NCBI RefSeq assembly: GCF_964355755.1
Contig: NC_092674.1
Location: 27,454,001-27,518,000 of the forward strand
Origin: Antedon mediterranea
Lineage: Eukaryota; Echinodermata; Crinoidea; Comatulida; Antedonidae
Length of the DNA stretch: 64,000 bases
Direction: 5' to 3'
The notes below the pieces were generated by a model. That model was not told where the DNA came from. It saw only the letters and a list, made by a program, of their open reading frames with translations, and made no database searches. This document shows positions 1 through 64,000 of this stretch, one piece after another. Position 1 is the stretch's first letter. Each line of letters opens with the position of its first letter. The position numbers and the translations under genes are program-made.

Positions 1-174
1 TCTTAATATACATTTCCTCATCTTCTAATGTATGAATACAAATTACTGTAATATGAATACAGTGAATGCAATCACGCCAGAGACATTACAACTATAATGG
101 AACCGTCTTCAACGTACTACGCCAAATACGATTTAAAAGAACCTTTTATAACTTAGCACTCTTGTATACTTTAA
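1..174. other. Non-coding, no feature seen
   Basis: AT-rich sequence with no long reading frame or recognisable repeat before the first inverted-repeat element. Confidence 0.5.
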
Positions 175-462
175 CCCTGTTTCCGCAGCCAAAAATGGAC
201 AGATACAAATTAACCGATAATTAACGGATAAACTGTCTGTATGTCGAAACGGGGTTTGACAAATTCCACTCAAGAAAAAAATAACTATCTCATTCAAATC
301 GGATAATTATCGGATAAATGCGATGATGTTTTACCTTTGACCTTAAGGACAAAATTGTTGCATTGTGGTTGGGTATCTGGTTGTTTGGTAATGACTGATC
401 ATGCGCACTTTATTGGTTACGAAATCAACCGATAATTTTGTTTTGGCTGCCGAAACACGGCC
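175..462. mobile_element. Short terminal-inverted-repeat element
   Basis: The left end CCCTGTTTCCGCAGCCAAAA matches the reverse complement of the right end (GTGTTTCGGCAGCCAAAA) over about 20 bases. TTTAA lies directly outside both ends (170-174 and 463-467), which fits a target-site duplication. The interior repeats CGATAATT and CGGATAA motifs and has no coding frame. This is a non-autonomous DNA transposon; the superfamily is undecided. Confidence 0.7.
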
Positions 463-467
463 TTTAA

Positions 468-1632
468 GTAATTTCGGACACTTATTTTTACATAATTTTA
501 TTTATATTCTGCATAGTTCTAAAATAAAATCAGTTATGTAACTATCATCATAGATCATAGTCATAATAATTATAAATAGATAAAAATAAAACGTTATATA
601 CATCTCCGGGCATGTTATATCACGAAGTAATTAGTTTGTATAACTATAGGCCTAGAGCATCCTCTATGTTTATATTATATGCAGTTATAAATAATGCCAT
701 TAGCGAAAAATAATATTATGAATACTAAAGCTATAAGATTTTTAAATATACAGTATAACATAACGGATGTCCGTCGTAAGTTTTTAGCCACTCAGATCAA
801 GTTAACTCATTTCAAGATCACCGTAGTAATATTCTAAATCTGCAATAAAAATAATAAAATAGATGACTTGTTGTAAACACGCATTTCCTCTGGACATGTG
901 CTCGATATAGATCAAAAGTTGAAAAGGACAGTGCAGTTTGACAATACATTACCATTTCATGGGTTAAAAAGTCATAATAGAAGCGATTATTCAGCAACAG
1001 AAAGTTTGATTAATGAATGAATGGCGAAACTACAAACCAATTAGAAAGTAAGAAAAGGAAGAGACTTTCATTGATCTAGACTCAGTTCCTTCCAAAAGAT
1101 ATTATTCTTGACAACGATTGTGTCAAATCTAACAACATTACAATATATTTTTACAGATTCACAGCGCAACAACAATCCGAGCGTAGAAAATCAACGAATT
1201 ACAGCAACAACCTGTAATTAAATAAACTGCTACGAAGAACTCATAAGAGTTGCCTTGGGACAAACATGTATCAAAGTCAAAAGACAAATTAAAAAACAAA
1301 AAACAATTAGTGGAAAGGTTTGTTCTGTAAAAGTATGATCAGTAGGTCTTTAAAACGCGATGGACCAATTATAATCTGAAATTGCTTGTTTTTTTTGTTA
1401 TTTCAGTATAGATGAGGCGATAGGTATGTTATAGCGAAAATTAGTACTTGAAGATGAACATTGACTGGGTAATTGTTAATCCATAGATATTCTACCAAAT
1501 TGTGAAAATTAACAAATGAAGATGTTCAGAAATTATCAAATAAAGTAATCGATCTGCTTCACCTATTCCGTATGGTACATGTCTATTTAAGAATCTCCAA
1601 TCAAAAGACGGAATTCAATTATAGAAACCACT
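468..1632. other. Gene-free stretch
   Basis: AT-rich, with many stop codons in all frames. No gene, RNA or repeat family was recognised. Confidence 0.5.
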
Positions 1633-2693
1633 TTAACACTTTGACTGCCAAACACGAAGATCTTCGTTTTTGGAAACACAACGCTTGACTGCCAAAAACG
1701 AAGATCTTCGTTTTTCGCGTTTTTTTACGAAATCCGGTAGATAGGTTAATTATTGGTATATACTATAAATATGAACACTATATTCGGTCTGGACCGTAAA
1801 TATTTTACAATTTGAAAGTAACTAATCTGGTTACGAACGACTGTCAAAATGGTACCTGTCGAAATAACAAACACCGCGCATCACAGTAGCGCGTAGAGCG
1901 ATGGCTTGGCGCATTGTGTATCGGTCGCGCGCTAGCTATGCCGCCGAATCATTACAAAGGTTTTTGTGGATTGACATGTTTGTTTGTTATCTGAATAAAA
2001 AATAATGGAGTCATTTTCAATATGAAGTCTTTAATTTTATTATTGTATGTATACCCTAATTGTTTTGGTGTTTTACTGAAAGTGACCGAGTTTCACGCAA
2101 CAAAATTGTTTTGAAATTGTATTGTTATTATCATCAGTTTACTATCTCCTAGGCCTAGGCTAGTAGTACTACTAGGCTAGCCTAGCCCTAGTCGTAAAAC
2201 GGTTCCGGACCAACTTTAGGCCTGGTTAACTAGGCCTGGTGTCTTTACTATGTAGATTTTGGCGAAACATTGATGTAAGATTTATGATTTATAAAATGTA
2301 ATACATTTTTCGATAGTGATAACTTGTTTTTATAGGCCTATCGGTGCCGTGTAAGTAACTTTTTCGTTGTTTGTTGATCTCACCGGGCGATATTTTCATA
2401 TTGTGATGTCTTGCACAAAATCGCGAATATCTCGACTTTCTTGCGCGAAACTACGAAAAATTCAAAAAGTGGGTTACTTTCATTTTACTATTACGATGTA
2501 CATATTGCGATTTAAAAATCGTTCTTGGTACCATTGTAAAGCTAAAATCTTTATTATTATTTTAGTCTAAATTACATATAAATCAGATCACATACATGGT
2601 TTCAATCAGCTTTAATAAAAACATCGAATTGGGCTAAAAACGCTGGCGGTGGCAGTTTCTAACTGGAAAAACCTCTGGCAGTCAAAGTGTTAA
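1633..2693. mobile_element. piggyBac-like non-autonomous element
   Basis: TTAA target sites stand at 1633-1636 and 2690-2693, directly followed or preceded by the inverted repeat CACTTTGACTGCCA / TGGCAGTCAAAGTG. TTAA duplication with a short C-starting repeat is the hallmark of piggyBac transposons. Just inside the left end, a block with TTGACTGCCA and the palindrome CGAAGATCTTCG occurs twice about 45 bases apart, like subterminal transposase-binding repeats. At 1061 bp it has no transposase frame (longest about 67 codons, unrecognised), so it must be mobilised in trans or is dead. Confidence 0.75.
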
Positions 2694-5600
2694 GAATAAT
2701 CATAAAAATGAGCAATTGACAAAAATATAACAAATCATCAACGGTATTCACTGCTTACGTCACATAACACAGAGTTGCAGGTCCAAAGCATTATGAATAT
2801 AAACCTGAGTTATTGGTTTTCTCGGACGATCCTGATCGAATTCACCTTTTCTCATCATTTTTATCTTTTTTATGATATTTTATGGTTTTTATATATTTTA
2901 AAGATATTTTAAACATTGTTTTTTAACGGTTTTAGATGTTTTAAAATATTGTTATTATTGTTTTATATGTTGTTTTATTCATGAACCTTTTTACTTGTTT
3001 TATGTGATTTTGATCAAATAAATGAATGAATTTATGAAAGCAAAGCAAAGAAAAAAACAAGCTTTCAAAAAAGCAACTGACAAAACATGCAAAAAACAAG
3101 GAAATTGATCAATAATTGTCACTGACAAGTAGACACAATGAGATGTATTGGAAAGCTTCGTTTAGTACCGGATACATTGACGATAATTTGTTCTGAATTA
3201 ATAACTTTGTTACAAGAGTCGTGAAGTCAAACTTCTACTGATCCTCGGGCAAAAGAGAGCATTAAGTAGTCAGAATATGTTACAACAACCTTTACAAAGC
3301 AACTTGTGGACACCAATGATGCGATATGTATATCAATCGACAATGTTTGACATTGTAAGTGACATTTTCTCAAATTACAATTATGATCTTATTATTAGTA
3401 TTAGATTCCCCCCTAGGCTGTGTGATAACTTACAAGATTTTAAGAGATTTTCAGAAGAAAAGAAGATACCCGGACATACTGATTCAACCAAATTTAAATT
3501 GTCTTTGTTAAATAGATGAAAATGAATGATGAATCGTGTAGTGTTTTAGGTTCAGAAAAAAATAATAAAAAATAAAATTCAATGAACGCTACTGGCGTCG
3601 GTTAAGGCAGCACATAATTGTATACGAGTTTCCCAAAGTAGCTGCGCTTTGAGGAAGTACATTTAAACAGCCATACTGTTTTTTCATTTATACTAGTTTG
3701 TTATTGGATAAAAGTATAGTTAATCAATGACGGAAATCTGAGTTCATCAAAATTTCAGTTGTATGTAAAATTTTAGCAATCAAACGCAAAAAAAATCAAT
3801 AAAATTCTATGAGCAGTGACCCTTTGACCGCCGTAAAGCCTAATTCGACGTATCGATAAGACTATGTAAAGCTCCCTTGAGGTCCGCCTAATACGTAATG
3901 TGACGTAACGGATATTGATGTAATCGCCATAGCTTTTTTAAACGTGAAACAAATACTTTAAAGATCACCAGATTAGAGCGAACAATAACTAGAAAAAATA
4001 TGAAAAATCTAGACGAACGATATGAACAATTAAATGGTCACACACCTACGAACACCGAAAGCACATTCTTCCTCGACGATGGAGTACCGTATTTTATTAT
4101 TTATTTATTTTATTTCACCAACAGCCAATCATCGCCAGTCTAACAGGCTGATTAAATCTGTTGACTGCCCATATAAAGTTAACAATGTTAATGTTAGTTA
4201 GGCGGAAGAAACATAGTGCCATAGGTTAAGCATCAATCATTGTCCATTTTAGTATATAAAGATATTTTATTGGAAACATTTAGCCAATAATTCACGATAT
4301 TTGCGCGGTTTTGATGAAAATGAGTTTCGACAGCACTATTTACACATGTTGCCATTAAATCAATTTGTCTTTATTAAGTTTAAAAGCTGGACAGTAAACA
4401 AGGCCTTCGAACTACGATAATGCACTACTAAATAAGGATTATCATTTATAACGATACCCGTCAACAACGTTTCTTTTGACAATGAAATGTTTTGCAATTA
4501 TCTAAATGTAGGCCTATCCATGAAAAAAACATTTTGCCTGTTTTTGAGGAGTTAAAAAAAAAAGAAATTAAAGTCAATAAATTATATCAACAATTAACTA
4601 CTATGAATAAATGTAAATAAAAATAAATTAATTAAATAATTTTTCAAAAATAGGTCATTAGGTCTGTATTTTATATTGCTTGATCAGTTGTTGTTGTTGT
4701 TAGTTCCAAGTTGATCACGAATGATATTATGTTTGTATTGTTTTGCTTGTGTTTTCTGCAAAGAAAACAATTACCATTATACAATGTATATATGTATGAA
4801 TGACTTAATAAATCGATTCTGAATCTGAATGAACCACTTTATAATCTAGTTAGAACACAAGAAGAAAGCCACAGTTACAACTACCAAAACAATGCTTTCT
4901 CATTCATAGCAAAACTTAGTAAATGTATTAAATGATCTTAAAATGAAGGTAATGATACTCGCTATAAAGGTCATCTTAAATTTATACAACCTTTGTTGGA
5001 ATTTTGAATTCTCTCATAAGCGCAGCAACCAGTCAGAGGAAAATGGCAAAAGGCTTTCTACTTTCTAGGAGTTTTATGAGATAATATTATCGTTTTGAAA
5101 AATCTTGTAAGTTGGTTAAACTATCATCAAATTCAAATTAATTAGTTACAGATATAAATTTATCTTCTCCGTCTGCTATTGTAACCCCTATCAGGGTATT
5201 GCTGGTTTAGTTAATGTGTTTAAGTTGTATTTCTATTTGCAACTGTATAACAAATAATTCTTGGATTGCAGCAACCAAATTATTACTTTCGTAATGCTCA
5301 ACCCTTTTACACGTAAAAGTAGGCCTAACGCTGTTTCGATAGATTTAGGTTCTTTTACATTTAATTTGAAGATTCTGCAAGATTTGTTCTAAATATCTTG
5401 TACGCGGAGATAAAAAAAAGAATATATTTTATATAAAACAGTTGAATTAAACACAACCTTGAAGCCAAAAGTTACGCTTGAGTAAGTAAGCAATTTAATC
5501 AAGTCACATGCAAACTTTTGAAAGAGAGACAGTCCTAATTAATTGGCTTTTATGCAATATCTGCCTAAAAGTATACAAATGTATTTCGAGTTGTTACCTT

Positions 5601-6438
5601 GATAGAAGTAGGACAAAAATGTCGTTCACATACAATAAGCACCATTAAGTAAGCTACACGCATCTCATATTGATGGATACATTAACAGAAAGAATGAGGG
5701 GAAAAAAGCAGAAAAACAAACCGATTTGTTCTAAAACAAAACGGTACAAACAACTGTACTCGTGAAACCGGACTTCATGAACACCGGTAACTCTAATTAA
5801 AAGTTACGACAATACCTTCCTGTGTCAGATAGATATCGGTAGTCTAAACCGGATAGCCATAGCCAAAACAAGTGCAATGTTAAGAAGGCACCATGCGAAG
5901 ACATTAATAAAAATGTAACCAAATGTCCTAGTAACATTGTCAAAGAACTAAGTCGTACTATTTTGTTATAGAATGTTATGTATGCTGCTCATACTATTCG
6001 GCACCAGTAGTTTGAGGGTAAAAGAAATAAGGACAATGATCTGTAAGAAGAAGCACCAGTTCACAAGACCAGAGGCGCCAATATCCTCACCCGGAGTCTC
6101 GGTTGTTCAAACCGACCGTAATAATACTTAAAAGGTTATGTATGTGCATTGGAATCATATAAAACATTTTTCATGTGCTTAGTTTAAGTTAATTACTTAG
6201 TCATGACACGGTGGTTATTGTGACGTGAGTGTTTAATGAACTAATTAGAATTAAACATAGTCAAAATGGGGACCGACAGTCAGACTCGGTATATATATTT
6301 GTTTAAATTTTAATTACCGTAACATTTTTGGAACGAACTTTTTGAACCTACATCGCTTAGAAAAACTCCGGGGCGTTAACATCGGCGGTTTGTTTTTATG
6401 CATAGTAAGCTAGCTACAGTCAATGTGAAAGGAGTATA
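2694..6438. other. Gene-free stretch
   Basis: Low-complexity AT-rich sequence. An 80-codon frame at 3277-3519 has no recognisable domain. I see no gene, RNA or clear repeat family here. Confidence 0.45.
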
Positions 6439-6580
6439 AAGCTCTGTCTACACTATCAAACTTTATGCGACAAAAACATGTGATGCGCCCATATATGGAC
6501 ACGACGAGGTCATATAACTACCATATTTGGGCACATCACACTTTTTTTTCCAAATTAGTTTGATGGTGTAGACAGAGCTT
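6439..6580. mobile_element. MITE-A copy 1
   Basis: Near-full copy: the left end AAGCTCTGTCTACACTATC is mirrored by the right end (GATGGTGTAGACAGAGCTT), and the left flank is TA. The interior has GTGATGTGCCC-type subterminal blocks and two perfect CArG-box matches, CCATATATGG at 6489 and CCATATTTGG at 6521. About 142 bp, no coding capacity. The TA target site suggests a Tc1/mariner-type or related mobiliser. Confidence 0.85.
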
Positions 6581-6894
6581 AGGATGAAGATGGTATGTTA
6601 TTAACTTGTTATTTGCGGTTAAACTTATCTATGAATATAAATATGAAATATAGGCTTCTCAAAGCAATAAACAAACTATGATTTTTATAATCATTGTTGA
6701 CCTATAATATTTGACCTTTAATTGTAGTTATGATCGTTCCCTTAGGAAAAATATGTAGTTTCAATCATGGATCTTACTCTTAAAAAATGAATGAATTGCT
6801 TAAGTTTGAACATTAGTCAATGTGTAGTTGTTTGGCCAAAAGTTTAGGAATCACAAAAAAGTAAACAAAAATACATTATTATCTTACTTCATAA

Positions 6895-7180
6895 AGATTA
6901 ATAATAATTTTTTTGTATTGAATTTGTCATTTTATATAACATTTACTTAATAGTTATTGACTGTAACCAAAAATTTATCGAAATTATTATCTGAATAAAT
7001 TAAAGCAAACAATAACTAAAATGGGTGCCAGCCTATGGATTTTTGGTTGAAGTTATCCGTTTATTTTGTCTTTTTATAAGTGAAAACATTTCTTTTTTTT
7101 TACGGAATTGATTAACATTGTAAAAACTACTAAATGGTCTACTTCATTTTTCATATTTTTAGGGGACAATACATTTCTAA
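6895..7180. mobile_element. MITE-D copy, one end degraded
   Basis: The right end AGGGGACAATACATTTCTAA matches the end of the full MITE-D copy at 13230-13582, and the interior shares the GATTTTTGGTTGAA and GGTGCCAGCC blocks in inverted orientation. The other terminus cannot be found. Confidence 0.6.
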
Positions 7181-8193
7181 TATTAATGAAAATGAAACAA
7201 AATGGCTGGTGTGTACCACGTGATTTTTAGATTCACGGAGTAGAATGTCATTCATTACTCTGACCTGGCTTTAACAGATTCAAAGCACAAAACATTGTTG
7301 TATTTCTTCAAATTAGCAATCTCAATTTATTTCCGGCCCAAAGTATGAACATTGAATAAACTGTATCGATCCGTTCTAATTACGAATAGCATAATTTTCA
7401 AAGTTATGCTTTACAGTTAGCCTACGTCAGGCATTTATCATCATCGATGATGGAGGCGATGTCTGGGTATTTAAAATAAAGGTTTGTATGCCAGTGTGTT
7501 TGTTAGCTTACGCACCTCATACATGCGTCCAGTAAATGACATCATGACACATTTCTAACATAGGCCTACTTTACACTTAGCCACAGGAGCACCAGTTTTG
7601 GACAAATTGTACCATACATTTCATAACATGTTAGTTCAAATAAACTTAACTCAACTTGTGAAAGAAGCACAATTATCACTGGAATCTTAATTAAGTATAC
7701 AATGGAAATTCTGTGTTGATTTGTTTCTACGTTTCTCGATTCCAAGCCTCTATTTACCATAACCGTTAATCAATATCCTAATTATTGTTGTAGGAAGAAG
7801 ATCAATCAAGTGAATGCCAGCAGCCGTATAAAAAACTGGAAACTTGAAATATAGGACAGGATACCACCCGTTTAATTCGTGAAAACATTATAGGTAATAA
7901 CATGTCGTTCCAACGACATTTTACTTCTGGGTATTTTATTTTATTTCTTTCTAAATTGATTGATTCCCTTAGTGGTAATCCATCTATTCAATCAATTAAT
8001 GGTATGTAGATACATGACTAAGCTTATAATGCACAGAATAGAGAACGAATTCACAAGAAGATAGCGCAGATAAGGTAGGCGCTTGACTTGACGGTGTTTG
8101 GCAATTCAAATGCAATACGTCGAAATATCAATTAACTTATACAAATGTTTGGAATAGAATTCAAATGAAGATAGAACAAGGCCAAATACCTGG
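7181..8193. other. Gene-free stretch
   Basis: No coding region or recognised repeat. A 64-codon minus-strand frame at 7566-7760 has no family resemblance. Confidence 0.45.
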
Positions 8194-8288
8194 CTGCAGT
8201 CGCGTGCACATATTTGAGTTAGTGTTTACCGACCGACCGACATAGTGAGCTGTAGCGTCGCGTTTGCACACCGCGCACGCGACTAATA
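8194..8288 (+). repeat. Dispersed GC-rich 90 bp repeat, copy 1
   Basis: The block is bounded by AGTCGCGTGC and its reverse complement GCACGCGACT. It contains GACCGACCGACCGAC and the segment GAGTTAGTGTTTACCGA. A second copy lies inverted at 57639-57731 with most bases unchanged. It is GC-rich against AT-rich surroundings. Most likely a tiny inverted-repeat element. Confidence 0.7.
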
Positions 8289-9369
8289 AATGAGGTATAT
8301 TGTTTTGCATACGTGTATTTTGTATAGGTTAAGCTACAAATATTATTTATTCAAACCCAGCAATATTTTAGCATACTTTTATTAATTTATAACTTGTGTA
8401 TATATAGTTTTATGTTAAGATGTCCAATTTCGTTTAATAACACTGTCATACATAACATAACGTATCAAATTCAATACGCACATCTAATTAAAAGATCACA
8501 CCAAACGCAGTTTTATTGCATTTATCAATGACACATGCAATAGAAAATGGAAACTTGAGAGATTTCGTTTTCTTTGTATTTAAATTGTGTAGTAATATAC
8601 GCAGATAATGTTCAGAACTTTTTACAACATTACTCAGAATCTCATGTCACTAACATAATATACGTAGATCCTACTGAATATGGCAACATTTCTAATACAA
8701 TGAATTCTTTACTTACCTAAACAATTCTAAAAGAAATTAAATGATAATTGGAGATTATATAATTATGTGAATTATTTAAGTAGTTTAATTATGATTGCGC
8801 GTAATTCTCATATAGGTAGGTTTACTGTACGAATGACCAGCGGGCGATGATGAGCACATGTTTAAATCGGGTCTCGAAGCAAGTATGAAATAAATCATTT
8901 ATCTTAAAATTAATGTGTTAAGGAAAAGAGGACATTAATGATGAACATTAATGTGATTTATATTTTTCTTGAGTGGTTTGAATCGTAGGAGCACTTCAAA
9001 TTTATTAGTAAGATAACAGTCTTAAGATCAATACTGTCGTAGACACGTGCTTCTTACATAACAGAGCGTATTTCTGTCAATGAACATCTCGAAAGGTTTG
9101 CCAACTAACGGGTATATTAAGCAGTGAAAATAAAATATGTGGGTTACAATAGAAAGTTCACAAGTTTATTTAACAAAGGATAATTGTGTGAATTGCAAAA
9201 ACTCATCTTTGTGAATCCAAGTTTGCCTTGATGTCTTTTTACCAGTTATTTTAATGAGATTTCAATTGTACGTAATATTAAAGAGGTTTTAATAGACTTA
9301 AAGTACTTTTGTTGAGTTGTATGACTAGTGGCTGTGGTTTTTCTCACTGGATTCGTCAAACTTTCTCAA
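8289..9369. other. Gene-free stretch
   Basis: AT-rich sequence without recognisable coding or RNA features. Confidence 0.45.
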
Positions 9370-9585
9370 CGCCACACTCGGTTCTCGGGCGAAACTCGGT
9401 TTTCCCGACCAAATTCGGTTATCGCCAAAGTCGGTTATTTCTCGCCTCTCCAAACTCGGTTCTCCCGGCCAAACTCGGTTGTAGTCAAACTTGGTTCTCG
9501 CAAAATCAAAACTCGATTATCGCCAAACTCGGTTCTCGCAAAAGGCCAAACTCGTTTATCGACAATCGGTAATCGACAAACTGAC
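9370..9585. repeat. Degenerate minisatellite (AAACTCGGTTCTCGCC)
   Basis: About a dozen imperfect tandem units of 16-25 bases built on AAACTCGGTTCTCGCC. Two overlapping open frames (9309-9572 and 9328-9621) are by-products of the repeat. Not coding. Confidence 0.75.
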
Positions 9586-10342
9586 CGATGTGGTCAATTA
9601 CAGCCTTACAATTTAGGCTAAATGTTAAATATTCATTATTTAAATGTAATGCATTAAAATTTTAAAAAAACCGTATCAAAAAGCTCAAAATCAAAACAGC
9701 GCATATCCAACGGGAATGATACAAACTATTCTTTACTTTTCACTTTTTGTAATTCAAGAAAAAACGGCCTAAAAATGTTTTTAAAAAACGTAATTTAGAA
9801 AACGTAATGTATAACATCTCGTTATATCGTTACGTATTATTACTGTTTTGAGTCTTAAAATCTCGTATCAAACATTTCTAAAATTAAGAGAATGCACTAC
9901 ACTCGTCAAACGATAATAAAATGACACCAGCGATTCCCAAAATTGTCATAAATAAGTAGTCATATTTCATTCTACCTAAGAGTGATACATACATTAAACT
10001 GGAGAGAGAACGACAGTCATGCTAAATTTCTCTTAATATCACCATCATTACATACCTACTGGGTGATTACAGGTAATAAAGTATCGGGGAAATAGTCGAT
10101 CTAATAGCATGGATTCAAAAACAAAACCGGTCCCGTTGGCAGCTTTCTGTATATTTGTATCTTATATAGTCAGGCTAATGAATACCTACTGGCAATACAA
10201 ACGCTAATGGGGAAAAATGCATATAAAGTAGGACTGTAGTCGTAATTCTCTTAGTAAATAAAAACACATTGATTTGAAAAACAACAATCCGATGTGAATA
10301 CACAGTATAAATGGAAGCCGGGTCACAAACAGAAATACAATA
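9586..10342. other. Gene-free stretch
   Basis: No gene or recognised repeat. Confidence 0.45.
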
Positions 10343-10459
10343 AAGCTCAAATTAGTTTGACAAAAAAAAGTGTGATGTGATTAAATATGGTAACGATACG
10401 ACATCCTCATGTCTATATATGGGCACATCGCATAAAGTTTGATAGTGTAGACAGAGCTT
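10343..10459. mobile_element. MITE-A copy 2, left end deleted
   Basis: AAGCTC is followed directly by AAATTAGTTTGACAAAAA, so part of the left inverted repeat is missing. The right end GATAGTGTAGACAGAGCTT is intact. Confidence 0.75.
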
Positions 10460-12591
10460 AACACATCTAATGAATGATATTCTGCGCATGAACGCTCCCT
10501 TTGATCAGCACTGATTGCAAACAGATATGTTTAAATGTCGCTTTATTTATCATCAACTAAATCTGTATAGACACTGATAATGTGACTGAATAGAAATGAC
10601 TGCATAAATAGGCGCAAAGTACAATTAATTAATTACCAACCAACAAACTAAATGATTAAAATCAATCATTTATCAGAACTAATACAAATATTGCAGTACT
10701 CTGAAAAACAATCAGATTTCAGAAATTTCAAACCAATTCTGTAAAATCACAATTTTGCAATCAGAATACGTAAACACGTCTCATGCTTGAGTAAACATGA
10801 ACAATAATGGTGTGAAAAAAAAGCCTAAAACAAGAATACCGACTGACATTACAAGATCACTCACTAAAATGTTTGCAAAATGTCTGACTTATGTTTGCAC
10901 AAGTCTGGCAATATTAGTTTAATTCAATCATGAAAGGTTAGGGTATAGTGGTTGATGGAATGCTATATCTTAGAATTTAGATACTGTACCGAGAATCGAC
11001 TGAACAATTTGTTTCCAAATACACAAAATAAAAAGCAAGTTTCTAGAATTAAACGCCCACTGAGTATGGCTTCAAATGTTCATAAACATGTTTGTAAAAA
11101 TAATTAACAGTGAGAGACTTACGTCGGAAGATTTTCGAAGGGTATTAAGAAAGGGGTCCATGCTGACTTTCTCGCAAATGATGCGTAAAGTTAGCCAGCA
11201 ACACACTGTATGAAACGAACGATTGTAATTTTTATTTCACAAAAGCTTACCGTATGTTCTCACAATGATCTATTATCGCTAGTTTAACCTTTGCCCTATA
11301 TTCTCAATTCTTCGTCAACAACAACTTTCAAATCGCTTATATTATTTAATAAAAACAATCCGTCGTGATAGTAATCAAACTTATGACAACATTTCTAGCT
11401 AACCGCCATCTAGCATGACGACTGTGTAATAACATTTAAACTTAGGTACATTATTTACATTAATAAATGGTACCACTTGCGTAATCAATTGTAACATTCG
11501 GTACAAACTGTACATTAACTTTCTTCGTCAATTATATGACGAATAACAAATGTCATATGCCTCTGTATATTATGTATAAATGTTAATAAATAGTTTCATA
11601 TGAAGTTTACGTGGAAACTTTCGGGGTTTATTTCAATGAATTTTCTATTTTCTACAAAATATGTATAAAAGCAGGAAAGAGTGACAATAATGTCATTCTT
11701 CTCTGAAAATTGTAAATCATATGACAAAATACATTCAAATGTATTTTCGGCTAATCCAAGGCAATTTAACAACAGTTTGATGAGCTCCGGAAATAAAAGG
11801 TTTTATCTGTGGCTGCGACACGATCAGATCCACGCCCCTTAGCAGACATCGCGCGCCGCGGAGAATACTTAGTACAGTACTGCTAGTATTTGTCGCAGTC
11901 AGACATACGATCAAAGGACTGTTACAATTTCTTATCTTGGCAAGGCAAGGCGAGTTTAGTGCCCTGTTGTTAGATTGCCTTTACTTGGTTCAACACAATT
12001 CAGAGTTCATTGATGCACCTCATACCATGCTTCATGCTCCTACGGTGGAAAGATATTTTTGCTACAGCGACACGAAATACGTAAGTAGTTTGGACAATAA
12101 TGATCCGAGTTGTCGCTTGTGATTGGGCAAATTACATTGTGTAACGAGCGCATACGTACGTATAGTGGGAACTAATTTTAATTGTCAAATTAAAACGCAT
12201 ATTACTTGTACTTTCTCATTAAATTATCAATTCAAATGTATATTAAACTTGATGCTATTTTTTGTTGATTGAAGGCGGTGCCTTTACAAGCAATCTCCAT
12301 TAACGTCTCCAAAATATTAGACAAAAACACAATTTTCATTCCATTCTAATTTACTATCATCATAAAGTAATGACACGTGATGTTTTTCTGTTTGTACTAA
12401 AAACATTGCAGTGTACACTCAAGGAATTAATACATAATACGGTATTATGGTTTAAAAACGTTTGTAGAGGGCAGTACAGTCAATCTTTACTCACGTCTTT
12501 ACTCGAGTTGAACAAAACGCAAGAACCAGACGAGGCAAATGAAACTAACTACAACTAATTGTAGTTACATTGTATTACTCACTAGTAAGTG
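10460..12591. other. Gene-free stretch
   Basis: The 61- and 62-codon frames at 11937-12122 and 12370-12558 resemble no family. A somewhat more GC-rich patch lies near 11810-11860. No gene is called. Confidence 0.45.
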
Positions 12592-12900
12592 AGTGAGTGA
12601 GTGGCCGAGTGGTTAAGACAGTGGTACCGTAATTACGTAGCCATAAAATCGGCAGGGGTTCGAGGGTCACTCACTCCATGGTTCTGGTGGTAGAACGAGT
12701 CTTCTCAGATAAGAACTATACACCGTAGGTCCAGTGTACACATCTAGCTCGTGTGCACTTTAAAGAACCTAGTACATCTTTCGAGACGAGTATAGGGGGT
12801 TACCCCGGTGTATTAGTAAATCACAGCCACTGATCACCAACTGGGCCCTCTGGGAGACTAGTCATTGACTGAAGAGGTTACCCAGTATAAATATATATTT
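12592..12900 (+). mobile_element. tRNA-derived SINE
   Basis: The head resembles a Ser/Leu-type tRNA: an A-box TGGCCGAGTGG at 12602-12612 followed by GTTAAG, and a B-box core GGTTCGAGGG at about 12658. GAGTGAG before the A-box can pair with CTCACTC after the B-box, like a relic acceptor stem. A non-tRNA body follows, with GTTCTGGTGGTAGAACGAGT, CCGTAGGTCCA and TTACCCCGGTG. The body recurs without the head at 36240-36400, so this is a dispersed pol III retroposon. Confidence 0.75.
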
Positions 12901-13229
12901 CAATCAATAATGATTTATTGCAGCAGTATAATATATCCTATTTAATACTCTTTAAACGAGTATACGTCGCATTTAAAAAAATAATAAATCTGTAGGCTAA
13001 TTACAAAACTGATGATAAAGATTATCATACAGACAGTTGCTGGTAAAAAATTACTGTATTTAAACGTAAAACAGGCAGTATACACGCGTGTAATTTTTGA
13101 GCGAAATGGTTGTTTGTTGGTTTCATTTATTTTCCACACATTGAACAAAAGGAACAGATATATGGACTAAAAGAAAAAATTAGCGTTGAAGTTGCATAAC
13201 AAGCCAGGCCTCGCAAGTAGTGTATAAGC
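12901..13229. other. Gene-free stretch
   Basis: A 68-codon minus-strand frame (12942-13148) is not recognised. Nothing else is seen. Confidence 0.4.
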
Positions 13230-13582
13230 TTAAAGATGTATTGTCCCCACAAAAACATGAAAAAAGAAGATTAATTAAATTAGACTTTGAATAGTTTATT
13301 TTGTAGTTTTAATAAAGTTAATCACTTATGTAGAAAAAAAAACGATGAAGAAAAATGTTTTCACTTATAAAATAACATGATAAATGGTTAAATTCAACCA
13401 AAAATCTATTGGCTGGCAGCCAATTTGACCATTTTTTGCCTTAAATTACATTTTTTTCAGGTAAATAAATTTTGTTTCGATCTAATTGTTGGTCAAAGTG
13501 GATAACTATTATGTGAAATTAAAATTTCATATTCAACAAAAAAAAAAAAAATTTTTTTTTCAGGGGGACAATACATCTTTAA
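13230..13582. mobile_element. MITE-D, full copy
   Basis: Both ends are present: TTAAAGATGTATTGTCCCC on the left and its inverse GGGGGACAATACATCTTTAA on the right. The 353 bp interior is AT-rich with a long A-run/T-run palindrome near 13540. Degraded copies lie at 6895, 25177, 34620 and 39848. It carries no coding frame. Confidence 0.8.
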
Positions 13583-14725
13583 CAAATGCATTAATGCTAC
13601 CTGTAACTCACTTGAATTTCACCTCGCTACATTTGTTTACGTTTTTTTACGGGTAACTGACTTATTCAATTATATATAAATATAAGTAAATACTTTTTGA
13701 ATAAAAAAATAAATAAAGTTGCTCGACGGATAAAATTAAGCTATACCACACGCAACCAAAGGACATTAACTTCTTTTAGAGGAAAAAAGTTTTACATGTT
13801 TAAGATAATACCACAAAGTGAACGTGTAATCCAGAAAAGACGTACCGGAAAACATATTAAACTGAGCTAACATAATATTTACAAATCGCAATAAATCATT
13901 TCATTAAAAAAAATAAAGATTAAGTTTGGTGTAATTAAACCACAAAACGGAAACAAACATCTTTAAAAAAGTAAGCACATATTCAACATAAAATACATAC
14001 AATGTTATCTAACATCAAGACACACATATTATGTTTTAAAAAACCTATTTTCTGGATTTACGCAGAACGGACGCGAGTATTATTGAGCTATTGCGCATGT
14101 GTACAGGGAAGAATGATGTTATTTCTCTGTAGCGAGTACTTTAAAGCGACACATGCGGATGAAAGAGAGATTCAAATCGTACCATTACTTTATCTTGTAA
14201 TCTTTTCTCCGAATCTAAGTCTAAAACCAATTTATTTCTGTAAAGTAGCTGAGAGTTTAACTTCCTAGTTCATTACGTAAGAATAATTGGTTAAGGCCAT
14301 CATTTTTTTTTAAGCAACACATTGTTACTTCCTCCACAGAATTGACAAAACTGGCCTACAAATAAATATTAAACAATAATAATGGTGAAAAATCATAGCA
14401 ATAAAGGGCGCCACCTATCGAAAATATTGCATATAACTATGAGCCAATCATAGTGAATATCCATCAACAGGATGTGTTTTTAGAATAACCTTAATAAATA
14501 ATAGTAAATGTTGGTTGTGCGTTTGTACGTATAACAGCGGATAGAAAGTACCAATATAAAACATACATTAGCATAAGGTAAATACTACGTTGACAATAAT
14601 GCCGATCTAATATAATCGGCTATATACAATCTTTGAATATAATACACAGTGCGAATCACATAATATTGAACTTTGGTGTGTACTCATTTAGTACGTGTTG
14701 TAAAGTTCAATGAGTATGGGACGCC
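13583..14725. other. Gene-free stretch
   Basis: The 88-codon frame at 14002-14268 has no domain I recognise. No other feature. Confidence 0.4.
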
Positions 14726-15679
14726 GGACCGGACGCGATTTTTTTTTTCGTACATAAGTTGGGGACCCCTCATGAAACGTCACAAAATAAACATGAATAA
14801 TTCATCAGTTAAATTTGTTGTTCCGTGTGCACCCAAGCGTATAGCAACAAGAAGTGATTACACAACTGCGATACGATACTTTCTACAGTAGGCCTAGAAT
14901 AAGTCAATTCACGTGATTGCCTTCGCGCACTCTTCTTCACACAAAATGTGTCGAGTCGAGGCTAATCGACAGCTAGGCAAGACATTAAACTAAGTAGTAA
15001 TTCATTGGACATAGCCCAAAGAAAGCTTAGACCCACAAGAATAAAGAATGTGTATAATTTGTGTACTGTATTTTTTTAATTCTGCTATTTTATTATCAAA
15101 CAATATGCATGATGTACTCAAAGGAACTTAAAAAATGCGCGTATATGAACACATGAGATGGGAAGATTTGACCCACGAGAATAAAAAATGTATTTTTGTG
15201 TAATTTATTGTTTAATTTTGCTGACTTATTACTCGGATTGTGTCATACCAAAGATAACTATCTTTGGTCATACCTAACACACACACGTCACACACACCCA
15301 CAGCTACTACTAGAATAGACATGGGTTTAGAGACTAATAATTAGGCATAATAGTATTAATACATAATAGTATTAATAGAAACTATAATTTTAACACGTAA
15401 TTCTTTAGTAATAAATTATATTAAAAACACCATAAACTAAAGGCTGATTATTTCGACAATCCACACAAAACGCCGCTATCTTCTATGAAATCGCACGTCG
15501 CAACAACAGCGGAGATAGGCCTAGAATCGTACCGCACTTGTGTAATCACTTCTTGTTGCTATACGCTTGGGTGCACACGGAACAAGAAAATTTAACTGAT
15601 GAATTATTCATGTTTATTTTGTGACGTTTCATGAGGGGGTCCGCAACTTATGTACGAAAAAAAAAATCGCGGACCGGAC
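14726..15679. mobile_element. Element with about 155 bp terminal inverted repeats
   Basis: The left arm, about 14726-14881, reappears inverted at about 15526-15679 with few mismatches. Both carry GCGATTTTTTTTTTCGTACA, CATGAAACGTCACAAAATAA and CACCCAAGCGTATAGCAAC. The roughly 640 bp between them is non-coding and includes a duplicated segment (AGAATAAAGAATGTGT near 15038, AGAATAAAAAATGT near 15178) and a CCAAAGATA/ATCTTTGG hairpin near 15249. A non-autonomous DNA transposon with long arms is likeliest. The 3' end of the minus-strand GPCR gene lies about 50 bases away. Confidence 0.75.
15613..15618 (-). terminator. Candidate poly(A) signal for the minus-strand GPCR
   Basis: AATAAA on the minus strand, about 110 bases past the stop codon. 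It lies inside the right arm of the inverted-repeat element, so if used the gene borrows its polyadenylation signal from a transposon. This is an inference from position only. Confidence 0.35.
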
Positions 15680-15727
15680 ATGAATATATTACATACAGTA
15701 AACTACTGTTCATTTCAAATTCAACAC

Positions 15728-16942
15728 CTAGCCAGAATCTTTGACAGAATGTCGATCTTCCAGGGCGTATACTGAACTCGTGTTTGTGTTATCGGTTTCC
15801 ATACCAATCGAAGGCACGTCGCTTTTCTTCTTTGAGCAACCGAAAGCAATATAAAATGCTTTCCGGTAGCGAGCGTTGGTAACTTTATAAATTACTGGGT
15901 TAATAACCGAGTTACAGTACGTCAGCAGTCGAGCGAATAGAATGTATATTCGCCGTCCTTCTGGAGATAGAACTCGTGTGGTGCGGTGGCTGTCAAAAAT
16001 TAAAATCACCGAAAATATATTGAACGGTGACATGAGGGCGAAGAATACGGTTGTGTTGATTACGAGCATAGTGGCAACTTGGTTACGCGTTTTACGGTTT
16101 ATTTTAGCTCGTGGGTGACTTTCATCTTGAACGTTTCTATTTAGTTCTACGACTACTAACGAATACAAAACAGTGTTCACTATTAAAGCAACAAAGAACG
16201 GTACTGTGCGTAAAAAATCACCGTAAATGCGCGCTTTTACGTCAACGTAATTACAGACGACCCACTCATTTGGTAAACCTTCGTATTTCTCACCCTCTGG
16301 CCACGATAAACAGTACGATGATAATATGCAAAAGCAAGGTGTCATTGTCAACGCAAAACATGCAGAGACGACCCAAATGGAGATGATGACGTTACGACAG
16401 AGATTGGTACGGTCCATTTGCGCTGATTTGAACGGATAACAGATTGCATAATACCGTTCTATGGCCACTGCAGTAATAAGAAGCTCACATGTGAATAAGC
16501 AGGTGTAATTTAAAACATTGAGGGTAATACAACCAAACACAGACCTCGCCGAATGATCCTGTACCAGTTCTGACGTCATGTAAGACCATAGTTTGTCAGA
16601 AATAACAACAATGAGAAAAATCATATCACCGACTGCTAGGTTGACGAGATATGCGTTGGTCACCGTACGCATCGCGTTTACCTTACCGACGACAAACAGG
16701 AATGCAGAGTTTGTCGATAGGCCGAGTATCAATATTATGGGTAGCACGAAAACAGTGACGATCTCCTCAACTTCCATATATAGAAACGTAGCCGACATTT
16801 CTTCACTAAGATCGAAACAGTATTCACCGTCACTGTCGTTTGACGAAACTGCGTGTAGCTGTTGCGTAACTTTCTGATTTCCATCAAACCCCGCGGGCGT
16901 AAACTGTCGGATGATCTTCTTTATCAAAGTGCCGTCTGCCAT
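15728..16942 (-). CDS. Class A peptide GPCR, TRH-receptor-like
   Basis: An intronless 404-residue seven-helix receptor, expected at the plasma membrane, binding a peptide and signalling through a G protein. Class A landmarks: Asn in TM1 (TNSAFLF, about 78), LAVGD in TM2 (D106), ERY at 162-164 after TM3, W190 in TM4, P248 in TM5, NPVIY at 348-352, and a Cys pair C138 (TM3) and C211 (extracellular loop 2). RNQVATML before TM6 and TNAYLVNLAV in TM2 resemble TRH, ghrelin and neuromedin-U receptors. The TM6 toggle tryptophan is missing: the motif reads ALMSPF. NDS near residue 35 is a possible glycosylation site. ATG 16940-16942 sits in a good context (GAAATGG); the open frame extends six codons further only through a TTG. 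The paralogue is at 19873. The family is sure, the ligand is not. Confidence 0.9.
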   Translation of the reverse strand: MADGTLIKKIIRQFTPAGFDGNQKVTQQLHAVSSNDSDGEYCFDLSEEMSATFLYMEVEEIVTVFVLPIILILGLSTNSAFLFVVGKVNAMRTVTNAYLVNLAVGDMIFLIVVISDKLWSYMTSELVQDHSARSVFGCITLNVLNYTCLFTCELLITAVAIERYYAICYPFKSAQMDRTNLCRNVIISIWVVSACFALTMTPCFCILSSYCLSWPEGEKYEGLPNEWVVCNYVDVKARIYGDFLRTVPFFVALIVNTVLYSLVVVELNRNVQDESHPRAKINRKTRNQVATMLVINTTVFFALMSPFNIFSVILIFDSHRTTRVLSPEGRRIYILFARLLTYCNSVINPVIYKVTNARYRKAFYIAFGCSKKKSDVPSIGMETDNTNTSSVYALEDRHSVKDSG

Positions 16943-18295
16943 TTCGGAATAATTTAGCAATGTGTTGCTGAACGTACCCTTTCAGTACTATAGGAATAAG
17001 AAAGATTTAATCAGAGAGAAAAAAAGATTGTTTAATAAACAATTCTGTAACATAAACTAGAAACATTTCTAAGATTAATCTAAGAAAATTAACAGTGGAT
17101 TTTTCAATCTAATTTTGTTTCTTTTATCAATTAGTAATAATAAAAAAGTATGTAAGCAAATTAAGAGGAGCGAAATATCAGAAAGCAAAAGCTTGAGAAC
17201 GACTGCTAAGAAGAAAAAAAAGGATTCGTAAAACATGAAAAAAGGCTTTGAAAAAAGTAACAAAAACAATGGAAACAGGAAAATACTAACCGATGAGGGC
17301 CAGAAGAGAAGACCAAAAAAAGAAGCAAAAGAGAGAAAAAAAAAAAGAACACATGCAGAAGAAATATCCCAACAAAGAAAAATCGTCTATTTCAAAAGAC
17401 TACAAACAAAAAGCAGAAAATAGTTACCGAAATACTAAAATAACCAAACGAAGTTGATTAACAATCAACCGAAGTGAATTTACATTTTATACCAACGTCC
17501 AATGGATACAAATACAGTACCTGTACTAATATTAATGGTCAAAAATGAACACCTGTCTAAAATCAAATGTTAACTCAAGGTAAATAAATTGATAATGTAT
17601 TTCTTAAAAGCATATTTTCAAATAGACGGTAAACTTACCAAAGACAGTCTTTCCCTGGCAAAGGAACTTAGAAGTTCTGAAGCCTGAACACAAACGTAGC
17701 CACCTCATATACAATTTAATAATCCTCGTTACAAACTATTTACCTACGGTGTTAATGGTTGTGCTACCTATAATAAATGTTGGTATCTAAATAATAAGTA
17801 ATATCCTCATACCAGAATCACTATCAAGATTTAATATAACGGGTTTATAATTATTTATGGAATATTGGAAATCAATTTTTTGAAAGGACATCTGTGCATT
17901 AATGAATTAATTTATCAGGCTAATGTCAAGAGGCGGGCCATATCACAGCCACTTGACGCAATACAACTGGCGTCGGTTGCATCAAGGTAGACCAGGATGT
18001 CTTGTACAAACGAGACTGTATGTTATTAATGATATAAGTGGTTTACACACCTGTCGTTAACCGCTATCGGAAGTACAGAGTTTCCAGGCAGTTTTCGGTA
18101 TACAGTACCACAGGACTGTAATCAAACTGTTTGCAGCAATGAAAGTACACATTTGAGTGAGAGTATTAACAATTAAAAATGAATAATGTTGCAGAAAATT
18201 ATCAAAACATACTTTACTTATTGGAAAGTAGATCTGCAGAAGTAGCAAGAGAAGATAGAATAGGAGAAATTGATGAATTACATTTTTTTGCTCAA
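16943..18295. other. Divergent spacer between the two GPCR genes, part 1
   Basis: The 5' flanks of both receptor genes. A purine-rich AAGAAAAAA stretch near 17210-17350 yields a lysine-rich frame that is compositional only. A promoter for the minus-strand receptor must lie here, but no clear TATA element is seen. Confidence 0.4.
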
Positions 18296-18690
18296 ACTAG
18301 CTTAATATCGTATTTGGAAACATTTTTAGACCATTTGAGCATTTCGACAAAACTTTTTCACACAAAACATCAAAGTGTACACAATAGCTTATTATCCCAT
18401 TTGGAGACGTTTTAAACCATATTGAGCATTTCGAAAAAAACTTGTTAACATAAAAACACAAAAGTGCTTAGAATAGCTTCAAATCGCATTTGGAGACGTT
18501 TTAGACCATTTTGAGCATTTCGATAGAACTTTTCACACAAAAATATCAAAGTGCTAAGAATAGCTTGAAATCGCATTTGGAGACGTTTTAAACCATTTTG
18601 TGCATTTCGATGAAAGTTGTTTACACAAATATATCAAAGTGCTTAAAATCACATTTGAAACCGTTTTAGACCATTTTGAGCATTTCCATA
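18296..18690. repeat. Tandem repeat, about 95 bp unit
   Basis: About four and a half imperfect units. Each has CATTTGGAGACGTTTTA, then ACCATTTTGAGCATTTCGA, then CACAAAAATATCAAAGTGC. The array sits between the divergent GPCR genes. No coding potential. Confidence 0.8.
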
Positions 18691-19389
18691 AAGGAAACTA
18701 AGATACGCAGGACAAATAATTAGAGGAAGCTTTGGTCCATTGTTAAAGCTTGCACTTGAGGGAAAGATCTGTGGGAAGGGTAGGGGAAGCCAAAGGTATC
18801 GTGGATGGGTGACATTAAAGAGTGGACTGGATTCATTTTATAAATAATCAGTCATTGCTTTTGAACATTGGCTATTTCAACAGCTGCAATTTAAGTGTTA
18901 TATATAAGCGTGTTTTGCCAATATAATTAAGAAAAATTAAGGTATAGATACCTCGACAAAACTTAGAATTAACGAATTTGATAGATTACTTCGAGTACAA
19001 ATTACGTTTACAACCGACTACGGTAAATATTTGCATGAACCGAATTAAGCTCATGTAAATAGATTACTTTAATTTTGGAAGGTTAATTGTGTAAAAAGGA
19101 CATGTGGTCAAATTCCCAGTAGATAATAATTACGTCATTCTCGTTTGTGATGTGGTATTTCCAAATACGTCGGTTAACATAATGTCGATATACGGTCTTA
19201 TGTAACCGACTAACGAATAGTTATTTATATTAGAAAATAGTTAATGAAAAAAGAAAACTTCATTTAGCCATTACGGCGCCATAAGTAAAATATTTAAACA
19301 CGTTAGGTAAAGGTAATATAGTTGTCAGAATGCATTGATTATAAAACTAACAGTGTTAATCATGTAATGATTTTCTGGGAACGTGTCAA
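18691..19389. other. Divergent spacer between the two GPCR genes, part 2
   Basis: No reading frame or repeat recognised. Upstream flank of the plus-strand GPCR. Confidence 0.4.
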
Positions 19390-19397
19390 TATAAATA
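19390..19397 (+). promoter_or_regulatory. Candidate TATA box of the plus-strand GPCR
   Basis: TATAAATA about 480 bases before the ATG. Transcription would start near 19420. The match is good but unsupported by expression data, and AT-rich DNA gives such matches by chance. Confidence 0.3.
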
Positions 19398-19872
19398 CCA
19401 GCAATGGAAGAGCATTACTTTAACTGATCAGAAGTATTACTACAAAAGTGTGTTAAATTGAAGAGCTCTTGAAATGGTCAAGATACGTATCTTAGAATTA
19501 TTATTTAATTTGTTTACAAAGCGGTAAAACAAATGCCATATCGCTCCATTATACTCGTTCAAATATAGTTGCGATATCAACTAACCGACACTGATAACAT
19601 TGCACCACACATAAACCAAGACATTTTGGCATAAAGGACGACAAATTTAGCTGTAAAAACCAATATACGGACAATTCTGAAATTGACATTGAAAGCAAAT
19701 CAGGACTTTAAATTCGGTAACGTATACGCCGAGTGCGCAGCTATATTTTACCGGTTAATTTGTTTATTTTATGTATTCAAGATTCCCGAGTGTTTCACGA
19801 ATCTATTCCATAACTTTTATAAATATCTGATTACAAGAACAGTTCTTATTCAAATAGTCCCTAAATAACCAA

Positions 19873-21051
19873 ATGGAAGATTTCAATGAAACAGCTTTTG
19901 TGATTAACTGCCGAGAAAGTGGTTTATACGTTCAAAATGTATCTACACCTGAAACTGTGGAAAGACTTATATACACAAGAGCTGATCTAATCATCACGGG
20001 AATTGTGATGCCAATTCTCCTCGTATTTGGTTGGATCAGTAACTGGTCGTTTCTCTTCGTCGTATACCGTGTAAAATACATGCACACAATAACCAACTTA
20101 TACTTGGTAAATCTTGCTGTAAGTGATGTGACGTTTTTAAGTTTTGCAATTGGGGACAAATTGTGGAGATTTGCCTCCTCTGACGTGTATCTAGACAACG
20201 TTGGCAAAGACGTTGTTGATATATGTGTAATGTATCTGTTTATGAATGCCGCTTATTTTTCTGGACAGTTCTTGATAAGTATCATAGCTGTAGATCGTTA
20301 TTACGCCGTGTGTAAACCACTGCAACAGTATAAAGTAAACACCCTTACAAGAGCGGTGACCTGGATTGTTTGTAGCTGGTGTTTCGCCTTCGTTCTTGCG
20401 GCGTCGATGACTCCTGGGTACATCATACGAAAAACGGTTTGTATTCTTTGGCCAGACGATGAAAAATACGACGAATATCCACACACATATGTTTACTTCG
20501 CCACTTTATCCGACTCCGTTAAAGTTTACGTAGAAACGATTCAAACCGTACCGTTTTTTGTTAACGTAATATTCGAAACGGTATTGTACGTACTTATAAT
20601 AAACGGCTTGCACTCGCGAGTATCAACGCGCGCAAGTAATGGCATTTTTGGTGGAAAACTTACAGAAATCAGGAATCAGGTAACACGTATGTTGATTATC
20701 AACGGTGTAATGTATATTCTTCTCATGTCACCTTTTCAAGTGTATTCGTTGATGACAATGGCCAGTACGTTTCGTGAGGCAAGACTTACGAGAATACAGC
20801 TAAAAATGTTCCTATCTATCGCACGTGTGCTTGTATATTCAAACGCAGTCATAAACCCAATCATATACAGTTTATCGAGCAAGCGGTATCGCAAAGCGTT
20901 TGTTAGGGCGTTTAGTTGCAGAGGCTCTAACTTTCAAGGGGGTTCATTCTGTGCGTCTGCCAGTTACAAACGTCGCGGTACGCAAGCAACCAGCGTTAGG
21001 CGAACCGATTCGATATCTCCGAATGAAAGTAGCAACAGCACCTACTTTTAA
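19873..21051 (+). CDS. Class A peptide GPCR, TRH-receptor-like paralogue
   Basis: An intronless 392-residue seven-helix receptor related to the one at 15728-16942. N-terminal NET (5) and NVS (22) are glycosylation sites. Landmarks: LAVSD in TM2 (D85), DRY at 141-143, W164 in TM4, P227 in TM5, NPIIY at 328-332, and the Cys pair C118 and C190. The second extracellular loop has CILWPDDEKYDEYP, matching CLSWPEGEKYEGLP in the paralogue, so both may bind related peptides. RNQVTRML before TM6 recalls TRH receptors. TM6 again lacks the toggle tryptophan (LLMSPF). The serine-rich C-terminal tail could be phosphorylated. The start is firm: an in-frame TAG lies 15 bases upstream. Single-exon structure and divergent pairing suggest local duplication. 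Ligand unknown. Confidence 0.9.
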   Translation: MEDFNETAFVINCRESGLYVQNVSTPETVERLIYTRADLIITGIVMPILLVFGWISNWSFLFVVYRVKYMHTITNLYLVNLAVSDVTFLSFAIGDKLWRFASSDVYLDNVGKDVVDICVMYLFMNAAYFSGQFLISIIAVDRYYAVCKPLQQYKVNTLTRAVTWIVCSWCFAFVLAASMTPGYIIRKTVCILWPDDEKYDEYPHTYVYFATLSDSVKVYVETIQTVPFFVNVIFETVLYVLIINGLHSRVSTRASNGIFGGKLTEIRNQVTRMLIINGVMYILLMSPFQVYSLMTMASTFREARLTRIQLKMFLSIARVLVYSNAVINPIIYSLSSKRYRKAFVRAFSCRGSNFQGGSFCASASYKRRGTQATSVRRTDSISPNESSNSTYF

Positions 21052-21091
21052 GAACTAAACATTTCCAAACTAAATTATGTAGCCTCAGAAA

Positions 21092-21223
21092 GCATCGTAC
21101 GACGATGCCCGACGTCTTCAGATAGCGTGGCGTAGTTTTTAGGTCGTCAGGTCGTAAGGAGAACATGTTTAATTTTCTCTCGATGAGATGACTCGTCGGG
21201 CCTGGCCTCGTCGTACGACGCTG
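21092..21223. repeat. Imperfect inverted repeat (CGTACGACGA)
   Basis: GCATCGTACGACGATG on the left pairs with CCTCGTCGTACGACGC on the right, and CCCGACG/CGTCGGG pair inside. A GC-rich foldback 40 bases after the GPCR stop, so it would lie in the 3' UTR. It may be a small inverted-repeat element or a structured RNA; nothing decides. Confidence 0.5.
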
Positions 21224-21690
21224 TCCGAATTGGCCTATAGTACTGTATGTATATTGAACGTGTATTCAAATTTTTAAAATCGTCCGTCGGTTTGGTCACG
21301 TTTCGGTCAAAATAATGGATTGGTAAAATAATTCACGTTAGTTTTATATAGAATATTGTAAACATACATTGTACATTTTATTCTGACATTATAGAATTGT
21401 TTTGTTCGAAATTAGTATTTAAAAATAACAGTTATATAAGAAAAATGTTTTTTTAAACAATTATAAATGTTTGACGACAAAACTCAACAGTTGAAAACAC
21501 GACGACTGTAGAGTTGTTTGAGAAATTAGAACTATTAGAGATTATTAGAAAATCATTGTAGGACAGTTAAACATTTCGCATTCATGGCACATTATCCTAG
21601 AGGCATCACATTACGAATTTAAATCCAACGTCATGCATTGTAATAATTACTTGAATTACGTTTACAGAATGATAAATGTACACTTGTCCT

Positions 21691-21696
21691 AATAAA
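21691..21696 (+). terminator. Candidate poly(A) signal of the plus-strand GPCR
   Basis: AATAAA about 640 bases after the stop codon. Confidence 0.35.
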
Positions 21697-21868
21697 GTTT
21701 CTGATTAATCATCTACAACTGCATACAATTCACGATCGATTGCCAATGATTGCTATATAAAGTAAGTAATAATATATGCATTCAATTATGTGTTTTTTAG
21801 GTTTGTATCTCGTGGAAGCAGTCCTAAGCACAGGGACGAGTGGGCGAAGTGACATGTTATTACAATAT

Positions 21869-22010
21869 AAAGCTCTGTCAACACTATGAAACTTTATGTG
21901 ACAAAAAAAAAATGTGATGTGCTCATACGGACATGATGATGACATATCACTACCATATTTGGGCACAAACACTTTTTTGTCAAACTAGTTTGTTAGTGTA
22001 GACAGAGCTT
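21869..22010. mobile_element. MITE-A copy 3
   Basis: Full copy flanked by TA on both sides. AAGCTCTGTCAACACTATG on the left is mirrored by TTAGTGTAGACAGAGCTT on the right. It contains CCATATTTGG. Confidence 0.85.
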
Positions 22011-22012
22011 TA

Positions 22013-23741
22013 GAATATCACATGTTGTGTTAAGAAATAGTCTTAACATCACCACAGAATGTATAGTGTAGTCAAGATATTATACTAAAACCATGGAGAA
22101 AATAAGCATGCACGTAACAAGCTACAGTCACACTTTCACATGGCACTGTTCAATTCGTTATTATTATTTAACAAAACGGCGCCGTCTTCCGTTCCGTGAA
22201 ACGGAATAGATGCGAATGTATAGCTTTAGACCATAACATATTAGGCCTATTAATATTATGGGAAAGGTAACACCTTCAATTATGATTGTAACACTTTGTC
22301 AATTGTTATTACCGTGCTTCTTTTCGACCTCATTTTTAAAAAATTATGTTCGGAAGCAAAGCCGGCCGATACCAATGTTCGTGCTTATTCGCGCTTAGTA
22401 AGATTACGTGCAAAATCATATTGGACACGTACTACATGATGATTGTAATAATTATCTTGTGAAACAAAATATAAAGAATTTAACATTCCCTTCCAACTTG
22501 ATCACTTTAAACGGACAATTATTCTGTTTTTATTTTACTATACTCTTGCAAATCCTGTGGATGTTACTTACCAGGACTTTTTAGAAAGAACGTGTTTAAT
22601 TTACTGTATTTTATTTGTTATCGCACATCTCTGATACAGTGATAGTCAAGAACTCGGCTGGGTCGGATAACGAAGAGTATTATTATGCCACTCTCGTATC
22701 ACAGATTAAACATGTTTTAACATGTTTTAATATTTAAAAATATTTCACATTTAAAAGGCCTGAGTAACATTGTTTTCGGAGTATATAAAAAAAGGCCAAT
22801 CTAACTAGGGAAGAGTATTTTCCTCTTTTCAGATCTCACTACGTGTAATTGTGTACATTTTTTTTCTTCACGTATTCGACTGTATATTTGTTTGCATTAG
22901 GCTATGTTTCTATGAGTAATACCAATTTTCTATACGAAAAAAATTAACATAAATAATGCATTTTCAGGCCTATTTATTTAGGTATCAAATATAAATGTAG
23001 ACATAAACAACAATATAATACTGGACCAAGTCAACATAATGCAATATTATAATCTCTGACTCGCAACAAATAACCTTATTTTACCTTATAAATATAATAA
23101 TTGTTATGGGATTTCGTACAAAAACTTAATCATTATTCGAATTTTTTTTTCTGTTTTGTTTTTCTAATATTACATATTTCTAACATCTACGTAAAACGTA
23201 AACGAAACGTTAAATCGAAATTTGTATTTAAACTATTAAACATTCCTAAATAATCTTTTATTAAGAGTTCATCTTTAAACATACGTACTTCTAATTCTAT
23301 TGTACTGAAACAGAATACATCATACTATCCATCCAGGTGCATTAGTCTCATTATCACAATATGGTTTTCTAATATTTTTACAATTAATCAAATGAATGTT
23401 GTACTTTGTACTCAATGATACTGAAACTAAAAGACATCGTAATGTCTATTTAATTACTACAGTACTGTAGTTATCAAAATGAGAAAATTATGGTTCCAAT
23501 TAAAATGAGAATAGAATATTGTAAGTTAATAAATGAATACTATCAGTATACTGTGTATAATACTGTAGTAAAGTTAAGATAACAACAATCATTTAATTAT
23601 AATACAAGTGTTTAATTTGCATAGACTTTTCCATACTACGACCACTATCCTAAATATCCAATCCATAATTCAAATAGACAGTGCGGTTTTATACTACAGT
23701 ACTTTACAATTGTAACTGGTATTGGTTGTTTTAAGCAAAGG
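22013..23741. other. Gene-free stretch
   Basis: Very AT-rich. No reading frame, RNA or repeat family recognised. Confidence 0.45.
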
Positions 23742-24290
23742 GCGCCATCAACGGCAGTGATACGACGAAAACGTGCTAATCGATTCAATGTTATAACATT
23801 TTGTTAGCAAAATGCGTCACAAACGGCAGTGATACGACGAAAACGTGCTAATCGATTCAATGCTATAACATTTGTTAGCAAAGTGCGTCACCAACGGCAG
23901 TGATTCGACGAAAACGTGCTAATCGATTCAATGCTATAACATTTGTTAGCAAAGTGCGCCACCAACAGCTGTGACACGATGTGGTAATCGATTTTATGCT
24001 ACAAAAGTTGATAGCAAAGTGCGCCATCAACGGCAATATTACGATTTGCTTATCAATCAATTCGATGATACAAAAGTTGATAGCAAAGTGCGCCACCAAC
24101 GGCAATGACACAATGTATTAATAGATTCGGTGGTACAAAACTTGATAGCAAGGTGCGCCGCTAATGGTAATGACACGATTCGCTAATCGATTCCATGCTA
24201 CAAAGTTGATTTTTGCCAACGGCAATGACAGGATGTGCTACAAAAAAGCGACACCAACGGAAGATGTCAATTTGTTTTTGAAATGACAGT
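23742..24290. repeat. Satellite-like array, 65-72 bp unit
   Basis: About eight tandem units, each built on GCGCCACCAACGGCAGTGA, ACGTGCTAATCGATTCAATG and TGATAGCAAAGT. Starts near 23742, 23814, 23885, 23956, 24021, 24090 and 24155 show 71-72 bp spacing, then 65-69 bp, with decay toward the CEP44 end. The first units are nearly identical, so that end was amplified most recently. It lies about 240 bases beyond the CEP44 stop codon. Confidence 0.85.
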
Positions 24291-24529
24291 CTATAGCAAA
24301 GCAACAAACTTATTGCTACAAAAGCTATGCTAGTGATGCAAAGTGACGCGTTGTACTACAATACTTAATTACACACTACAACAATATTATAAAAGCCAAA
24401 CAAACAAAGACAGTCACAATGACAACAACTCGAAAACACAACAAAAGCATGCTTATAAGTCAGAAAATATAAAAAGCAAAAATCAAACCTAAACTGTTGG
24501 GTCAGATCAACATTCTAAAGTTTGTGTTT

Positions 24530-24566
24530 TTAGTTAGGCTTCAGCTGGTATTCAAGTTTTTTCATT
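24530..24566 (-). CDS. CEP44: CEP44 coding exon 8 (last)
   Basis: 37 bases after TTTTTAAACAG encode MKKLEYQLKPN and TAA, resembling the MKKMFEETAELL...PN end of the human protein. No clear AATAAA is seen just downstream. Confidence 0.75.
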
Positions 24567-27500
24567 CTGTTTAAAAATCACAAGTAAATTTAAAGACTTT
24601 CACGATTGTATTAGCATATTTTAGTGACATTCAAATTTCAGCTAATAAGGCGTCTTAAATGAATGTCTAAAGCTCTGTCTACATCAGCAAACTTTATGTG
24701 ACAAAAAAGTGTGATGTGCCCAAATTTGTGGTAGTGATGACATCATCATATCCATACATGTGGGCTCATTGCATGTTTTTGTAAATGAGTTTGATAGTGT
24801 AGACAGAGTTTTAAACTAAGAAAATTTAACATTGGTCTTTATTAACTGGAAAAAGGTCTTCTTAAATGAAGACATTCTTATATAGCTAGATTCAACAAAG
24901 AAGCCATCCAGTAGACAATTCAAGATCAAAAAATTAAAATATTAATATGGTTTCTCTATAATTAGTAAAAGATGTACTTACGTGTTACTAACTCTATTTA
25001 CTTGGGTTTGCCTTGCCTCTTGGTTGATGGGACTTGAGGTGTACACATGGTGTAGATTTCTAGAACTTGGTGCTGGAATATCAAGACTCATTAAAGACAA
25101 ATTAGCAGGTTCTTCTTCATTTTCGATCAACTCAGTTGTACTAGATACTGAAAAAAAAAACCAGTATTTATATAGATTAAAGATGTATTGTCCCCTAAAT
25201 AATTATTATTATATATATATTATTATAAACATTTTCTGTTGAATATGCCATTTTAATGTCACATAATAGTTATCCACTTTGAACAAAAATTAGATCTAAA
25301 AAAAATTTATTTACCTGAAAAAACTGTAATTTAAAGCAAAAAATTGTCAAATTGGCTGCCACGCAATGGGTTTTTGGTTGAATTTAAACATTTTTTTTCC
25401 AGTTTTTAACTTTATTAAAACTGCAAAATAACCTATTCAAAGTCTGATTTAGTTAATCGTCATTTTAATTGTCAATAGGCCATTTTGTAGTTTAAATAGA
25501 AATTATTTACCAGAAAAAAGATGATAATTTCACTTCACAAAACAAAATAAACAGTTGAATTTAACCAAAAACATGTTGTCTGGCATCTGGTTTTCTTCAG
25601 ATAATTTTTTTTTTCAATCCAAACTTTGGTTAAAGTGCACAACATATAGATATATATATGCAGTATATATACATAATAAATTACCAGAAACAATAAAATA
25701 CAAATATGTTTTCTTTATTACAGCCTTACCATTTAAGTCCTGTACTGTTGACAACTTACGATCACCGAAGCCACCCTGGAAAGACATTTATTTATCAATT
25801 TATTACATTCATAAATACATGGTCAACAATGCACATCTAAGTATTTTTCTATTCTAAATATTTAGTATGGAGGCTATTGGCATGGTAGATAGTGACATAA
25901 ATTGATTCCTATCGGCACGGTCAACTGTGAGCCTTTATTATATTGATCTATCAACACAGAGATCTAGGTGCATGGTTGGTTGTGCCGATAGAGAACTTTA
26001 CATAAAGCTCTGTCTACACTATCCAACATGCAAAAAAAATGTTATGTGCTCATATATGAATACGATGAAGTCATATCACCAACACACACTTGGGCATCAC
26101 TACCATATTTGGGCACATCACTTTTCAATCTAGTTTGATAGTGTAGACAGAGCTTTAGATGGACAATAAATTACATGCATGGCTGACTGTGCCATTGACT
26201 ATGCCACTTCAATTTGTAAATAACCAGTTATAACCATTTCAAACCTTACCAAGGTATTTAATATAACAATTTGGTTTTCCATTAAAACGAGTCGATTCGA
26301 ATTTGATCTCATTCCTTTCTCTAAGCTTTCAAACTTTTCAGTTAACTCGTCAGTATCCTTTTGTCTGTCCACCTTGAAAGCGCCTTCACCAGAGAATTTT
26401 TCCTCCAAGTTGCTGACTCTGTTTACAACGTTATTAAGTTTAGAAAACAGTACATCTGTTAGCTTCAAGCATTCACTTATTCTGTTTGTGATATTTTTTG
26501 TCTGAAATGGTAAAAAAGAAAACATGTTTAAACATTACCTGTAATTTCAGTAATTTAACTTTGGAAACTCTAGTTAAAAATGTTTAAGATTAATTTAAAA
26601 AAGAAGTTTTAATTAGGTTTGATATAACTACTAGTAGTAGTCATAATATCTTTATTTTGTCCATTAAACAAAATTAACAAAAACTTGTTTGGCGTATCAT
26701 ACTGTATATATACTGTAAATAAAACACTAAAAATACACAGAAAAATTGCACCAACACAGATAACAAAACCCAACAAAATTCTCTGATAACAATTGGCTAA
26801 AAATCTACTACTTTACAAATATGGTTTAGTCAAATGAAAATAAGTCAAAACAGACCTCTTCTTCGTTAGAGTAGAGTACAGTATTCTCATGTGAAAAATA
26901 ATCATGATTTTGTAAGTATGGAGTATGCGGATTGGTTGATGGGAGATGACGAGTAACAAGTCCAACATTGCTTCTTATTGGCTCAATCGATATTTCATCT
27001 AAAATAAAGTTAAAAAGTTTAGTACCATGCCTTTCAACTAACAATAGATTCTGTTGACTAACAATATAACAGCAACGCCAAAAACAAACAGTTGAATTTG
27101 AAAAGCAATAGATTTTTAAAAACTACTCGTATCGAAAAACTTTTAAATTAAATCAATTTATGTTTTAAGATTACAAACCATAAATTATAACTCTTGCCTC
27201 TTGTACAAAAATGTTTTTTGAACAAGTAGTTCTCGAGAAAATGAAATTTTAGTTTACTTGTTACTTTAAGACTGCTTGCCGGATTTTGAAAAATTCTGTC
27301 CTATCTTTAACACTAGCACTGCAGGTCTGAAAAGTATACTAAAAAGTGGTCCAGAATTGGGACCGTGTTCCCATAATTTAATGGAATGGTCCTTGACCAC
27401 TTATCTATCTGTACTGTATATTCATTTTTGAGTGATCCTGCTAACAAACAAACATGATCGATTACATATACCTCCTTGGCGGAGGTAAATAAATTCTCCT

Positions 27501-30500
27501 AAATCCAACATTTAATATTCATGATTAATAATTATCCCTGACAAAAGAATAATTTTTATTTAAGAGCTTGGTATATTTTTTTAGCTGTTTAACTTTATCG
27601 TTTTTCTTTTTGCTTATTTTATTTGTAGATCCAGTCACTGATGTCATTTTTCAGTAATTTTTTGCTTTTGGATTGATGATTAATGATCAAATATTTCTTA
27701 TGAAAATATCAACAATTGAAACACACTAATCAGAAATAACTACAAAATACAAAACATTTAATTATATATTTGTTTAATGAAGTTAATTTTGGGTTTTTTT
27801 TATACAAAAAGCAAAATATAAATCAATATTATCTAATTAAATTTTAGGATATTGAGAGAGTAAACAAAAGGAGATGGAGTAACAAATAGACAGCAAATGA
27901 TTCAAGCTGAAAGCACTATTGTTCTGATCCTGTCAGAGATAGTCAGTTCATGAATTAAAGCTATTGTTAATAATTATATTCAAATGATGAATTTGGCAAC
28001 AAAAGATGAGTGATAAGGGATCATGTACCTTGTTCAGACATGGAGCAAAAAACGGTTTATTTTAGTCTACTAAATGATACTGTACTTAAATGACAATTAA
28101 AAACCTCCTCTCCACTTTCATTGGGGTGCTAAATGAATAATTTTTATTTCTTGAACATTTTTAAATAAGCCTACAGTAATAATCCTCATGTTTGTATTTT
28201 GACCATCTGCAAGACATCACAATGTACAGTAAGACCATACAGATTTATCTCTATGGTAAGAAAGCTGTTTGAAATGAATATACAGTATTTTAACTACAGT
28301 ATTTAATTTTATTTCATTTATTTTCTCTCAGATATACATACAAAAAAAAAAACAATAGATAGAGAGACAAGATTCCCATTATTATATTAATCCAAAGGCA
28401 GATTACTGAAAAAATGACAATGCTGTGGGTATCAGTGGCTGGATCTCAATGGAGATACAAAAAAAAAAAGCGAAAAGCTATTAATCAAAACGATATTTAG
28501 TAAAACCGCCATAAAAGTTAGCAATTATTATTATTATTATTATTATTACTGTTATTCTTATTACAGCATTATAGATATCAAATGAATTTAACAAATTATG
28601 ATCAAACGTTTTTCCATCACTAAAGTTACAATTATAATAATTAGTGAAGAGTGAAATTGACAAGCAACAACCCAATTTCTTCTTGAAAATGTCAATATAA
28701 GTCCGAACTTAATACAATACTTTACTAATACTAATAATCTAATATAGTGTGTATTTTGATCATCTGCTAAGTACCCTAAGACACGCATGTACAGTAAGAC
28801 CATATACTGTAGATAAAAGATACTAGAGAAGCACCTACGTCTTACAGGTTTAAGCTAGGGGCTAAGACTTATTTACCAATACGTATGAAACTGGCAATAT
28901 GTGCACATGGGTGTCCTGTTGTCGCTGCTGTAAATGTCGACCAACTTAGTTTAATCTTAAATAATACAAATTTATAAATTACTATTATAGTTAAATATTT
29001 ATTATAATGTTATAAACTTTTTTACTCATTGTGCCATTTGGGATTGGACAGTCCTAGAGGTGTTTACCACCTGTTGGTCCCATCCTTCACTGAATCTACT
29101 CTGTTCTTTTTATATGTTTTGTCTTTTTCTTTGTATGTACATTTTTGTGAGAATTTGAATAAAAGTAAGACTACAGTACAGTAAGCTGTTTTAAACAACA
29201 ACCGAACACAATATCTGCAGCACAACATACAGTCCATGATGTTAGTAAGTAATTTCTATGGTAAGACTATTTTCTAAAGCTTTATTTATCAAAGTACTTC
29301 TTTGGCCGTATTCATCATGTTTTCCTTAAATTGTTAGTATTTCAAGTTTGACTAATCAAAATGCAATACATGTAAAAACAACGATTTTAAAATTGTTTGA
29401 AAAAGAAAAGAATAAAATATATAATTGAAAATAAAAACATAAAATGAAACATGTGAAGGCAGTACTCAATAAATATTTAATTATTTTCCTTTTTCACTTT
29501 TAGATAGGAGTGTTTCCTTTAGCCCAACTAAGTGTGAATGGTGAATATGACCAATGTTCATTTGGTGAGGAAAGCAGGCCTAACCCTTGTACTCATAAAG
29601 ATGACAGCTAGTAAAATATGAAATGTAGAAATAAGATGAGATTGGCATTCCAAACAGCGAAATCAGACATCACTTCAGAGTTGTGCTATTAAAACAAACA
29701 AGAGATCCACTTACCCTCCTTGTGGTCCAACGGTTGTTGTGGCGGTATAACACAAAGTTCCTTAAATCGGTCAACGTTTGGCCTATGATCAACAACATCT
29801 TCACTATGTCTATACTCTGAAGACAACATCATATTCACAGACTGTGTTCTCGGCTCAGGTGCTATGGCCATAGCCTGTGATGCCAGATTAGCGTCATCCG
29901 ACTCTGGTAAAGCCGGTGGTGAAAGAATTTCAACGGAACCATGAAATGAAGCTGCTGCCCCCATGGATGTTGCACTACTGGTCTTTTTTGTCTTTGCTTT
30001 GGAAAAATAAGATTATTTGATACATGTTTAAAAATGTTGTTGTAATAGTATTTATCTGGCAATACTTATTCTCTTTTTACTTCTTACTTCAACATGAATT
30101 AAACTGGTTAAATATTTTAAAGCATAAATTAAAGCTGTTCAACAGTTGGAAAATCTATTTATTTAATAATAACCTTCCGAATAACTTCTGCAACAAATTC
30201 TACTTTTGACTCATGATATAAATTTCATTAGCTGAATTATATGGGAGTATGTTTCCATAAAAAATGACCGGGGTAATAATGTGCAGCATATTGAGAGCTT
30301 GCTTATAATATTTGCTATAAGAATGAACTATTGCTATTAACAGTATAATCTAGTTGTTCTTGTAGTGGAAAAATATTAATAAAAGGGTAGTGAGTTTTTT
30401 TTTTTCAGAAAAATAGTTTTGCCCAGTGTAAAAATAGGCTTTACATTTTGATTTACGTATTAACACTTGTTTTTTGGCTTGAACCATCTTAATAACGTCT

Positions 30501-31156
30501 CGCATCATTATGAGTTTGTGTTCTGCATATCCTTGTCGAAGGAACATTTCTTTTGAAATTATGGGTTTGTAGTTGAAAATATCACGAAGAACCTACAAAA
30601 TAATACAATTGAATATCTTCACTTTAACCAATTACCAAAATGGAATTGTGTATTGCCTCTCGTTATTTGTAGTCAGTGTTATGCTATGAATAAGATTATA
30701 TTTTTCATGTTTAAGCTTGGTGACCACTTTGACGCAAAGCAACAGCGTCATGATTGGTCACGTTACTTGCACTGCGCTTACACCATTGCACCGTTGGTTG
30801 CAGAGTTTTAAGCTCTGTCTACACTATCAAAGTAGTTTGACAAAAAGTGTGATGTGTGCAAATATGGTAGTGATATTCCCAAATATAGCAGTGATATGAC
30901 ATCATCATGTCCTTACCTTATAAACTCCATCAATGAAGCGATCATCATGTGATGGAGACAGCTGGATTTGATGAGACGTAATCAGCTGTGCGATATGTCG
31001 TGAATATTGCAATAAGACTGAACGCAATATGTCTACAAATATTTGAGGAGTACCCTTTTTTAAATCTTTTTGCCGGTTTTCTGTGAGGTTAACGTTTACA
31101 GATCGGAGAAGTGGTTGCAAGCAGCGAAAGTTATTTAATAGATCTCCAGTACTCAT
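24530..31156 (-). CDS. CEP44: CEP44, centrosomal protein of 44 kDa (8 coding exons)
   Basis: Coding exons in gene order: 30917-31156, 30457-30592, 29715-29996, 26856-26998, 26250-26501, 25730-25775, 24982-25147, 24530-24566. They join in phase to 433 residues (human CEP44 is about 390). The N-terminal CEP44 domain spans about residues 1-125; MSTGDL at the start, DDRFIDGVYK at 71-80 and NYKPII further on match MATGDL, NDLRFIDAVYK and NYKPIL of the human protein. Residues 127-267 are a variable linker. Residues 268-351 are a predicted coiled coil (LEEKFSGEG, FESLEKG). The C terminus TMKKLEYQLKPN resembles the human end. In human cells CEP44 binds the centriole lumen and microtubules and helps centriole-to-centrosome conversion. 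Junction 2/3 is the least certain. ATG at 31154-31156 follows a likely 5'-UTR splice acceptor. Confidence 0.92.
24669..24811. mobile_element. MITE-A copy 4, in CEP44 intron 7
   Basis: AAGCTCTGTCTACATCAGC on the left, with the mirrored GATAGTGTAGACAGAGTTT on the right, TA outside both. Its CArG site has decayed. Confidence 0.8.
24982..25147 (-). CDS. CEP44: CEP44 coding exon 7
   Basis: Acceptor is a long T-run followed by CAG; donor GTAAGTAC is strong. Encodes an acidic stretch (ELIENEEEPANLSL) and a Ser/Pro-rich region (IPAPSSRN) as in the human C-terminal part. Split codons join exon 6 as GTA and exon 8 as ACA. Confidence 0.8.
25177..25460. mobile_element. MITE-D copy in CEP44 intron 6, one end lost
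   Basis: TTAAAGATGTATTGTCCCC is intact at the left. The interior (AAATTGGCTGCCA, GGGTTTTTGGTTGAATTTAA) matches the full copy inverted. It begins 29 bases from the exon 7 acceptor. A further fragment (TTGAATTTAACCAAAAACAT) follows to about 25640. Confidence 0.65.
25730..25775 (-). CDS. CEP44: CEP44 coding exon 6 (micro-exon)
   Basis: 46 bases between CTTTCCAG and GTAAGG encode GGFGDRKLSTVQDLN. Too short for an ORF search; found by splice signals and matching phase on both sides. Confidence 0.75.
26005..26155. mobile_element. MITE-A copy 5, in CEP44 intron 5
   Basis: Full copy with TA on both sides, both inverted ends present, and CCATATTTGG inside. It lies about 95 bases beyond the exon 5 donor. 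Confidence 0.85.
26250..26501 (-). CDS. CEP44: CEP44 coding exon 5
   Basis: 84 codons in phase 0 at both ends; acceptor TTTACCATTTCAG, donor TTG|GTAAGG. Encodes the heptad-like coiled coil (KLNNVVNRVSNLEEKF, KFESLEKGM, RLVLMENQIVIL) that aligns with the human CEP44 coiled coil. Confidence 0.88.
26856..26998 (-). CDS. CEP44: CEP44 coding exon 4
   Basis: Starts after TTTATTTTAG in phase with exon 3 (split Asp codon) and ends in YSNEEE. The donor GTCTGT is weak; it is chosen because the phase matches exon 5 and the frame stops soon afterwards. Confidence 0.75.
26999..29714. other. CEP44 intron 3
   Basis: A 2.7 kb AT-rich intron with an (ATT)n microsatellite at 28523-28548 and several purine runs. 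No other feature recognised. Confidence 0.6.
28523..28548. repeat. ATT microsatellite
   Basis: About eight and a half perfect ATT/TTA units within CEP44 intron 3. Confidence 0.8.
29715..29996 (-). CDS. CEP44: CEP44 coding exon 3
   Basis: Residues about 126-220: a Lys/Ser-rich start (KTKKTSSATS), then a Pro/Ala/Ser-rich low-complexity linker ending in PLDHKE. The donor GG|GTAAGT is strong. The acceptor is TTCCAAAG, or four bases later with the alternative exon 2 donor. Confidence 0.8.
30457..30592 (-). CDS. CEP44: CEP44 coding exon 2
   Basis: 45 codons plus one base; VLRDIFNYKPIISKEMFL continues the CEP44 domain. Acceptor TTTTGTAG is clear. The chosen donor GTAAAT keeps phase with exon 3 starting at 29996; GTGTTA 15 bases earlier paired with a shifted acceptor is the alternative. 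Confidence 0.8.
30713..30800. mobile_element. MITE-B fragment in CEP44 intron 1
   Basis: AAGCTTGGTGACCACTTTGA resembles the MITE-B end, and the inner TGATTGGTCACGTTACTTGC matches the core. The right end is lost where MITE-A begins. Confidence 0.5.
30810..30916. mobile_element. MITE-A copy 6, truncated at the CEP44 exon 1 donor
   Basis: The left end AAGCTCTGTCTACACTATC is intact. Family similarity runs through CATCATGTCC and stops at the GTAAGG donor at 30911-30916; the other inverted end is missing. Confidence 0.75.
30917..31156 (-). CDS. CEP44: CEP44 coding exon 1
   Basis: 80 codons, residues 1-80, holding MSTGDL and DDRFIDGVYK of the CEP44 domain. The donor is AAG|GTAAGG. Before the ATG the minus strand reads TTTTTTTTAATAG, an acceptor at 31173, so a non-coding first exon lies upstream. 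A truncated MITE-A begins right after the donor. Confidence 0.92.
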
Positions 31157-32345
31157 TTTCACAAAACAAAGTCTATTAAAAAAAACAAAATAATAATTCA
31201 AAGAATCAAACTGTTGAGTATGATATTGATTAATTGAGTAGGCTAACAATAACAGTAACATAATTTATAGCCTGCTGTGTGTTTGGCTTAACTAGTGTAG
31301 TACTACACTAGGCCTAACGGATCCGGCCTAACTAGCCTAGTAGGCCTAGAGTAGATTCTCTATAGCTAGCCTCCCAGGATATTGATCAGAATACTTATTA
31401 CTAGGGTCTACTGTACTGTAGGTAGTATCTATTATTCTACTATTAGGCCTAGCCTAGGCTAAACTAGCCTAATAAGCCCTCTCAGTCAATCTAGCCTACT
31501 AGCCGGTAAACAGACGATCATGTATGTTGCATATAGGATCCTAGCTAGAGGATCATATACGATAGGATAGGGTTCCAGGACGACGATTCGGCGCGCTACC
31601 TAGACGATCGGGTCTACCATAATATAGACGAGTATTTAATTACTAATTATAATATTATACTAACTAGTGTATATCTTTTAGTCCGCTATACCTACTCTAG
31701 ATTAAAGGCAAATAATTTGTCTGAATAATAATAATAGGCCTACCGAACTGAGGGCTGAGGAGGGAATTTAAGAGAGAGAGAGGAGGAGAGAGCAGCACTT
31801 TCGTCACTTTCTTTTTTTTTTAAATATACCGCCAACATTCGGGGAAAGTGCGCCACAATCATTAGACTTTGTGAACCAGACTGATCACTGGCATGTTTAG
31901 GTTTAATTATTACAAAATACTGCCCGGGCCTACAGTTAAATACATTCTTGTATTTAATATTATCAAATATAAATACTCTATTTAATCAATTAATTATATA
32001 AATCATTTTACAATATACACAGGCGTTCCAATAAAATACGTCGCCTGTGCGAGTCATGATTTATTTATGGGCCCTTTAAAAATGACGTCACATTCTCCAC
32101 GCAAGCTGTCTCCACGTACCGTACGTCAAAACATTGACGAGGCAATGTTTGTTGACATTTTTTGCAAGGAAAACGTTTAATTATCATAAGTTCAGACCTA
32201 CTGTTGTAGTGATGAACCTTTTCTAAAATAACAGCAAGGGTTGGTATGTAAGAATATATTGTAGATAATTGAAAATAGTATTGAAGAAACGGAGTATAGT
32301 CGAAGCGGCCATATAATAATATTTAACTAGGTTCTAGGCCAACCT
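31157..32345. promoter_or_regulatory. Shared upstream region of CEP44 and FBXO8
   Basis: The two genes are head to head. Both coding starts follow candidate 5'-UTR splice acceptors (31173 on minus, 34053 on plus), so their first exons should lie between. The stretch 31260-31500 is dense in CTAG and AGGCCTAG motifs; 31750-31790 is GA-rich; 32030-32140 is richer in CpG and holds a CRE. TATGTAAGA near 32247 is a possible donor for an FBXO8 leader exon. A bidirectional promoter near 32.1 kb fits, but start sites are not proven. Confidence 0.5.
32083..32090. promoter_or_regulatory. CRE palindrome TGACGTCA
   Basis: Perfect cAMP-response element, the CREB/ATF site, in the head-to-head gap. CREs are common in bidirectional housekeeping promoters. 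Binding is inferred only. Confidence 0.5.
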
Positions 32346-32382
32346 TATGGAACGCCTCCTCTGCCTTCAGTTCACATTTATC

Positions 32383-32757
32383 ATGCAGTACACACCAATC
32401 GTAATGCAGTACACACCAATCGTCATGCAGTACACACCAATCGTCATGCAGTACACACCAATCGTCATGCAGTACACACCAAACATCATGCAGTACACAC
32501 CAATCGTCATGCAGTACACACCAATCGTCATGCAGTACACACCAATGGTCATGCAGTACACACCAATTGTCATGCAGTACACACCAATCGTCGTTCACAT
32601 TTATCATGCAGTACACACCAATCGTCATGCAGTACACACCAATCGTCATGCAGTACACACCAATCGTCATGCAGTACACACCAATCGTCATGCAGTACAC
32701 ACCAATTGTCATGCAGTACACACCAATCGTCATGCAGTACACACCAATCGTCATGCA
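32383..32757 (+). repeat. 21 bp minisatellite, left arm
   Basis: About 17 units of ATGCAGTACACACCAATCGTC: ten, then a 13-base interruption (GTTCACATTTATC), then seven. Variants at the last bases (AACATC, ATGGTC, ATTGTC) mark individual units. Confidence 0.9.
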
Positions 32758-33093
32758 GTCAAATATTGCGTAATTTATACCGCCACCTATCGACAAAATC
32801 GAATATCACGTGAGTTTTATTAGACGGCTGTAAAACTAAGACTATTTAAACTTCTTTTATGGAATTCAATAATTGCAATGGCCTCCTAGCCGCGCCTGTG
32901 TCTCGCATAATAAATTATTGTATATATAAAAAACAGAGCATTCACAGAGATGTGTAGCGGTTAAAATAAGTACAGTATGTCAAACATAAAAGAAATCTTA
33001 GAGTCGATGGCCTAGTTTTACAGCCGTCTAATAAACGTCACGTGATATTCGATTTTGTCGATAGGTGGCGGTATAAATTACGCAATATTTCAC

Positions 33094-33455
33094 TGCATGA
33101 CGATTGGTGTGTACTGCATGACGATTGGTGTGTACTGCATGACAATTGGTGTGTACTGCATGACCATTGGTGTGTACTGCATGATGTTTGGTGTGTACTG
33201 CATGACGATTGGTGTGTACTGCATGATGTTTGGTGTGTACTGCATGACGATTGGTGTGTACTGCATGACCATTGGTGTGTACTGCATGACGATTGGTGTG
33301 TACTGCATGACCATTGGTGTGTACTGCATGATAAATGTGAACGACGATTGGTGTGTACTGCATGACCATTGGTGTGTACTGCATGACCATTGGTGTGTAC
33401 TGCATGACCATTGGTGTGTACTGCATGACCATTGGTGTGTACTGCATGACCATTG
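33094..33455 (-). repeat. 21 bp minisatellite, right arm
   Basis: About 16 units of the same repeat, inverted. The same interruption is present (GATAAATGTGAAC at 33329), but with eleven units inside and five outside it, so unit numbers changed independently in the two arms. Confidence 0.9.
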
Positions 33456-33490
33456 TGAACTGAAGGCAGAGGAGGCGTTCCATACAACCT

Positions 33491-34053
33491 AGGCCTACTT
33501 ACAATACAAGCCTGCTTTTCTCTCACTCAGTAGAAGAGAGACTGTCTTTTCTCTCAGGAGCTAGGCTACACAGGGTAGAGAGAGGGCTATGTATTTTAGA
33601 GGGCAGACCCACCTATATAAACGTACAGGCATGACTAGGCTTTACTAATATAATTAGCCAGACCTGTCATTTGGGTGGACACAATTGGTTCTCTGTGGGC
33701 ATAATTAAACAAATACAATCTACCTACTAGTCTAGTACTGTAGTATAGTATTACTACTATATTCCTTCCTTACTACCTAGTGGTAGAGAGTAGAAGCCTG
33801 TTACTATGTCATGTCTTTTTTAATGTCACCACTATACTGTATTATACAAAATGTTAGTGTTATAGTCTATAACATTAACATTTAGTTATACTCGCATTCA
33901 CAATGTTGATCTTCTTATAATAAGACTAAGAGTCAAATGTTATTGTTTTTAATACAATTTTATGTTGTGACATGTAGCCTACAGTAGTACTAACAAAGTT
34001 CATATGTAAACATATTGAAAACATCCTTTAAAAAAACACATTTTTCATTCCAG
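33491..34053. other. Non-coding, likely FBXO8 5'-UTR intron
   Basis: No frame or repeat recognised. It ends in the acceptor-like TTTTTCATTCCAG at 34041-34053, which would join a leader exon to the first coding exon. Confidence 0.45.
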
Positions 34054-34077
34054 ATATGAGAGTTAAAAAACTTGGAA

Positions 34078-34319
34078 ATGGGTCAATCTCTACGACGCAT
34101 GAACAGAAACCAGTCCCCAAATGGTGTCAACAAATATAAAAGATTGAAACGGAATTTCCCACTTTCAAACCTCAAGGAAACATTTCCAGACCTTTCGGAG
34201 CTGCCGCCAGAGATCGGCCTTGCAGTGCTATCAAACCTAAATGCAACTGATCTTTGCCTTGCTGCCTGTGTGAATGAATTTTGGCAGGAACTAGCCAACG
34301 ATCAGCTGTTATGGCAAGG
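34078..34319 (+). CDS. FBXO8: FBXO8 coding exon 1
   Basis: Residues 1-80 plus two bases: N-terminal basic segment and most of the F-box. Donor GG|GTAAGA. Preceded by a likely acceptor at 34053. Confidence 0.93.
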
Positions 34320-37300
34320 GTAAGATACTTATGGGCAGTGGCAGATCCAAGATTTGAAATAGGGATTGGAGGGCCTCAGTCGTTTGTAAATATTCAAAAA
34401 TGAAGTGCTATAAATCTACAGAAACCTAAAGCTCTGTCTACACCATCAAACTTTATGTGACAAAAAAATGTGATGTACCCATGATGTTTGAGAACATCAC
34501 ACTTGTTTGATAGTGTAGACAGAGCTATTATTTGCATTTTAACCCTCTTGGATTACGTCAAAAAATAGCATCACACTGCACAAATCTATCATAACAATGC
34601 TTTCAGTAAATATATTTCATTAAAGATAAAACCTAAAAACATGACAAATGAAGATTAATAAAATCAAACTTAAATAGGCCATTTTGTAGTTTTAACCAAG
34701 TCAATCACTTCTGTAGAAGTTGTTCACTTGTAGCTGGCTATTTTGTCTGTTTGTTCCCCTAAAGTTTTTTTTACAGGTAAATAATTTAATAATAAATCCA
34801 ATTTTTGGTCAAAGTGAATAACTATTATGTGACATTAAACTATTTACCAATATACTTCTGTTTCTGTAAAAGATTAAATATTGTAGATACAGTAGACGAT
34901 AATTTGTTAAATAGATGATTATTACATGACTATGAGTCTATTGTTTCCAGCAAACAACATCATAGATGAAAGAGTATGAACAGATGAGTAAAATTGTTGA
35001 AATGAAATAATTTAAAAACTAAACCTTTTTATTTTTGTAGACTGTGCCGTGCTACATGGGGCTGCGTTAGTGCTTATGAGCAAGATCGTACAGATGAGCC
35101 TGGGTTCTCGTGGAAAGGACTTTACTTGCAACTAGATGAAGCCAGTTTATCATTTTCTGCAGATGCACAACTAGTAAGCATATTGACTTAATCTCTGTCT
35201 ACACTATCAAACTTTATGTGACAAAAAAATGAAATGTGCACATATCACTACCATATTTGGGTATATCACTACCATATTTGGGTATATCACTACCATATTT
35301 GCGTATATCACACTACAGTAGTTTGATAGTGTACAGTAGACAGAGCTTTAGAAGTAGTAATGTTACCACTAACTATTATAATGTTACAAATAGTAACAAA
35401 CCTAAGTTTGTATACCTGCCAGAGTCAAAGAGGATTGCCTTGTAATCAGTGTACAAGACCTTCCAAGTCTCCCGGAGTCTTGGTAGGCATCGCAGGTGTT
35501 TCCCAACATCACAAAAAAAAAATATCCCAATTGTTTCTAAATTTACCTGTTGAGCTTTACCACTATGAAACACCGGTTCTCGTCAGATCATCGAAGTTAA
35601 GAGACGTTGGGCCTGGTTAGAGCTTGGATGGGAGACCATCTGGGAATACCAGGTGCTGTATATGGAGCTGGAGTCCCATTAGGCATTTTAAATCAGCATT
35701 GCTGACCCTTATGGCAGCCCCTGCATCTAGTATCTGTCTGGATGAGAGAAGCGCTTGATCAATGTTAGGACCAATCAAAGTGCTCTCTTTGTATCAAACA
35801 TGTTAGTGGCGGTAATTATCGCTGTTGGTTTCGATTAAAGGTTTAAAATAAAGGCAAAAACTGTGTTTGTGATGTTTTTTAACTAAAAAAATGCTGATAT
35901 CTATGATTGTTAATATAGCGCCCTCTATGCTTAATGTATGAAAACAAAGATCTTAGATCAAAATATATTGATAGCACTCTCTATGGTTTGGCTATGCTTT
36001 TGTAACTGTTCCTTTCTCTGTTTCTCCTTCCCACATTTTCTTTTTTTCTATATTACAATATTTTAATGTATGTACTAACAATAACCACGTTTGTATTTAG
36101 GGTTTAGATTATTTATTTCGACACAACCTTGTTGACAACAACCCCTTGGCAATCGCTCAATTTATTCATACTACAAATACCTTACACCATTGGCAAGTTC
36201 GTAAGTTCCTCCAAAAAAGGTAAGGTTTGTTTTTACCTAGTTCTGGTGGTGGAACAAGTCTTCTCGGATAAGGACTATAATATAAACCGTAGGTCCAATG
36301 TACACAGTTATGTCCACTTTCAAGAACCTAGTCTGTTATTCAAGACGAGTAGGGGTTACCCCGGTGAACTGGTTCACAAAATAGTCCCTGTATCAGGGGG
36401 ATTAATACCTACAGTATCTGATATGACAGTGGTTTATTTACTCTTGGTAATTTTTGGCCACATGTGCCTAAAGACATAACAATAAAATCATTTGAAATAT
36501 ATTTGTTTTTTTCAGGAGTGATGTTTTAGAAGAACTAGTGGGCCTTGATAACTATGCAAACCATTTTCTACCGAATGCATTGCGCACATTTTTTTCTCAT
36601 GTGGAAACTCCCAACGAAAGAGGCCCTTATCTTCAGACGTTGATTGAAATGTTTGCAAAGAAGTTTATTAGCTGCAATAAAGATTGCAAGCTAACTGTTG
36701 GTAAGTGTAATGCATAGGTTGTGAGGTGTTTTCCTGAATGATCGCATGATTGAAACGGTACTGGGTATTTTCAACTAGCGTTCATGTTCCCAACTAATCA
36801 TCCATGATGAAGAAGTCTGTAACTATAGAATGGACCAGAGACCTGACTTTCTTTGACGTTTAAATTATAGGAGTTTTGAATTATTTTTTAGTTGTCACCC
36901 TCTATGATACAATGAACAACTTTTTCTAGACTTAAGTAAAAAGAATGCTTGAATATTTGTAATTTATGTTGATTATCCTACCCAAACTTTATTATTACTT
37001 TTCTCGAAATGTATTATAAATATGATTATTTAAATTTTGAAATAAGGAATTAGGTAAACCCAAGCTTCATATATTTGTTATAATATGGTACATTCTTTTT
37101 TTTTAAAAAAACAAAAACTTAAAAATACACAAATTTAATATTTGTTTCGTTTCTTTTTTTACAGAAACAATTTCTGTTCTGTGTTATTCGCTGATATTGC
37201 TGTCAGTCGACCTTACCAGTCCGAAGGTGAAAAACAAGATGTCAAAACGGGAGTTTATTCGCAATCTTCGTCAAGCTACGCAGATTGACGACGAATTTTC

Positions 37301-37358
37301 AGGTCACCTCTACGACAACATTTACTTAGTGGGGCACATTGCTCCACAAAAGTGGTGA
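34078..37358 (+). CDS. FBXO8: FBXO8, F-box and Sec7 domain protein (5 coding exons)
   Basis: Coding exons 34078-34319, 35041-35173, 36101-36219, 36516-36700 and 37165-37358 join in phase to 290 residues (human FBXO8 has 319). The start MGQSLRRMNRNQ parallels human MGQGLWRVVRNQ; Gly2 could be myristoylated. The F-box is at about 39-83 (LSELPPEIGLAVLSNLNATD, LLWQGLC), which binds Skp1 in SCF ubiquitin ligases. The Sec7 domain fills about 126-288, with FLPNALRTFF and the hallmark SPKVKNKMSKREFIRNLR. Mammalian FBXO8 acts on the small GTPase Arf6. The glutamate finger needed for Arf nucleotide exchange is absent (FLPNAL against FRLPGEA), so exchange activity is doubtful. The upstream in-frame TTG two codons earlier is not a likely start. 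Confidence 0.95.
34429..34527. mobile_element. MITE-A copy 7, internally deleted, FBXO8 intron 1
   Basis: Both inverted ends are present but only 99 bp remain; the central CArG-bearing part is gone. About 110 bases from the exon 1 donor. Confidence 0.8.
34620..34846. mobile_element. MITE-D fragment, FBXO8 intron 1
   Basis: Shares AAACATGACAAATGAAGATT, GCCATTTTGTAGTTTTAA and GTGAATAACTATTATGTGAC with the full copy. Ends are degraded. Confidence 0.55.
35041..35173 (+). CDS. FBXO8: FBXO8 coding exon 2
   Basis: Begins after TTTTTGTAG and ends CTA|GTAAGC; encodes LCRATWG to FSADAQL, matching human LCKSTWG and the linker to Sec7. A MITE-A starts 18 bases past the donor. Confidence 0.92.
35191..35348. 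mobile_element. MITE-A copy 8, expanded, FBXO8 intron 2
   Basis: Both ends are present. The inner block TATCACTACCATATTTGGG is repeated three times in tandem, giving two perfect CCATATTTGG sites and one variant. It starts 18 bases past the exon 2 donor. Confidence 0.85.
35549..35666 (+). pseudogene. 5S rRNA-like sequence in FBXO8 intron 2
   Basis: About 118 bases, the length of 5S rRNA, with strong resemblance through TTACCAC, CCGGTTCTCGTC, GATCATCGAAGTTAAG, GGGCCTGGTTAG, CTTGGATGGGAGACC and TGGGAATACCAGGTGCTGTA. The internal control region is largely kept, but the 5' end is diverged and no T-run terminator follows. It is either a dispersed 5S pseudogene or the head of a 5S-derived (SINE3-type) retroposon whose body continues toward 35860. 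Confidence 0.8.
36101..36219 (+). CDS. FBXO8: FBXO8 coding exon 3
   Basis: Between TTGTATTTAG and GTAAGG; encodes GLDYLFRHNL to WQVRKFLQK, the first helices of the Sec7 domain. A SINE body begins about 20 bases past the donor. Confidence 0.92.
36240..36400 (+). mobile_element. SINE body fragment, FBXO8 intron 3
   Basis: GTTCTGGTGGTGGAACAAGT, CTTCTCGGATAAGGACTATA, CCGTAGGTCCAATGTACACA and GGTTACCCCGGTGA match the body of the SINE at 12592. The tRNA-like head is absent. Confidence 0.75.
36516..36700 (+). CDS. FBXO8: FBXO8 coding exon 4
   Basis: Between TTTTTTTCAG and GTAAGT; encodes SDVLEELVGL through FLPNALRTFF to DCKLTV, Sec7 motif 1 region. Confidence 0.93.
37165..37358 (+). CDS. FBXO8: FBXO8 coding exon 5 (last)
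   Basis: After TTTTTTTACAG; encodes SPKVKNKMSKREFIRNLR (Sec7 motif 2) and the conserved end GHLYDNIYLVGHIAPQKW, then TGA. Confidence 0.95.
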
Positions 37359-37596
37359 ATATCTCACTCTAAAAATGTCCTACCGATTATGATGGTCATT
37401 ATTTCGATCAAATTTTGCATTTTTTAAATACTTTTTGCACATAATTGATTGTGAAATTATAATAATCTGATAGGTTTTACATAGATGCATAGAATTTGTG
37501 TGAAAATTATAAAGTACAGTGTAAATATTATATTCAATATATTTATGAAGAAATTTTATATTATGTTGAACAAGGTATCAATGAAAACACAAAAAT

Positions 37597-37602
37597 AATA
37601 AA
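37597..37602 (+). terminator. FBXO8 candidate poly(A) signal
   Basis: AATAAA about 240 bases after the stop codon. Confidence 0.5.
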
Positions 37603-37763
37603 ATCTTAATTGTATTCAAAATCAAACACCTTTACGCTTTCTATTTTTCAACTAAGTGATGAATCAAAGTAAATATCCAAAAATATTTAATTTAAAGTTT
37701 AAATTTTAAAATTATTTGTACGTTTGTGTGTGAATATCCACAAACCTGTAGTTGATTAATATA

Positions 37764-37913
37764 AAGCTCTGTTTACACTATCAAATTAGTTTGACAAAAA
37801 AAGGTGTGATCTGCCCAAATATGGTAGCGATATGACATCATAGTGTCCATATGTATGTGGATACATCACATTTTTTTGTCACATACAGTTTGATAATAGT
37901 GTAAACAGACCTT
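37764..37913. mobile_element. MITE-A copy 9
   Basis: AAGCTCTGTTTACACTATC on the left, mirrored on the right with changes (GTGTAAACAGACCTT). Contains CCAAATATGG. Confidence 0.8.
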
Positions 37914-38187
37914 GAAGATAGTCTACTACACTCTCTATTTTATAACATTTACACATTCTTATTATGAATAAGGCGTACAGATAGCCTAGATACTATTTAT
38001 ATCAGATGTTTACTGTAGTTACAGCACTATCGATAACGAATTGTGTGAATGTACAGGTACACATAATATAATGTTTAGTATTATTTATTAGTGTAAGAAA
38101 GTAGGCCTAAATAAAAACATTGATTCAAAATTGGTTGAAATAAACTCGCATCTAAGCTTTGAATTCCGGATGAAAAATCCTTATATA

Positions 38188-38318
38188 AAGCTCTGTCTAC
38201 ACTATCAAACTTTATGTGACAAAAAATGTGATATTATATATCCCATATTTGGGAATATCATTACCATATTTCGGCACATCACACTTTTTTGTCGAACTAG
38301 AAAGTGTAGACAAAGCTT
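38188..38318. mobile_element. MITE-A copy 10
   Basis: TA flanks, left end intact, right end AAGTGTAGACAAAGCTT slightly shortened. Contains CCATATTTGG. Confidence 0.8.
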
Positions 38319-38660
38319 TAGAAACTGTTCTTCAGCAGTTACATTATAACGATGTGTTGACGCGCACGTACTGTTTTTATCAGAGTTTGAACGCGCGCGT
38401 TATATATTTGTGATCCTTTATAAATAGAACTGATAACAAAAATTCTGATTTTGTTGTCTTAGGTTATTACGAAAAGTTGTTTTTTATTTTTATATTTATT
38501 TTCAGAAATTGTGTATATTGATTATAGGAAATATCTATAAACAAAAATAATAGTACTGTACTTTAAAAGTGTGTTATATGAACTTTGATAATAAGAATAC
38601 CTTTACCATTTGCTATTGTAAAGTGAACCTAACTTATTATAATTATTTTAGACCTTCACT

Positions 38661-38818
38661 ATTAAGACCATTGGAACGCAACGCAAGGACGTACGTACGC
38701 CCAGCACAAGCTATTGTTGACCAATGACAAGCGACAGATAAAATAATCCATCTCTTGTGATTGGTCAAATTACTTGCGTTACGATTACATCCTTGCGTCG
38801 TAAGTGGGAACCACGCCT
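38661..38818. mobile_element. MITE-B copy
   Basis: Inverted halves AACGCAACGCAAGGACGTAC and CATCCTTGCGTCGTAAGTGG, with CCAATGACAAGCGA and GTGATTGGTCAAA inside, match the copy at 57429. The outermost bases are diverged. Confidence 0.7.
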
Positions 38819-39847
38819 TTGTTCGGCACAATAGTGCATTAAAATATACCAAGTTATATAAGCCATTTTTAAAGTTTTATATCGTGGTAAATTACAATGG
38901 TGTGTTATATGCCTATTTCATTTAAGGAACGAAAAATTGGTTCGTATTAATGTAATATTTCTTTTTTTATTATTCTGAAAGTGATAACAGTTTTTATTAA
39001 TGTAAATGTGTTTGTTTTATGCAATATATGTTTAATATCAGCAAAATGTGCCAAATTTTAATTAATTGTTAAGCATTTCTTCAGTATTACTTTAAATATG
39101 GTTCTTCTTTGCGCCTCGTAGTTTCATTACAGCTCTCATAACAATCTTTTAACATTCTGTGGATCATTCACACTTTCTGTTTTTATCACTGTTTTGTTGT
39201 TTTTATTTTAAATAATCCCTTCTTGGTGGAAAGGAAGGCCTACTGTTTGCCTGCTCTCCAAAAAAAATATATAATAAATGCATGAATTGTTTATTTAGGC
39301 CTAAAATTGTTAAGTTGCTCTAGCATGAAACTTCGGGATTTTATTTCTTAAGAATACAATCTTAGATTTTCTTACGTCATAGTAAAAAAACATTGTTATA
39401 CTTCTCTTATATAATTAATTTTACACAATTTCTTTTGCATGTACCGATCGCTATGTGAGCTTGTCGAATTCTCAATGCCTTCGTTTGTATGAAAGAACTA
39501 TATTGTAGGTAAATATGATAGCAGGGAAGAGTGAACTTACACTCTTCCCTGGTAAATGGGCTGGTAAATAGCAAGTATATATATTATATATGATGATGCA
39601 ATATACATATAAAATAATATTACGAATAATGTAGTAAATTTATTAGTCGTTGTGTGTAATGTTATTTTGTAGGCCTGAAAATAACCACAGGATATAGGCT
39701 ATAACCAAAAACCCCAAACAACAGGTTTTGTTTTAGTTTCAGTCTATTCAAATAGTACAATTGGCACCTGTGGGAAGCCATAGCATGCAATTCTACGTAA
39801 ATGTATTATTAATTTGGAAAAACTACAAACAAGAACCATAATATTGT
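38819..39847. other. Gene-free stretch
   Basis: Apart from the 30-base hairpin, no feature is recognised. Confidence 0.4.
39522..39551. other. Perfect 12 bp hairpin
   Basis: CAGGGAAGAGTG, a 6-base loop, then the exact complement CACTCTTCCCTG. A short cruciform or RNA stem; too short for a typical microRNA precursor. Function unknown. Confidence 0.5.
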
Positions 39848-40093
39848 TGTCCCTCTGAATTTGTAAAAATATTTTGAACCATAATGGATGAACCATAATT
39901 TTTAGGGATAACAAATGTTGTGTTTAATTATGCAATTTTTCAAAATGTTTAAAAAATTGAATTTGGAAAAAAAATCTTTACCTGAACTAAAAAAAAACCT
40001 AATTTAGAAAAGAAATAGTCAACCGGAAGCTCATTCTGTCAGACATTGATGGTTTTTGGTCAAATTGTGGCCTATTCAAAGTTTTATTTATTT
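39848..40093. mobile_element. Degraded MITE-D copy
   Basis: TTGTTGTCCCTCTGAATTTG and GGTTTTTGGTCAAATTGTGG, CCTATTCAAAGTTTTATTT resemble MITE-D. Ends unclear. Confidence 0.4.
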
Positions 40094-40245
40094 TTATTTT
40101 TCATGATTTGTGGGCAATTCTTAACATACATTTTATCGTTAACATTACCTTACATGCCATAAACAACGAGTTTGTTTGTAATTGTCTCTATTAACGAAAT
40201 AAGAGCACATGGAGTGTAAGATTAAAAAATTCAAAACGGAAACAT

Positions 40246-40475
40246 CCACCGTGGGGTAAATACTCCGCCGTGGGGTAATTTCATCCACCGTGTGGTAATT
40301 ACATTCACCGTGGGGTAATTGCATCCACCGTGGGATAGGCTACCATCCACCGTGGGGTAGGCTACCATCCACCGTGGGGTAGGCTACCATCCACCGTGGG
40401 GTAAATACATTCACCGTGCGGTAATTTCATCCACCGTGTAGTAACAACATCCATCCTGGGATATCCACAACGGGG
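40246..40475. repeat. Minisatellite CATCCACCGTGGGGTAATTT
   Basis: About eleven tandem units of 19-22 bases around CCACCGTGGGGTA. A middle block with GGCTACCATCCACCGTGGGG is nearly perfect, the flanks vary. Confidence 0.85.
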
Positions 40476-42300
40476 TAACACTACATATATTTAAGTGCTG
40501 GACAAATTATAGATACAGTATACAGTACACAGAGAGAACCGTCTTATATTAAGGTATGGTATCTTCTTTGTCTTCTTGTGGCTTCTACTGCTGCTTCAGT
40601 GCTTACCTCATTCACACGTGCCTGTATAATTCAATTACAAATCAAACCGCACATTCGATGTGATACAAATAGTGTCAATATCAATTCTAATTTGTGTTAA
40701 TCATTTGCTATATGTTTCGTTTTCTTTTTATCGGTGGTAGCGTCTTTTTTTATTGTTTTCCCTAAAGTACAGGTAAATTGTATCTATAAGCTGACATAAT
40801 ATAGTGATAAATGTGGACACGAGGTTGTACTTGTTACATTCCTAAATTAATACTAATCGGTCCGTTTGAACGGTCAAACACATGGTGGTCCAGTGAAACA
40901 AATGTAGGTCTGAAGGTCAGCGAGCCTTCTTCCTGATACACATCATCGTTTTAAGGGGTACCACATCATTTTTAAACAATCCTTGTGTAAACTTTGCGGT
41001 GTTAAACGCTCGTCAAATGAGCGGACATTTTAACACGATGATAAGGAGAGCGGAGATCATAGAATTCCCGCTAGACAGTAAGTCAGCAATCTTAAATTGA
41101 TGTGTTTATTGAAAACGTTACTTTTCTTTCTTTTAGTAAAACAAGTTTGTCTTGTAAAACTATTTGTACAAAATTGTTGACATTACTTAAGTAGCTAGGT
41201 ACATGCCGAGGTACTGAGTAACCATGCCATTAAGTAGTGTCCATCAGCGAGCTTAAGTATTTATAATGTTTTATGAAAGTTACACAAATAAAAAGATAAC
41301 CTATCACAAAAGTTCAAACAAAACTCAAAGTAATTTGACATAATGAAATAATCATTTGGACACATTAATTAAAACTTTTTATTGTAAGTAAAAATTTGAA
41401 AAGGTACCAAATTATAAAGTAAAGTAGGCCTTGGAATTGGATTGTGTGTTTTTTTTAAAACTACAGCAATCACGGAATCGTGTTAACAATCTCGACAAAT
41501 TGGAAACAATCAAGGCTAAACCAGGGAAATCTAACTACTACTTGGCTAAATGTTCTTTACTTTTTAATGATATAATGTCTTTATCGACAAAAACAATTGT
41601 CAAGGATTCCCCATTACGTATTTAAAAAGTTAGTTTTGTCTTTGATTTGAGGAGTGTGGGCGTCCCACAGGCTGTAATTACGCCGTATCATTCAACACTC
41701 TGTATGATTTCATGACCGTTTTAACTTTTCCCCTTTAATACCCTACGTTTTTATTTTATTGGTTCCTGGTAGTCAAGTAGCCTATAACTGTTAATTAAGT
41801 GCCTTATTTAACTTCCTTTAGAGATAATCGTCAATTAACCAACAATGGGAAAGTAATTGGGATAGTTTTTGAAAGATTTTCGTTGGACAAAACTGACAAT
41901 CAATATTTTTATGTTTATACTTTAAAAGATACGTTTTTTCTTTGGTCAATATAATTACGGTAAAATTATAAACCTTTAAACGTAATTTAGGAAAGAAATA
42001 AACGCTTCGATTATGTACTGATGGTACGGTTTCAATTCACGGATCCAGTAGTTATTTGTTTTTTAAATCTTCAATTAAAAATCGAGATAGGAAACAATGT
42101 TTATGGTCATTTCAATCGAATGATCATGTCTACGATTCCAGTCGTTCTTTACACACCAAACTTGTCTATCACAATTATCCGATTTCTTGAACTATTTCAT
42201 TTTTAGTTATTAAAACAAATAAAAATAAATTAAAATACAGGCACAAAATAAATTCTAAACCGCCCGGTGATATACTGAAATTTAGTTAATACATTTGGAC
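40476..42300. other. Gene-free stretch
   Basis: Small frames only (64 codons at 41431-41625). An imperfect stem TGTTAAACGCTCGT / TGAGCGGACATTTTAACA lies near 41000. Confidence 0.4.
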
Positions 42301-42433
42301 CGATAAAGATGAGAAAATCTGTGAGAGTGAGAAAAAAAATCGCCCCAGCCGAGCGTATCAAGTCGAAGGTTCCTGGTTTGAATTTTGGTTGGCGTGACTT
42401 TTTCTCATTTCACAGATTTCCTCATCTTTATCG
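42301..42433. mobile_element. Small inverted-repeat element around a tRNA-like core
   Basis: CGATAAAGATGAGAAAATCT at the left and its near-exact inverse AGATTTCCTCATCTTTATCG at the right form arms of about 35 bp. The 62-base centre has AGCCGAGCGTATCAAG and GGTTTGAATTTTGG, resembling degenerate A- and B-boxes of a tRNA-like pol III promoter. Confidence 0.55.
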
Positions 42434-45400
42434 TTTCAAAATAAATTAAAATCATAACAGTATAAATTATGCACATTAAGAGAGAAAAGACACGGACCTA
42501 ACCTTTTTTTATTTAGTCTGAGAGAAATGATAGGCCTTTGGAAATTGTTTTGGTCTATCTATGAATCCGAATGGGAATGTGGGTAAACGTTTCCCTCCGG
42601 ATTGCCATTAATATCCAGATTCCAGGTAAATGTATTAATATCTATTGTTTTTGTCTTCGTCAATAAATTTTGCTGATTCTTGACCTCGATTTGAACTTTT
42701 TGTCACAACCACAAGATACGTAGGATGATTTAATTATTGCGTTTAATTATGACTTGTTTGACGCATGTATTACGTTGTATACATACAACTGGCTAATATA
42801 AAATTGGAGAGAACTAAAAAAAAACAAACAAATTATTAGAAGATAATTTTTCTTTTTTGTTGATTTAACTTTATACAACACCGTTTCGCAAAAATTCAGT
42901 TTGCTTTCTCAAGTAGACTGTCGGTTACAGTCTGGTCACTACGTCACATCGATGTTTTTGATCAACAAAAAAGAAAAAATCTCTTCTATATTATGATCCA
43001 AATGAAATTATTTCAAGATTTTTGAAGAAGAAAATGGAATCAACAAAAGTAAATAAACCTTCCTACATCTTTTTATTAAGTCGTAATTATTTCATCTAAT
43101 TTCATATTGTTATAATAAATACATTATTAACAACAGTTCAAAATTAATTTTCCATATGTTTATAAAAAATCCTGCTTTAGATTTACGAAAGAAATACTGT
43201 TAGCCTATAATCACCAAAAATATTTTCAAAATATCAACCAGCGTTAAGTCATTAATTACGCTTCCTCATTGACATTTTGTCAACGACATTATTAAATATA
43301 ATAATAATATTTTTAAGAGATCCTTCTGATTTGTAATATTCTTTTTTGTCTTTTTATAAGCGTTGGAAAATAATGACATATTAAAAAAATTTCAGTCAAA
43401 TGCTTGTTTGTGTAGTAACTGTCTTATGAAAGGATTACAAAATTTTACATTTATTGGTTTAAAATAAGCAGGGTATTGACCATTTTATAACTATCGTACT
43501 TTTCAGCAACTAAATTTAATGAATTTTGGACTTTCACCTTTTGGAATTAGTCACGGACTTTGTGTCTAGAAAGATCACTCATGAGTTATCTGTTATGATT
43601 TCATCTTTAAAATAAATCGGGTTTATTTCTATTAAATTCTAAGCGAAGATGAGAGAGTTGGAAGCCACTTTTTGAAAGCAACACTGGTAACGTGTTTAGT
43701 GTCAATTGTCTCCGCAATTTAACCCAATGCGTAGCGTCCGTGCCGATGTTTGACATGGCTCGTGTCCCCTACCCCACGCCATCAACTCGAGGTGTTTACT
43801 GACAAACTTCCGAACTCTTTCTTGTGATCATTTGCTACTTGACAACGTGCGCAGAGGACAGAAGACAGACACGAAACAAAACAGATCACTCAAAATGATT
43901 TGCATCTTGTCCAGCCATTGCTGTAACTGATGACGTAACGGGGAAGTATTTAATATTAACTTTTGTATCTTCGTCATGGCCGAATCAAAATGATTAACTA
44001 ATTCTAAATATTTTATATGTATACGTTTTTAAAATGCTATTCAATTAAAACAAATACGGTAGTAACAATAAAGCCTTCTGTTTATAATAATTCTAGATTT
44101 AAAATATAATAAATTTCTCATCATCCAAGCTCAGTATCCGTTATGCCCTCGGAAAATCCGGCCTTGGAATTAATAGTTTTATAGATGAAGACAGTCAAAA
44201 TCAAACATACACATGTAGGCCTATGTAGGAAGTCAAATTTCCTGATTCTCGCACAGTGTCTCCTGGGACACCACGTGATCAAAACCCAAAATCTTTAATA
44301 CCCCCTGTTTTGCTAGAAATCTAGAAATCATACAATGAAATAATGTACACGATTAAAGGAGGCCTATAGAAGGCTTCATATGGTATTTCTGTTATTTACT
44401 CAAACATAAACGATCTCATTTCTGTTGATCATATTATTATTATGTACCCTTTCCCCAGGGTGTCGGGATTCACTATCTGTTTGTGCGGGGGGTCGGGCAG
44501 ATCTGTCCCTTAAGATGCGGCATAGTTCCTCTTGGCGCATCGAATTCCTCTTCTACCTTCGTTTTCAATATTATATGATACTTCAGCCGTGTGACCTCCT
44601 TTTCGTCAGCGGCGTGTCTAATAGATTATAAATAAACTAATTAGCTATAGAAACATTACCGTCTTTATATCTTGTTGATGTCTGTCATAATTTAACACGT
44701 CATAGTTGAAATAAATATTCAAGTCGCAATAAATATCCAAGTGTAAACACATTTTTTTAATGAATATTAATCGTTTTATTCGATTATTAATAAAAATGTG
44801 TTTTATCCTCTTTTTAATTGAATCGAAACAAAGGACTGAATTACAAAAGGTCCTTCAAGACAAAATAATAGAATTATTATATAAATATATATTATTTTAA
44901 ATACTAATTAATATGCATATGTAATTAAATAAGTTAATTATAATATAACATTTTATTTTATAGTACTTTATATCCAAATTAAAATATAAATTTCGATTTA
45001 GATTTAAATGTTTCATATTACAAACGTTTAATTGTTCAATTGAATAAAAAAAAACTTCTAATATTAGGATAAAGTTAACAGAACATTTAATACATTAATG
45101 AATAGAATTGTGTGAGGTGGACATTTATGAATTTCAATGTGTATTATAGGCCTCTAAATTACGAGATCAAGTCGCCCCATACAAAGTCACCCCTTACAAA
45201 TTCGGCAAATACAAATTCTCCCCATCGCAAAGGCTACATTATTATAGTAAGAATAGAGATTAGATTTTTTTAGGAAATGTAGGTCTTAAATCTTGTTATC
45301 TTACTACTAATCTTAAAATAGACCATAAAGGTGGCTGACCGGGGGTGAGTGCAATTATAGTCAAAGCCTATGTATAATCAATTAACTAGGTATTTACCAG

Positions 45401-48400
45401 AAATAAATCAGGGTTTAAATGTCCTGTGAACAAAGGGTTGAAAGTGACTCCGTTCGTTGGCCACACTGACTTACGCTACAATAACCGAATGATGCCGATT
45501 CACACGGGGTTCAAACAGTGTTACCTTGTAATTAAATTACAGGAACATCGTCAAATTAACTATCTGTTTAGTAACTTACTAATTAATAAATACAACTTGT
45601 TTTAGTTTGTTTAGATACATGATTTACAGTGCACTGTAATGCAAAGCAGTTATCATCGTAAATTATGTAACACAAAATGAACATGATTATTATTTTAATG
45701 TAATGTAAACCAGTTATAAATTAATGATATTTTGTTTCAAATTTTGCGATTATTATCTCAAAATTGAGATAAAACTAAATTTCTTAAAAAATATTACTTT
45801 ATGTCGCATTGTGAACTTTCGAATGCATCTGCTTGATGATCATCATAATATTATTGTTTTTTTAAATGTTGTTATCATTAATATTTTACTAATGAATATT
45901 ATTAATTGTATATTGATTTAATAAATGTATTCATTTTTTAAAGTTGATGTTACCATATGTATCGATAATAAGCTAATAGTTTACATATTTTTTTTAAATT
46001 ATTGTGCTTTTTCTGTATACAAAAACATATATTTTAAAGAATTGTTTAAAATCATGTGTAACATGTATTTTTGTGTGCTACGTATTGCAATAATTAAATG
46101 CGATTTCTATTAAATTTAGGTCTATACATTTTAACACATTCATTCATTGTGATTTATAGTGTCAATTTGTCATTGGGAATGTGATGAAAAAAGGGTAAAA
46201 TCGGAAATAATAAAGGTGGGTTGTTACCACGAAAGACAAAAAAAAAATGTTATTATACTTTATTTAGCTATCTTTTTTTTCCGCTGTTTGTAGAATTTTG
46301 TAAGATGTAGGCCTAAAGAACACAATACAAGAAGACATGGTTAGAATCGCGTTCCTTTCTGATCTATATTTTTATATATTATAGGCATATGTAGGGCATT
46401 CTCTAAAGATAGAATGAATGACAGTTCTGGCTTTATTGAAATGTTTAGAAAAGATACGAAGAAATTAGAAAGAAATACTAGTTATTTAGATTGCAGCTGT
46501 CTTTTTTACAATCCAATTGGGCTTCAATTTTAATTCGTGTCAAATTTTGACAGATCTCGGATAATTATCCTTCAGATCTTATTTTGCTAATTTAAGGGGG
46601 TAGTATTTGAACCCCTTTCTTATAAATTTATACCCTAATATCTAAAAAATCTCGGCAAAAGAGACAATTACGGATGCACAGCTGTTAAAGAAGTGCGCCA
46701 ATGATCAGGTGCTCCCCAAAATGTAACATATCACAGCCTAGGCCTACAACTCAACAACAAGAAACAGAGTTCTAGGCCTATATTATGCTCATTCTCTGTC
46801 AACACAGCGGGGATGGCTGCATAATGATGATGACAAACTATCGTAGGCAACATTTAGATGGTCACCCTAGAGATTTGTGTACATCAAACTTGGGGGTTAC
46901 AGATGTAAGCACGTGTTAACCCGAATTATTGTCAAACTAACGTAGCGTATGTTTACATTTATTACTATTGACATTCAAGTCAATCTATGAATTTTAGATT
47001 TTAGTATCGAATTTAAAGTTTATCATTTTGTTTTTCTGGGTTTAATCATATTGTTTTTATTATTATAAAAATACATTTTTTCTACATTACATTGCATTAA
47101 ATATATAATAATCCGAAATGCATACAAATTATGGTATTATCCCAATATAACTAATTCCGAATACTTAACAAGTTTTGTCTTAAAACTGCTGTTCATTTGA
47201 ATACCCCTATTTATGAATTTTAAAAAAACTACAAAAGAAGTGGTGTTGTTCTTATCTGTAATAACTGGTTTCTATCAAAGAGGGATTGGTCTTTTACGTG
47301 GACAACCATTTAATCTAACGGAATGTATAACACTTTTAATTAATCCTCTCTCTAAAACTTCCCACTTGTAGGCTCCTTTGTAGTAATAAGATAGGTGTTT
47401 CAAAGGCTTTATGCTCAGTGATACAATTATACTGTAGGCCTACATCTTGAAGGCGGATTAGCCACTCTCGCCGCCGCCGCCGCCGCGAGCAATTAAGAAT
47501 AAAAACATAATTTCTATTGAGGATTAGGCCTAAATTTCAAATTTCTGTGAACTAAACTTCTTATACGACACTATACAGTATTATCAATACCGAAATAGGC
47601 TATATAAAATGGAAACGTTTAGGTTTAAAACAAATTATCACAACCATTTTGTTTAATTTCTATTGAAGATATAAATTTCCAATTTTTGAACTGCTAAACA
47701 AAAACTGGAAACTTTTTATGCCTATAGGCCTATATAAATATCAATTTTGTTTGTTTACCATTGAAAACTATTTAATATAACTGTTTTTATAATAGAATAA
47801 GTTTGATTTGATTGATTCAATTTCGGCACAACAACGAATACAGAAAACAAATAAAGTTATCGAATCATGGTACAATTTGTATTCAAATCACTTCACTTAG
47901 ATTTTCTTATAATAATTACAAATAGCTAATTCAATTAATATATTGTGAAATATATTATCATTTTAGCCTACTCATCGTCGATGTCTTTTCGGACGCTTGT
48001 GTCATCGGCCGAGTAACATAGATACAATAATGTTTACTTTTTAAACAAGTTATCCATCATCGCCACTTCTGCTGCGTGTCTGGTTTTCAAAGGTCCTCTA
48101 CTCTCATTACCTATAACGGCGTTTGTTGGTGAATCTCCCGGAAGATATTAGTGTTTGATGAAACCAGTTTTTCCCAAAAGTAGCCGCATAGGGCTTATGA
48201 CAGGACATTGCTTACTGGTTTAAGTCCATTCAAAACTTCCTCCAAGGGGCCAACTCATGTCCCGTAACAAAGCCAATGCTGATGATAAAAAACAGAATCA
48301 CAAGCCCTAAGCGAAAACACTTTGAACCAAGCTGCTATCAAAGCTAATTATATCATTTGTTTTATTCGAATTAACTGGGGACCCTTATGACATGGTTTAG

Positions 48401-49535
48401 TAAGAGGATCTTTACACAAAACACGTTGAAACACTTGGTAAAAGATGTGTCCAATAAATTAGGCGTGCAGTGCCTACCACAATATGTGGGGACCTCGAAG
48501 GCACGCGCTAAGAGCCGCTTCTTTGTGGGTACTTTTGTTTTAAGTTAGCAAATAAACATACTGCCTGAAACTCATTGCTGTTTTTGATTATATATTATAA
48601 ATATATACAATATAAATATAATATATTTTAATTATACTTATTATAAGAAATAGGAAAACTTATAGGCCTACTTCTTAATATATATTTGTTTAAGATCAGT
48701 GAATAACATTATGTGTATTGCCTTTATATGAATACTTACTACTAATACTACCATACTTTTACCTTTAAAGAATAATTTATTAGAAATTGAATTCAATAAT
48801 GTTAGATTTATATAGCATTCTGTAGCTAACATTAAAGCAGCAAATCAAGAAACAAATCCGTTTTGTTATAAAATAATAAAGTCACAGTTTAGCTTCGATT
48901 GAATGAATATTATATTCTTACTTTATATACATACGTGTGTAAAACCGGCTCTCAATTTACTGTAATAACAGTTATGTAGTCCTACGTTATTTTATTGTTT
49001 TATAATGTTTTAATAATGCTGTAAGTACATTCTTCTTGATAGTTGAAATAGTTGTTTAAATTATATGATATAAATAAAGTTTTGTGTTTTAGATTTAAAA
49101 TTTCAAAATGTAATCAGTAACTATCTACTTAAAAACTGTCCTCTTTGTCAAGAAATCTTTGTTTGACATCGAATGTTATTCTTACTTTTGTCATGGTAAT
49201 TTTTTAACTGCTTATAAAGCGAATTAACAAGCATTTTACTGTCAGTCAGAAATGTTAATTATAGACCAATTAGGTGTCTGTATTTTGTAGTACCTCCTTT
49301 ACATGACAAATTCAATCAGGTTCTCCGCCTGGCAATTAGAATGAATCACGATTATCGCACCCTGCTTGAAAATGGACGATTCTTGCCCGATTCGTCGCCG
49401 CGATTAACTTTGAAGAGTGCAGGAAGAAGGTCGCGGTAGAGTGAATAGTTAGCTACCCATCACGATTTCCGCACCCGTTACTCTCACCTATAAGATCGAA
49501 TAATGACCGTTGTCGACTTACACAAACACCATACT
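42434..49535. other. Gene-free stretch upstream of Hand
   Basis: About 7 kb without a recognised gene. A GC-richer patch at 44440-44620 holds short frames on both strands with no known domain. A (GCC)n run lies at 47470-47488. The part nearest Hand (about 47950-49530) is more mixed in composition and is a reasonable place for enhancers, but no element can be named from one sequence. Confidence 0.4.
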
Positions 49536-49543
49536 TATTTAAA
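49536..49543 (+). promoter_or_regulatory. Candidate Hand core promoter (TATTTAAA)
   Basis: TATA-like TATTTAAA about 240 bases upstream of the ATG; transcription would start near 49570. Just upstream, CACGATTATCGCACCC and CACGATTTCCGCACCC form a near-repeat of two possible binding sites (about 49349 and 49460). Confidence 0.35.
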
Positions 49544-49778
49544 GACACATCGGCCTAGAGTCGACAGTGTGTTGACTTTGCGTGAACCGTGACAGTTTGT
49601 CTGAATGTCCGAGTCGAGCCAGAGCATTCCAATAGCATTTATTGTTTGGACGATATCAACATACATCTCAACTGTGTTTGATTTTAAATCATTGATTTGA
49701 TATTCATGATAAATCAGCGATAGAAAGGAAGAATTTTATTTGGTATTTTTTTTATTCAGGATCGAAATATCTGAAGAC

Positions 49779-50300
49779 ATGAGTCTTATCCATGAATTTT
49801 CTGATTATTCCCTTCAGCAGCATCATCTAGGTAATCACCGGCAAGATGGACGGGATCGAATGTACAATCAGCGGCAACCATGGATGTTGAACCCAGGCCT
49901 AGAATCAGCTATGCCCTTACACCAGCCCCCTGATTATCACCACCACAATCTCATCCACAGCCCACTTCCAACTGCACATAGTTGCGTCTACGAGGAATCA
50001 AACGGTCCGAGGGCTATCCGAGCACCGAGGCGTGTAGCGGCGAAAAAGGAGCGCAGGCGGACGCAAAGTATAAACTCGGCATTTGCCGAATTACGTGAGT
50101 GTATCCCTAACGTTCCCGCCGATACAAAACTTTCCAAAATCAAAACATTACGCCTAGCAAGTAGTTACATTGCATACCTTACAGAACTTTTATATGAAGA
50201 TAATACAAAATGCCACTTAGACGTTGATTTAGGCCACATAAGGGCTGAATTCAAACGAATGGAAGGAAAAGAAAGACAAAAACAAATACAGGACAATATG
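49779..50300 (+). CDS. Hand: Hand coding exon 1
   Basis: 174 codons, phase 0 donor ATG|GTAAGT. Upstream TTTTTTTTATTCAG (ending 49759) looks like a splice acceptor, so the 5' UTR may be split. Confidence 0.97.
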
Positions 50301-53300
50301 GTAAGTGTTATTCATTATCTATACTTGTTCTCTTATTGTTTTTTAATTACATGTTCTTTTAATGATTTATTAATAATTATGTAATAAGCCTAACCCTAAA
50401 AAACGTTGATGATTTTATGATAAGATTACTGTATAGGCTAATAGAGTAAATAGTAAATACAACTTTCTATTACAGTACTATTAGTTAGTGCATAGTTGCC
50501 ATTAGAATTAGACCGATGTGCGCAATTAATTTCAAATTGCGTAAGGAATGTGTCAATTTCTTGATTTAGTTATCTATTAGTATTAGGTTAGTTCTTAATA
50601 TAAAAAATTTGTCGTTTTCGAAAGAATTTTTTTTTCTACTTTCTAAATTTCAACTAATATAGAAACTAGTACTGTACATAGAATGAAATCAAACGTGGCT
50701 TGGCTGTTTTAGATTCCATGTATTTAGTCACCCTTAGCGATGGCCGTCATGGGTCGTTCCGGTTGCGATCGTTTACCACGTGGGCCGTGGCCACTGAGGT
50801 AGGCCTAACTTAGTTAAGCAATATGGGCCTAGTTTAATTTTACCCTTTTCTGGTTTAAAATATTAGTGCAATTACTGTGATTTCAACATTTAGACTTAAA
50901 CTTAATTTGTATGTTCCGACAACCAACTTATGTAAACATCTCTAAAATTGTATGCCTTATATATAGCTTCTTTGTTTTTGTTATTGTTATAATACGCATA
51001 GCATGTATTACAGTGTTTACAGATGGATTGTGGAGGACATTTTGTGATATAAATTTAAACTGTGAATAAAATATATTCATTTATAATTAAATAAAATCCT
51101 TCAGTAAACTTCAAACAACAATTGATTTATTTGTGCACTTTTTATTTTATTATTAAGATACATAGTTACCGTGTTGTATTCTGACTAATATACATGTATT
51201 ATTATTTATTATAATACATTGATTCACATTTTTGGCTGATTGGAATAACGTTATATCGCCAACCATTACGTTCGATGAATTTACTGCTTAGCTTTTTCTT
51301 TTACTAGTATTTTTGTAATTTTCTAAATTGTGCATAGTTTAACCTATAATGAATAAATGTGCATTCATTCTCCGTCTGAATATAATAATACCAAAACATA
51401 TTATTAAGTTGCACAACCTACATTTTCGCCAATGTAACTGTATTATTGTTTTTGAGGTAATTAATATTACTTTGTCCTATATTGTGTTTTATGATTACGT
51501 TTGTATAGTGAGACCAATAATGTAAATCAGATTCCGTAAAATCTATATTTTATTTATATTTGAGATGATACAGAAGAACATCATAAAACCTGACAATTTC
51601 ATATTGAAAAACAAAATTTGTAAAACCTTTATTTTCATATAAAACCCGTAAATAGTGATGTGATCGTTTACATATAATTATTAGAATCATTAACCTTTTA
51701 TATTTTGTTTTGACAAGCGTTTACGCTTCTTTGAGGACCTAGTTGTTTATAACTGAAAACGTGAGCCAGAGCCCAGAATTATTTTTACAAAATACCTTTA
51801 AATAAATGTTGCATTATCAACGCTGAATATATATTACTTAAATATATTTATTTTAAATTTGTAAACATTGTTTTAAAAATGAAATCTAACGTAAAATAAC
51901 ATGTTTTCGGTCTGTTTAGGCCTCAGGCCACCCTCGCTCAAGCAGGCCCAACGCATGGTTATAGGCTAATTGATGCCACTTTTTTGGTCTAGAATCTACC
52001 ATCGCTAGTCCTTCCAGTATGCCTAAATTAACGACTACCACTTGTTGGTTATTTCCCGTGGTGGATTGGATGTTTCCGCTAACCCCGTTTATTATTATTT
52101 AATAACATTCGTAATAAACACAATATAAATATGTATGAAGTGTTAACTGTATTTGCAACTACTGTTCATAATTAATAACTTCCAACACAGGTCTGTTATC
52201 CGATCGTTTTATTGTTAGTTTATAAATCAAACTATGTATGAAGAATTTTACACAAAGTTCGTAATTTTATAATGTTAGCTGTTAAAGATTAACGTCATGG
52301 AATGATGTCCTATAAAGATGTGTGCTTTACAGGCCTCGTTATAGTAGGACTATATACACTGTGACTCACCCAGACTCGTAAATGAAAGGGGTGTATGTTT
52401 TGTGTTAAAATCCTGTTTGGTTGGAATTAGCATCAACTTAGAAACGGGGCCTGGCAATACCCAAGTGGTATGAGAAATGTTTGAGGGGCATAGTGTGACC
52501 GTTGTATTAGCTGTTTATACTTGGGATGAGCCTCTTTGGGGACTCTAAATGGACATACTCTTCAACGCACCAGGAAATTGGCATGTCTAAACGAGAACTA
52601 TCAACCTGCTTTTAAATAAATACATTTGAAAGAATGGCTAGTTTTAGAGTTGAGTAAACTAAACGTTTGATATCTGTTTAAACTTAAATTAATATCGTAC
52701 TATCACGAAATCAAAATTATAAGATCAGATCATATTTATGTTAAACACTAATGTAAAATCACTATCAATATGCTTTTGAATAAATACATTTGACAGAGAA
52801 TGGCTAGTTTTAGAGTTAGTTAGTTTCAAACTAAACGTTTGATATCTGTTTAAATTTAAATTAATATCGTATAACGAAATCAAAATTATCTAATCAGAGC
52901 ATATCTGAAACACTGATGTAAAATAAAAACTAAAACGAGAACAAATTCATGCTGGACTGTTATTACGTTTATGGGTTAAAATGATAACGTAATATGAATA
53001 TTTGTCAATCACACAAGAAACAAACGATGCTACTTTTTGTAAGTCTTTTTAATTTTTTGAGAACCAACCAAATCTGACAATACACCGTATACAAATTATA
53101 TATGCCTAATAAAAAATAAATAAATTTAACGAAATTTGATATAAATGTTTTAAAAGAAAATGACACATTAAAATGTGTATTCATGGTACAATACAGTATT
53201 TATTCATAGGGTGACAGTTATGTTAACGTTTTACACCGGATATGTGAGTTTCAACAACTTGGAGTTTCCAAAGTGTCTCTGGTTTGTGTTTTATCGGCAA

Positions 53301-56300
53301 GACAGGGGGTCACATCGCAACCCCTTCACGTTAGCAAAACCAGCACACATATATATCGTCATATTTCCAATGTGTACGTGATGTTATGAATATGGTATCT
53401 TGTCTTTATCATAACAAATCCTGGCAGAGGCTTAATTTCTGACAGTGTTGAATACCGTGGTCTGTATACAGTTTCCGAAAAATAACATCATTGCATCTTT
53501 GACAGGGTCTGGTACAGTTAAAACCCGTAGCATGTTGGACAGAATCATATTGATGAAAAGTGAGCATAGACAAACATCTGCATTTAAGACAGGGATACTA
53601 TAGAAATAAGCTGTAGAAAGTTGGGGTAAACCGGGTGGCTATGTTACACGAACCCAGTTTTTTTTAGTGTAGCGATCGTTGTCGTAAAGAAGTTTGCTCA
53701 TCGGCTCCATCGGTATGTATGAGAAGCACATGCTTAATTGAAGATTTCTAAACGATGAAGGATAGATATAAAGTTAAAGTCCACCGTTATGACAACGCTT
53801 GTCACATCGCTTTAACGATTATCATTTTGTTCTCAACGATATGTCAAATTGTAAAGTATTGAAATATAGGTAACAGTAACTGAAAAAAAGTGGAGAAATT
53901 GGAACTTGTACATTCATACAAAAAACGGAGTATGAATACTTTTTAGATAGGTTACATTCGTAACATCAGCTGTATAAGTAAGTATATAAACTAACTAAAG
54001 TTAAGATGCGAGGTGTGATGACAATAAACAACGAACATTTTGTGTTAGAAAAAGTTACAAAATGGCTGGTTGACTTCATTCAATGGTTACTTTCAGTTTA
54101 TTTTTCCATAATACTGTAATTTGTTTGTTTTGTTAATTCTGAGAGACCTAAAGTTTAAAATGCAAATCAATAGCCTCTATATTTGTTATTTTCGAGTGTT
54201 TTATCAAGCCAACAAATTTAAAATATTGCATTAAAGTTTATGTTGAATGAACGCTTTCATAAAATATTCTTCAATAAATTTTGTTTCTAGTTGATTGATA
54301 GTACGGTCCAATAATAAATAGTCGTCTGGAAATTCTACCAATTTTTCGGATTATTTGTCAAAATATGTGATTTGTTGGTTTAGTGTTAACCACGAGATTT
54401 GTGAACCACAGTTTTTATAATTACCGAACGTACTTTTCGTTCAATGTATACATTTTGGTTAGGCCTGATGTTCTTAAATATGAAGGGTATAGGCCTACTT
54501 TAATAACACTTGGCGCAGAATACGACCTGGATACTGAGGTGTCGTAATAAATAAACGTTTGGGCTCGAAATATCAACGGTGACTGGCTGTCTGTACATCC
54601 AGATTGATTTACTAGTACGTTTTTTGAAAATGTGTGCGTCAAGAAATATGAAGTAAAAAGTACACCAACTCATATCACCTAACCCTAACTTGAAATAGAT
54701 AATTCATACTTAAATACCTTTAATAGCAAGTTTATCACAACCGGCATATTTTCAAACATTTTAATTTTTATTTGTACCATTATTATTGTAATTAACTCGC
54801 TTTCTAATTTTCTTTAATATTACTGTACTATTTACTATATCTGTATATAATTCTTTACGTTAAACGACGTACGTTTTCATGAATTGTGTAACGTAAATTA
54901 ATAATAATATATACAATAGTTAATATAAAACCAACATTTTTCAAATATTTACTATATCGAAAATTATAATTCTGTTTATTAATTCTTATGTCATTAATTA
55001 CAACCTTTCCATATTGTTGACGAGTGGTTTGTGTGTAAAAAAGAAAACGTAACATAGTAAAAATTGTACAGATTATCATACAAAATCATAGTTAGGCCGA
55101 TACAGGAAATTAACATAGACAAAATGTGCATTAAAGTTCGTGCAACTATGCAGATTAATATAATAACAAGAAGCTTGAATTTCAACACCTGCTAAACAAA
55201 AAGATAAGTTAAATAACATATTCCGGTCAATTTATTAAAATTAGGATCTTTTTTACATTTTTCAGATAACTTTCATATTTTACAAGACATAGCTAATAGA
55301 TTTTGGTCAGTATCTATAGATAGTAGAAAAACATCAGTCCTGGTCAACGTTATAATTACTCTAATTTTGGTACAAAAGTGTTTCACATTCTCATCTAGTT
55401 ATTATTTTGTTGATAGAGTTAAGGTAGATTTCACACTTTGTAAACTTAAAAACGTAAGCGACGAGTTATCTTCTTCCCCCTGTGATTGGTCAAATTGTTT
55501 GACTTGCGCATATCGTCCACGCGTTGTGTCGTTCATGGGGACGAAACTCTATGCAAAGTATTTCAACTGTAGATGATGTTCGTTCTTTATATTCAAGACT
55601 TAATATGGCCTTATTGTTCCTATTTTTGCGATTTCGGTGATAGTTATTTGCCTTGTTAACTTATATTATACTGTATTTAGATATTAAAAAGATTTTGGTT
55701 TTTTTAAAACTTGTTTTGCATTGTGATCCTGTCTTAAATACAAAACAAAATCAGGGAAAAAGGAGATCGATATCTAGCTTTGATTGAATCAATTGTTTGG
55801 GAATATTTAATTTCAGTTGGTAGGTTATTCCATATTGGAGCGCCTGTAACTTTGAACGACGAGTTCATCTCACTAATGGTATAGTAGGGTATCGTTATTA
55901 TATTTAGGCGTTCTTATCTTATTGCTTCATATTTTAAAATTCACTATTTTATTAATCGGCGTGTTATATCTTAGTTATTTATTTATTATTACTCGTTTTT
56001 TTACAAACTATTCAACATACATTGCTGTCTATTATTAAATTAGGTAAACTATTTGATAATAATGTTCTAACATAATTTTCCAATATTCACAAAATATTTA
56101 ACAAATACACGTTAGAGATTTGAGTTCTTACTAAAATTTCAATTTTATGTCAATTTTATATCTTTAGGGAATTGTTTAAATTTCCTGCGTGTCATGATTA
56201 ATTACAATACAACAAATATCAGTTCTCACTCGGCTTTTGAATATTTTCGTTTTTGACAGTTTTTTCTTGTTGTATAAATTCCAACAATGCTGAAATATTT

Positions 56301-59300
56301 TGTTTGTTTTATCTTTGACGTTTTTTTGGTAAAATACAATAAAATAAAAGTGAATGTAATCGGAATATGCTTATTTGAAGGCGTTTGAAAAATATTAATT
56401 TAATGAAATTATTGAGTACGGTACAAATTTAAAAATTTATTAAAACAAATATTTCAAAATTTGTTTTTTCTGCTCCTTGCTAAAGAGCAATGCATTAAGG
56501 CATACTCAGGGCATACTCAGGTATTTGTAAACGTTTGCTGTTCATTAACGAACTTTCTAAAAATAATTTAATACTAATTACTATTGATTAAAACTAAAAA
56601 AAGTTAATTGTTGTTTTAAAATAACTGACCACATAATAAAACAGATACAATTATTAATATTAGATTATTATACCGTGAAACACAACAAAAAGAGCGATAC
56701 AATTGCATTAAATATTCAGGTATTTGTAAACGTTTACAGATATTAACAACCTTTCTAAAAATAAACGTTTACAGTATATTAACAACCTTTCTAAAAATAA
56801 TATAAAGACAAAAATAAGGCAAATGTTTTAAAACCACTGACTGTATTAAAAAGGTCGACACTGTATTCGTTTTTATGTAAACAATTGTTATTCCTCACGA
56901 CGAGTGGATGAAAAGTAATTGTTAACACATTTCCTTCCCGGGTTTTTAAAACAACAATGAATTTTTCTCAATTTTTGAAAACAATTAGCTCCTTGGGTGT
57001 ACGGTTGTCCTCGTTACAAGCAAACTTATTTTAAGTAGAATAACAACTGTCACCGTTAACCTACTGTTTTTTTAAGGTAATAAATTACTCGGTTAAACTA
57101 TCACAAGATCAACGTAAATCTTTCTGACCCACAGTATTATTGCCGTCTCAATTTTGTTTCGTTTATTCTTTCGTATTTCGTCGAATATAAATGCCCTTCT
57201 CGGGCGACGACCACTGTATTTAATAGCGCCGACTAGTCTCGCAGGAGCTGGGCCTACCTACTTATTACAGTGAGAACATTAACGATATTTAAACTATTTA
57301 AGCCTTGTTCTTCAAAAGTGCGCGTAGCTTATTAACCCCCATTATTAGTGTTACCTCAATAATTTATGTCCTTGTGTTAAGATTGTTACCTGTTGGCCCA
57401 CCCAACACAATGATATTTGTGTCCCCTAAAGCGTGGTTCCCACTAGCGACGCAACACAAGGACGTAACGCAACGCAAGTGAATTGACCAATCACAAGCGA
57501 TGGCTTATTCGCTTGTGATTGCTATCTGTCTATAACTTCGCTTGTCATTGGTTAAAACGCTTACGTTGCGTTTACGTCCTTGCGTTACGTTCTAGTGGGA
57601 ACCAAGCTTTAGTGTTGTGCCTATCACTTCCTTTATTTTTAGTCGCGTGCAAACGCGGCTCTAATAGCTCACTATGTCGGTCGGTCGGTCGATCGGTAAA
57701 CACTAACTCAAATTTGCGCACACGACTGCAGATATGGACTTGTTTTTATTTTTATTCTGTTGGTCACTTTCGGATTGGAATGTTACCTAGCTGATGCCGT
57801 TTTATGTCGACCCAAGGCCCACCTTCTGTCCTTTGGTTCCCATGTTTATCTACTCGGTTTCCCTTTGATCCATTGGCGCCTTTTAAGTGCCATCATTAGT
57901 TGGTAGTCTAATCCTCGATCATTTTGACGCTTTGTATGCTTTCTGTTGTATTTGATTATTGTAGGAAATACGTTCTAATTAGAACATAAATTGAAACGAT
58001 TAAAGTATGTGTACATTTTGATTGTGTAATCCTTTTAATTAATTACATTTTTCAATGTAGTCGTTGGGGATTGTTAATGAAGTACTAGGCCTAGTCGAAC
58101 AACGAATGTTACATTGTGTAGTATTTTCCCAGGGACGAAGTTGTAAAGCATTCACCCGAGCAGCAGAAATGTTGATAAGTGAATGTATAGTCTGTAGTTA
58201 TGTTTTGTCACAGTCCACCAGTCGGCGTTTCGATTTTTCTTTGGAAGTCAAGCATTATGAAACGTTACAAATTATTTTCCTTATTTTTATTTTTTCCAAA
58301 TACAAGTCGGAATACTTAATTCTATCACATTTTCATCAACAATTGAAAGCTTGTCAAAGTTAGTATTAAATTACAAACTTATTAAGGGCGTCTTAAAAAG
58401 TCCTTACTTCTCACAGACAGCCCGTAATTTAATCAAATCGTCCTTGTCAAATTCATCTCGTAAAGCGTACGCTCGAAGTTGTGAATTGCTAAATACTGTA
58501 GATGGTAGACGCAACGCAACGCAAGTCATTTTTTTAATTACAACGTGATGAATGGTGGTATATCTCACCGTTATTGGTTACGTTACGTCCTTGCGTTGCT
58601 TCCTAGTGGGAGCCAAGCTTTTAAGGGCTTTTTATAGGTAATTCTAACATAGAAAAACATGCGTTTGGCATAAGGGGATCATTTGTACTGCCATCACACT
58701 GTTAATGAAAATCAATTGATTTTAATGTAAAGGAAATCGCCAAAAACTGACTCATTGTAAAGATAAAGATCGAGAATATAAACATAATACTTATAGTACA
58801 ACAATTACATACTGAAACAGCTGACGCGCCTGCATTGTCGTAATTCATTAGTTTTAATGTTACATTAATTGACTTCTAAAAGAAGGGTACTAATGTGACC
58901 CTAACGAAGCCCCGTTCAATACTACTAGCTACATGTTTTTCCTTCGTTAGTGTACGAATCATTAAGCTATACATGGTGAGTAACGTGTTATACCCACGAC
59001 AGGCCTGTGACTCTCAACTGTTCTCACGTCTATGGATGTAAAGTGTATTAATCCCACTTCTATAATAGGTCTATAATTAATTTTATTAATTTGATATCCA
59101 TGCCTGCGTGGCGTAGCCAGGCTTGTCACAGTGATGTTCCTTTCCCCCATAAAGTGACAAAGGAAACAAAGTAGAGTGGGGGTCGAGGTGGTGTTGGTAG
59201 GCTACTGAAGAAATTATTGTATTAGGCCTAGCCTTATGAAATATGTCAAGGGCCAATTTTGCTGCTCGTCTCTTGAAAAGAGCAATATAAATAAATGGCG

Positions 59301-60758
59301 TTCGTTCCTGACTGTTTATTTTAAGTTTAATGAAACAAATTGTGTTGTAAAAAAATACACGTTTTATTATAAATAAAACAGACTTATAGGCCTAGATGTT
59401 CTTATTATGTTTCCTCTTTCATTCTCTACTTATTTCTGAATCAGGTACTATGTATTATATCTACCTAGTTATGTTTTTTTAATTGTAGGATTGTGATATT
59501 AAAAACATTGTAAACGAAAATGTTATTTCTTGAATTGTTCATTTGTGTATTGTGCACCTGTGTTACGCTAATCCCTTTGATATGATGATGTCACAAAATA
59601 TCAAGGAATATACAGTACATTTGAATACGCTTTGTCGGCGCCAGTCACTCCAGACTATAACTTCCAATTAGCCCTAAAATGACAACATACGTCCGTTCCC
59701 AAATTGATAAGGGATTAAAAATATGCATAACTTACCCGATATGCAAATTACTATTCCGATTAGAATAGTTATGCACAGGTGTTGTTCTCTGTGGATTGTA
59801 AAAGTCACTCTAGAAATAGAAACATTGTTTTATCAATGTACACTACACGGATTGCTGTAATTTAGACGCGGTCATGTTTGAATTTTGCCGCAACGTGTGC
59901 GTGGGAGAATGTCCTGTGTGTAGCTGCATGGTTTCCGTGATGATAACAGTTTCTCACTGAAGAGCTAATATTATGTCGGGGATGAAACCTGTTCGCTATG
60001 TGATGAATTCATGTAATTTTTTTGTTGGTAAAATGACAGTCCATATTCTTAATTTTCTCTGAACTTATGTTGTTTCTTGTAAAGGGAAACTAAGGTCAAA
60101 TAATTGTTAGAAGATAGCGTCTGATGTCTGCCATATACTGAGAAATGCGTTGATAAAACGTTACTGAAACCGCGCTAAAATAGACAACCTAAAGCTTGGT
60201 TAAGTTGGTTCCCACTACGACGCAACGCAAGTGATATGACCAAAGCGATGGATTATTCGAACTATCCCTTGTTATTGGTCAACTGGCTAAAAAAGCGACA
60301 ACCTAAAGCTTGGTTCCCACTACGACGCAACGCAAGTGATATGACCAAAGCGATGGATTATTCGAACTATCCCTTGTTATTGGTCAACTGGCTAAAAAAG
60401 CGACAACCTAAAGCTTGGTTCCCACTACGACGCAACGCAAGTGATATGACCAAAGCGATGGATTTTTCGAAATGTCGATTGCCATTGGTCAATTAGCTTG
60501 CGTTGTGTCTTCTACTATCACTACCTCCTAGTGGAAACCAAGCTTTACAGTTTTCGGTTTCCACTTGTGATTCCTCAATGTTGTTTTCTTACGTCACTTC
60601 ACAATAATGTTATAATACAACCTATGCATTCCATACTCTTTTTAAAATGAGCTTTTGTTTTTCTCTTTCAGACGTCAATTCGAGGTAAAAACGAGAAAAG
60701 AGGACGCGGAAGAACTGGTTGGCCGGAACACGTATGGGCATTAGAACTACGCCAGTAA
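49779..60758 (+). CDS. Hand: Hand bHLH transcription factor (2 coding exons)
   Basis: Exons 49779-50300 and 60672-60758 join in phase to 202 residues. MSLIHEF resembles the HAND2 start MSLVGGF. Residues 49-60 are His-rich. The bHLH domain covers about 86-140: basic part [14 protein letters not shown], helix 1 to ECIP, loop [10 protein letters not shown], helix 2 [19 protein letters not shown]95 and S97 correspond to the helix 1 Thr/Ser pair whose phosphorylation tunes dimer choice in HAND1. The C terminus [16 protein letters not shown] is the HAND signature. Hand proteins dimerise with E proteins, bind E-boxes in the nucleus, and specify heart, mesoderm and some neural-crest or equivalent cells. 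A single intron just before the C-terminal motif matches vertebrate Hand genes. ATG 49779 is chosen over 49740, which is a TTG inside a likely intron or UTR. Confidence 0.97.
52602..52925 (+). repeat. Tandem duplication, 163 bp unit
   Basis: Two copies starting at about 52608 and 52771 share AATGGCTAGTTTTAGAGTT, AAACGTTTGATATCTGTTTA and ACGAAATCAAAATTAT. About 85-90% alike by eye, with small indels. Confidence 0.85.
55450..55552. mobile_element. Very degraded MITE-B copy
   Basis: AACGTAAGCGACGAG, CTGTGATTGGTCAAATTG and GCGTTGTGTCGTTCATGGGG follow the order of MITE-B. Ends not found. Confidence 0.4.
56512..56802 (+). repeat. Triplicated segment GTAAACGTTTACAG...
   Basis: TATTTGTAAACGTTTGCTG plus AACTTTCTAAAAATAAT at 56521, and two adjoining copies (TTAACAACCTTTCTAAAAAT) at 56720-56802. 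Local duplication with the palindrome GTAAACGTTTAC. Confidence 0.65.
57429..57609. mobile_element. MITE-B, full copy
   Basis: TA flanks; AAGCGTGGTTCCCACTAG at the left, CTAGTGGGAACCAAGCTT at the right. Arms continue with ACGCAACGCAAGTGA / TTACGTTGCGTTTACG, and ATTGG or CCAAT boxes occur in the interior (GACCAATCACAAGCG, GTCATTGGTTAAAAC). The end bases AAGC and TA target resemble MITE-A, so one mobiliser may serve both. Confidence 0.8.
57639..57731 (-). repeat. Dispersed GC-rich 90 bp repeat, copy 2
   Basis: Inverted copy of 8194-8288, starting AGTCGCGTGCAAACGCGGCT and ending CACACGACTGCAG, with GTCGGTCGGTCGGTCGATCGG inside, one repeat step longer than copy 1. Confidence 0.7.
58506..58620. 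mobile_element. MITE-B copy, left end lost
   Basis: AGACGCAACGCAACGCAAGT to TCCTAGTGGGAGCCAAGCTT. The left terminus is missing. Confidence 0.7.
60192..60545. mobile_element. MITE-B with internal 105 bp tandem amplification
   Basis: Three left parts in tandem, at 60192, 60306 and 60411 (AAGCTTGGTTCCCACTACGA and GATATGACCAAAGCGATGGA), then a single right end ACCTCCTAGTGGAAACCAAGCTT. Units 1 and 2 are nearly identical. The 105 bp unit, a multiple of three, produces a spurious repetitive 86-codon frame. It lies 126 bases before Hand exon 2. Confidence 0.85.
60672..60758 (+). CDS. Hand: Hand coding exon 2
   Basis: 28 codons plus TAA after [34 protein letters not shown] followed by VWALELRQ. Too short for an ORF search; the HAND C-terminal motif is unmistakable. 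Confidence 0.96.
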   Translation, partial: TSIRGKNEKRGRGRTGWPEHVWALELRQ

Positions 60759-60816
60759 CTTTTGGTATAGGCCTACATTCAAGATACAAATGATCATCCA
60801 GCAGTAATGTTATAAC

Positions 60817-60822
60817 AATAAA
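60817..60822 (+). terminator. Hand candidate poly(A) signal
   Basis: AATAAA about 60 bases after the stop codon; a further AATAAA at about 61057 could give a longer 3' UTR. Confidence 0.45.
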
Positions 60823-61889
60823 AGTGTTTAGCGAACAGGCTATGTCCGTCTTTTGAGGCTGGAATCGAAGTACAACTAAATTTGATTTATCAACAAAATA
60901 TTGAACCATATTAAAAGTATAACTTTGGTTTAAAGTATTTGATTTTATTTAGATATAACTATATATGTTTCCAGAATTGATACCGCGCACCAATTATTTT
61001 TCATATTTTTAAATATAAAAATTAGTTAGTGTGTATTTTATTATCAATAGGCCTACAAATAAAATCAGTACAATTTATATTGTTATTATGTATGAGCAAT
61101 AATATTTTTTTTAAACGAAAATCATAAACTGTTACGCGACAATATACTAAATATTTAAGTTATTTATTCATAGCATATAATTATTGGCACAAAATGGAAG
61201 ATGGCAACAACTGCGTCATGCTCCTGGAATTACGCTTCTAGAAAAAAAAAGCATTATTTAAAATATTAATAATAATTAAAACGTATACTCTTTGGTAACA
61301 CAACACAATGAAAAGATGCATACTTTGACTTGCGCGTTCAAAAGCTGATAAAGCTTTTGTACGCGCGCGTCAACTCTATGTATATTATTAAACAGAATGT
61401 GAAGAAAAAATATAACCGCCCTCTATAATCATAAATAATTTACAAAATGGGGATAAATCTGTCCGAATCTGTGAATTCTGATCGCGTCTTTCGTTTCAAA
61501 TATTTCAAAACTCTCTGACTTTTTGAGAAAGCTGTTGCGTTGAGAGGTCACATTGTCACAGGGGTGACTGTTATTGGGATGACAGGGGGCTTTCGATTAT
61601 TTATTTTCAATGTCATATTTCGGGAATATGTTACGATTCGCTCTTTAGGGAACCCCAGTTGTTGTTTATGTTGTAACGCTAATGTCGTTTTAAGTGCATG
61701 GGTAATTAGATGCATATTTTTTTATCAGGAAATATGTTAATATGTACCTGTCCCTAAAATAACTGTTTAGTGTTATAGTTAACTGAGTGAATTTATTCGA
61801 AATTTGAAATATCATCATACATCGAAGTTGTAGATTTTCCCTGAATTATAAATAGTGTTCTATCCACTTAGCTGAAATGAATCAATCTT
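60823..61889. other. Gene-free stretch
   Basis: Hand 3' flank. A 66-codon frame at 61540-61740 is unrecognised. Confidence 0.4.
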
Positions 61890-62040
61890 AAGCGCTGTCT
61901 ACACTATCAAACTGTATGTGATGTGCCCATATATGGACATGATGATGTCATATCACTACCATATTTGAACATATCACCACCATATTTGGGCACATCACCA
62001 TTTTTTTTGTCAAACTAGTTTGATATTGTAGACAGAGCTT
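61890..62040. mobile_element. MITE-A copy 11
   Basis: Both ends are present (AGCGCTGTCTACACTATC / GATATTGTAGACAGAGCTT). Two perfect CArG boxes: CCATATATGG at 61927 and CCATATTTGG at 61980. Confidence 0.85.
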
Positions 62041-63226
62041 TAATCAGTGGAATAGTAATTTTTGTATTTCTTGGGGAAAATTATTAGCTCTTTTGTTGAT
62101 GACTGTGTTTTGCTTTACTTGCTTAATAAATTGTGTATGACTACTGTATTTATTTAGATTAATGAAAATTTTAATTAATAGTATGTTGATTCTGAGTCTG
62201 TTTAAAAAAAATACAGTTTGAAGCAATTGTTTGTTTTTAAGTTTAAGATGTTCAAATCATATCGATTTGTATGATTATATTAGTTAGGCCTATAGGATGA
62301 ACATATTCTGCGTGAATAAGTCCCAAGTTTAGTCTATGATGAAAGGATATGGGTAGGCTGGCTACCTTTGGAAAAATGTGAGTTCACCCCGTACCTATTA
62401 ACATTACTATGAATGAGCAACCGAATACATAGCCTAACCTGCGTATAGTTGTATTCTTGTAGTGCAATTCAATACGGTATCACACATTGTGTGTTTACAT
62501 GCTGGATGTTAGTTGATGAGTAATTGTGTAATGATATACTGTACTTATTTATGAAAATTGGTTCTACAGGGTTTTCTGAATATTTTATGACTGTAAATGA
62601 TTGTAAAAACATTAGATAAGGATTCTTGAATAAAGTTTAATAAATAATAAGGAGAAAAATATTATTTTATTGTTTTGTTTTCAGAATTTAATTAACTGAA
62701 TTTTATACGCATGCGTAATTCAGTAGTCGATAACAACGACTGACGACATTAGAACAGACTGTAATTGGGACATGACGAAAGGTGAGCAAAACAATCAGTG
62801 ACGTCGCTATGACGAAAGGTCGTTGTGAGTTTGAATGAGTTGTTATATGAGCGGTTTTGTGATGGATGTTCATTTAAAGATTTGTGAGGGTTGGGATATT
62901 TAATTTAGTGCTCTGTTACCTCTTTTCACCACAAAAAGCAACTTTTTTTTCTTTTTCTCGCGGTTTAATTTTCGTATGTGCGTGTGGTTCTTGACCATAA
63001 TTTTATTATAATTATTAAACAACAGGCCTTCACCTTTTATAAGAACACATAAAAACATTTTGAGGTTGATCCATTTAATTACGTGGAAAAAGTTGTCGCA
63101 AATTTTGAAGTGCACCACAATATATTTTCCTCACATAATAAGAACCTTAAGCCAACAATAACATTTAATAACAAACATTTCATTCTGTAATATTACGGTA
63201 TAGTTACAAAAATGTACTGTTTCTTA
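62041..63226. other. Gene-free stretch
   Basis: A short direct repeat GACGAAAGGT occurs at about 62773 and 62811. No gene or RNA recognised. Confidence 0.4.
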
Positions 63227-63365
63227 GGCTCTGTCTACACTATCAAACTAGTTTGACCAAAAAGTATATATAATGGTGATATACCTAAATATGGTAGTGA
63301 TATGACATCCATATATGGACACATCATATTTTTTGTCACAAAGTTTGATAGTGTGGACAGAGCTT
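63227..63365. mobile_element. MITE-A copy 12
   Basis: TA flanks, GGCTCTGTCTACACTATC on the left and GATAGTGTGGACAGAGCTT on the right. Contains CCATATATGG at 63309. Confidence 0.85.
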
Positions 63366-64000
63366 TAGATATTAGAATACAGTAAAAATACGGCAGAACT
63401 TTTATACAGAACATTTTTATAAAAGTACTACAAATAAAAAGTTCAATTGATACCGGTAATTTAAAGGTTGTCGTTAATTTGTATTTACAAAAGAAACAGT
63501 TCCTAGGTAAATTAACTTAACCAACTCTATTACGTTATCAATGATACAGCTATTTTGAGAGTTCGAATTATGACCATGTTATTTTAAAGTGTTCGAACGA
63601 GAATTTTAACATTCAATCTCACAGTTTTCTCATTCTTTTAGCCGGATTAAAACGGAAGTATCTGTCCTAGAAGATTTAGTTATAAATTAGTAATGGGGTA
63701 TGTGTAGTAAAAGAAGGGGGAACTACGGATATCTAAATCAGGGTTGACAGTGTCGTTGGCATTAGAAGAGATCAGTGTAATTGGTGAATACTTTTTTTAA
63801 CCTAAGGTGACGACAACTTGAGAGTGGCTTACGGGACAGGTGTAGGCTTAGTTAGCATGAGAAGATGCCAAAACTGGGCTAACATTAACTATAACGCTAG
63901 CACCGACGAATGAGTGGTTGCTATACGGTAAAATGGTTCGTTTTATAAGAGTAGGCCTAGGCCTAGCTGCTGAGGGTTCAAAGCTGGTCATTACCAGCAC
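63366..64000. other. Gene-free stretch to window end
   Basis: No gene is seen. AGGCCTAGGCCTAG lies near 63954. Confidence 0.4.

Follow-up and report, generated by a model that had tools for sequence, protein, structure and literature searches.

Linkage of CEP44, FBXO8 and Hand in Antedon mediterranea: an apparently ancient gene block with a candidate regulatory basis

A 64-kb stretch of DNA from Antedon mediterranea (the window) carries three unrelated genes, CEP44, FBXO8 and Hand (a regulator of heart and limb), side by side, as vertebrate genomes do, and the question raised by this locus is whether the two neighborhoods are the same by descent and, if so, what has kept them together. The window is part of C5 in a 354-Mb genome assembly that places nearly all of its sequence in eleven large contigs. 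A sequence-only reading had assigned the three genes to positions 24530 to 60758; all are present there, each with its Pfam domain, and both outer ends are exact to the base. CEP44 (24530-31156, minus strand; PF15007, E 9.7e-32) starts with a coding exon at 30917-31156, its ATG at 31156, and continues on that strand with a second exon from 30592 down that encodes the CEP44 domain, a coiled-coil exon within 26202-26534 and a penultimate exon at about 24981-25145, the 3' borders of these three being approximate; the last exon (24533-24577, FLNRMKKLEYQLKPN) is followed by a stop codon at 24530. FBXO8 (34078-37358, plus strand; Sec7, E 2.2e-31; F-box-like, E 4.6e-12) has coding exons at 34078-34319, 35041-35173, 36101-36219, 36516 to about 36699, and 37165-37358. 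Hand (49779-60758, plus strand; HLH, E 2.6e-18) is encoded by a first exon with its bHLH-bearing coding sequence at 49779-50300 and, after an intron at 50301-60671, by a second exon at 60672-60758 that closes with TAA at 60756-60758; the protein has a complete Hand bHLH and a 16-residue C-terminal motif. The exon borders inspected are GT/AG; positions are approximate for the exon 4 donor of FBXO8 and, in CEP44, for the 3' ends of the internal exons. Further recognizable genes between the three were not found in the open-frame lists.

The assignments hold up genome-wide. No second match above the cut-off is seen for the CEP44 domain, the FBXO8 exons match at this locus only, and the Hand locus is the best match in the genome at 395.9 bits, the runner-up being a generic bHLH at 51.6 bits. 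Compared with the human proteins, the aligned parts are 39-53% identical: 48 of 124 residues for the N-terminus of CEP44, 149 of 283 for FBXO8 and 87 of 172 for Hand against HAND2. Judged from these searches and comparisons, the three are genuine, apparently single-copy orthologues of the vertebrate genes, and the concern that they might prove to be paralogues from other F-box/Sec7 or CEP44-domain genes is answered.

The arrangement of the genes is also that of vertebrates. On human 4q34.1 HAND2 and FBXO8 are on the minus strand and CEP44 is on the plus strand, which when reversed matches the window exactly. The trio, its order and its orientation, with CEP44 and FBXO8 head to head, are common to the window and the vertebrate region (human 4q34.1, cattle BTA8 and chicken chromosome 4), as had been claimed from human gene order. 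In cattle the listed order is GALNTL6, GALNT7, HMGB2, SAP30, SCRG1, HAND2, FBXO8, CEP44, HPGD, GLRA3 and ADAM29, the trio being consecutive (PMC10157977), while 43.0-44.0 Mb of chicken chromosome 4 holds FBXO8, CEP44, GALNT7, HMGB2, SAP30, SCRG1 and HAND2 (PMC8502938). In pig, CEP44 and FBXO8 are 1,035 bp apart (PMC8833662). The surroundings of the trio are another matter. Flanks read to about 30 kb to the left and 40 kb to the right of the window contain rhodopsin-family GPCRs on the left and AASDHPPT and a guanylate cyclase gene on the right, and both flanks are unlike those of vertebrates. None of GALNT7, HPGD and GLRA3 was found beside the trio; HPGD was considered as a near neighbor and rejected, the dehydrogenase matches being weak and the best of them 4.4 Mb away on the same chromosome.

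A second fragment of the vertebrate region is present on C5. SAP30 occurs once in the genome, at C5:30.798 Mb, which is 3.28 Mb from the Hand trio, whereas in the vertebrate region it lies beside the trio together with HMGB2. A search with the human HMGB2 sequence placed an HMGB gene 3 kb from SAP30 on the opposite strand, and reading of the DNA shows HMGB (-) and SAP30 (+) to be head to head and about 2.5 kb apart. Pfam finds two HMG boxes in the former and zf-SAP30 (E 1.6e-37) in the latter. In cattle, HMGB2 and SAP30 are likewise adjacent in the list and near HAND2 (PMC10157977). A GALNT7-type query finds its best match on C10, so GALNT7 probably stands outside both groups. The presence of HMGB-SAP30 and Hand-FBXO8-CEP44 on one chromosome implies that the human 4q34.1 neighborhood has at least two durable modules. 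The simplest reading is that a single old neighborhood was split here by intrachromosomal rearrangement, though the two modules may instead have been joined in the vertebrate line. Since SAP30, HMGB and the GALNT7-like gene have moved and the flanks differ, the trio was retained while its surroundings were not.

How old the block is depends on where this genome stands. Twelve Hox genes were found, in order, within 380 kb of C2. The first is Hox1-type and three posterior genes are Hox11/13-type, resembling Hox11/13a, b and c; all twelve share one strand apart from a single posterior gene. Protostome Lox2/Lox4-type homeodomains were not seen among the twelve. A 12-gene set with three posterior genes of the Hox11/13 type is the pattern of ambulacrarians (echinoderms and hemichordates), and by its Hox cluster the genome is well supported as that of a deuterostome, very probably an ambulacrarian. 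The chromosome count of eleven hints, tentatively, at a crinoid, and a search of the assembly for mitochondrial COX1 gave no match. A deuterostome Hox cluster dates the block to the ambulacrarian-chordate ancestor or earlier, in line with the deuterostome-ancestor age proposed from the window. The ParaHox trio is likely retained as well, and with the ordered Hox cluster and HMGB-SAP30 also kept, the genome looks slow-evolving overall.

Something may have held so old a block together, and the first place to look is the interval between CEP44 and FBXO8. The two genes are head to head, as the sequence-only reading had it, the CEP44 ATG at 31156 (-) and the FBXO8 ATG at 34078 (+) being 2.9 kb apart. 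CpG loss is the usual mark of germline methylation in the bodies of active invertebrate housekeeping genes. The CpG observed/expected ratio is 0.46-0.56 for CEP44 and 0.40-0.67 for FBXO8, against about 1.0-1.4 for the GPCRs, the FBXO8-Hand gap and Hand, so that the HLH gene is CpG-replete beside two CpG-depleted neighbors. Across the 64 kb, 1-kb windows with a ratio below 0.6 are located at 24.5-30.5 kb and 33.0-37.0 kb, with a sole exception at 39.0 kb. Between the two depleted genes, the only CpG-replete stretch outside a transposon is an island of ~0.9 kb at 31451-32345 (ratio 0.9-1.2; 32 CpG observed, 30.2 expected), which includes a CRE-type site, TGACGTCA, and is our candidate for a shared CEP44/FBXO8 promoter. 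On the CEP44 side, 31157-31450 is depleted (ratio 0.23, 2 CpG observed versus 8.8 expected, P 0.007), and on the FBXO8 side 33485-34077 is strongly depleted (ratio 0.12, 2 observed versus 17.3 expected, P 5e-6). A polypyrimidine-CAG acceptor, likely a 3' splice site, occurs just upstream of the FBXO8 ATG exon; this and the depletion suggest a transcription start for FBXO8 further to the left, within the island that serves CEP44. We think it somewhat probable that one bidirectional promoter serves both genes. The earlier suggestion of a shared promoter gains independent, indirect support from the single CpG-replete island between CpG-depleted genes. Bidirectional promoter pairs have the same layout, namely head-to-head genes whose bodies are CpG-depleted on either side of a single CpG-replete island, but their start sites are typically less than about 1 kb apart, whereas the start codons here are 2.9 kb apart.

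Part of that distance is accounted for by a foldback transposon of 1139 bp at 32346-33484, which has terminal inverted repeats (TATGGAACGCC...) and, in each arm, subterminal tandem repeats of 21 bp. It is flanked by a 6-bp target duplication, CAACCT; of three further copies examined, two carry their own exact 6-bp duplications. About 45 copies are spread across the chromosomes, and since the best of them are 96-100% identical, the element is young and the insertion recent. It adjoins the promoter island and, by the CpG argument, is probably inside a 5' intron of FBXO8. Without it the start codons would be about 1.8 kb apart, so the wide spacing is in part its doing, and its presence indicates that spacing in the head-to-head interval is not under strict constraint.

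The second place to look is the gap between FBXO8 and Hand. The Hand ATG is 12.4 kb from the FBXO8 stop, agreeing with the 12 kb first described, and the intervening DNA (37359-49778) has no recognizable gene: a single frame of at least 80 aa, repeat-like, is found at 38092-38349, and no frame of at least 50 aa was gene-like when judged by eye. The corresponding human gap is about 700 kb, compared with 12 kb in Antedon mediterranea. Because human FBXO8 and HAND2 are both on the minus strand, DNA downstream of FBXO8 belongs to the gap between them. It is this downstream region that is described as the HAND2 super-enhancer in human neuroblastoma (PMC8528416). Upstream of HAND2, at a distance of 406 kb in human and 108 kb in zebrafish, is the heart enhancer aCNE1; its flanking genes are kept, it acts through a GATA site to drive expression in the heart, and it contacts HAND2 (PMC7987942; PMC6255839). 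In the crinoid, counts of cardiac motifs in the gap and the Hand intron are at chance level, with no enrichment, and a search for the aCNE1 core, its sequence drawn from published primers, gave nothing above the shuffled-sequence background. At such evolutionary distance these null results speak neither for nor against enhancer function. The proposal that Hand enhancers sit within or beyond its neighbors fits the vertebrate gap, then, and drew no motif or aCNE1 signal here; to our minds the chances that the 12.4-kb gap holds Hand regulatory DNA are evenly balanced.

Taken together, the reading we favor, with moderate confidence, is that the trio is a conserved microsyntenic block from the ambulacrarian-chordate ancestor, held by a shared promoter on one side and a Hand regulatory gap on the other. 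CEP44 and FBXO8, both broadly expressed, would be fired divergently from the shared, CpG-replete promoter near 31.45-32.35 kb, and with one promoter driving both, splitting them would be harmful to both. The 12-kb gap, and perhaps the FBXO8 introns too, would carry upstream enhancers of Hand, and FBXO8 would be kept upstream of Hand because of them; FBXO8, and CEP44 with it, would be bystanders of Hand regulation. For this reading we observed single-copy orthologues, their order and orientation, and the CpG footprint, and vertebrate order and the HAND2 enhancers come from papers; the transcription start sites, the enhancer content of the gap and selection against breakage are what we infer. 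Genomic regulatory blocks with bystander genes have been described with Synorth (PMC2745767). They likewise place a developmental transcription factor, here Hand, beside unrelated housekeeping genes, here CEP44 and FBXO8. Such blocks are further marked by arrays of conserved noncoding elements across the bystanders, and in vertebrates enhancers of the target adjoin them; the likeness in the window lies in its gene content. The trio is a further case of a known phenomenon, ancient animal microsynteny, and for ancient metazoan microsyntenic gene pairs Irimia et al. 2012 are cited in PMC7987942. In the article texts searched, we found no published record naming the CEP44-FBXO8-Hand trio and no mention of the block in protostomes.

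The main rival is passive retention, in which an old orthologous block is kept by slow rearrangement both here and in vertebrates and FBXO8-Hand needs no regulatory tie. A slow-evolving genome can explain part of the block in this way, since the ordered 12-gene Hox cluster, the likely ParaHox trio and head-to-head HMGB-SAP30 are also kept and local order is thus durable here in general; the lack of an enhancer signal in the gap, in motif counts and for the aCNE1 core, is in keeping with it. Yet the trio persists although both of its flanks (GPCRs on one side, AASDHPPT and the guanylate cyclase gene on the other) differ from those of vertebrates, and the homologous vertebrate gap contains HAND2 enhancers (PMC8528416, PMC7987942), and we regard passive retention as a serious but rather doubtful account. 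A narrower version, which strikes us as unlikely, confines the constraint to the CEP44-FBXO8 pair through its bidirectional promoter and treats the adjacency of Hand as an accident of slow rearrangement. The CpG footprint fits a single promoter island, as this version requires, and the spacing in pig of about 1 kb (PMC8833662) agrees with it. Hand nonetheless still follows FBXO8 directly, on the side where cow has it (PMC10157977). Its orientation is that of human, and the adjacency holds despite a far larger vertebrate gap, about 700 kb in human. Finally, coincidence, by way of paralogues of the vertebrate genes or independent assembly, is scarcely credible, and nothing in its favor was found: a chance or paralogue match is ruled out by the genome-wide single-copy searches, the apparently single-copy orthologues have diagnostic domains and match in both order and orientation, HMGB-SAP30 from the same human region is on the same chromosome, and by rough inference the chance of two specific neighbors in the right order and orientation, among ~2,000 genes on one chromosome, is well under 1e-5.

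Returning to a block held by promoter and gap, the boldest form of it can be put forward only tentatively: the gap may be a Hand control region inherited from the ambulacrarian-chordate ancestor, the HAND2 super-enhancer hijacked in neuroblastoma may be its descendant, and CEP44-FBXO8 may have been locked beside Hand for more than 500 million years. The search for such control DNA, which in human spans a region of ~700 kb, that of the hijacked super-enhancer, narrows in this invertebrate deuterostome to a gap of 12 kb. Within the human 4q34.1 neighborhood, HMGB-SAP30 and Hand-FBXO8-CEP44 come apart as two modules, each durable separately. If the gap drives Hand, the logic of heart and mesoderm control would be comparable over more than 500 million years without sequence similarity.

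The foldback transposon in the interval between CEP44 and FBXO8 (32346-33484) carries subterminal 21-bp repeats and terminal repeats TATGGAACGCC, with target duplications of 6 bp, and no recognised gene was found inside it. Approximately 45 copies are present genome-wide and these are near-identical, which argues that the element was recently active. Another short repeat unit of 21 bp, typified by ATATCACTACCATATTTGGGT, is present at 30859-30898, 35242-35311 and 61949-62000; repeats of this type recur in the window and its flanks and probably belong to a dispersed family. In the Hand intron, a tandem repeat (60205-60492; 2.7 copies of a 105-bp unit, matches of 96%) lies a short way upstream of exon 2. 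Between Hand and AASDHPPT, an open frame (+) at 3887-4438 of flanking piece L053 shows likeness to a reverse transcriptase end; a Pfam search of this frame returned no match.

Three single-exon-looking GPCR genes lie within ~50 kb left of CEP44, at 15728-16981 (-), 19858-21051 (+) and, in flanking piece L051, 3255-4397 (-). The closest solved relatives of the first are the TRH and ghrelin receptors.

On the chromosome carrying Hand, HMGB (-) and SAP30 (+) are head to head (L067/L068, C5:30793063-30799060), as in vertebrates; however, the vertebrate pair is close to HAND2, whereas 3.28 Mb separates this pair from Hand. By eye, a PWP2-like frame is next after SAP30. The Hox cluster, 12 ordered genes including three posterior Hox11/13-type genes, one of them inverted, is on another chromosome (L020-L024, L026-L032; C2:7.83-8.21 Mb). 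Xlox/Pdx-, Gsx- and Cdx-like homeoboxes (L025, L033, C5:29971175), all inside 100 kb, share a chromosome with Hand and likely represent the ParaHox trio.
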